Positions 1-31,055 of a stretch of 31,055 nucleotides of DNA are shown one piece after another; the first letter of the stretch is position 1, and each line of letters begins with the position of its first letter. Origin of the DNA: a virus; IMG/VR virus record IMGVR_UViG_3300029319_000158, positions 6,965 through 38,019 of that record. One strand, given 5' to 3'. The notes beneath the pieces are model-generated. The model was not told the DNA's origin. It was given only the letters and a program-made list of their open reading frames with translations, and ran no database searches. The translations under genes were made by a program, and so were the position numbers.

Positions 1-30
1 ACTCGAAGAAGAAAGAATGAGGTTTGGCCC

Positions 31-285
31 ATGGGTCGTATATTCAAAACACCGTCAGACAATGCAACGGAGGAAACTCTTCGTGCAATTCATCTTGCAA
101 ATACTGTTGATACAACATATGAAAGAACTTGGGGCTGGGTAAAAACTGTCATTGCATCTTTCATTACCGCTTTGGTAGTGAGTGGTATTGAGTTTTATAA
201 TCCTGAATTTAGTGTCTATGATAATACTCTCGACTGGGGTGTGGGAAAATTACGCGATCTCATTAACTGGTTGAAGTGGTGGTAA
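31..285 (+). CDS. Small single-span membrane protein, function unknown
   Basis: I do not recognise this 84-residue protein. The middle (about residues 36-53, VKTVIASFITALVVSGIE) is one hydrophobic stretch long enough to cross a membrane. The C-terminus is Trp-rich (INWLKWW). GAGGT about six bases before the ATG supports this start, although the frame is open back to base 1, so a longer protein cannot be excluded. A different upstream gene appears to end at base 20 (last codons S-K-K-K-E, stop TGA). The gene ends one base before the GTPase gene, so the two are probably co-translated and the peptide may help place the GTPase at a membrane. That link is inferred from position only. Confidence 0.6.
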   Translation: MGRIFKTPSDNATEETLRAIHLANTVDTTYERTWGWVKTVIASFITALVVSGIEFYNPEFSVYDNTLDWGVGKLRDLINWLKWW

Positions 286-286
286 A

Positions 287-1000
287 ATGGTTGAACCGGG
301 CAGCACCGCTCTTGTTGGCGCTGCCATGTGGGGTCAAATGCTCTATCATACATATCGTCCTCGAAAAGTGGGAATATATGGAGCACCAATGGTTGGAAAA
401 ACAACGCTTGACCGATACATGACGACTCCCGGTGAAATGGAAGAAATTGAAGAGCGGACAACACACTCTCGTATTTTAAAATTAGGAAACTATCGAATGC
501 CCAAACCAACGAGAAAAAGAATATCTTGGAATAATGAACGTCGCCTTGTCTTTTCTTCTGATGTTGGGGGAGATACGCGATTTTGGAACTTATGGATTGA
601 GGATATGGTCACTCGTGGTGTTGAAGGAGTTGTCTACATGTTTGATGAGCGTGCGTTCAAAGGTGATGATGGTGGAGAGCAAATAGCAGGTTTTCGTTAC
701 TTAGTAGACAGAGTCATATCCCGTGATTATCGATACCGCTCTTTGTGGTCGAGACTTAAGGGAAGAAAATATCATCCTCGAATAATCATGCTTGTAGCAA
801 ACAAAGCAGATCGTTTCTTTGATGATGCAGCATCGAAGTTATGGAGAGATGGTCGTATTGGTGAGCATAAGATATTTGACCCATTCAGAGATGATTTGAT
901 TAGACTACAAAAAGCGGGTATACCGACAAAGCGCTCTTTCATGGCAACCCGTATTGGTTGGAATGTAGAAAAAACTCTACTGGACCTTCTGACCATTTGA
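287..1000 (+). CDS. Arf/SRPRB-like small GTPase
   Basis: This 237-residue protein carries the ordered motifs of a Ras-superfamily GTPase. The P-loop GAPMVGKT is at residues 32-39, the G3 motif DVGG at 92-95, the G4 guanine-specificity motif NKAD at 172-175, and a G5-like MATRIGWNVEKT lies near the C-terminus. The DVGG context followed by an aromatic residue resembles the Arf/Sar/SRPRB branch. The position after DVGG, normally the catalytic Gln in Arf proteins, is Asp96 here, so intrinsic hydrolysis may be weak or use another residue. The N-terminus (residues 6-20) is rather hydrophobic. The gene starts one base after the membrane-peptide gene and precedes an AbrB-like gene. Known members of this superfamily control membrane traffic or polarity. 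The role in a virus is unknown, and an MglA-like GTPase is the alternative reading. Confidence 0.8.
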   Translation: MVEPGSTALVGAAMWGQMLYHTYRPRKVGIYGAPMVGKTTLDRYMTTPGEMEEIEERTTHSRILKLGNYRMPKPTRKRISWNNERRLVFSSDVGGDTRFWNLWIEDMVTRGVEGVVYMFDERAFKGDDGGEQIAGFRYLVDRVISRDYRYRSLWSRLKGRKYHPRIIMLVANKADRFFDDAASKLWRDGRIGEHKIFDPFRDDLIRLQKAGIPTKRSFMATRIGWNVEKTLLDLLTI

Positions 1001-1035
1001 GTGACCTTTATGTGGAACAAGTGAGTGGGATATAC

Positions 1036-1206
1036 ATGGTCGCGACTAAGTTGGTTTCTACTGGCGGAGCGAGTCGTAGTCTAAGAACGACTGTGCCACT
1101 TTGGGTTGTAGAGCATTTTGAACTCTCAGCAGGTGACACAGTTGAATGGAAATTTTTAGTTGAAGATGGTAAAATGCAATTGATTGTAACGCCAAAGAAG
1201 GAGTGA
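1036..1206 (+). CDS. AbrB/SpoVT-like swapped-hairpin DNA-binding protein
   Basis: A 57-residue protein beginning MVATKLVSTGGASRSLRTTV. It follows the AbrB/MazE swapped-hairpin pattern: a basic serine-rich first strand, a V-P-x-W-V-V-E-H-F helix, then L-S-A-G-D-T-V-E-W and a final strand of the D-G-K-M-Q-L-I-V type. Archaeal and bacterial homologues bind DNA as dimers and often act as transcription regulators or antitoxins. The ATG at 1036 makes the protein start at the domain edge; an in-frame GTG at 1021 is possible. No toxin gene is adjacent. It sits between the GTPase and a zinc-binding protein, so it could regulate this late operon, but that is inference. Confidence 0.65.
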   Translation: MVATKLVSTGGASRSLRTTVPLWVVEHFELSAGDTVEWKFLVEDGKMQLIVTPKKE

Positions 1207-1211
1207 GTCAA

Positions 1212-2132
1212 ATGATGATGAGACAAAACGATCAGATATCACTCGCAAGTGTAAACGAAGCACACCTTGCTATGTTAGCCACTCAAGGTAATGAGCAAAT
1301 TACTCAGGCTGCTCTTACTGAGATGGTAAGCGCACAACAGGCTATGCAACAGGTAGCGCAAAATCAAAACATCGAAGTTCCAAAAGTCAACTTTTTCCCA
1401 AGCACTCATCCTGACCCACGTAAGGCACGTCGTCGAGATATCAAACAGGCGTACAAACTTCTTCAACCAGCAAAGCGTTCGATATTCAATCCCATGAGAT
1501 GGTTTGGAAATAAATATCGTTACGATAAAGACACTGGTGTTTGTGTTGTAGATGGTTGTAATGTAGCAGAACTCATTAAACACGATAATCTCTACATGAG
1601 AATTTGTGACGAAGATACAGGACGTAGCCTATGGGAAATGTATTGGCAAAACCCTGTAACTGGTGAACCCGAAGCATTCATTGCTCGTGACAAGGTAACA
1701 AGTGGTCGTAAGATGCGAGGTACATATTGTCCTGAACATCTTCATCTCTATCATTTGTTGAAGAAGTGGGAGGCTGAGGAAGATAAGCAAAATGAAATGA
1801 ATCCAAATCGTCTTCGCGATAAGGTAAAACGTGGAGTTTCTATTGTAACAGTCCCAGTACAGAGTAATAAAAAGAAAGATCCTACACCAGCCATGCTCCA
1901 AAAATATGAACCGTTCTTTGCTGAACTTGAGCGTGATTCAGGAAAAACAAAAGGTATTAGTATTCTTCACTACAAAAACCCGGTGACTGATGTAAATGAT
2001 GTAACGATGATTGTGTTTGATTTACGTATTTTCCAACAAGAATTACAGGCTCTAAATACACCAACTCAAGCATTTCAAGATTTAATCGCTCAACAGAACA
2101 TTGATGCGTCACAGTCTCTTGGAGGTGAGTAG
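1212..2132 (+). CDS. Unknown protein with Cys/His metal-site candidates
   Basis: I do not recognise this roughly 306-residue protein. AAGGAG at 1198-1203, eight bases upstream, decides for the ATG at 1212 over a GTG at 1203 that lies inside that ribosome binding site. The N-terminal 60 residues are Gln/Ala-rich and probably helical. The middle holds a possible zinc site: C111-x4-C116, followed by C173-x2-H176 in TYCPEHLHLYH. The C-terminal third contains an alpha/beta-looking stretch (GISILHYKNPVTDVNDVTMI) and ends with a Gln-rich helix. It runs directly into the next gene. Position in the structural block suggests a virion or assembly role, but nothing in the sequence proves it. Confidence 0.6.
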   Translation: MMMRQNDQISLASVNEAHLAMLATQGNEQITQAALTEMVSAQQAMQQVAQNQNIEVPKVNFFPSTHPDPRKARRRDIKQAYKLLQPAKRSIFNPMRWFGNKYRYDKDTGVCVVDGCNVAELIKHDNLYMRICDEDTGRSLWEMYWQNPVTGEPEAFIARDKVTSGRKMRGTYCPEHLHLYHLLKKWEAEEDKQNEMNPNRLRDKVKRGVSIVTVPVQSNKKKDPTPAMLQKYEPFFAELERDSGKTKGISILHYKNPVTDVNDVTMIVFDLRIFQQELQALNTPTQAFQDLIAQQNIDASQSLGGE

Positions 2133-2765
2133 ATGTTTAACTTCGGCCAACAACCTCAACCTTCGGGTACACTCAATCTTTCAGCAACTGGAGCGCCTGT
2201 TGCTTCCCAGCAGTCACTTGGTTTTACTCAACAAATGCAACAAAATCCTATGATGGGTGGGATGATGACTGGAATGGGTATTACTCCACAACAACAGCAA
2301 TTTATGCAACAACCTGTCACGCCTCCGAGTGAAATGGAAATACTTAATGCACTTTTGAATTCACAAAATCCTATTCATCGCTTCATAAAAGATGGTGGGT
2401 TAAACACCTTGGTTGAAATTATTGCAGCAACAACAAGTCTTACGCTTCTAAATATTTTGAAAGAGGCAACTTTTGCGATTGACGAAGATGAGGGTGGGAT
2501 GAAATTAGATGCATCTTCTCTTCCTGAAAATCTTAAGACATTAAGCGCAGAAAATGTTACAGTGCTATTGAACAATATGATGGCTGTAAGCACACAAACT
2601 GTCCAACAGGCTGAAATGCAACGTCAACAAATCATAGCAACATCTCAACAATCCATGATGGGAGGCGCACTTCAAGCAGCGCTTGCAGATGAAGGGATGA
2701 TGGAAAAGGTTGGTGGGGGCATTGGAAGTGTCGCTCGCTCCTTTATGGGACTACCAAAACAGTGA
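2133..2765 (+). CDS. Gln/Met-rich helical protein, function unknown
   Basis: A 210-residue protein with no family I can name. Residues 1-65 are low complexity (Gln, Met, Gly, Pro), with runs such as MMGGMMTGMG and PQQQQFMQQP. The rest looks helical, including a hydrophobic stretch around LVEIIAATTSLTLLNILKEA. GGAGGTGA at 2121-2128 is a strong ribosome binding site four bases before the ATG, and the start immediately follows the previous stop. Disordered Gln/Met-rich tails are common in virion-associated proteins, but function is not shown. The downstream two-helix membrane protein overlaps its stop codon. Confidence 0.6.
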   Translation: MFNFGQQPQPSGTLNLSATGAPVASQQSLGFTQQMQQNPMMGGMMTGMGITPQQQQFMQQPVTPPSEMEILNALLNSQNPIHRFIKDGGLNTLVEIIAATTSLTLLNILKEATFAIDEDEGGMKLDASSLPENLKTLSAENVTVLLNNMMAVSTQTVQQAEMQRQQIIATSQQSMMGGALQAALADEGMMEKVGGGIGSVARSFMGLPKQ

Positions 2766-3028
2766 TTGAAATGATGCCTACACCAAGAGATGCAATTGAA
2801 ATCCCCATGAGGGGATTAACCGCCTCCAGTATTGATGTATTTTCTCCACCAAGATCGGTAATTGCTGATATGATAATGGTTCAATTCATTAGTATGATTG
2901 TTACATTTATGGCCCTTCTTCTCTTCAAAGGTCAAGACCTTTCTTCAACTGATGTCAGTCTCGCTTTGATTGGTGTTATGGGTGCAAGCCTGATGTTAAG
3001 CACCCTTTACTCAAGACTCACTCGCTAA
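2762..3028 (+). CDS. Two-helix small membrane protein (holin-like topology)
   Basis: This 88-residue protein has two hydrophobic segments, about MVQFISMIVTFMALLLF and VSLALIGVMGASLMLSTLY, separated by a short polar loop (KGQDLSSTD). It has a roughly 35-residue N-terminal region and a short basic end (SRLTR). Two spans in under 100 residues is the shape of many phage holins, but many other small membrane proteins look alike and no lysin gene is in the window. A GTG start overlaps the upstream stop (GTGA); ATG codons at 2771 and 2774 are alternatives. It is convergent with the - strand gene and overlaps its 3' end by 18 bases. T-rich sequence just after the stop (3033-3042) could serve as an archaeal-type terminator. 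Confidence 0.55.
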   Translation: MIEMMPTPRDAIEIPMRGLTASSIDVFSPPRSVIADMIMVQFISMIVTFMALLLFKGQDLSSTDVSLALIGVMGASLMLSTLYSRLTR

Positions 3029-3247
3029 CCATTTTCCTTTTGGACAATCCATGCTGGGTAATGCTGCTTTAATACTCATGGAACATCCACATGCTCTGCA
3101 CATCTTAATTCGTTTTATTAGATAAGGACATTCATCACAAATCGATAGACGTGTAGCATATTCTTTCTTTGTTACACGCCTCTTTTTTACAACATCTGAG
3201 GTCGCCTTTACAATCTCACGCGGTATGCGTTGCAAACGTCGAGGCAT
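3011..3247 (-). CDS. Small Cys-rich zinc-binding protein ending in CPKGKW, marine phage type
   Basis: This is the only - strand gene, 78 residues. A basic N-terminus (MPRRLQRIPREIV) is followed by EYATRLSICDECPY and a cysteine cluster. The cysteines are C37-x2-C40, C50-x2-C53 with C55 beside it, and C68 in CPKGKW. This arrangement of two CxxC pairs and a C-terminal CPxGKW is familiar from small uncharacterised proteins of marine phages. It is predicted to bind one or two zinc ions; function is not known. It overlaps the 3' end of the convergent membrane-protein gene and is transcribed away from the 3306 gene, so it must have its own promoter, probably in 3248-3305. Its orientation suggests different timing from the structural operon. 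Confidence 0.7.
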   Translation of the reverse strand: MPRRLQRIPREIVKATSDVVKKRRVTKKEYATRLSICDECPYLIKRIKMCRACGCSMSIKAALPSMDCPKGKWLASES

Positions 3248-3305
3248 GAGTTTGCATATCTATAGTCTTGAAAAGGATTATGTTTGATGCTGCTTTAAGA
3301 ACTCC
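3248..3305. promoter_or_regulatory. Divergent intergenic gap, candidate promoter region
   Basis: A 58-base gap separates the start of the - strand Cys-rich gene from the start of the candidate small terminase. It is the only place in the window where two genes diverge, so it should hold promoters for both. On the - strand, an AT-rich ACTATAGATATG lies about 10-20 bases before that start codon and is a weak TATA-box candidate. On the + strand, ATTATGTTTG lies about 20-30 bases before the ATG at 3306, and that gene lacks a clear Shine-Dalgarno sequence, so a leaderless transcript is possible. Neither box is close to a strong consensus. Confidence 0.35.
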
Positions 3306-3989
3306 ATGACCGGAGCAGAGCGTGTCTCGAAACGCTCTTGTGCTTTTTGTCAACATCCTAGCCGTGATGAACTCGAAAAAGGTTTACTGAGTGGAGAAAT
3401 ATCCACAAGGGAGTTAGATAGAGATATGGGTTGGAGGCCGAATACGAGTGACCGACATTTTCGCAATCACATGGGTGAGTATCACATGGCTGCTAATCCT
3501 GAGTGCAAGGTTTGCTCAAGTCCCGATCGTGCTGAATATGAATCTCGTTTTTTTCATGACGGGTCTCAATCAGATGCTATAGCCGAAGAATTAGGGATAG
3601 CGGAATCTTCTGTGTATCATCATATGCGACATCATTTTCAACCCTTGGTACAACGTAGTGCTGCGGCGGAAGTCGCTTTAGTGGTTGGAAGTGAAATTGA
3701 TGTACTTAGGGGAAATGTCGAACACCTCAATCATAAGTTGTCTGAATTGCTCAATGAGGGTAGCGTACACGAAGATGGATTCATCAGAGATGCAGTGTCT
3801 TTGCACAAAGAAGTAAGAGAATCTCTCAAGGATTTATTGAAGTTCCAAGGTGAGTGGGGTGCTACTTCTGAAAATGGTCAAACCCACAATACGATTAATA
3901 TTCTAAAAGTTGAACTTAGTAAAGAAAGTCCTGAGACTTGGATGCGAGTTCGTGAGAAATTAATTGAACAGGTTGGTGATATTGAGTGA
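3306..3989 (+). CDS. Tandem Cys2-His2 helix-turn-helix protein, candidate small terminase subunit
   Basis: The 227-residue protein contains two copies of one unit at a 55-residue period. Unit 1 has C12-x2-C15 and H51-x3-H55; unit 2 has C67-x2-C70 and H106-x3-H110. Between the ligands lies a helix-turn-helix pattern, clearest in unit 2 (SDAIAEELGIAESSVYHHM). Single-copy versions of this zinc-stabilised HTH occur in phage DNA-binding proteins near terminases. The remaining residues, about 125-227, form predicted helices (VLRGNVEHLNHKLSELL) suited to oligomerisation. DNA-binding head plus helical oligomerisation region is the architecture of small terminase subunits, so this is my best candidate for packaging-site recognition. 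The large subunit lies 6 kb downstream. A transcription regulator is the alternative, given the adjacent divergent gap. Confidence 0.55.
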   Translation: MTGAERVSKRSCAFCQHPSRDELEKGLLSGEISTRELDRDMGWRPNTSDRHFRNHMGEYHMAANPECKVCSSPDRAEYESRFFHDGSQSDAIAEELGIAESSVYHHMRHHFQPLVQRSAAAEVALVVGSEIDVLRGNVEHLNHKLSELLNEGSVHEDGFIRDAVSLHKEVRESLKDLLKFQGEWGATSENGQTHNTINILKVELSKESPETWMRVREKLIEQVGDIE

Positions 3990-4396
3990 AATCTGTACCC
4001 ATACCTCATCTTCTATGCAAATCTCATCCCGGTTATAGTATCATAATTTCACGAGATTATGGTCTTCTTTTAGAAAAACAAATACCAACTGTTCTTGATT
4101 ATGCTAGATGCTTAACGGATAGTTTTAGTCACTATGGTGATTTTGAGATTGCACCCATAGGTATGTTTAGTATTTTATGTCAATCATTTCAAACTCTTCT
4201 TGAGTCAGATGAACCCGAAGATGTTCTTCCAGCAAGGACATCACTAAAATCAGCACTTCATCATTTGAACGATACCTTTGTTAAAATGAGTCGTGCGTTT
4301 CCACTTGATTCTAAAGTTCGTCAATTGTATGCTGATGTATCCCAATCCCTATACGCTTACGCGGACTCGCTTGTAAATGCCGGGTGTGAAACATGA
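3986..4396 (+). CDS. Unknown 136-residue helical protein
   Basis: No recognised family. The gene begins with GTG overlapping the upstream stop (GTGA) and ends in an ATGA overlap with the next gene, so translation is probably coupled on both sides. The N-terminus contains LLCKSHPGYSIIISRDYG, whose KSHP core recurs in two other proteins of this window (13137-14351 and 17666-23572). The remainder is mostly helix-forming, with SFQTLLES and a C-terminal VRQLYADVSQSLYAYADSLV. It has no membrane segment and no metal motif. Its position between candidate small terminase and large head proteins suggests an assembly or virion role. Confidence 0.55.
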   Translation: MKSVPIPHLLCKSHPGYSIIISRDYGLLLEKQIPTVLDYARCLTDSFSHYGDFEIAPIGMFSILCQSFQTLLESDEPEDVLPARTSLKSALHHLNDTFVKMSRAFPLDSKVRQLYADVSQSLYAYADSLVNAGCET

Positions 4397-6639
4397 CTGA
4401 GGGAATGATGGGTCGCGGGTCTGACACTCGCATGTATAACCCTCGTTCAGAATCCTCTCATATGTTCCGTGAAAATCACGAAGAAGAGGGCACGCGCACT
4501 GGTTATGAAGATCCTCGTGACCTTGATAATCGTGCTGATAAACGTCAGGCTAAGAAAGAAAAGGAAGAAAAAGAAGAGAAGAAAATAAAACATATCAAAG
4601 TTCGTCGTCACCATCTCCATTCTGGGCAAGATGAAATGGACGAAGAAGAGTCACCCATGGAAAATTCTGAATACAAACCTCGTGGTTCTGTAGATAATCC
4701 GTCCAAGCAAACAATACCATCTGGTGCTGGTGGGTTTCTAACCAGTCTTGCTACACAAGCAAAAGGTCCGGGCGCTGCTGCTGGACAGTTGGTTGCAATG
4801 AGTGAACCGATGTTAGATGCTTGGTCTGAGTTGTTGAAACAAGATAGGCGTATCCCCGATGTAACTGATGAGTATGATTACTATAACTACTATGATACTT
4901 ATGCAGATGAAGACCGACCTTTAGCACATATGCCTCATTCTACTCTTGATGCAAGATTAGCAGAAAGGGGTGAGGTTGGTGAATATGCTCATGATAACGA
5001 TGATGAATTTGATGAGTTAATACATGAGTATCTTATGAGAGACAGGGAAAATCGAAGTGGGGTTGACCGTGAAGGTTTTCCACAAGAGTTTCAAGACATT
5101 CACACAAGCGAACCAATGGAAAACGCTTGGTCTGAGTTGTTGAAATCTAAACCAAAGGGACTGCCTCAAGGGGTTCCTCACGCTTCTGATACAGGAAAAA
5201 GTAAGAGAGAAAGGGATAGAGACACACAATCTGATATTGCTCGAAGAAAAAGAAATCCAGTAAAAGTTATGCGAAACCCTGTTCAATCAGCGTTAACAAC
5301 TGGGCAGCATAATAGAATGCAAACCGCGTTGGAATTATTGGAGCAATATGGCTCTGCTGACAGAATACCTCCAAAAATTTTAGCCCAACGTCTTCCTGAA
5401 TTTCTAAGAACTACAGCCACTAGAAAAAGAAAACCCTCTGTAGGTAGGAAACCCTTTGAGGGGGAGAGAGTTTATGGCGGTGAAGGGATAAAACAAAGAG
5501 ATGCTCAAAAGTATATTAGACCATTAGCACCTGCACAAAGAGAGGCAATTACTGGTGGAGAGTACCACGATAGTCTGCTCGATGCATTGAATACTGGACA
5601 ATTTATGTCTGAACTTTCGACATTTGCTGAGAACGCACCTGCTTATGATAGAAGGATAGAGGAAGCAAGGAGAGCATCACTTCCCCCTGAACCTACTCTT
5701 GAGCCTCAACCTGTTCAAAAAGATAAGATTGAACCCGGTCCTTTACCAGATACCTTCTTTGTTAATGGAGACTTTATGGATGCTCGCCAGTTCGCTGCAT
5801 ATCAGGCTCAAAAGAATCAACAGCAAAAAAGCGAACCGATGGACCATGCTTGGTCTGAGTTGTTAAAGTCCAAGAAAGAAGAAAGAAAAAGAAAGAAGGA
5901 AGAAGGTGCAAAGTTTCGACCATCTACAGGTGCATTTGAGCGACCAAGGGGTGGATTCGGTGGTAGGCCAGCAACTCCTGCTCGTGCTAAAATCATTAGT
6001 CGAAATCTCCCCGTTGGGAGACACACTGGATTAAACTTAGCAGATCTTGCTGTTGAGATGTCTCACCGTGGTGTCGCATCCAAGCAACCAATGTCCAAAG
6101 ATCCTCAACAATATCGTGACTACATGGCTACCCAAGAGGCTCAAAAGCGTGTTGGGAATGTTCGCACTCCTTATGCTGAACATCGTCGTTTTGGACGCCC
6201 ATCAAGGCGTGCTAAATCTGGTATGCCCCGTGTACCTCGACCTCGTCTTCATCCAGTTCGTGCTCCAAGCATAGTGCCACCTAAGATGAAAATGCCTCGT
6301 CTTCGCAAACCTAAGATGCCGGGCATGGTGACAATGAGTGAAGATGAAATAACTCAATCAGATGTTCTAAAATCTGCAAGTGATGCTGGATATCTCCGTA
6401 TTCTAGTGCGTGAATTACGTGAAGCACTTCGTGAAACTCGTGATAAAGATAGAAAGCGAAAGGGAATGGGAACCCCTGATACTTCGGGCGCTGCCTCTAA
6501 TCTCCCCAACCATCCATCCAATTCTCATGCTCAAACGAGCACTCCACAAGGGGGGACAGAAAACGAGGAAGCAGAGGCTAAAATGTATGGGGCTGACCCA
6601 GCGCAAGTCATCAACGCTCGTGGGAGCAATAAGTCATGA
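4393..6639 (+). CDS. Large low-complexity protein with three EPMxxAWSELLK repeats
   Basis: This 748-residue protein is mostly charged and probably disordered. Residues 50-75 are Lys/Glu-rich, and there is an acidic Tyr/Asp patch near residue 160 (DEYDYYNYYDTYADED). The clearest feature is the peptide SEPMxxAWSELLK, found three times at residues 137-149, 239-251 and 480-492. A partial match, ESPMENSEY, lies near residue 80. The AW core also occurs in four other proteins here. The C-terminal quarter is basic (PPKMKMPRLRKPKMPGM) and may contact DNA. The gene sits between small proteins and a second giant with short overlaps on both sides. Repeated short motifs in a disordered chain suggest a multivalent scaffold or tether. 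I know no homologue. Confidence 0.6.
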   Translation: MTEGMMGRGSDTRMYNPRSESSHMFRENHEEEGTRTGYEDPRDLDNRADKRQAKKEKEEKEEKKIKHIKVRRHHLHSGQDEMDEEESPMENSEYKPRGSVDNPSKQTIPSGAGGFLTSLATQAKGPGAAAGQLVAMSEPMLDAWSELLKQDRRIPDVTDEYDYYNYYDTYADEDRPLAHMPHSTLDARLAERGEVGEYAHDNDDEFDELIHEYLMRDRENRSGVDREGFPQEFQDIHTSEPMENAWSELLKSKPKGLPQGVPHASDTGKSKRERDRDTQSDIARRKRNPVKVMRNPVQSALTTGQHNRMQTALELLEQYGSADRIPPKILAQRLPEFLRTTATRKRKPSVGRKPFEGERVYGGEGIKQRDAQKYIRPLAPAQREAITGGEYHDSLLDALNTGQFMSELSTFAENAPAYDRRIEEARRASLPPEPTLEPQPVQKDKIEPGPLPDTFFVNGDFMDARQFAAYQAQKNQQQKSEPMDHAWSELLKSKKEERKRKKEEGAKFRPSTGAFERPRGGFGGRPATPARAKIISRNLPVGRHTGLNLADLAVEMSHRGVASKQPMSKDPQQYRDYMATQEAQKRVGNVRTPYAEHRRFGRPSRRAKSGMPRVPRPRLHPVRAPSIVPPKMKMPRLRKPKMPGMVTMSEDEITQSDVLKSASDAGYLRILVRELREALRETRDKDRKRKGMGTPDTSGAASNLPNHPSNSHAQTSTPQGGTENEEAEAKMYGADPAQVINARGSNKS
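4801..4839 (+). repeat. AWSELLK motif, copy 1
   Basis: Encodes SEPMLDAWSELLK. The core GCTTGGTCTGAGTTGTT (17 bases) is identical in all three copies inside this gene. Confidence 0.85.
5107..5145 (+). repeat. AWSELLK motif, copy 2
   Basis: Encodes SEPMENAWSELLK, followed by SK. It shares the 17-base core with copies 1 and 3; the two variable residues are EN here. Confidence 0.85.
5830..5868 (+). repeat. AWSELLK motif, copy 3
   Basis: Encodes SEPMDHAWSELLK, followed by SKKEERKRKKEE. The same 17-base core is present, then Leu and Lys codons change (TTA AAG), showing the peptide is kept despite synonymous drift. Confidence 0.85.
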
Positions 6640-8966
6640 TAATCGCTTTTCCTTACGTTCGCCCACGTCCTCAATTTATCTTAAGAAAAGGACATGGCAT
6701 CATAAGAAAGGGCGATGGAGTTTACGCACATTTACCGGGTCAAGGTTCAGGACATCTTCTTCGCGCTCCACCTCCTGAAGCATTTAACGCCGACCCAAAT
6801 GAGCCTGACGCACCTGCATTTGCACACATGGGTTCAGCGAAACCTCATCCAAAATCAGAGGCTGAGGGACACAATGGTGTTGGTGAATTACTCAACATGA
6901 CTCGAAGAGAAGGGGATTACGGGCATACTGAATTTGTCCATCAATTTGACGGTAAAGAGTACCTACATCATCATGGAATAGATGCAATTATCAAAGGCGT
7001 AGGAGAACTTATGAAAAAATTAGGTCTTTCCGAGGCTGAGGCTAAGGACCCTAAAACAGGAGCGAAGGCGCGTGTGCAACAAGCAATTGACAAATTCAAT
7101 GCTCGTGAAGATTTAGATCCTAGACATCAATTACCAAATGTGGATAGCGTAGAGTGGAGAAAATTAGTTGCTGCTCCTTATCATAAAAATTATGCAAACC
7201 AAACAAAAACCAAAGATGGAAGGCAAGTAACTCTATTTACAAACACGGGGTTTGAGAATAGTCCCGCCGGTCTTCATATTGAATCCTATGCAAATCATTT
7301 TCACAAAGAGTTGGGTGAAGTTCTAGCAGACGCTTTAAAATTAAACGGATATCTTCCAGCAAGCGCACCAGAGTGGGTACAATATCCTTACATGGCTCCC
7401 GGTAAAAAAAATAATCTCCTTCATCCCTCTCTTTATCGTTTTAAGGGAGAGCAATTCGGTGAAGGGGTTGGTCCGGGTGGTACAACAGCGAGAGCGCATG
7501 AAGGCTCTTTCCCCGAAGGTGCTCAAATGGAAGCATCCGTGAAAGATGTTTATTCTTGGGAAATGCTCCATCATTTACCTAATGCATTCTTTTACAAAAA
7601 AATGGGAAAGGGTCGCCCTCCTTCTAGGGCAATAGAGTTGGCTAAACAACATATGTTAGAAGCGTTTAGCCGTTTCGATCCTGATAAGATTCCTGATATT
7701 CAAGTACCAATCAATACAACCCTTACTCAAGAACAACAACAAGGCACTGCTTCTGGGAATTATTCTATGATGAGTCTTAAACAAGTTCTTTCAAGTCCTG
7801 AATTACTTCACAATATGGTTAGTGAATTAGCGGCAACTCCTGCGTTTACCTTTATGTTTGGAAGAATTGATGCCAAGAACTCTGCTGGCGCGGATTTGTA
7901 TCAATATCTAATGGATGAATATGGGTCTCCCGAAGAAGGACTGGATTACGCACAAATGAGTAAACACGTAACTCATGGCCCACATGTTGTGTTACCTGAT
8001 GGTACTAAATTACACGAACACTCTCATGCAAATGCGGCTAAATTGATGACTAAGTTGATGCTTGGTGGTATTGATGAAGACGGTATTGCTAATATTCGTA
8101 ATGCTATTCTTGAAAATCCAGCAGATTTCCGTCTTAATCCTGAATCGGGAGATGAAAATTTAGAGTATCGACGCACTGCTCTACAAGGTCTTGCTGATTT
8201 AATAGCCGGTGGTTTTGGACATCAGGTTCAACGAACATTACCCGAAGATATTCCCACTCAACCTTTGTATTCACGAAACGTCGCTGGATATTCAGAAACA
8301 CCAGTTCACAACCTTCCTTCTCACATGTTCCATCATACTGATGAACATATGCTCCCAACAAGAATGAAGGGAAGTGGAGAGCCTATTCGTGAAGAAGGCG
8401 CTCCTGCTGTACAACCACCTGAGTCACCTGCTCTTCAAACACAGACTCCACGTCAAGGTAAAGTTGCTGTGCAACGACCGTTTACACCTCAAAGTGAAGG
8501 TTTAATGCAAGAAAGAGCACAAATAGGACAACTTGGAACTCCTGAGTTACGTGAGGTCATGGGACGAATGGGCGTTCCCATTCCTGCTGGCACTGGTCCT
8601 ACTCTTACACCACAGGAACAGCAATTCCAACAGACGTTTGGAGACCCGCGCCAACAATTGCTTTCGCAGTATCTTCGTAGTTTAGATGAGTCATTACCAA
8701 TCGGCGATCGTTTGATGAAGGCAATGGAAGAAATGCAAAAAGACGAGGCACGTATGGATACTTCGATAATCAAGCATATTCCAGTAAGAAGTGTACATAT
8801 CAATGATGACAACGGTGTAAATGTTATTGCAAAGAAATTAGGTCTTACATCTCTTGATGTTAGAACCATTGCTCACAGCACTGGAGATTGGGGTAGAGTT
8901 TCTAAGCAACTCAACGTGCCTCTTGATGTAATTAAAGTAGTCAAAGTAAGTATGGGGGGAATCTAA
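6636..8966 (+). CDS. Large putative virion/assembly protein, unknown family
   Basis: This 776-residue protein overlaps the previous gene by four bases (ATGA). It has no family I can name. The first 100 residues are His/Gly/Pro-rich (GHGIIRKGDGVYAHLPGQG). Residues about 110-400 look like a folded alpha/beta region, with VYSWEMLHHLPNAFFYKKMG near residue 310 resembling the SWEEVH motif found elsewhere in the window. The stretch around residues 580-690 is Pro/Gln-rich and probably disordered. The C-terminal 60 residues look like a compact helical domain of HTH type (VIAKKLGLTSLDVRTIAHSTG). Style and His-rich composition resemble the 1968-residue protein further down. It is followed directly by the 353-residue gene. 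It is probably a minor or internal head protein, by position only. Confidence 0.55.
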   Translation: MIIAFPYVRPRPQFILRKGHGIIRKGDGVYAHLPGQGSGHLLRAPPPEAFNADPNEPDAPAFAHMGSAKPHPKSEAEGHNGVGELLNMTRREGDYGHTEFVHQFDGKEYLHHHGIDAIIKGVGELMKKLGLSEAEAKDPKTGAKARVQQAIDKFNAREDLDPRHQLPNVDSVEWRKLVAAPYHKNYANQTKTKDGRQVTLFTNTGFENSPAGLHIESYANHFHKELGEVLADALKLNGYLPASAPEWVQYPYMAPGKKNNLLHPSLYRFKGEQFGEGVGPGGTTARAHEGSFPEGAQMEASVKDVYSWEMLHHLPNAFFYKKMGKGRPPSRAIELAKQHMLEAFSRFDPDKIPDIQVPINTTLTQEQQQGTASGNYSMMSLKQVLSSPELLHNMVSELAATPAFTFMFGRIDAKNSAGADLYQYLMDEYGSPEEGLDYAQMSKHVTHGPHVVLPDGTKLHEHSHANAAKLMTKLMLGGIDEDGIANIRNAILENPADFRLNPESGDENLEYRRTALQGLADLIAGGFGHQVQRTLPEDIPTQPLYSRNVAGYSETPVHNLPSHMFHHTDEHMLPTRMKGSGEPIREEGAPAVQPPESPALQTQTPRQGKVAVQRPFTPQSEGLMQERAQIGQLGTPELREVMGRMGVPIPAGTGPTLTPQEQQFQQTFGDPRQQLLSQYLRSLDESLPIGDRLMKAMEEMQKDEARMDTSIIKHIPVRSVHINDDNGVNVIAKKLGLTSLDVRTIAHSTGDWGRVSKQLNVPLDVIKVVKVSMGGI

Positions 8967-10027
8967 TGAAACCTGTACTCGTGTTAAAACAGGCAGAGAC
9001 AACACCTATTGCAATGCAAATGGCCTCTGGGGCGCAAAATCCCATGGGTAGTATGAATCCGCTTTTGTTTGTTGATTTCCCCGATAGAACCCGTGACCCA
9101 ATAGGTGGTAGAACTCTTCTCGCCCCTCAAGGAGCACAATATCGAAGTCAGTATGATATTCGTGAGGACACACCGTTTAGCGATGTTACTGCTGCTGAAA
9201 GTCAAAGACAAATTAGAGCAATGGGGCATGACCCGAAAGAATTAGCAAGAATGTCGTCTGAAGAATTAGAGGGTTTCCTTGAGCGCAGGGCTACAAGAGA
9301 AGCAGCCAAACAGTCAGCACAAGAAGTTCTTGCTCGTGAAATGGCACAAAGTGGTGGAAACACACAGGCTGCATTTGAAGAAGCATTACGAAGAACTGGT
9401 CTTGGTGCGCGTGCTGGTAGAATAGGGGCTGGTGCGCTTGCTGGTCTTAGTGGCTTAATGGCGCTTCAACGAGCAAATGAATCAGGGACTGACCTATTCT
9501 CTGCTCTCGGTGGCGCGGGTGCTCAAGGCTATTCCACATATCGTTATGCTAGTCCATTTCTACAAAGCCTCGGAATGCGAGGTGCTGCAAAAATAAGTCC
9601 ATCCGTCGGGGAAACCTCTCTTCCTCCGACCTCCATATCTTCGGCGGATGAGACACCATTTGCTTATCAGGAAGGTGAAAGTAAATTTACACCTGCTGAT
9701 TCACAGGCCAGTTTCACAGCCCCCACGATTGCTAAACCTACTGTGGCAGAACCAACTGTTCAAACAAAACTACCCGGAGCACCTCCTACACCCCTTTCAG
9801 AGAAAACATATGCAGATATGACTGGAACTGAACTTGGTGAAATGAATAGTGATAGAGATAGTATGACAGGGCAATCTTCTATTGATGAAGAAAACCAAGA
9901 GAAGTTTCAATCAGCACTTGAAGAATATGATAGAATGAATACTGTTCGAGATGATTTTGATAAAATATACGATAGTTATAATAAAATGAATAAAGGCAAC
10001 AGGAGGTCTTTCGTTGGTGTCCGATGA
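8966..10027 (+). CDS. Unknown 353-residue protein upstream of terminase
   Basis: The start overlaps the previous stop by one base (TAATG). The N-terminus MKPVLVLKQAE resembles the short basic-hydrophobic starts of other proteins in this block. Residues 70-150 are charged and helical (ARMSSEELEGFLERRATREA). A Gly/Ala-rich hydrophobic stretch (AGRIGAGALAGLSGLMAL, near residue 155) could be membrane-active or a packed helix. Residues 210-285 are Pro/Thr-rich and low complexity, and the end is acidic and helical. The 3' end overlaps the terminase start and contains its ribosome binding site AGGAGG at 10001-10006. No function can be assigned; a minor virion protein is plausible. Confidence 0.55.
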   Translation: MKPVLVLKQAETTPIAMQMASGAQNPMGSMNPLLFVDFPDRTRDPIGGRTLLAPQGAQYRSQYDIREDTPFSDVTAAESQRQIRAMGHDPKELARMSSEELEGFLERRATREAAKQSAQEVLAREMAQSGGNTQAAFEEALRRTGLGARAGRIGAGALAGLSGLMALQRANESGTDLFSALGGAGAQGYSTYRYASPFLQSLGMRGAAKISPSVGETSLPPTSISSADETPFAYQEGESKFTPADSQASFTAPTIAKPTVAEPTVQTKLPGAPPTPLSEKTYADMTGTELGEMNSDRDSMTGQSSIDEENQEKFQSALEEYDRMNTVRDDFDKIYDSYNKMNKGNRRSFVGVR

Positions 10028-11501
10028 TAATGAACAGACCAAGCAACTTATCATCGAGATGGATGGTAAGATGGCTTCTAGATCGTTCCGTTTCTTTTTT
10101 GAGTCAATTTTGGGATTCCATTATTCTCATCATCATCAACTATGGGATGATGGTCTAACGAATCATCGTTATTATTGCGTAAAGGCATCTCGTGACCATG
10201 GCAAATCCACATTGTTCATGGCATATGCATTGTGGATTGGTGCATTCAAGCCCGGCACTCACATCATGGTTTTCTCTCACTCTCTTGAACAGACACTAGA
10301 ACATATGCGTTTCATTCGTAACTGTATAGATTCAACCCCATGCCTTCGTCACTTACGTCCGACAGGAAAACCATGGGCGAAATCTTACTTTGAGTTTACC
10401 AACGGAAGTCGTATCATGGCTAAGTCGGTTGGTGGAGCAACTCGTGGTTTCCATCCTGACGTGGTTGTATGTGATGATATTTTGTGGGGTACAACTGGTG
10501 GAGAGTTACAGCGTGCTGCTGACTGGTTCTATGGTGTACTGCTCCCTGTTCTCCACCATACTGCTCGTCTAATGATGGTCGGTACACCTTTCTCGTACAA
10601 CGATTTGTATGCAGAATTGGAACAGAAAGATGCGTTTGTGGTCGAAACATATCCCGCGATTAACGCCGAGGGTGTTGCTCTTTGGCCTGAGCGTTGGGAT
10701 TTAGAAGCGTTAGAAGAAAGAAGAAGAGCCATGCCAGCGATACAGTTCACTCGTGAATATTTGTGTGAACCAATTCACGACGTAGCGAGTATGTTCCCTT
10801 CGGATATTCTTGAAAAAGCCCGTGACCCTAATCTTGTTTTGTTGGAACGAGCAGAAAATGAATTCAATGAAGACGGAGAAGAAATTGGAATCTTTGGGCA
10901 ACACTTCATCGGTTGGGATACAGCAATCGCATCAGATAAAAATGCTGACTTTACAGCGATGGTCACATTACGTATACCACCGGGAGAGAATGAGAAACAA
11001 ATCGTAAGTGTTGTGCATGAGAGAGGTATGTCTTCTATGGCACAGAAACGTCAGATTATTATTCTCAATAACAAGTTCCAACCTGACCTCATTGAACTTG
11101 AGGGTAACAACTTCCAGCGAATGTTTGCTATGGAGTTACAAGAGATTAGAGATGATATTCCTATACGCACGTTCATGACCACGCGCACACGTAAAGAGAG
11201 TTTATTCATGTCTTTGCTTCTCGCTTTTGAACAAGGACAAATAAAAACGCCATACGGAGACGAAAGAAGTAAGGCTTTTACTCACAAATTAGAAGAAGAA
11301 TTGAATCGTTTTGGAATGCAAAAGAATGGAAGACTTGAAAGTGTGGGTACTCACGACGACTTAGCAATGGCCCTCGCTCTCGCCAACTGGGGAACTAAAG
11401 AATTCAAGGGGTCAATAATGATGTTAGACGATTATCTTCCCGGATTTGATAATTGGTTAAGTGGGAAACCACGAAAAAGTGATGGGTGGATGATACCATG
11501 A
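10014..11501 (+). CDS. terL: Terminase large subunit (DNA-packaging ATPase and nuclease)
   Basis: This 495-residue protein is the packaging motor that feeds DNA through the portal and cuts it. The Walker A variant SRDHGKS is at residues 59-65, and the Walker B VVVCDD at 150-155 ends in Asp-Asp instead of the usual Asp-Glu. The coupling motif is VGTPF, about residue 195. The RNase H-like nuclease has D302 (GWDTA), E361/E363 (IELEGNN) and D448/D449 (THDDLA). Length matches typical TerL. The start is TTG at 10014 or GTG at 10017, both well spaced from AGGAGGT at 10001-10007. The gene overlaps its neighbours on both sides. Candidate TerS lies at 3306-3989, unusually far upstream. Confidence 0.93.
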   Translation: MVSDDNEQTKQLIIEMDGKMASRSFRFFFESILGFHYSHHHQLWDDGLTNHRYYCVKASRDHGKSTLFMAYALWIGAFKPGTHIMVFSHSLEQTLEHMRFIRNCIDSTPCLRHLRPTGKPWAKSYFEFTNGSRIMAKSVGGATRGFHPDVVVCDDILWGTTGGELQRAADWFYGVLLPVLHHTARLMMVGTPFSYNDLYAELEQKDAFVVETYPAINAEGVALWPERWDLEALEERRRAMPAIQFTREYLCEPIHDVASMFPSDILEKARDPNLVLLERAENEFNEDGEEIGIFGQHFIGWDTAIASDKNADFTAMVTLRIPPGENEKQIVSVVHERGMSSMAQKRQIIILNNKFQPDLIELEGNNFQRMFAMELQEIRDDIPIRTFMTTRTRKESLFMSLLLAFEQGQIKTPYGDERSKAFTHKLEEELNRFGMQKNGRLESVGTHDDLAMALALANWGTKEFKGSIMMLDDYLPGFDNWLSGKPRKSDGWMIP

Positions 11502-11986
11502 AGGAAAAGAAGTTAGGTGGTAAAAAACACGGCATGGTTGTTGTTATCTCTCTTGGTAAACCGGGAGGTAAGAAACCTGAGCGAGAAGCCGATCCTGATA
11601 CAAAAAAGAAATCAGACTATGAAGAAGCGATAGAGGCAATTATCAAAGGAGAGCCTGTTGATTTCTGTGACTGTTGTAGTCCCAGTGAACTTGCTTGGGC
11701 TGTTATGAAAGCAAAAAAGAAGTCCAAGCCATTTCATGGATACAATCCAAAGCGCCATCATAGGAAAGGTGGATTAAGTGCAAAAGGACGTGCTAAGTTC
11801 AAGCGTGAGACAGGTGCTAACTTGAAACCTCCTGTAACCACCAAACCAAGTAAACTCAAACCCGGCTCTAAGAAAGCCAAACGTCGTAAATCATTCTGTG
11901 CTCGTATGGGTGGTATGAAAGGACCAACATCAAAGAAAGGTAAATTGACCCCCAAGGGTGCAGCGCTAAAGAGGTGGAACTGTTGA
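11498..11986 (+). CDS. Small basic Cys-containing phage protein (SFCARMGGMKG type) with AW motif
   Basis: A roughly 162-residue, Lys-rich protein. The C-terminal half has a pattern I recognise from marine phage proteins: GLSAKGRAKFKRETGANLKP, then RRKSFCARMGGMKGP and a final ALKRWNC. The N-terminal part has a CDCC cluster followed by SELAWAVMKAKKK, one copy of the AW motif at 11693-11698. The start is taken at the ATG overlapping the terminase stop (ATGA); an in-frame ATG at 11486 would add four residues. Strong positive charge suggests DNA or nucleic-acid contact, possibly inside the head. Biochemical function is unknown for the family as far as I know. Confidence 0.7.
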   Translation: MKEKKLGGKKHGMVVVISLGKPGGKKPEREADPDTKKKSDYEEAIEAIIKGEPVDFCDCCSPSELAWAVMKAKKKSKPFHGYNPKRHHRKGGLSAKGRAKFKRETGANLKPPVTTKPSKLKPGSKKAKRRKSFCARMGGMKGPTSKKGKLTPKGAALKRWNC

Positions 11987-12171
11987 ATTGTGATTGTGAA
12001 CATTGTGGACCCATGACATTGGCTTGGGATTCGTTAGAAAAGAAATTATGTCCAGAAGGAAAGGCTGCTGCTAAAAGAAAATTCAAAGTTTACCCTTCTG
12101 CTTATGCGAATGGTTGGGCTGTACAATACTGCCGTGGTAAGTTTAGAAAGAAGGGGAAGAAAAAGAAATGA
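11983..12171 (+). CDS. Small basic Cys protein (KRKFKVYPSAYANG type) with AW motif
   Basis: About 62 residues. A first half with CDCEHCG and MTLAWDSLEKK (AW copy at 12022-12027) leads into LCPEGKAAAKRKFKVYPSAY and ANGWAVQYCRG, a pattern seen in small proteins encoded near phage terminases. The tail is poly-Lys-like. GAGGTG at 11971-11976, six bases upstream, supports a TTG start at 11983 that overlaps the previous stop (TTGA); GTG at 11974 is the other option but falls inside the ribosome binding site. It is probably a nucleic-acid-binding or virion protein. The role is not known. Confidence 0.65.
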   Translation: MNCDCEHCGPMTLAWDSLEKKLCPEGKAAAKRKFKVYPSAYANGWAVQYCRGKFRKKGKKKK

Positions 12172-12515
12172 TGGGTTTTGAGAGGGGCAATGTTCCATGT
12201 TCTGTATGTGGTGTAGATAACCCCACTGAAAGATGTGGCGCAACCCATCATTCTCATAATGCAGGTCAGTGTATATATTATGGTGCATCGCAAAGAGAAG
12301 TCCATAAAATGGATGCTCTTGAAGCGGCATGGACCGTAATAAAAGCCAAAAAAGACGCACCAAATTATCGCAAGGCTACAGGGTCAGAAAAGTGTGGTAA
12401 TTGTAAAGCATGGGATTCGTCAGCAACTGATGACCCTATGACTGGATATTGTGAGTGGTATGATTTTAATTGTCGTGCCGATCATGTTTGTGATGCATGG
12501 ATGGGGAAAAAATGA
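12168..12515 (+). CDS. Cys-rich metal-binding protein with AW motif
   Basis: This 115-residue protein has two cysteine clusters around an AW motif. The N-terminal cluster is CSVCGVDNPTERCGATHHSH. The centre reads MDALEAAWTVIKAKKD (AW copy at 12327-12332). The C-terminal cluster CGNCKAWDSS through GYCEWYDFNCRADHVCDAW has the C-x2-C, C, C spacing of small HiPIP-like or zinc domains found in phages. Metal type cannot be told from sequence. The ATG overlaps the upstream stop; a second ATG follows at 12171. It is the third consecutive small gene after the terminase to carry the AW motif. Confidence 0.65.
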   Translation: MMGFERGNVPCSVCGVDNPTERCGATHHSHNAGQCIYYGASQREVHKMDALEAAWTVIKAKKDAPNYRKATGSEKCGNCKAWDSSATDDPMTGYCEWYDFNCRADHVCDAWMGKK

Positions 12516-13114
12516 GTGATGTTCTCGTCCGTAAAAATTTGAACCGATGGTTCAAAGAAAAGTGGGTGGACGTTAGTCGTAAAGACCCAAAGACAGGTAA
12601 GCATCCACCTTGTGGTCGTTCCAAAGCGAAGAAGGGAAGTAAAGGCTATCCGAAATGTAGACCAAGTGTAAAGGTTTCAAGTAAAACTCCAAAGACAGCA
12701 GGTCAAATGACCGAAGGTGAAAAACGTGCTGCAACCAAGCGTAAACGCTCCAAAAGACAAGGTGTTGGTGGAAAACCCACGAATGTAAAAATGGCAGTGG
12801 AAAAAGGTCCCCGTATACCTCGTAAGAAAGGACAACCTGCTAGTTCAAAAAAGCACTCCGATTTATACACGGACGAAAATCCAAAAGGCACTATACATAA
12901 CTTAGGATTCAAAAACCCTGCAAAAGCAAGACAATCTCTTGTAAAAATAAAAAACAGCGGTCGTAGTCATGCTCATAAGACACAGGCTGCTATTGCCATG
13001 GAACAAAGGGCGAGAGAAATGGGTAAAACCACTGAGGCTAATATCTATCGTAGATTTATTGAGCAACAAAAAAAGAAGACTAAATCAATGAAGAAAATGG
13101 TAGGCGTTAAGTAG
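12512..13114 (+). CDS. Basic two-part protein (WVDVSRKDPKTG type), likely nucleic-acid binding
   Basis: About 200 residues and very Lys/Arg-rich. The first part, NRWFKEKWVDVSRKDPKTGK then HPPCGRSKAKKGSKGYPKC, is a Cys-containing module recurrent in marine phage and cyanophage genomes. A basic linker follows. The last 75 residues (TQAAIAMEQRAREMGKTTEA, then NIYRRFIEQQ) are helical and also resemble a recurrent phage domain. I am not sure of the family names. The start at 12512 overlaps the previous stop (ATGA) and follows a GGGGAAAA; a longer start at 12497 is less likely. It lacks the AW motif of the three genes before it. It may pack with DNA in the capsid or act in packaging. Confidence 0.65.
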   Translation: MSDVLVRKNLNRWFKEKWVDVSRKDPKTGKHPPCGRSKAKKGSKGYPKCRPSVKVSSKTPKTAGQMTEGEKRAATKRKRSKRQGVGGKPTNVKMAVEKGPRIPRKKGQPASSKKHSDLYTDENPKGTIHNLGFKNPAKARQSLVKIKNSGRSHAHKTQAAIAMEQRAREMGKTTEANIYRRFIEQQKKKTKSMKKMVGVK

Positions 13115-13136
13115 AGGTCACTCGTGAGGTCAAAGT

Positions 13137-14351
13137 ATGTGGGGGTCAGCGCTTATTGAGCAAGCCTCAGAGTTACCCACACAACAGGTGGTTAAATCAC
13201 ATCCTATGTTGAAGCAATTATTCAACAACGGAGATGGATGGTTTGAGTCTCGCATGGGTTGCGGAGCAGATGAACTTGTAAAGCGCCTTCGTAAAATGCG
13301 CCGTTCCATGAAAGATGATAGAAGTGATATTGATGCTTTTATAGATGATATACGGATGATAAAGGCACTTGAAACTGAGGCAACAATCATGAGTCTTTCT
13401 TGGGGTCCTAAATATGCAGATGTCATGAAGCAACTGGGGTTAAGTGATAGAAGTCTCAAAAGTCTACGTAAGTTTGGGGAGAGTCGATCTGTATCTCTTC
13501 AACAGGCTTGTAATCTTTGGAATGAGGCAGATGCTGCTCTAAAAATGCTTGATGAGTTTGAAGATGTTTGGGGAGAAGAAGAGCAACGAGCATGGGCTAG
13601 TGCTATGAGTACTAGAAGTGATGCGAGAAAGATGTGGAAAAACACATTACATCAAATCGACGCACTAAGTAAATCCGATCAAGATTATCTACGATTTGCG
13701 GCAGAGCAACTTCTTGAAAAAGGCCCCATGCGTTCAACTGATATTAGAAGAAATCTACATGACGCTGGATTAATGAAGAAGTCATTTACAGACAAAAAAT
13801 TATCTTCCTTACTAAATCTATATGGAGAAGAAGTGGACATCATCAAAGGTGCTTCACGCGGTACTTATGTTGTCCTCGACTCTCAAGGACTTGTTCTTAA
13901 AGATCCATGGGCTTACAGTGCTGGGTTCCTTGACGCTGATGGATATATTACGATTACCGAGAGAGGGGAGCCGAGGGCTGGTTTTATCGCTACTGGAGAT
14001 AGGGGCCGTCTGCATTGTGAAAATCTTCATAAGACTTTAGAATGTGGAGTATTACAATTAGACAATAAAGTGTACAAAGATTCTCAACGAAGTCAACACC
14101 GTTTGCAATTTTATTCAAAAGCGGACATCCGCAAACTCCTAACGGGGGTGCTACCTCACATACGTATGAAAGATGTCCAAGCCAAGGCGGTTTTGGCATT
14201 CATTGATGAAAAAGATATACAAAGAAAAGAAGAGATGAAGCGCCTTGTCCGATATGAAAATTGGAAGGATAATACCAAGAAGACTCAAGAACTTTTACAA
14301 GGATGGGGTATAGATATGGATACAATTGGTAAATACGCGGAGGGTCTATGA
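13137..14351 (+). CDS. Helical/winged-helix protein fused to a LAGLIDADG endonuclease domain
   Basis: This 404-residue protein has three parts. Residues 1-190 are helical and unknown, and include VVKSHPMLKQLF (KSHP at 20-23). Residues about 190-247 look like a winged helix (EKGPMRSTDIRRNLHDAGLM). From residue about 255 there is a single LAGLIDADG-type motif, AGFLDADGYI at 262-271. Asp268 is the predicted metal-binding catalytic residue. It is followed by the usual helix-strand pattern down to about residue 365. Single-motif proteins of this family act as homodimers. Two GAGGTCA repeats (13114-13120, 13126-13132) lie before the start, the second serving as ribosome binding site. The gene is in frame and integrated between the terminase cassette and portal, so it may be a freestanding homing nuclease or a domain recruited for packaging. 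Confidence 0.75.
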   Translation: MWGSALIEQASELPTQQVVKSHPMLKQLFNNGDGWFESRMGCGADELVKRLRKMRRSMKDDRSDIDAFIDDIRMIKALETEATIMSLSWGPKYADVMKQLGLSDRSLKSLRKFGESRSVSLQQACNLWNEADAALKMLDEFEDVWGEEEQRAWASAMSTRSDARKMWKNTLHQIDALSKSDQDYLRFAAEQLLEKGPMRSTDIRRNLHDAGLMKKSFTDKKLSSLLNLYGEEVDIIKGASRGTYVVLDSQGLVLKDPWAYSAGFLDADGYITITERGEPRAGFIATGDRGRLHCENLHKTLECGVLQLDNKVYKDSQRSQHRLQFYSKADIRKLLTGVLPHIRMKDVQAKAVLAFIDEKDIQRKEEMKRLVRYENWKDNTKKTQELLQGWGIDMDTIGKYAEGL

Positions 14352-16087
14352 TGGCAGAAGATAATCAAAGTCCTGTTTCCCGATTTCTTTCGGCTCTCGC
14401 TAGTCCGTTTAGAAGAAGAACTACACCTGAACCACAAATGCCTCTGTATACCACAGGTATTCAGGAACCTGTTCTAGCACAGGGTATTACTTTACCTGCT
14501 TTGTATGCGGTATCTAATGAAAATTTAATTTTACGAACAGTAATTTCTAAATTAATTCAAGAAGTATTTAGACGTGGGTACTACTGGGAAAAGAAGTTTA
14601 GGAAGAAGTGTATGGATTGTGGTGAAGAGTTTCAACACGATGTAGACATGTGTAAGACATGTGGTGGTGAAGTTCGCGATCCTGATTCTGAGCAAATTAT
14701 CTATGGACGTTGGCTTCTTGAAGAGAGGAACGCCATGGAGCAAACATTCCTCCAAGTTCTCTATGAAATCGAGCGTGACTTGAACATTGTAGATGATGCG
14801 TTTTTAATTCTCATAAAGGAGTACTATGTTGACCCTGAATCTGGTGACATACAATTTTATCGTGTGAAACAAGTAATCAGAGGCGACCCTATCTTTATGC
14901 GAATTATCGCTGACAAGCGTGGTGTTCGTGGTGGTCGTTACAAGATTTGTAAGATTCATCGTGACCAAGTAGCATATCCGGGTCAAGAACCTGCGTGTAC
15001 AGTATGTGGCTCTCGTTTGGTAGATGCACATTACGTGAATATGTCTGGTTCAGGAAAGAATCAGTATTATACCAAGGGTGAAGTTATTCACATAAGTAAG
15101 TATAACCCATCTAAGTTGTATGGTACATCCCCTGTAAACACGATGTGGCGACAAGCCATGACTCTTACGGCGATGGATAATTATATTTATACTGCGTACC
15201 AAAAACGTCGTATTCCGAAGGGTATAGTTTCTGTAACTACTGATAACCTTGAATCCATGAAGTCCTTTTGGAAGTCTGTGGATGAAAAGATGGAGAGAGA
15301 TCCTCATTACATTCCAAAGGTCGGTATTGAGTCACAAAGTGGTCGTGGTGGTGTAAACTGGGTTAAGTTCATGGATACATTAGAAGAAATGCAATATATC
15401 GCTGTACGTGATGAAATAAGAAACCGCATTGCTGCTTTCTATGGTGTATCTTCAATCTTCATGATTGATAACGGTAAATCGGGTGGGCTAAATAATGAGG
15501 GTCTACAGATTCTTGTTACAAATCGAGCGGTTGAGTTTGGACAGAAAGTTTACACTGAAACTTTGTTCCCACTTTTGCTGAAAGAAATGAACATTACCGA
15601 TTGGAAAATAACTCTATATCCAAATGAAGAGGAAGATGAAATTACTCGTCTTCGACGTGATGAAATGGAAGTTAACCTTGCACAACGTATGTCTATGCTC
15701 GGTTATCAACCTGAATTACTTGAAGAAGGGGATAGGGACATTCGGTTCGTTTATCGAAAGCAAGAAGAGGGTCAGCAAGGTATGCCTCCGGGTGGCGGTA
15801 TGCCTCCGGGTATGCCTATGGGTGGTATGCCTCCCGGCGCTATGCAAATGAGGGGAAGTATGCCTCCGGGTATGCCTCCGGGCGGGGGTATGCCAGTCCC
15901 ACCTTCACAACCCGGTGGTGAAGGCATGGGCATGAGAACACCTCGTAGTCCAGCAAGACCTCAACAACGTGGCTCACCCGGCGCAGGATCTCCAGTCACA
16001 AGTGTTCAACAACGTGGCCCTGCTCCTTCTATACAAGAAACAAATACTAACGCATTACAAAATGCTAGAAGGCCGCGAGGTGCGTAA
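14348..16087 (+). CDS. Portal protein with two inserted zinc-ribbon candidates
   Basis: At 579 residues this is portal size, placed after the terminase as expected. The fold is suggested by GEVIHISKYNPSKLYGTSPV, MTLTAMDNYIYTAYQKRRIP, and the late crown-like region RNRIAAFYGVSSIFMIDNGK. These match the layout of HK97/SPP1-type portals, the ring through which DNA is pumped. Unusually, there are two metal-site candidates in the wing region: C88-x2-C91 with C102-x2-C105, and C201-x2-H204 with C217-x2-C220. Residues 478-516 are Met/Pro/Gly repeats and the last 100 residues look disordered. The start overlaps the preceding stop (ATGATG). The 3' end is followed by a short gap. Confidence 0.85.
   Translation: MMAEDNQSPVSRFLSALASPFRRRTTPEPQMPLYTTGIQEPVLAQGITLPALYAVSNENLILRTVISKLIQEVFRRGYYWEKKFRKKCMDCGEEFQHDVDMCKTCGGEVRDPDSEQIIYGRWLLEERNAMEQTFLQVLYEIERDLNIVDDAFLILIKEYYVDPESGDIQFYRVKQVIRGDPIFMRIIADKRGVRGGRYKICKIHRDQVAYPGQEPACTVCGSRLVDAHYVNMSGSGKNQYYTKGEVIHISKYNPSKLYGTSPVNTMWRQAMTLTAMDNYIYTAYQKRRIPKGIVSVTTDNLESMKSFWKSVDEKMERDPHYIPKVGIESQSGRGGVNWVKFMDTLEEMQYIAVRDEIRNRIAAFYGVSSIFMIDNGKSGGLNNEGLQILVTNRAVEFGQKVYTETLFPLLLKEMNITDWKITLYPNEEEDEITRLRRDEMEVNLAQRMSMLGYQPELLEEGDRDIRFVYRKQEEGQQGMPPGGGMPPGMPMGGMPPGAMQMRGSMPPGMPPGGGMPVPPSQPGGEGMGMRTPRSPARPQQRGSPGAGSPVTSVQQRGPAPSIQETNTNALQNARRPRGA
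15779..15894 (+). repeat. GMPPG-coding short tandem repeats in the portal tail
   Basis: Imperfect repeats of the unit GGTATGCCTCCGGG and shorter variants encode GMPPG, GMPMGG and similar in the portal C-terminus. Units vary synonymously (CCTCCGGG, CCTCCCGG), so the peptide seems kept. Replication slippage could change the length between related viruses. Confidence 0.8.
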
Positions 16088-16128
16088 CCTCTTTTAACAA
16101 GACTATGGTACGAGAGGCAGGGATAACC

Positions 16129-16485
16129 ATGGACCTACGCAAAATGAACCCAATGGCTAGAAAGTTGGGTGTGCATACAGAAGCCTTTACCAAAGCACTA
16201 GAAAATGGTGATGCGGAAGTAGCAAAAGCACATCTTAATGAGATTCAAAAATTCGCAGGATACCTTTCAGATGACATTCATCTTGAGATTGTAAAGAGTG
16301 AACGTGAAGTTGAGAATAGTTTCGTAGCAGGAGTACCTATCCACAAGATGAACGAGACTGGTGAAAAGTTTGATGTCTCACAAAGAGATAGCGTTCTACC
16401 CGGCTCAATTATTCCAGCAAGAACAGGTGGTCCAATGCGCGTCCATCGTGGAACATTTGGAAACTTTGTGCCCGGTGGAGAGTGA
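16129..16485 (+). CDS. Unknown small protein downstream of portal
   Basis: About 118 residues. The N-terminal half is helical (MARKLGVHTEAFTKALENGD). The C-terminal half is Gly/Pro/Arg-rich (GSIIPARTGGPMRVHRGTFG). I do not recognise a family. An earlier in-frame ATG at 16105 lacks a ribosome binding site, while GAGGCAGGGAT upstream of 16129 gives some support there. The stop overlaps the following gene region, whose ribosome binding site GGTGGAG lies in this gene's last codons. It sits between portal and a coiled-coil protein, so head assembly or portal association is plausible. Confidence 0.55.
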   Translation: MDLRKMNPMARKLGVHTEAFTKALENGDAEVAKAHLNEIQKFAGYLSDDIHLEIVKSEREVENSFVAGVPIHKMNETGEKFDVSQRDSVLPGSIIPARTGGPMRVHRGTFGNFVPGGE

Positions 16486-16490
16486 ATATC

Positions 16491-16820
16491 ATGAGTGACG
16501 AGGTTATTGAAAGCCCTACTGAGCGCTTGATGTCTACTCTCGTCACAAAAATGGAATCTATGGACCATGACCTCCAAATTCTAAAAAATGAAAACCAAAG
16601 ATTGCATCGTATTATCAACGACCCAACGTCCCTTCTTCGTAAGGCTGGTTTTGTTGCTACTATGACTCCATTAAGTGAAGATGTTCAAACCGATGCTTTT
16701 CGATCTGATGAAGGTACACTTCTCAAAGCAAATGACACTTTTACTAATGAAGAAATTCATCTTATGAGTTGGGAAGAAATTCATGAGATGGCAGACCAAG
16801 CGAAAAATACAGAGGTGTAA
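16491..16820 (+). CDS. Small coiled-coil protein with scaffold-like C-terminal MSWEEIH motif
   Basis: This 109-residue protein starts with a predicted coiled coil (residues about 10-40, MESMDHDLQILKNENQRLHR). A flexible acidic region containing EGTLLKANDTF comes next. It ends with IHLMSWEEIHEMADQAKNTE. The last motif is closely matched by ASMSWEEVHQLAGSVFRDE at the very end of the protease-scaffold protein (23617-25014), where it also follows a helical region. In several phages the C-terminal helices of scaffolds bind the capsid protein, so a shared partner is likely. The ATG at 16491 is chosen over a GTG at 16482 because GGTGGAG lies just upstream. It could be a second scaffold or a portal-capsid adaptor. 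Confidence 0.6.
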   Translation: MSDEVIESPTERLMSTLVTKMESMDHDLQILKNENQRLHRIINDPTSLLRKAGFVATMTPLSEDVQTDAFRSDEGTLLKANDTFTNEEIHLMSWEEIHEMADQAKNTEV

Positions 16821-16822
16821 CA

Positions 16823-17653
16823 ATGAAACCAATACCATCCCCAGTAGGTAAAGATGCGATTAACTTACTTCAAAAAGCACAACGACTTCTTGAGAAGGCT
16901 GAGAAGTTAGAGATGGTTGAGCATGAGGGGAAGAAAGTCCCTGCTTTTGCCGCTGATGGTAAGGGCGCAAAGGACATGAAAACGAAGGCTAGTATGGCTG
17001 AAAAGGACAAATACTGCATGAAGAACTTTGGTAAGAAATACTCAGAATGTTCAGCAAAAGAAAAGGCACAATGCGATAAGGTTCATGGTAAAGTCGAAAA
17101 AGGTGAGGGTCACGAGCAGAAAATTATCTCTTGTCTCAAAAAGAAAGGTGGCGCTGCCAGCCTTGAAGAGTGTGCTAAAGAATGTGGTGTATCAAAAGCC
17201 GAATGTAAGAAAATTATTGATAAAATGGACAATGTCAAAATATCCCCTCATGGTGATGTCATTCTAATGGATGGTTTACAAAAAGGTAGTAAGAAGTGTC
17301 CTGAGTGTGGTGAAGCCATGAACAAAATGGGTTGCATGAAGATGGGATGCGGTGGAAAGATGGATGTAGAGAAGTCCGAAGCAGGAGCACAACCGGGTTT
17401 CACAACATCATACGATTCCAACCCCGGTGGAGTTATGTTCATGGCTGAGAGCGGTGGACAAACACGCAGTGCCTATTACACAACCAATCAGTATCTATAC
17501 GGCGGAGATGACGTTGCAAACAAAGGCTCAAGATCTGAATCTGTGTCTTTTGATAAATTGTCAGGACAGTTAAATCCTCATGATGGAAATGGTGTTGACC
17601 GCCAAGTAGTTGATGGAATTCTTAGTAAAATGCGTGACATGATGGACCAATGA
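16823..17653 (+). CDS. Unknown protein with Cys-rich winged-helix-like and zinc-ribbon parts
   Basis: A 276-residue protein. Residues about 1-30 form a helix (INLLQKAQRLLEKAEKLE). Residues about 60-145 are Cys-rich and look like a small helical domain, including EECAKECGVSKAECKKIIDK, which reads as a helix-turn-helix with cysteines. A zinc-ribbon candidate KCPECGEAMNKMGCMKMGCG follows near residue 165. The last third is Gly/Ser/Tyr-rich and flexible (YYTTNQYLYGGDD), ending with a helix (VVDGILSKMRDMMDQ). AGGTG at 16814-16818 precedes the ATG. It stands just before the giant gene. I cannot assign a function; a DNA-contacting virion protein would fit. Confidence 0.55.
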   Translation: MKPIPSPVGKDAINLLQKAQRLLEKAEKLEMVEHEGKKVPAFAADGKGAKDMKTKASMAEKDKYCMKNFGKKYSECSAKEKAQCDKVHGKVEKGEGHEQKIISCLKKKGGAASLEECAKECGVSKAECKKIIDKMDNVKISPHGDVILMDGLQKGSKKCPECGEAMNKMGCMKMGCGGKMDVEKSEAGAQPGFTTSYDSNPGGVMFMAESGGQTRSAYYTTNQYLYGGDDVANKGSRSESVSFDKLSGQLNPHDGNGVDRQVVDGILSKMRDMMDQ

Positions 17654-17665
17654 GGGTGAGGTCGT

Positions 17666-20600
17666 GTGGAAGCAGACGCATTTGACGAATACCTTCGTAC
17701 TCGGCATAATTTGTTGAAGTCAGTTGTTGACGGATTGGATTATGATAATGCTGTTGCTGACCATTTTTTCTCTTCCTTAAATCTTCATCGTCAAGGCGAA
17801 GATGACTTCGTAAAGTCATGGGAAGACAATGTTTGTGACATGATTCTTAGAGGCGAATGGACACAAGGAATGTCTGATATCATCACTAAAAATGTAGATA
17901 AATTATCTTCACTAAACAGACAAAGTGAGATAATGCATGATTTAGACCATCCTTGGCGTGGTAGAATTAGAGATCTTCCCTCTGCCTTAGATATGTTTTC
18001 AGAAGAGATTGAGTTAGGTCCTCCGGGGCCTGATGGTTACTACCCAGTGCATCACCCACATGACAATATGCATCATGCAATGAAGAGAATGAATTCTGTA
18101 ACTGGTCGTCCTTATTGGGTAGAGGCATTGAGAAGTTTTTACTTACCTAGTACGCCGGGTGGAATGAGTCAATCTCAACTGCATGAAATAGTAGAAAGAG
18201 CACAGGATAAATATGACAAAGCGGAAAGGAATCCAATTGTCATAGGAACTGGATTCAAACCTTCAAAAAATGAACTCAAGGAAATAAAAGATGAATTTAG
18301 TGCGATGTTAAGTGAAAGAGATGAAAGTGGAGAGCCTTCACAAAACGCTCTTAGATTACAATTTGAAATTCAAGGGATTATGGATAAAGATAAAAATATA
18401 AATCAAGCACAGGCTCTTGACCAACTTGTAAACACAGAGGCTACTGAAAGAAATATATCTTCATCCGACACAAGACACAGTCATTTAGGACCTCACAATG
18501 ACGTTCATTCTCATACACTTTACATAAGAGATTTTGAGAGATGGAAGGCTGAAAATCAGGAATTAGTAAGTGAAATAAAATCATCTTTACCTCCACCACG
18601 AGACGAGTTTGAATTACAAAAAAGACACTTTGAGGCTCGTGCTGATGATTGGCTTAGTGATGATGCTCATGATGAGCCTTACACTGTAAATACAGATGGA
18701 GAAGAATCTGATGATATTTATGCTAATCCAGAAACATGGGGGGAGGATAAACCTGCTTCTGTATCTTACCAATTAAGAAAGCGTTTGAATTACAACGGCT
18801 ATAGACACGGAATGGAATGGCTTACGCCTCTTGAAAGAGCAAAAGTTGCCGACCATTTACATCAACATGGAACAGGGAAAGGCGATAAACAAATGATAGA
18901 TCTTGGTGATGGATTCAAAACATCTATTGGGAGAATAAATCGTGACTATGCACAAAGAGTCGCTCATGAAATTCATCATTATATGAGAGGGCAAAATTTT
19001 CACGGCCCTAATCTAAACAATCATGTAGAGGGCACTCATGACCATCCTCAAGCAGAAAAAGCAGCAGATGAGACAGCATACTTGGATGCACTAAAAGATG
19101 TAAAACACTCTTCTGGTTCATCGATGTACGATTTTATTCTTGGTGAATTGAATAATAATCTTGGAATAGAACAACTATCTGAACAGACTTTCCAAACTGC
19201 TATGGACGATTGGACGGCGGATAGAATGGAGGATTTGGATTATGAAAACAACCCACCGCCTATCGCAGATGATTATAGAGTGAAGGAGTTACCTCATATA
19301 CCAAATATAAAGCGTGGATTCAAAACAAAAGTGCAAAGACGAATGGAAAGAGAAGGAGTGTCTTATCAACAAGCATTAATGGAGGAACTTAGAGAATCTC
19401 ATAATGTAATCGATAGCGAGACCAATGAGGTAAGTGAAGGCCCTCATAAATTAACTCGTAGTAAGTTGCTCGATCTTGTTGGATTAAATGAAGAACTAGG
19501 CGCAAAAGATCCAACTGAACTATATCATTCTGATGAACCTATGATTACAGCAGATGAAATGATGCTAATTGATGAAATGGCGAAAGAAAAAGGAGATAAG
19601 GCTAGATTACACAAACTCATTAGGGGGTCTCATCGAAGACATAGCACTGGATTTAACGGACCACGTAAGGAAGATTTACCAGAGCGAGAGCGTAATTTGT
19701 TTATTGAAAATAAGGAAACAGGCGAACTTATGGGTCTTGGTTTTCCCTTTGCTACTGAGTTTCAAATCAACGGAGGACATGGAAGATCGATTAGTTCTCT
19801 CATTCATTTCTTACACTCACCTTTACCAAAAATGGGGGAAGATGAAGAATCTATTATTGGAACTGAATTGGAGGACTCTTTACAATTTACCGTGAACCCA
19901 ATGACTGAGGGTTTGTATGGAATGTTTTCTGCGCTTGTTCATGATAAAATATTACCGAGAGATGTAAGACCCGGAGAAATTATTTCTGGTTTTGATGTTT
20001 CTACACCCAGAGGATTTAGGGAAGGAAAAGCGACTAGACCTCCGCTTAACCCAAAAAATAATTACACAGACCACGCTACTTCTTTTGCCGCTCCTTCCGC
20101 CATGGACGTTAAGGGTAAAGGTGAAGAAGAAAGGAAAGAGATGTTCCAAGGCAATTCAAATAAATTTGCAAATTTAATAAGTAGCGCTACGGGGCTTGGC
20201 TCAAATCCAAAATCTACCTCATCGGCAAGAACAGTCTTACCTAAAAGCAATCAAAAATCAAGAGTCGCTAGACGACACGCCACTATTTTTGGAAGAATGA
20301 GACCACCACATGACCCTCAAGAAGCCATGAGATTGACCATGGCTCAACTAAGAACTGGTCGCCATCCGTTTGGACATATAGTAGATGCACCTCGTGATTT
20401 CTTTGGATATCAGGGTAGAGTAAAACCGGATGAAGGTGAGGACTTGGTTGATTTCTCAGAGAAAACTATGTTTGGTGGTTTTGACGCACCCATGGGAGAA
20501 ACTAATTATGACGATCTTCACTTACATCTTGAAGAAACAGTTAGTCTAAAACAAGAATTAGAAGAGCGTTTAGAAGAACAGAAGCAAACGGGTGAGGTTG

Positions 20601-23572
20601 ATAAAAAAATTGTTGACCAAATTTCAGACGCAGAAGAAGAAATAGATAGTGTAACTAATCTTTTACTAGAGGCTGAAAAACAAACATATTCAGATGAACC
20701 TGTACATCAAATGAGTCTTGAAAACAAAGAAAATATGGACACTAAAGATGACCAAGATAATATCGCGCACATCGAAATGGCTCGTCGTTTAATAGATATG
20801 ATTCCCTCTGAGCAAGTTCCAAATCCCCAAGAAAACCCTGCTGCTTTTTGGGCTTTAACTTCAAGAGCACTGAGAGATGCTGGGAGAATGCTTCGTATAC
20901 TTCCGCCTCAAGAGGGAATTACTACTCACTCTTATCGGCACACAAAAGGACAGGCTTTGACCAGTAGTCAATTGTCTGATGATGGGGTTTTCGATCCTCA
21001 TCAGTTGTTAGGTAATACTGTGAAACAATTGGGTCAAGAAGTATTACCGTCTTCTGATGTAGAAGATGTTTTAGAATCCCTTGGTCTACCGAATGATGCA
21101 CCTCATGTCAATATGATAGAGCGTTTGATTGAAAGCATTGACCGTCCAGTGCGAGTCATGAAAAATGCTGATATTCTAAATTCTTCGGTAGCAACTGGTG
21201 TTGAGTTTCATCCACCGGATATGCGTATTCGTGATGAGAATAGGGAACTAATTCGTCCTGATTATTCGCTTCATGGTGGACAATACGTGGATGACCATCA
21301 TGGTGCTTTGAAAGAATTTACAGGCGGTCAAAAAGGTAGAATTAAGGATAGGGCAAAGGAATTACAATCGCGATTTGAACTACCCTTACGTTATATTACT
21401 CAAAAACTTATGAGAGAAAAATCAGGAGCAGTAGAAAGAAATAACCTTTCACACATACCCCTTTCGCCAATTGATATGCAGCAAAGAAACATGACTGTGT
21501 TTGGTAATGGGAAAAGAGGGACTTCGGCAAATCCTAATATTAAAGGTGTAAAAAATAGAATTAAATCTTTGATGCACGATCTTATTGTAAGTCATGGAGA
21601 CTTAGAAGAGGGACAAGTCTCTCAGGGACAGGAGATACTTTCTGCTGGATGGGGTTCTGTTCCAGTTGGTCCTGCTACATCTTCCAGATATCATACTGTT
21701 CAAGACTTGTATGGCGCATCTTCTGCTATGGATTTTGGTTATGAAGGACAATCACCATTTGGTTGGGAGTATGAAAACGGTAAACCAGTAATTGGAACTT
21801 TCACCCAACCTGAAACTTATCATAGTATTCCTAATGAAACAATGAGGGCTATTTGGCAAGACCCTCGTTTTTCAAATCTTGCTGAATCATACATTTCATC
21901 GGATTGGCAACCTACTTCTACTGTAAACAATCAAAATCGTGTTAACGAAATGGGTCAAACCGCTCATCAAGATGCAATGCTAAAGACTGATGATTTGGCT
22001 ATTATGTTAAATCCTGACCTATTATTGAAAGAAGATGAGGCACGACCTCCACCATTGCTACCAATGCATCGCCTCTTTTCTCTAAAAGACTTAGAAGCAT
22101 TCCGTGGATTTACTGGTGACTGGGTTGTTTCTGCATACCCCGAAGGTAAGAGGTTGATAATTACAAGGGACGGAGATAGTATTTCAGCATATGATTCTAA
22201 TGCAGAGGATGTAAGTGTAAGCGGTACTTCGCAGCAACATCTCAAGAAACTTACAGAGAAAGACTTTGTTGTAGATGCAATAAAACGTGGCAAGAGTCTG
22301 TATATTTTTGACATTCTTTCTTATGATGGTACTAACATTAGTGATTTATCAGTTCCTGAAAGACTCAAGGTTCTACGTGGACAGTTTGATAGTTACGAAA
22401 CTGCACACATACCAGCACCTGACGATACTGTTGTGACAGATGAGGGTGGTCTGGAAGGAGCGGTTGAGCGATTAAAGGAAGAGCACCCTCGACTTTTGCT
22501 AAGGGATGGTAAATCAACTTACATGAAAGGTGAGCGCCGTCATCCAAAGTGGTTTATGCTTCGTAAAAACAAGGACATAGCACTCATTATTCTTGATGTT
22601 CGTGGTAAGGGTCCTTTCACTTATCGTCTTGGTGCGGGTCCTGTGGATGAAGACGATCTTGGAAATCGAGGTGTTGAACATGAAGGGGCTACGTATCTTG
22701 ACGTTGGCACTGTAAAAAGTCCAAAACCGTTTGAAGAAGGGGACATCGTACGGGTATCTGTATCAGGAGTTAAGGCGAAAAGAAGAGGGGAGAAGACAAT
22801 TTATGATGTAACTCCTAATACTATACGCGCCGCTAGTGATGTAGAAAGTCCAGCCAGTTTAGAGTCCCTTGGTCTTCTTGCTAAGTCTCATCCAATTATA
22901 CCAGTAAAGTATGATTTGAGTATAGTTGACGATGTGCTCACAGTATCTTTTGATGGAATTGATGATGTACTATACAAGATGGAGAAAACAAGAAATGGAT
23001 ATTGGGCACATAGTCCTAAAGGTGCGCTTTCTCCTTTAATGAATACAGATTATCCTATATTGTTAGCGGAAAGTATGCGTCCTATTTGGCACGATGTTGC
23101 TTCTGTGCTCATTAGTAAGAAGTTAGAACGACTCGATTTGGATGTTCTTGAACATCGCGCTGAAAAACCAGAAGCGGGTAAAGTTCGTAGTATGACTAAC
23201 CCTAAACATCGTGAAGCATCTGAAAAAGAGTCTGCTGGTGTTATTGAAGAAGATGATGATGACAATATTCTCAAACCTGAAAAACAAAAGAAAATGTTAG
23301 ACATGTTATCACGTATCACTGATTTAACTGAGCGAATAAAGAAAGAAAAGATGACTGGTCGAGTAAGCGCTCAGGGTCTTGGTATTGACGTTGGGGCACA
23401 AATAGAGTCTCCAAGGGGGCCTACTGAACTAAGAAGTGAACAATCTATGCCTGATTGGGATATGTTGGAGCGCCCTACAGAAGATCCTGAGAACGAATAC
23501 CCACAAGCGCGTAAGAAAAGAAGAATGTTGGAGCAGTCTGGTGAAAATCAAATTGAGATGCGGGAGGACTAA
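17666..23572 (+). CDS. Giant multidomain protein with zincin-like motif and degenerate DNA-ligase fold
   Basis: This 1968-residue protein starts at GTG after GGTGAGGT. Recognisable parts in order are: a helical His-rich N-terminus; H434-E-I-H-H438 in VAHEIHHYM with E464/E469 in EKAADETAY, a gluzincin-like zinc-protease pattern; a long unassigned middle; a coiled coil near residues 950-1010 (LKQELEERLEEQKQ); and a ligase-like region from about 1460 to 1735. The ligase region has motif I as Y1491-P-E-G-K-R (the catalytic Lys position is Tyr), motif III F1548-D-I-L with D1554-G, motif IV E1597-G-A-V, motif V near W1629, and an OB-like part (EEGDIVRVSVSGVKAKRRGE). Adenylylation looks impossible, so binding without catalysis is likely. 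KSHP is at 1740-1743. Placement before the protease suggests an internal or injected virion protein. Confidence 0.65.
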   Translation: MEADAFDEYLRTRHNLLKSVVDGLDYDNAVADHFFSSLNLHRQGEDDFVKSWEDNVCDMILRGEWTQGMSDIITKNVDKLSSLNRQSEIMHDLDHPWRGRIRDLPSALDMFSEEIELGPPGPDGYYPVHHPHDNMHHAMKRMNSVTGRPYWVEALRSFYLPSTPGGMSQSQLHEIVERAQDKYDKAERNPIVIGTGFKPSKNELKEIKDEFSAMLSERDESGEPSQNALRLQFEIQGIMDKDKNINQAQALDQLVNTEATERNISSSDTRHSHLGPHNDVHSHTLYIRDFERWKAENQELVSEIKSSLPPPRDEFELQKRHFEARADDWLSDDAHDEPYTVNTDGEESDDIYANPETWGEDKPASVSYQLRKRLNYNGYRHGMEWLTPLERAKVADHLHQHGTGKGDKQMIDLGDGFKTSIGRINRDYAQRVAHEIHHYMRGQNFHGPNLNNHVEGTHDHPQAEKAADETAYLDALKDVKHSSGSSMYDFILGELNNNLGIEQLSEQTFQTAMDDWTADRMEDLDYENNPPPIADDYRVKELPHIPNIKRGFKTKVQRRMEREGVSYQQALMEELRESHNVIDSETNEVSEGPHKLTRSKLLDLVGLNEELGAKDPTELYHSDEPMITADEMMLIDEMAKEKGDKARLHKLIRGSHRRHSTGFNGPRKEDLPERERNLFIENKETGELMGLGFPFATEFQINGGHGRSISSLIHFLHSPLPKMGEDEESIIGTELEDSLQFTVNPMTEGLYGMFSALVHDKILPRDVRPGEIISGFDVSTPRGFREGKATRPPLNPKNNYTDHATSFAAPSAMDVKGKGEEERKEMFQGNSNKFANLISSATGLGSNPKSTSSARTVLPKSNQKSRVARRHATIFGRMRPPHDPQEAMRLTMAQLRTGRHPFGHIVDAPRDFFGYQGRVKPDEGEDLVDFSEKTMFGGFDAPMGETNYDDLHLHLEETVSLKQELEERLEEQKQTGEVDKKIVDQISDAEEEIDSVTNLLLEAEKQTYSDEPVHQMSLENKENMDTKDDQDNIAHIEMARRLIDMIPSEQVPNPQENPAAFWALTSRALRDAGRMLRILPPQEGITTHSYRHTKGQALTSSQLSDDGVFDPHQLLGNTVKQLGQEVLPSSDVEDVLESLGLPNDAPHVNMIERLIESIDRPVRVMKNADILNSSVATGVEFHPPDMRIRDENRELIRPDYSLHGGQYVDDHHGALKEFTGGQKGRIKDRAKELQSRFELPLRYITQKLMREKSGAVERNNLSHIPLSPIDMQQRNMTVFGNGKRGTSANPNIKGVKNRIKSLMHDLIVSHGDLEEGQVSQGQEILSAGWGSVPVGPATSSRYHTVQDLYGASSAMDFGYEGQSPFGWEYENGKPVIGTFTQPETYHSIPNETMRAIWQDPRFSNLAESYISSDWQPTSTVNNQNRVNEMGQTAHQDAMLKTDDLAIMLNPDLLLKEDEARPPPLLPMHRLFSLKDLEAFRGFTGDWVVSAYPEGKRLIITRDGDSISAYDSNAEDVSVSGTSQQHLKKLTEKDFVVDAIKRGKSLYIFDILSYDGTNISDLSVPERLKVLRGQFDSYETAHIPAPDDTVVTDEGGLEGAVERLKEEHPRLLLRDGKSTYMKGERRHPKWFMLRKNKDIALIILDVRGKGPFTYRLGAGPVDEDDLGNRGVEHEGATYLDVGTVKSPKPFEEGDIVRVSVSGVKAKRRGEKTIYDVTPNTIRAASDVESPASLESLGLLAKSHPIIPVKYDLSIVDDVLTVSFDGIDDVLYKMEKTRNGYWAHSPKGALSPLMNTDYPILLAESMRPIWHDVASVLISKKLERLDLDVLEHRAEKPEAGKVRSMTNPKHREASEKESAGVIEEDDDDNILKPEKQKKMLDMLSRITDLTERIKKEKMTGRVSAQGLGIDVGAQIESPRGPTELRSEQSMPDWDMLERPTEDPENEYPQARKKRRMLEQSGENQIEMRED

Positions 23573-23616
23573 ACCGTTTTATTCATATACATGAACATGG
23601 GCTTAGGGGGAATAGT
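23573..23616 (+). promoter_or_regulatory. Candidate promoter and ribosome binding site of the capsid cassette
   Basis: A 44-base gap is one of the longest in this otherwise overlapping operon. TTTTATTCATATA at about 23577-23589 resembles an archaeal TATA box. Its spacing would start transcription near 23612-23617, close to the GTG start. GGGGGA at 23606-23611 can serve as ribosome binding site if the transcript comes from upstream. A separate promoter would raise protease, scaffold and capsid levels. Confidence 0.35.
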
Positions 23617-25014
23617 GTGCTACGACAACCACAGCAATCTGGTATTGAACTGCTCAAGGCGGGGTCTGACCTCGTCGTTGCAGGATATGCCTCTGTGGAA
23701 CTTGTAGACAAACAAGGAGATTTAATAACGCGTTCGGCTTTGAAAGATGCATTCAAGAAATTCATGACCGATCCAAAATTTAGAAATGTACAATTAGCGC
23801 ATTCAAATATACAAGTAGGAGAAGTAATTCCAAATTATACGGACAGCAACGGGAGAATGTGGAAAAGCGAAGTAGATGACGCCGGAATGTTCGTAGTAGT
23901 ACAATTAAGAAATGATATAGAAAAAGCGAGGGAGGTTGCAGCAGAAGTACGAAAAGGAAATCTTCGTGGATTCAGCATAGGTGGACAAGCATTCAAGCGA
24001 GTAAACAAAAGCGATAATACACACGGAAGTTACCAAGAAATATCAAAACTCGAACTACATGAAGTAACAATCTGCGAAAAAGGAATTAATCCAGAAGCAA
24101 CATTTAGAATCTTAAAAGAAGACAAAAGAAATGAAAAACAGGTGAAAAAAATGACCGACGATGTAATGGAACAAATGAGTAGCGTTCTTGAACGCTTAGA
24201 AGGCCGACTTGATTCAATGGAGAAAGGTGAAATGCCACCCGGACTCAAAGAACATATGAAAGAAAAGAAATCTAAAGATGAATCTAAAGATGATGAATCC
24301 GAAGAGAAAATGTACGGCGGAGAACACAAGATGGAAGGAAAGATGAAGGATGAGGACAAGGACGATAAAGAAAAGTCCGAGTACTCTGATGTTATCACCG
24401 CTGAGTACCTTGACTGGATGGAGAACACTCTAAAATCCAATGGTATAGACACTGATGGTGCTCGTGCTCATTTCGATGATGTAGCAAAAGCAAACCTTGG
24501 TTCTACTCCTGAATCAATCGGAGACGGTGCTAACTACTTCGCTGGACAAGTAAAGGGTCGAGCACAAGAAGGTGGCTCCCCATCTACTAACGCTATTGCA
24601 CGAGCAGGATTGTCTCGTGGCGGTGGCAAAGTTGAGAAGAGTGATTTCATCACTGCTGATGTTGTTGACTCATCTCAATTAGAAGCAGCATACGAAGTAT
24701 ACAAGGCTGCTCGCGCAGAACAGGCTTACAAGAGTGAGTTAGAGAAGCACTTTGAAGAGCGCTTCCAATCAGAAACTCAGGCTGAACTACAGAAGGCTGC
24801 TGCTGCTAACTTTGATGCACGCGGTCCTCTTGATGAAGTCATGAAGGCTCTTGATGCTCTTAATGACCGAATTGACAATCTCTCCACTGATGCTGGTACA
24901 CCAATCGCTAAGTCCGTGTCCTCGGATGTAGCAGTACCATCTACAGCAGATTTAGCAAGTATGTCTTGGGAAGAAGTCCATCAACTTGCTGGGAGCGTCT
25001 TTAGGGACGAATAA
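23617..25014 (+). CDS. Prohead maturation protease fused to scaffold-like C-terminal region
   Basis: The N-terminal half (residues about 15-165) is an HK97/XkdF-like prohead protease: VVAGYASVELVDKQGDLIT, H62 in LAHSNIQ, S120 in LRGFSIGG, and E149 in ELHEVTICEKGINPEATF. These enzymes trim scaffold and capsid during head maturation. Residues about 170-260 are a charged Lys/Glu/Asp region. Residues 260-465 are helical and end with MSWEEVHQLAGSVFRDE, a scaffold-type tail shared with the 16491 gene. One chain thus joins protease and scaffold. ELLKAGSD at residues 11-18 resembles ELLKAD in the capsid protein. GTG is used as start after GGGGGA. The catalytic domain (about 23760-24160) is A-rich and T-poor compared with the rest. 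Confidence 0.85.
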   Translation: MLRQPQQSGIELLKAGSDLVVAGYASVELVDKQGDLITRSALKDAFKKFMTDPKFRNVQLAHSNIQVGEVIPNYTDSNGRMWKSEVDDAGMFVVVQLRNDIEKAREVAAEVRKGNLRGFSIGGQAFKRVNKSDNTHGSYQEISKLELHEVTICEKGINPEATFRILKEDKRNEKQVKKMTDDVMEQMSSVLERLEGRLDSMEKGEMPPGLKEHMKEKKSKDESKDDESEEKMYGGEHKMEGKMKDEDKDDKEKSEYSDVITAEYLDWMENTLKSNGIDTDGARAHFDDVAKANLGSTPESIGDGANYFAGQVKGRAQEGGSPSTNAIARAGLSRGGGKVEKSDFITADVVDSSQLEAAYEVYKAARAEQAYKSELEKHFEERFQSETQAELQKAAAANFDARGPLDEVMKALDALNDRIDNLSTDAGTPIAKSVSSDVAVPSTADLASMSWEEVHQLAGSVFRDE

Positions 25015-25030
25015 GTGGAGATACTAAAAT

Positions 25031-25039
25031 AAGGAGATG
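25031..25039 (+). promoter_or_regulatory. Strong ribosome binding site that decides the capsid start
   Basis: AAGGAGATG lies six bases before the ATG at 25046. An ATG inside this element (25037) is in frame but is part of the binding site, so 25046 is the start. Nearly the same element precedes the next gene. Confidence 0.75.
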
Positions 25040-25045
25040 AAAAAT

Positions 25046-26215
25046 ATGGCAAGAAACTACGTACGAACAGTCACAGATATGGAGCGCTACTACTATGGCG
25101 CTGGAAATGCAATGGGTTACTCCTACACTGGCAGTGAGTTGCTAAAGGCTGATGCCCCAATGCTATCCACAACTGCTGGAACTTACCAAGCGATCTACGG
25201 TCGCAAAGTTTGGTCTCAGTTGAACCAAGAATTCAATGCATTCAGTATCCTACCAAAGCGCCCATGGGATCGCAGTGGTTGGAGAGTTATTACAGAGAAG
25301 CCTAACGCTGGTGTATTACATGGTGGAATTGCAGAGAACGGAACACTTCCTGAAACTGTAAAGCCTACCTTCCAGCACGTCGCTGCAAAGCCTAAGACTA
25401 TCGCTCACTCATTCGATATGAGCGAAGTTGCTATCTTCCTTGCTGACAAGGATGATGGTTTAGGAGATATCCGCTCTGTCCTTAAGGAAGAAATGGGTAA
25501 ACACCATGCTGAGATGGTCAACAAGATGCTTCTTGTAGATACTTCTACAGTAGCAGGTAACAACTTTGAATCACTTGACAGAATTACTGCTGGAGACGGT
25601 GCTGGAACAGGTCTTACTGGTCTAAAAACCACTGGTGGTAATGAACACGTTGATGCTGCGGCAGACCTAGACATTTACAGCATTGACCGAAGTGCTAACT
25701 CATGGTCCGCAGCAGAAGTTAACTGTGCGGCTGATGCAGCAGCAGGAAGTCGTAGAACTCTAAGTCTTGACCACTTGGACACTATCTTCCAGCAAGTATG
25801 GGAGCGTGGTGGTAATCCAAAGGTTATCCTAACTGGATATGATACTCTAATGCGTCTACAGCAGTTGCTACAAGCACAGCAGAGATTCATGGAAGAAAAG
25901 AGAGTTACTCCAACCTACAACGGTGTAAAGGGTGTACCCGGTATCGAAGCAGGTTTCATTGTTGCAACATACAATGGAGTACCAATTATTCCATCCAAAG
26001 ACGTAGAAAAAGACGGTCTAAGTCGTATGTATCTCTTAGACACTGATTATATGTACTTCTCCACGGCAATTCCGACTCAGTATTTCGAGTCTGGTATCGA
26101 GACTGGCGATCCGTTCGCAATCAACAGACTCGGTCAGGAAGGTCTATACCGAACCATGGGTGAAGTATGGACAACTTTCTTCGGAGCACAAGCAAGTATT
26201 AGGGACCTAGCCTGA
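25046..26215 (+). CDS. Major capsid protein, HK97 fold
   Basis: This 389-residue protein directly follows the protease-scaffold gene. N-terminal helices (RTVTDMERYYYGAGNAMG) and SELLKADAPMLS (K34-A35) may be the region removed or rearranged at maturation. The main body has typical HK97-type features: a long loop (RSGWRVITEKPNAGVLHGGI), helix LDHLDTIFQQVWERGGNPKV with ILTGYDTLMRLQQLL, then VATYNGVPIIPSKDV and LLDTDYMYFSTAIPTQYFES, the last part matching the late strands of such capsids. The strong AAGGAGATG site and biased use of preferred codons suit a highly made protein. A small probable decoration gene follows with a near-identical leader. Confidence 0.88.
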   Translation: MARNYVRTVTDMERYYYGAGNAMGYSYTGSELLKADAPMLSTTAGTYQAIYGRKVWSQLNQEFNAFSILPKRPWDRSGWRVITEKPNAGVLHGGIAENGTLPETVKPTFQHVAAKPKTIAHSFDMSEVAIFLADKDDGLGDIRSVLKEEMGKHHAEMVNKMLLVDTSTVAGNNFESLDRITAGDGAGTGLTGLKTTGGNEHVDAAADLDIYSIDRSANSWSAAEVNCAADAAAGSRRTLSLDHLDTIFQQVWERGGNPKVILTGYDTLMRLQQLLQAQQRFMEEKRVTPTYNGVKGVPGIEAGFIVATYNGVPIIPSKDVEKDGLSRMYLLDTDYMYFSTAIPTQYFESGIETGDPFAINRLGQEGLYRTMGEVWTTFFGAQASIRDLA

Positions 26216-26233
26216 TGGAGACGAAAGAAAAAC

Positions 26234-26244
26234 AAGGAGATGAT
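26234..26244 (+). promoter_or_regulatory. Strong ribosome binding site of the putative decoration gene
   Basis: AAGGAGATGAT lies five bases before the ATG at 26250. It repeats the capsid gene leader: TGGAGA, spacer, AAGGAGATGA, spacer, AATATGGCA. This suggests equal, high translation of both products. Confidence 0.7.
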
Positions 26245-26249
26245 GAAAT

Positions 26250-26657
26250 ATGGCAGTAACATTTACAAGAAGTACAGGAAGCGGTGGCGTAATGGCCGTT
26301 ACATTAGAATTAGACCTATATGCAGGAAGTCCAGTGGACGATACCTCATGGTTAGACGGTGGCGCGGCTGCAAGTTCATACCCCGGCTCTCTTGCTGGAT
26401 TCCAAGCAAAGAACAGTAACACAACTAACGCAACAGCAGGAATGAAATTGATTATGGGAACTTTCACCCTAGTTGAAGATAACAATGAATTTACTGTTGG
26501 TGGAGATGCAAGTAAAATCTTAGCAATCGTTGTTGGAGGCTCAGGTGTAGCAGGAAAGTCTTTGACTGTTGATGCAGGTATTGGAACTGCAACTATTACT
26601 ATGCAAGCAGAAGGTACTCTAAATAGTCAAACACACTTTATGGCTATAGTCGCTTAA
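26250..26657 (+). CDS. Putative capsid decoration or stabilising protein
   Basis: A 135-residue, Gly/Ala/Thr-rich and beta-looking protein (VMAVTLELDLYAGSPVDDTS, KSLTVDAGIGTATITMQAEG) with no charged clusters or cysteines. It lies right after the capsid gene and shares its strong leader, the usual setting for head decoration proteins that bind the outer capsid surface in many copies. I see no specific family signature, so a tail or fibre subunit is a possible alternative. Confidence 0.5.
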   Translation: MAVTFTRSTGSGGVMAVTLELDLYAGSPVDDTSWLDGGAAASSYPGSLAGFQAKNSNTTNATAGMKLIMGTFTLVEDNNEFTVGGDASKILAIVVGGSGVAGKSLTVDAGIGTATITMQAEGTLNSQTHFMAIVA

Positions 26658-26668
26658 GGTGTTTAACA

Positions 26669-27043
26669 ATGCCTACTGTGACTTACATAGGGAGATCTTG
26701 GTCCACAAGAAACGTAGATTCAACTCATCCTGATTTTATCAGGAATGAACCAAGAGAAGTAACTTCTGCTTGGTTGGATCGCTATTTCATTCGATTTGGT
26801 CCTGATTACCTTATAGAAGGTTACGAACCACCAGTTGGAGAATCCGTCGATATAGGAAATGATGGAATCCCTGATGAGGGATGGTCCCGTAAAGATATTT
26901 CAGCATGGTTGGCTAAGTATGATATTAAGCCAAAAGGCTATGCAACAAAGTCCACACTACTTGAACTCGTAGCAACAGTTATGAGTCCTGACGGAGTGGA
27001 AGAGACAGAAGCACTCGTAGAAGAGTCAATAGAAGAAGAATAG
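26669..27043 (+). CDS. Probable neck protein with HeH/SAP-like C-terminal helices
   Basis: A 124-residue protein. The first half (VTYIGRSWSTRNVDS, FIRNEPREVTSAWLDRYFIR) resembles short phage proteins found just after the capsid that end up in the neck or capsid vertex. Residues about 73-110 (WSRKDISAWLAKYDIKPKGY then ATKSTLLELVATVM) have the helix-extended loop-helix pattern of HeH, LEM or SAP-type motifs, often DNA-binding. The C-terminus is acidic (EETEALVEESIEEE). It starts 12 bases after the decoration gene and ends just before the next. Confidence 0.5.
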   Translation: MPTVTYIGRSWSTRNVDSTHPDFIRNEPREVTSAWLDRYFIRFGPDYLIEGYEPPVGESVDIGNDGIPDEGWSRKDISAWLAKYDIKPKGYATKSTLLELVATVMSPDGVEETEALVEESIEEE

Positions 27044-27051
27044 GTGATTAA

Positions 27052-27366
27052 ATGGCAGTAACAATAGACCCAAGACCAACATACTTTGGCGACCGAATGA
27101 TAGTAACAGGATCGTACGCAGCGACTGATACAAGTATTGATTTGAGCGGATTATTAGCATCAATTGACGGTGTAATATTGAACTCTGCGCTTGCATTGGT
27201 TAAGCATCAGGACGTTGATATTGCTAATGGTACATCTTACGCTGCTGTGACTACCGGCCTTCATGATAGATTCACTGTTAGTGGTTCTACAATCACTGTT
27301 AGCCCACCCTTTGTTGGTATGGACACCGCTGGTGGTACTTTCGTCGTGATTGGTCGCCGCTCTTGA
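27052..27366 (+). CDS. Small beta-rich virion protein candidate
   Basis: A 104-residue protein starting MAVTIDPRPTYFGDRMIVTG and rich in Thr, Ser, Gly and Val. It ends with a strand-like GGTFVVIGRRS. It has no recognised family, cysteines or membrane segment. GGTGATTA immediately precedes the ATG and the same 8 bases precede the next gene. Position between neck and connector genes and beta-rich composition fit a virion structural role. Confidence 0.5.
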   Translation: MAVTIDPRPTYFGDRMIVTGSYAATDTSIDLSGLLASIDGVILNSALALVKHQDVDIANGTSYAAVTTGLHDRFTVSGSTITVSPPFVGMDTAGGTFVVIGRRS

Positions 27367-27379
27367 GGGCGGTGATTAG

Positions 27380-27553
27380 ATGGCAAAGTCAGTAACAATT
27401 CTTGGTCCTTACCCACCGAAGGATTTCGCTGATACCACAGCAAGAACTGCAATCGCTACGGCGATTAGTGATGCTATTGCGAGTAACACTTGCGTATCCG
27501 CTGACCCTCATTGCATTCTTGGTAATATCTATATTATTGTAACAACCAGTTGA
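27380..27553 (+). CDS. Small 57-residue protein, function unknown
   Basis: The translation begins MAKSVTILGPYPPKDFADTT and ends NIYIIVTTS. GGTGATTA just before the ATG repeats the leader of the previous gene, and the frame fills a gap that would otherwise be empty. There are two cysteines (SNTCVSADPHC). The middle is an Ala-rich helix (ARTAIATAISDAIAS). It is probably a real small virion or assembly gene, but no family is recognised. Confidence 0.6.
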   Translation: MAKSVTILGPYPPKDFADTTARTAIATAISDAIASNTCVSADPHCILGNIYIIVTTS

Positions 27554-27568
27554 GAGTGAGGGGAATGT

Positions 27569-27874
27569 ATGGGATTCGATCTGCAAACGATTGACCTCGC
27601 TGATATAGAGAGAATGCAAAAACAAGGCATCCGTTCTGATGTTTCTCTTGACTTAACTGATTTAGTTGAGACAGATGAAAAGAATCCTCTCAAGGGTATT
27701 ACTCAACAACAACGTAATCGAAATAGTGAGGCTGCTGATATTCTGAATATTGGCTCTGGTACTCGTTGCAAGCATTGTGGTATGCTTCACTTCCTGTGGC
27801 GAGAAACATGTGGTGCATGTAAGCGTCCTATGGAATATAACCTCGGCCACCGAGATGAGGGGGCAAGAGAATGA
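27569..27874 (+). CDS. Small zinc-ribbon protein
   Basis: This 101-residue protein has a polar N-terminal part (GFDLQTIDLADIERMQKQGI). Its C-terminal zinc ribbon has C-x2-C and C-x2-C pairs (RCKHCGMLHFLWRETCGACK). The pattern resembles the zinc ribbons inserted in the portal. GAGTGAGGGG upstream supports the ATG. It overlaps the next gene by four bases. A virion connector or DNA-contact role is possible; there is no proof. Confidence 0.6.
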   Translation: MGFDLQTIDLADIERMQKQGIRSDVSLDLTDLVETDEKNPLKGITQQQRNRNSEAADILNIGSGTRCKHCGMLHFLWRETCGACKRPMEYNLGHRDEGARE

Positions 27875-28200
27875 GGGCTTTTGATTTGGCATGGTCTATC
27901 TTGAAACAATACATTCCACCTTCTGGAGCAGAGCGTATGTCACCCCCACATGCTTACGGCGGTAACGTAAATCCTGATGATAATCGACTTTTCCGAAACC
28001 CTGATGCATTGAGAGCAGAGGAACTCATAGGCGCTATGACTCGTCAGACAATTCCAGTTCATGGTCCTTTACCTCCACATATACAACGAAGGGATGGAAG
28101 GTATACACAAGAGCCACAAAGAAAGACACTTTCCAAATATCCTGACCCACTTTACTATACTGCGGAACATGCTCCTGATTACGAAGAAGGAGGGAGGTAG
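27871..28200 (+). CDS. Small protein with N-terminal AW motif
   Basis: A 109-residue protein whose very first residues are MRAFDLAWSILKQYIPPSGA, the AW motif (at 27889-27894) placed at the N-terminus. The rest is Pro/Arg-rich and probably flexible (PHAYGGNVNPDDN, LPPHIQRRDGRY). It starts with an ATGA overlap and ends with GGAGG directly before the connector gene start. The terminal position of the motif is what would be expected of a docking tag. No known family. Confidence 0.6.
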   Translation: MRAFDLAWSILKQYIPPSGAERMSPPHAYGGNVNPDDNRLFRNPDALRAEELIGAMTRQTIPVHGPLPPHIQRRDGRYTQEPQRKTLSKYPDPLYYTAEHAPDYEEGGR

Positions 28201-29778
28201 ATGCCAGTTGTCTTTAGTCCCGGCGAGCCTGAAACGCGGCCTCTCGATCCTGATGCAATTGTTTACACCACTGCTCAAAAAGTTGCTGACTTCCTTGCTA
28301 TTGGTCCTCAAGACGCTGTGCTTGTCTCTGCTGATTCTGTTTCTGACGGCGTCTTTGTTACTGGCGCAGATTACCGCACAATAGGATTTGAAGTTGGAGA
28401 TGTCCTCCTTATTTACAGCGATGCTGACGCTCTTGGTATCGAGAAGACTATCACTGCAATCAGTAACGGTGGAGCGAGTGGCGTAAAACTTGCATTCACT
28501 GGTTCGTTTACTCACGCTGACTATCAAGTAGCAGATAATGCATATGTTCAGAATACAGCATCATTCTCTAATGGCGCAGTGGGGCGTCAACGAGGTATGA
28601 CTAAGTCTATCGTAGAAACTCGTATCAAAGAAGTTCAAGATAAGATAGATAACATGACACACAATGCTTGGAGGCCATATCTTGTAAGTGCAGAGTACAT
28701 TCATTTTGATACTTACAAACCATACAGAAGAAGATATTATACTGATTATGTAGGTACAGCCCCTCTTTTATTCCGTAATGTACAACAAATGCTTCGCATA
28801 GAACTATGGCAGGGTGATGATTATCGTGAGATATGTGGTGCAGAAGTTCGTATCAAAATACCAGAAGATGTTAGAGCAATTAGTGGCTCAATTGTAATAT
28901 CGCCGGGTAACGGAAGTGCTGCTGTTCTTACTGCTGGAACGGCTACAACTGAATGGCGTGCTGATTTTGACTCAACTACCACTGCACAAAATCTAGCCGA
29001 TCTCATTAACAAAGAAGACCGAGTTAGTAAAGCAGCAGTAGATTTTGCTCCAGCCTTTACACTTGAAGGCTCTACAAGTAATGTTGCGGTTCACAATGAA
29101 TTCCTTGCTACAGCAAACGCTGACTATGGTACTGGAACAGTAAAAGTTTCTAGTATGCGTCCTGTTAAGGCTGGTGAAACTTGTTCTGTTGTAACCACTG
29201 ACTCTACAATCTCTCTTGACCAAACTCAACTGAATACTGCGACTTTTAGTAGTCTCGATTCAACTACAATTAACGTAGACTCCACAAGTGGCTTTGCTAA
29301 GGCTGGTGTTTGTGTAGATGCTAGTGGTGATGTCTTTCGGTACACCGGAACGACTGCGACATCTTTCACTGGTTGTGTTATCGTTGTGGGAAGCGCTCTC
29401 AGCGATATTGGAGGACAAATAACTCAAAACATCCTCCAAGTAGACCTTCAAGGTGGAAGTAGTAGTGGAGATGTTGGTCGTTTGAGAGATTGGTGGTTCG
29501 ATCATGAAATGGGTATTATTTACTTCAACAACTCTTATCCTTTCTTTGAGTATAACGCTATCAAATGTGCTTATATTTATGGTGAGCGTTACTTAGAGAA
29601 AGCCATCGAAGAGGCAGCAACTAAGATGGTTGCGATTGACTTATTGATGTCTGATGATAGAAGTGTGTTAATTCCAGAAGGCACACAGAACGTAGACATA
29701 GCGGCTAAAATCCAACTTCTTCAACAAGAAGTAGATAAGATTCTATCTCGCTACATAGAGATAGTGGTGTTTGAATAA
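28201..29778 (+). CDS. Head-tail connector-like protein with inserted beta domain
   Basis: A 525-residue protein. The N-terminal part (AIVYTTAQKVADFLAIGPQD, then a GDVLLIYSDADALG strand region) and the C-terminal helices (YLEKAIEEAATKMVAIDLLM, IQLLQQEVDKILSRYIEIVV) match the layout of phage head-tail connector proteins. The middle holds beta-rich repeats such as STTINVDSTSGFAKAGVCVD, then FRYTGTTATSFTGC, a pattern common in phage tail and adaptor proteins. It is larger than usual connectors because of this middle insertion. GGAGG lies just before the ATG. The position after capsid genes and before the tail terminator supports the role. Confidence 0.6.
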   Translation: MPVVFSPGEPETRPLDPDAIVYTTAQKVADFLAIGPQDAVLVSADSVSDGVFVTGADYRTIGFEVGDVLLIYSDADALGIEKTITAISNGGASGVKLAFTGSFTHADYQVADNAYVQNTASFSNGAVGRQRGMTKSIVETRIKEVQDKIDNMTHNAWRPYLVSAEYIHFDTYKPYRRRYYTDYVGTAPLLFRNVQQMLRIELWQGDDYREICGAEVRIKIPEDVRAISGSIVISPGNGSAAVLTAGTATTEWRADFDSTTTAQNLADLINKEDRVSKAAVDFAPAFTLEGSTSNVAVHNEFLATANADYGTGTVKVSSMRPVKAGETCSVVTTDSTISLDQTQLNTATFSSLDSTTINVDSTSGFAKAGVCVDASGDVFRYTGTTATSFTGCVIVVGSALSDIGGQITQNILQVDLQGGSSSGDVGRLRDWWFDHEMGIIYFNNSYPFFEYNAIKCAYIYGERYLEKAIEEAATKMVAIDLLMSDDRSVLIPEGTQNVDIAAKIQLLQQEVDKILSRYIEIVVFE

Positions 29779-30116
29779 TGGATAGAGGTCTTTTTGAGGA
29801 CATATATCGTGACATGGTCACGGACTACTCCAAAGATTCCGTACAAAAAGAATTGAAAGAAGTTATCACTCAATTGCCTAGAGAGTTTAGAAAAATGAAA
29901 GAGGCACAAGAATTAGCCTTAGATGGCATCATGAAAACCAATGAAGGGTACAGAAGAAATGGTCGCATCATACCAGAAGAGGCTGTCCAAGAAACCATGG
30001 ATAGAGTGGATAAAATTATGTTGGTAGAATCTCCTTTACTTCAAGAGCGTAAACTAATTTTACGTGGTGGTTTATTACTCCCTGATAAGGACGCACTAAT
30101 GAGGGGGGCTGAATAA
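29778..30116 (+). CDS. Small helical neck or tail-assembly protein
   Basis: A 112-residue, charged helical protein (VQKELKEVITQLPREFRKMK). It overlaps its neighbours by one base at both ends (TAATG). I do not recognise a family. Genes of this size and place usually encode head-closure or neck proteins. Confidence 0.5.
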   Translation: MDRGLFEDIYRDMVTDYSKDSVQKELKEVITQLPREFRKMKEAQELALDGIMKTNEGYRRNGRIIPEEAVQETMDRVDKIMLVESPLLQERKLILRGGLLLPDKDALMRGAE

Positions 30117-30562
30117 TGGTAGCAACTTTTACGGAAGCACTTGACTCTGTCCTTAATGTGCTTGATGATTGGAATCGTGCTAACACTGGGAACATCAAAC
30201 CAGTGATTGCTGATGTTGCTACACTCACTCCTGAGAAAGGTAAGAGGCTTGATATGTCGCGCCAAGATTACATCCTTTGTTACGAGACGGCACACAATGA
30301 AGAGACGCCGGAATTACTCTATGACTTTGTTACTACAAGGGTCAACATCACCGTAGATTGCCGTACAACTCGTGGTCGTGAACACCTAAAATTAATGGAA
30401 AACGAAATACGTCGTCTCGTTCATCTAAAACGTAAGGGGGACGGCACAAACTTCGACCGTATGGTGTTCAAAACACGCACCGATTTATCTGATAGAACTA
30501 AAGTACTATTTAGGATGACCTTTCAGATCGAAGTAGTTATCTTTGCGGAACTAATCCCATGA
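30116..30562 (+). CDS. Probable tail terminator / tail completion protein
   Basis: A 148-residue alpha/beta protein: an N-terminal helix (FTEALDSVLNVLDDWNRANT), a middle strand TTRVNITVDCRTTRGREHLK, a helix carrying ENEIRRLVHLKRKG, then the strand pair DRTKVLFRMTFQIEVVIFAE at the end. Helix, strand, helix and final strand order is typical of tail terminator proteins that cap the tail tube and join the head. It sits right before a tube-like gene. The family assignment is structural inference, not a recognised signature. Confidence 0.55.
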   Translation: MVATFTEALDSVLNVLDDWNRANTGNIKPVIADVATLTPEKGKRLDMSRQDYILCYETAHNEETPELLYDFVTTRVNITVDCRTTRGREHLKLMENEIRRLVHLKRKGDGTNFDRMVFKTRTDLSDRTKVLFRMTFQIEVVIFAELIP

Positions 30563-30572
30563 GGTGAAAGAC

Positions 30573-31055
30573 ATGCCACCATCCACAGTATACAAGGGCG
30601 ATTTAACTGAAATTTCATTTGGTCATGAGAGTGGTCTTCTTCTTACACACGGCTATGCTGACTCATTTACTTTTGAACATGAGTCCACAGATGCTGTGGC
30701 TGGAACCAGTGTAATTCGATTATCAAGTGGGAGTACTGGAAGTTTACCAGTGTTAAGTAACATACTTCGTGTTCCCAAAGGGATGCTTGTTGGTGTAAAA
30801 TTATCAATTATCGGAGTTAGTAATTTTACCGCTGATGATAACGCTGCTACTGGAAAACAATTTACTGTTGTGGCTCATGATGGCTCACGAGATTTTACAG
30901 TTACACCTGCACTTTCTACAGGTACAAGTGTAACATCGTCAACTAATGATGCTCTTGCTTTCCACGCCTTTAATTTTCCATCTATCGACATTAATTCAGG
31001 AACACCCACAACAGATGCTCATGATAGTTCTGAGTCATCTCTTACAGACCAGTTC
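30573..31055 (+). CDS. Partial tail protein candidate, runs off the right edge
   Basis: The frame is open from the ATG at 30573 to the last base (161 codons, no stop), beginning MPPSTVYKGDLTEISFGHES. GAGGTGA sits five bases upstream. It is Ser/Thr/Gly/Asp-rich and beta-looking (STDAVAGTSVIRLSSGSTGS). Position after the tail terminator suggests the tail tube or a related tail subunit. The C-terminus is not visible, so size and class are unknown. Confidence 0.55.
   Translation, partial: MPPSTVYKGDLTEISFGHESGLLLTHGYADSFTFEHESTDAVAGTSVIRLSSGSTGSLPVLSNILRVPKGMLVGVKLSIIGVSNFTADDNAATGKQFTVVAHDGSRDFTVTPALSTGTSVTSSTNDALAFHAFNFPSIDINSGTPTTDAHDSSESSLTDQF

Follow-up and report, generated by a model that had tools for sequence, protein, structure and literature searches.

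An Arf-like small GTPase in a conserved gene block of marine tailed viruses, probably of archaea

Introduction

Arf is a molecular switch best known for its part in the membrane traffic of complex cells, and Arf-type switches are regarded as a eukaryotic and Asgard speciality for this purpose. Members of the Arf/Arl/Sar1 family (PF00025, including the Asgard ArfR proteins) carry a GxxxxGKTT P-loop, an NKxD motif, and an N-terminal helix before the G domain, all three of which are shared by the viral GTPase described here. The DxGGQ motif of Arf/Arl/Sar1 is also the norm of the viral family, although the protein in our window differs by Asp96. These proteins give both the best structural Z-scores and the closest cellular relatives that we found, whereas extra residues, a separate clade, a very long branch, and a sub-cut-off Pfam score set the viral GTPase apart from them. 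Virus-encoded small GTPases of the Ras superfamily include the Rab/Ras GTPases of giant viruses (BFVD); unlike the GTPase described here, these are named Rab, Ras, or Ran, belong to eukaryotic viruses, and share 9–20% identity with it, the viruses and hosts being unrelated.

With regard to the viruses themselves, the comparison is with the Magrovirales, whose family Apasviridae is described by the ICTV as having genomes of about 108 kb, a family B DNA polymerase (PolB), a position near the Druskaviridae, and Poseidoniales hosts (PMC12999244). A GTPase is mentioned neither in that description nor in the profiles, and no report of a small GTPase in archaeal tailed viruses was found in the literature covered, which takes in part of the main magrovirus literature. 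The window analyzed here is a stretch of 31,055 nucleotides, positions 6965–38019 of a 38,019-base virus record (L141).

The GTPase Gene, Its Motifs, and Predicted Fold

The GTPase gene and its motifs lie in the window as follows:

287–1000, + strand: Arf-like small GTPase, 237 a.a., ATG start; N-terminal hydrophobic helix at residues 5–23, then the G domain
380–406, + strand: G1 P-loop, G32APMVGKTT40; G32, G37, K38, T39, and T40 invariant in 24 aligned relatives
458–460, + strand: candidate G2 threonine T58, in the invariant pair R57T58, 20 residues past the P-loop lysine K38, in a low-confidence region of the model
560–574, + strand: G3, D92-V-G-G-D96, with Asp at the catalytic Gln position
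800–811, + strand: G4, N172-K-A-D175, invariant
944–949, + strand: G5, A220-T221, invariant

The G1 (GxxxxGK[ST]), G3 (DxxG), and G4 ([NT]KxD) motifs occur in this order, which is the pattern that defines the small GTPases of the Ras superfamily (TRAFAC), and the preliminary description of this DNA, which had read a complete set of small-GTPase motifs in the ORF, is borne out by both the motifs and the predicted fold. Given that G32, G37-K38-T39-T40, T58, D92, G94, G95, N172-K-A-D175, A220, and T221 are invariant across the 24 aligned relatives, the motif set is far beyond chance. The A220-T221 pair is of the 'AT' type, as is the G5 of Arf1. The GTPase evolves under strong purifying selection (dN/dS = 0.01–0.07), and its predicted N-terminal helix (residues 5–23) is hydrophobic and weakly amphipathic (mean moment about 0.2).

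An AlphaFold2 model based on 24 sequences (mean pLDDT 69, which is moderate; pTM 0.73; switch I poorly predicted) consists of the N-terminal helix followed by strands and helices in the complete small-GTPase order, and the predicted fold is that of a complete G domain. Using Foldseek, the model matched 922 PDB chains at E ≤ 0.001, and every chain listed belongs to a small GTPase, to G-alpha, or to a complex that contains one of these. The best structural match was Arl8b (Z 14.9 over 162 residues, 2.7 Å), followed by Arl10B (Z 14.8), the Asgard protein GerdArfR1 (14.7), LokiRagO (14.7), Arf6 (14.6), Arl1 (14.2), HodArfR1 (14.2), and Sar1 (14.0), with the Rab and Ras proteins (Z ≤ 12.9) behind the Arl8/ArfR/Rag/Arf6/Sar1 range of 14.0–14.9. 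Arf and Rag are tied as the nearest fold within 1 Z unit, and the Rag/Gtr protein LokiRagO (8yl2) shares the G-domain topology; however, there is no room for the Rag C-terminal domain in the 237 a.a. of the viral GTPase. No MglA or SRPRB chain was among the 50 fold matches listed, which leaves both subfamilies possible. The SRPRB profile gave no match in Pfam scans of the GTPase family, and the membrane span sits in a separate gene.

The Gene Block Around the GTPase

The GTPase gene is flanked by the following genes:

1–20, + strand: TM205, last bases; membrane protein with a long charged tail; the rest lies at about 6341–6964 of the record and holds 4 undetermined bases, and the end is inferred from the reading frame
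31–285, + strand: TM84, 84-a.a. single-span membrane peptide; span at about residues 35–53; helix-like C-terminal segment
1036–1206, + strand: AbrB/MazE-type DNA-binding protein, 56 a.a.; Pfam MazE_antitoxin at 22.4 bits, just below the 24.7 cut-off
1203–2132, + strand: g309, conserved soluble protein with CPEHxH
2133–2765, + strand: g210, with a Gln/Met-rich N-terminus and a conserved C-terminal half
2762–3028, + strand: TM88, small membrane protein with two predicted spans

The order TM205-TM84-GTPase-g309-g210-TM88 is fixed in essentially all of 135 loci, with the GTPase, g309, and g210 present in every one, TM88 in 134, TM84 in 133, and TM205 in 131. Where TM84 is missing (2 of the 135), the contig begins inside or at the GTPase. 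Across the 135 loci, the interval between the TM84 stop and the GTPase start is mostly −8 to +12 nt. It had been noted earlier that a single-span membrane peptide directly precedes the GTPase, and this peptide is TM84, whose one predicted span and stop 1 nt before the GTPase start are as described; the pair is kept in every relative with upstream sequence, and its absence from relatives, which had been named as an outcome that would tell against the description, did not occur. With g309 as the anchor (80 loci), the GTPase, TM84, and TM205 were absent in 4, 6, and 6 loci, respectively, only where the contig begins beside the block. Seven of nine further long contigs carry the GTPase; in the other two, reached through the capsid gene, its expected place, about 25 kb upstream, falls beyond the contig end. 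The virus group has two main branches, and the 56-a.a. AbrB/MazE-type gene is confined to one of them.

Across the family, TM84 has one predicted span and TM88 mostly two, and TM205 has a single clear span and a further hydrophobic stretch that stays under the threshold. The N-terminal segment of TM84 is conserved, reading MG(R/K/W)(I/L)FKTPSDD(S/A)(T/V)E.TLRA.H..NT.D..YE. The model of g309 is of low confidence (pTM 0.47) and gave no fold match, and so no partner function is derived for this protein. Adjoining the block, a small Cys-rich protein (DUF6171/phrog_13558; 3011–3247, − strand) is encoded on the reverse strand of an otherwise forward array, a position kept in most relatives.

Relatives and Rarity of the Family

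Scanning viral contigs with the GTPase gave 52 relatives (51–81% identity), and a profile scan found relatives on at least 215 viral contigs, several of them 102–108 kb in length. From the 215 relatives of the profile scan 80 were kept, and 96 distinct proteins entered the count at residue 96 given below. A scan of genome contigs, which reaches close relatives only, yielded three GTDB contigs (L054, L055, and L056) from MAGs labelled Asgard, Maricaulis, and Cytophagaceae. A cellular origin through these contigs was rejected, as the viral gene order around the GTPase marks them as mis-binned virus contigs; they could mislead searches for cellular homologues.

The window GTPase, an Asgard Arf, and an Asgard Ras had no match as queries against 50,697 annotated phage records, nor did a second member of the viral GTPase family, and the same records held no match to g309 or TM205. 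The rarity of Ras-superfamily GTPases in tailed viruses, as earlier stated, agrees with this result and with the best BFVD fold matches, which are Rab/Ras proteins of giant viruses. The family lies below Pfam/NCBIfam cut-offs and is without a significant match in PHROGs, for which reason its members probably bear the annotation 'hypothetical protein'.

The Virus and Its Host

The six-gene block lies upstream of the terminase gene and runs in the same direction as the genes for terminase, portal, protease, and HK97-type capsid protein. The capsid protein is nearest to those of Druskaviridae, with 32–33% identity over 98% of its length to the HVTV-1/HCTV capsid proteins. A family B DNA polymerase (DNA_pol_B) is encoded on each of nine related contigs of 102–108 kb, which thus show the Magrovirales trait of a 90–110 kb genome with PolB. 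Compared with the published description of magroviruses, these are probably magrovirus-type viruses with archaeal hosts, sharing with the Magrovirales/Apasviridae the size class, the family B DNA polymerase, tailed-virus head genes, and the relation to Druskaviridae. No archaeal PCNA was found in the nine long contigs, an absence which leaves the host undecided.

A Putative GTP Switch at the Membrane

Genes for small membrane proteins always lie on either side of the GTPase, an arrangement suggestive of a GTP switch that the viruses themselves operate at the host membrane, and with three membrane-protein genes adjacent, an action of the GTPase on that membrane is plausible. The preliminary description had inferred an action on host membrane or cell-division machinery, and no finding speaks for or against the second of these. 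We see about an even chance that this Arf-type GTP switch is a core gene of marine, probably archaeal viruses that works with TM205, TM84, TM88, g309, and g210 at the membrane late in infection. The protein would bind GTP and cycle, through hydrolysis, between GDP and GTP forms, and in its GTP form would use the N-terminal helix and the switch regions to dock on the membrane itself, on the conserved part of TM84 outside the membrane, or on the tail of TM205, the latter two being its putative partners. Once docked, the GTPase would organize its g309/g210 partners late in infection, when the block is presumably expressed, and the purpose may be, as a guess, remodeling of the host membrane for assembly or exit. 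Counted against a membrane switch are that adjacency in a virion-gene operon can reflect timing alone, that the N-terminal helix is only weakly amphipathic, that model confidence is moderate, and that g309 and g210 are without a known fold.

A farther-reaching form of this proposal, in which a new, virus-only Arf-like subfamily runs a GTP-controlled membrane-remodeling or exit machine (GTPase, TM84, TM205, TM88, g309, and g210) in abundant archaeal viruses, seems to us somewhat unlikely; if true, viruses would possess a counterpart of Arf/Sar1 coat recruitment beyond eukaryotes and giant viruses. A conserved Arf-like branch in ocean viruses, beside membrane proteins of their own, would be a new setting for the Arf switch. 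The GTPase block would also give access to an unanswered question, the way in which tailed viruses of archaea cope with the host membrane.

The strongest rival to a membrane switch is a soluble GTPase of morphogenesis that assembles or packages virions, e.g., with g309 and g210, its membrane genes being incidental neighbors through shared late expression. The location of the block, upstream of and co-directional with the terminase, portal, protease, and capsid genes, fits this, as does the universality of g309 and g210, which equals that of the GTPase. However, the block contains three membrane-protein genes, TM84 adjoins the GTPase wherever upstream sequence exists, and the lack of Arf-/Ras-type GTPases in phage records implies that assembly does not generally need one; we therefore consider a soluble assembly role rather improbable.

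Relation to Arf and Other Cellular GTPases

No profile of Pfam, PHROGs, or NCBIfam matched the window GTPase at curated cut-offs. The family consensus reached 11.0 bits against Pfam Arf (PF00025; cut-off 22.3), with the best single member at E 0.047, and was also under the cut-offs of Roc (20.4 of 27), small_GTP (15.5 of 42.5), and MMR_HSR1; the Gtr1_RagA profile gave E 0.09 at best, with single members only. When the viral family profile was searched against 148 Asgard genomes, the best cellular matches had E 1e-6 to 2e-5 as counted per genome, and three of these matches that were tested are Arf-family proteins, well above the Pfam Arf cut-off. Two of the three carry DLGGQEDFWSLW and DLGGQRDFWNLW, resembling the viral DIGGQERFWNLW, with the shared pattern DxGGQxDFWxLW. 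Asgard Arf proteins outscored Ras proteins with the viral HMM, and in profile comparisons with the viral family the Asgard Arf set reached 98.1% (E 1e-13) and the Ras set 97.0% (E 1e-10), the closest set being at 98.7% (E 2e-16).

A phylogeny had been proposed as a check, and a maximum-likelihood tree was computed with Arf-like and Ras proteins. The viral GTPases form a single clade (100/100), whose stem, 3.5 changes per site in length, joins the Arf-like proteins L183–L185 (91/80) outside the Ras clade (100/99); the join is unsure because the branches are long. The distance from the P-loop to DxGG is 54 in the viral proteins versus about 37–44, and that from the P-loop to NKxD is about 135 versus about 98, with two insertions, one of ~15 extra residues between the P-loop and DxGG and another of ~20 more before NKAD. 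Owing to the sub-cut-off score, the very long branch, and the two insertions, we call the GTPase Arf-like on sequence grounds, a putative new and divergent subfamily that stands outside the Arf family in its Pfam definition. In this sense, the earlier designation as an Arf-like small GTPase of a tailed virus stands, with fold, motifs, and nearest cellular relatives in agreement.

That archaeal Arf-family proteins are the closest cellular relatives identified, and that small GTPases are typically switch proteins, would also suit a captured archaeal Arf-like GTPase which competes with or replaces a host GTPase in envelope growth, polarity, or division. Such a host-mimicking regulator is unlikely: with about 3.5 changes per site on the viral branch, and with the two insertions, the protein shows no evident imitation of a host surface.

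Residue 96 and GTP Hydrolysis

The preliminary description had placed Asp96 at the usual catalytic Gln position, and the residue is indeed present in the window; it recurs in three contigs of the window's own clade that are 90–92% identical to the window (L059–L061), and a second, separate Gln-to-Asp change occurs in L087 (73% identical). At residue 96, the 96 distinct GTPase proteins have Gln in 81 cases, Glu in 9, Asp in 5, and His in 1; D92 and G94 are the same in all of them. As judged from these alignments, Asp96 is a real, recurrent, and local variant and not the family norm, and the ancestral residue was most simply Gln. This variation (Q/E/D/H) makes the classical hydrolysis mechanism uncertain for some members.

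The same description had raised the idea of a GTP-locked switch, with Asp in place of the catalytic Gln, and the five proteins with Asp (the window, its three close relatives, and L087) are what speaks for it. As a property of the whole system it is not supported, Gln being the usual residue of the family and Asp having arisen locally. An acidic residue here, as also in the nine members with Glu, need not abolish hydrolysis (Ras Q61E is said to hydrolyze GTP faster), and the Asp96 clade (dN/dS = 0.034–0.036) evolves under constraint equal to that of the rest of the family; we thus consider a locked switch very unlikely.

That the protein is no GTPase at all, but a packaging-linked or other P-loop ATPase (AAA_18 weakly matches the P-loop only, at E 0.21, and a terminase gene lies nearby), is extremely improbable and was rejected in view of the invariant NKAD guanine-specificity motif, DxGG, and the complete predicted G-domain fold, so that the packaging-linked placement named beforehand as contrary to the description did not occur.

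Other Features of the Window Virus

Between the portal and head protease genes lies an ORF of 1968 a.a. (17666–23572), in which a stretch close to the C-terminus weakly matches an ATP-dependent DNA ligase domain (22.4 bits, cut-off 26.2); in the matching region, HVTV-1 carries a gene of comparable size under the annotation 'zeta toxin'. The ORF at 13137–14351, between terminase and portal, shows similarity to an HNH-endonuclease family (phrog_5046). Upstream of the window, an HMG-CoA-lyase-like gene (HMGL-like; Pfam 76.7 bits, cut-off 29) at L141:3176–4006 is a possible auxiliary metabolic gene.

Finally, a short peptide motif of the type MSAFDxAWxLLK/SEPMDxAWSELLK is repeated, either at the N-terminus or internally, in many ORFs of the window virus that are unrelated to each other. 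There are 8 strict matches versus 0.02 expected from shuffled residues, located at 11693, 12327, and 27889 of the window and at five sites before the window in L141, and several longer AWSELLK variants occur in the ORF at 4393–6639. The motif could be a virion or scaffold targeting tag.

Follow-up and report, generated by a model that had tools for sequence, protein, structure and literature searches.

Why would otherwise unrelated proteins, encoded around the head genes of a single virus, carry the same short peptide? This question is raised by a 31-kb stretch of viral DNA (hereafter the window; G000:6965-38019 of a 38-kb IMG/VR record), which contains a tailed-virus head block made up of terminase, portal, S78 protease and HK97-fold capsid protein. 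The head genes named next, the tagged genes with their tag copies and the predicted cleavage sites in protease and capsid protein lie on its plus (+) strand. The terminase large subunit (10014..11501; PHROG 38, Terminase_6C) serves as the lineage marker. The block further includes the portal protein (14348..16087), an S78 prohead protease (23617..25014) whose C-terminal part is scaffold-like and rich in conserved [LIVM]xK[ASG] sites, and a major capsid protein with the HVTV-1 type of HK97 fold (25037..26215). Among annotated capsid proteins, those of the haloarchaeal viruses HVTV-1/HCTV come closest, with 32-33% identity.

The combination of a tailed virus, a large terminase, a portal, an S78 protease and an archaeal-virus-type HK97-fold capsid protein is of the magrovirus type. 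Magrovirus-type relatives are ~100 kb in size with a separate early block, and a Cpn60/TCP1-family chaperonin was present in all seven relatives tested for it. From the literature on such viruses (PMC10160649), we infer that the host belongs to the Poseidoniales. Other features of the region include a P-loop protein (287-1000; GAPMVGKTTL), which is small-GTPase-like and conserved in relatives and has no Pfam match, and a 1968-aa protein between portal and protease (17666-23572), one stretch of which resembles ATP-dependent DNA ligase below the Pfam cut-off (1.1e-4). A short N run, giving three X in translation, immediately precedes the window start (G000 near 6955-6965; L210).

Tag copies in the window and their recurrence in relatives

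The pattern AW..[LIVM].?K has seven matches in five proteins of the window, and all seven AWxxxxK copies reported in the original prediction lie exactly where it had placed them. Three belong to a 748-aa protein (4393..6639), in which the motif tryptophans are residues 144, 246 and 487: SEPMLDAWSELLK (4801..4839), SEPMENAWSELLK (5107..5145) and SEPMDHAWSELLK (5830..5868). In a 166-aa protein (11486-11986), the tag SPSELAWAVMK (11678..11710; W at residue 71) stands directly before a DUF6321-type domain; in a 65-aa protein (11974-12171), GPMTLAWDSLEK (12007..12042; W at residue 18) is joined to a short cysteine domain resembling DUF5872; and in a 115-aa protein (12168-12515), DALEAAWTVIK (12312..12344; W at residue 55) precedes a CxxC-type domain. 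The last copy, MRAFDLAWSILK (27871..27906; W at residue 8), is the N-terminal tag of a 109-aa protein (27871-28200), and relatives L052, L080 and L073 likewise have N-terminal tags in this region behind the capsid gene. Outside the window, the rest of the record (G000:1-6964) contributes five further copies in four more proteins: MSAFDLAWTLLK, MSAFNDAWMLLK, MSAFDTAWMVLK, MNAINFAWSILK and the C-terminal DAIDAAWAVLKSV. The five tagged head-block proteins first described are therefore real, but they understate the extent of the tag, which is carried by nine proteins in the record and by hundreds across relatives. Many of these genes lie in variable arrays upstream of the head block.

Two further strings deserve mention. 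YERAWGWVKT, in an 84-94-aa protein at the window start, was set aside as probably not a tag, since it lies inside a conserved protein and in the window T replaces the A. A tag-like candidate, AAEYIMAWESLEK, occurs in a giant protein of some relatives.

When each window protein was shuffled, a mean of 0.21 and a maximum of three motif copies were obtained, and 0 of 2000 shuffles reached the observed seven. The bare dipeptide AW is only mildly raised in these proteins (13 vs 7.7 expected). Since inspection of these very sequences had prompted the choice of motif, independent tests on other genomes were needed. Relatives were retrieved by the capsid protein, the 748-aa protein and the terminase, and pieces of six ~100-kb relatives were read. 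To these six we applied a position matrix (threshold 12) whose training set consisted of N-terminal tags of other contigs; it matched 72 times among 329 late-strand proteins, as against three times among 305 early-strand proteins, and shuffled proteins of either strand gave one match each; among the matrix matches, the W can be replaced by F, M or Y. The comparison with shuffled proteins and the motif search of related genomes, both proposed together with the original prediction, thus came out in its favor, and the motif recurs on many different proteins.

Across all IMG/VR contigs, at least 118 stretches match a DNA pattern for A-F-[DE]-x-A-W-x-x-L-K, where ~9 would be expected by our own estimate. 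Among the 23 least similar of the matching contigs, 15 carry the same terminase lineage (46-71% identity); the other eight have no terminase, and their matches were taken as chance. As far as seen, the tag belongs to one viral lineage, which comprises at least two groups with terminases >70% and ~47% identical to that of the window. A made-up consensus tag protein retrieved only chance matches from GenBank phages. Among the open papers searched, none contains the motif strings in a virus context, the sole match being an unrelated T-cell receptor paper, and a magrovirus survey makes no mention of any motif.

Anatomy of the tag and diversity of its carriers

The tag spans ~12 residues and reads roughly M-T-A-F-D-x-A-W-x-L-L-K. 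Over all copies the motif is [AP]-[FM]-[DE]-x-A-[W/F/M/Y]-x-[LVI]-L-K. The N-terminal consensus is M-[TS]-[AP]-F-[DE]-x-A-W-x-[LVI]-L-K-[AM], and internal copies read SEPM[DE]xAWSxLLK or TGEPMDIAFRLLK. By the cut-offs used, 333 copies are N-terminal, 203 internal and 15 C-terminal, and the W lies 7-8 residues past the nearest upstream Met in 287 of ~340 N-terminal tags. The residue pattern is of a helix type: positions -4, -1, 0 and +3 would make up one face of an amphipathic helix, and S/T at -6 together with D/E at -3 may form a capping box.

At the codon level, identical tag residues in different genes of this record share codons at a rate of 0.39, close to the 0.35 expected, which bears out the earlier remark that codons differ among copies in different genes and indicates that it is the peptide that is under selection. 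Codon sharing is higher in three gene arrays of distant relatives (0.52-0.60 vs 0.38-0.41), and some copies there have therefore spread by duplication. The three tags of the 748-aa protein are near-identical in DNA, reflecting internal duplication. This protein is conserved and largely disordered (AlphaFold2 mean pLDDT 53.9). The model shows tags 2 and 3 as helical and tag 1 as coil; a fold search with it is meaningless because most of it is disordered. Among its orthologues, 42 of 43 contain the tag, in one to four copies each, and the first copy falls at residue ~131-149 in nearly all.

The carriers of the tag are highly diverse. After tag masking, 506 tagged proteins fall into 215 families, including 149 singletons, in agreement with the original claim that the carriers are unrelated outside the motif. 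The tag immediately precedes small domains that other marine phages also possess (DUF5872 and DUF6321). Most cyanophage and pelagiphage matches to the 166-aa protein begin no earlier than residue 73, right after the tag; one extends over its full length at 31%. Tagged genes are more variable than other late genes, 14% of them vs 48% having homologues in every one of the five other genomes, and tagged proteins are longer and, by composition, more disorder-prone than other late proteins. Most tagged genes belong to the late strand and are found 4-19 kb upstream of the terminase, mainly as operon-like runs immediately ahead of the head block, and a few lie far from it (46-47 kb from terL in G003, 69 kb in G004 and 68 kb in G008). 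In the distant group, up to 12 tagged genes are consecutive, several with 4-base overlaps. In several relatives an untagged HMG-CoA-lyase-like protein (EVGPRDGLQ) is encoded amid the tagged genes (L210 3176-4006; L276 5115-6032).

What do the tagged proteins do? Pfam and PHROG scans of all of them gave few matches, and most of the cargo is without a recognisable domain. Pfam recognised no enzyme in the window's own record, and the enzyme signatures come mainly from the distant group, with terminases ~47% identical, rather than from the window. In that group, a set of proteins has ...LLKMPYHGT...IM..GL.P behind the tag; when an alignment of 19 of them was compared with the PDB, all 24 profile matches belonged to the ADP-ribosyltransferase (ART) superfamily, each of them weak (E 0.008-0.8). 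The AlphaFold2 model of one member (L252:9809-10285; pLDDT 80.6) has as its best PDB matches the Tpt1/KptA RNA 2'-phosphotransferases (Foldseek E 2.5e-4), superposes on Tpt1 with a VIA Z of 9.9 at 3.3 A over 96 residues, and ranks other ART enzymes behind. On the basis of this model and the profile matches, the protein and its relatives are predicted to have an ART-superfamily fold. In addition, one tagged protein exceeds the GNAT cut-off (PF00583, 26.1 bits vs 20.7) and one is a NUDIX protein (4e-22). Among N-tagged proteins, 34 of 343 (10%, from 16 families) contain HExxH, vs 74 of 3239 untagged ones (2%), and shuffling gives 3.6. ParB-N-like and kinase-like tagged proteins are suggested by motif only. 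In L252, L224 and L276, different HExxH and ART-like proteins adjoin within one array, which suggests that whole effector classes have expanded.

Docking, cleavage and other readings of the tag

A docking or cargo-loading function, as the original prediction proposed, is the best-supported reading, given the unrelated carriers, the restriction to late genes, the amphipathic pattern, the varied position of the tag, its multiple copies in a conserved disordered protein (42/43 orthologues) and the enzyme-like cargo. We consider it likely that magrovirus-like viruses use the peptide as a modular capsid-loading (cargo) signal and that the cargo enters the host cell together with the DNA. The tag would form a short amphipathic helix with an N-cap S/T, a capping D/E, a hydrophobic face of F/M-A-W-L and a closing K. 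This helix would dock on one partner inside the assembling head and thereby draw a variable set of otherwise unrelated proteins into it. The disordered 748-aa protein, with its one to four tags, would provide a multivalent core or tether, and the S78 protease may later remove N-terminal tags behind L-K. ART-fold, GNAT, NUDIX and HExxH proteins would then be among the cargo carried into the cell. A more far-reaching picture, which in our judgment is about equally apt to prove right or wrong, is that of a large variable set of injected effectors, drawn from hundreds of orphan families and directed to the virion by a single 12-residue helix that, in contrast to known capsid-targeting sequences, can be placed anywhere in the protein and is repeated in a disordered multivalent scaffold protein.

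Could the motif instead be nothing but a recognition or cleavage site of the S78 prohead protease (two hydrophobic residues and K, cut before a small residue), with A-W reflecting protease specificity? We regard this as unlikely, even though the head proteins do contain similar sites. A conserved IELLK|A before the protease domain (23644..23661) is a predicted self-processing site, and proteases of relatives keep (L/I/V)(L/I)K|(G/A/S) ahead of the domain. An invariant SELLK|A or S at residue 37 of the capsid protein (25133..25150) is a predicted maturation site, comparable to the cut of the HK97 capsid protein gp5 between K103 and S104 (TFNK|SLG at 103/104). The C-terminal part of the protease has ~10 conserved [LIVM]xK[ASG]-like sites across relatives, consistent with a scaffold that is cut into pieces, and the [LIVM]xK[ASG] sites kept in several head proteins (23617-25014, 25037-26215, 16105-17653 and 17666-23572) look like an S78 cleavage consensus. 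Within the tag, the hydrophobic residue tracks the K and not the W (W+2 is hydrophobic in 94% of tags with K at W+4 but in 16% of those with K at W+5), a hint that the tag end may be a cleavage site, and the residue after the K is A in 32% of N-terminal tags vs 7% in the background.

The L-K|A of the tag is similar to the predicted S78 sites, but what comes next to the K is not always a small residue, and in W+5-type tags it is charged in 53%. The maturation site that the original prediction offered as an alternative has partial support from the lysine after a hydrophobic pair, as in capsid SELLK|A. The capsid and protease sites lack F-x-x-A-W, the conservation of which cleavage would leave unexplained, and in C-terminal tags (AWSVLKQSW-end and AWAVLKSV-end) a cut after K would remove only two or three residues. 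Because tags are also internal and C-terminal, removal by cleavage is not their general logic. As a separate observation, in most relatives the protease (24958-25011) and a 112-aa protein (16764-16793) terminate in a second common peptide, MSWEE(V/I)Hx(L/M)A, which may be a capsid-binding scaffold helix.

It is rather improbable that the tag docks proteins on a host partner, or on a late viral hub other than the capsid. Short helical motifs common to unrelated proteins do typify hub binding, but the tag is near-absent from the early strand, most tags belong to the head block or to genes just ahead of it, and a conserved tagged member sits among the head genes beside the terminase. Far less probable is that the tagged proteins have diverged from within a single family or have an entire domain in common, the latter a finding that would have spoken against the original prediction. 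Single-linkage clusters unite some disordered members, but 215 families remain after masking, similarity outside the tag was not found, the tag can be N-terminal, internal or C-terminal, and the attached domains differ (DUF5872, DUF6321, ART fold, GNAT, NUDIX and HExxH). Finally, it is barely conceivable that the copies represent a DNA element, whether mobile or repeated, or a feature of translation start in place of a selected peptide: the raised codon sharing in distant arrays would fit a DNA element, but in this record synonymous codons have diverged while the peptide is kept, and tags also occur internally and at C-termini.

Relation to known loading systems

As a proposed capsid-loading signal, the tag can be compared with the capsid-targeting sequence (CTS) of phage T4. 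The T4 internal proteins are highly diverse and have the CTS as their only common part (PMC3012670); these proteins and Alt carry propeptides of 10-20 residues that are removed by the prohead protease (PMC5694885), and T4 has ADP-ribosyltransferases (PMC10468400). Both systems place a short, mostly N-terminal peptide on diverse and variable proteins (IPI-III and Alt in T4), both include a prohead protease, and both have ADP-ribosyltransferases in the cargo, namely Alt in T4 and the predicted ART-fold proteins here. They differ in that the motif here is AF[DE]xAWxLLK, that it is also internal and C-terminal and is present in one to four copies in the core protein, and that there are often 5-15 tagged genes per locus. 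In addition, the putative cut here follows K, as in the S78/HK97 type, and not E, as with T4-type proteases, and the different protease type suggests an origin independent of the T4 CTS.

In SPN3US and phiKZ, where cleavage sites are at E, N-terminal segments are likewise thought to steer ejection proteins into the prohead and are cut by the protease (PMC5694885). In contrast to the tag, these propeptides are mostly >100 residues long and have no common 12-residue motif. The HVTV-1-type archaeal tailed viruses (Druskaviridae) are similar in their capsid protein, at the 32-33% identity given above, but no convincing tag was found in HVTV-1 (the 50-kb half with the structural genes) or vir519; there were three weak regex matches, with F for W only. 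In its way of working, the tag is also similar to the Rubisco-binding motif, a short motif that is found on unrelated pyrenoid proteins, is repeated in a disordered linker and targets one assembly. That motif belongs to a cellular organelle and has another sequence, and no evolutionary relation is claimed.

For marine archaeal viruses, the tag provides a sequence handle on hundreds of orphan genes. Wherever a late protein bears the tag, one can predict that it is virion cargo and likely acts on the host during entry, and the question of orphan function becomes directly testable. The tag also suggests that a lineage of archaeal viruses evolved T4-style loading of injected enzymes, including the ART fold, independently, and it would provide HK97-type capsids with a loading signal that is short and portable.
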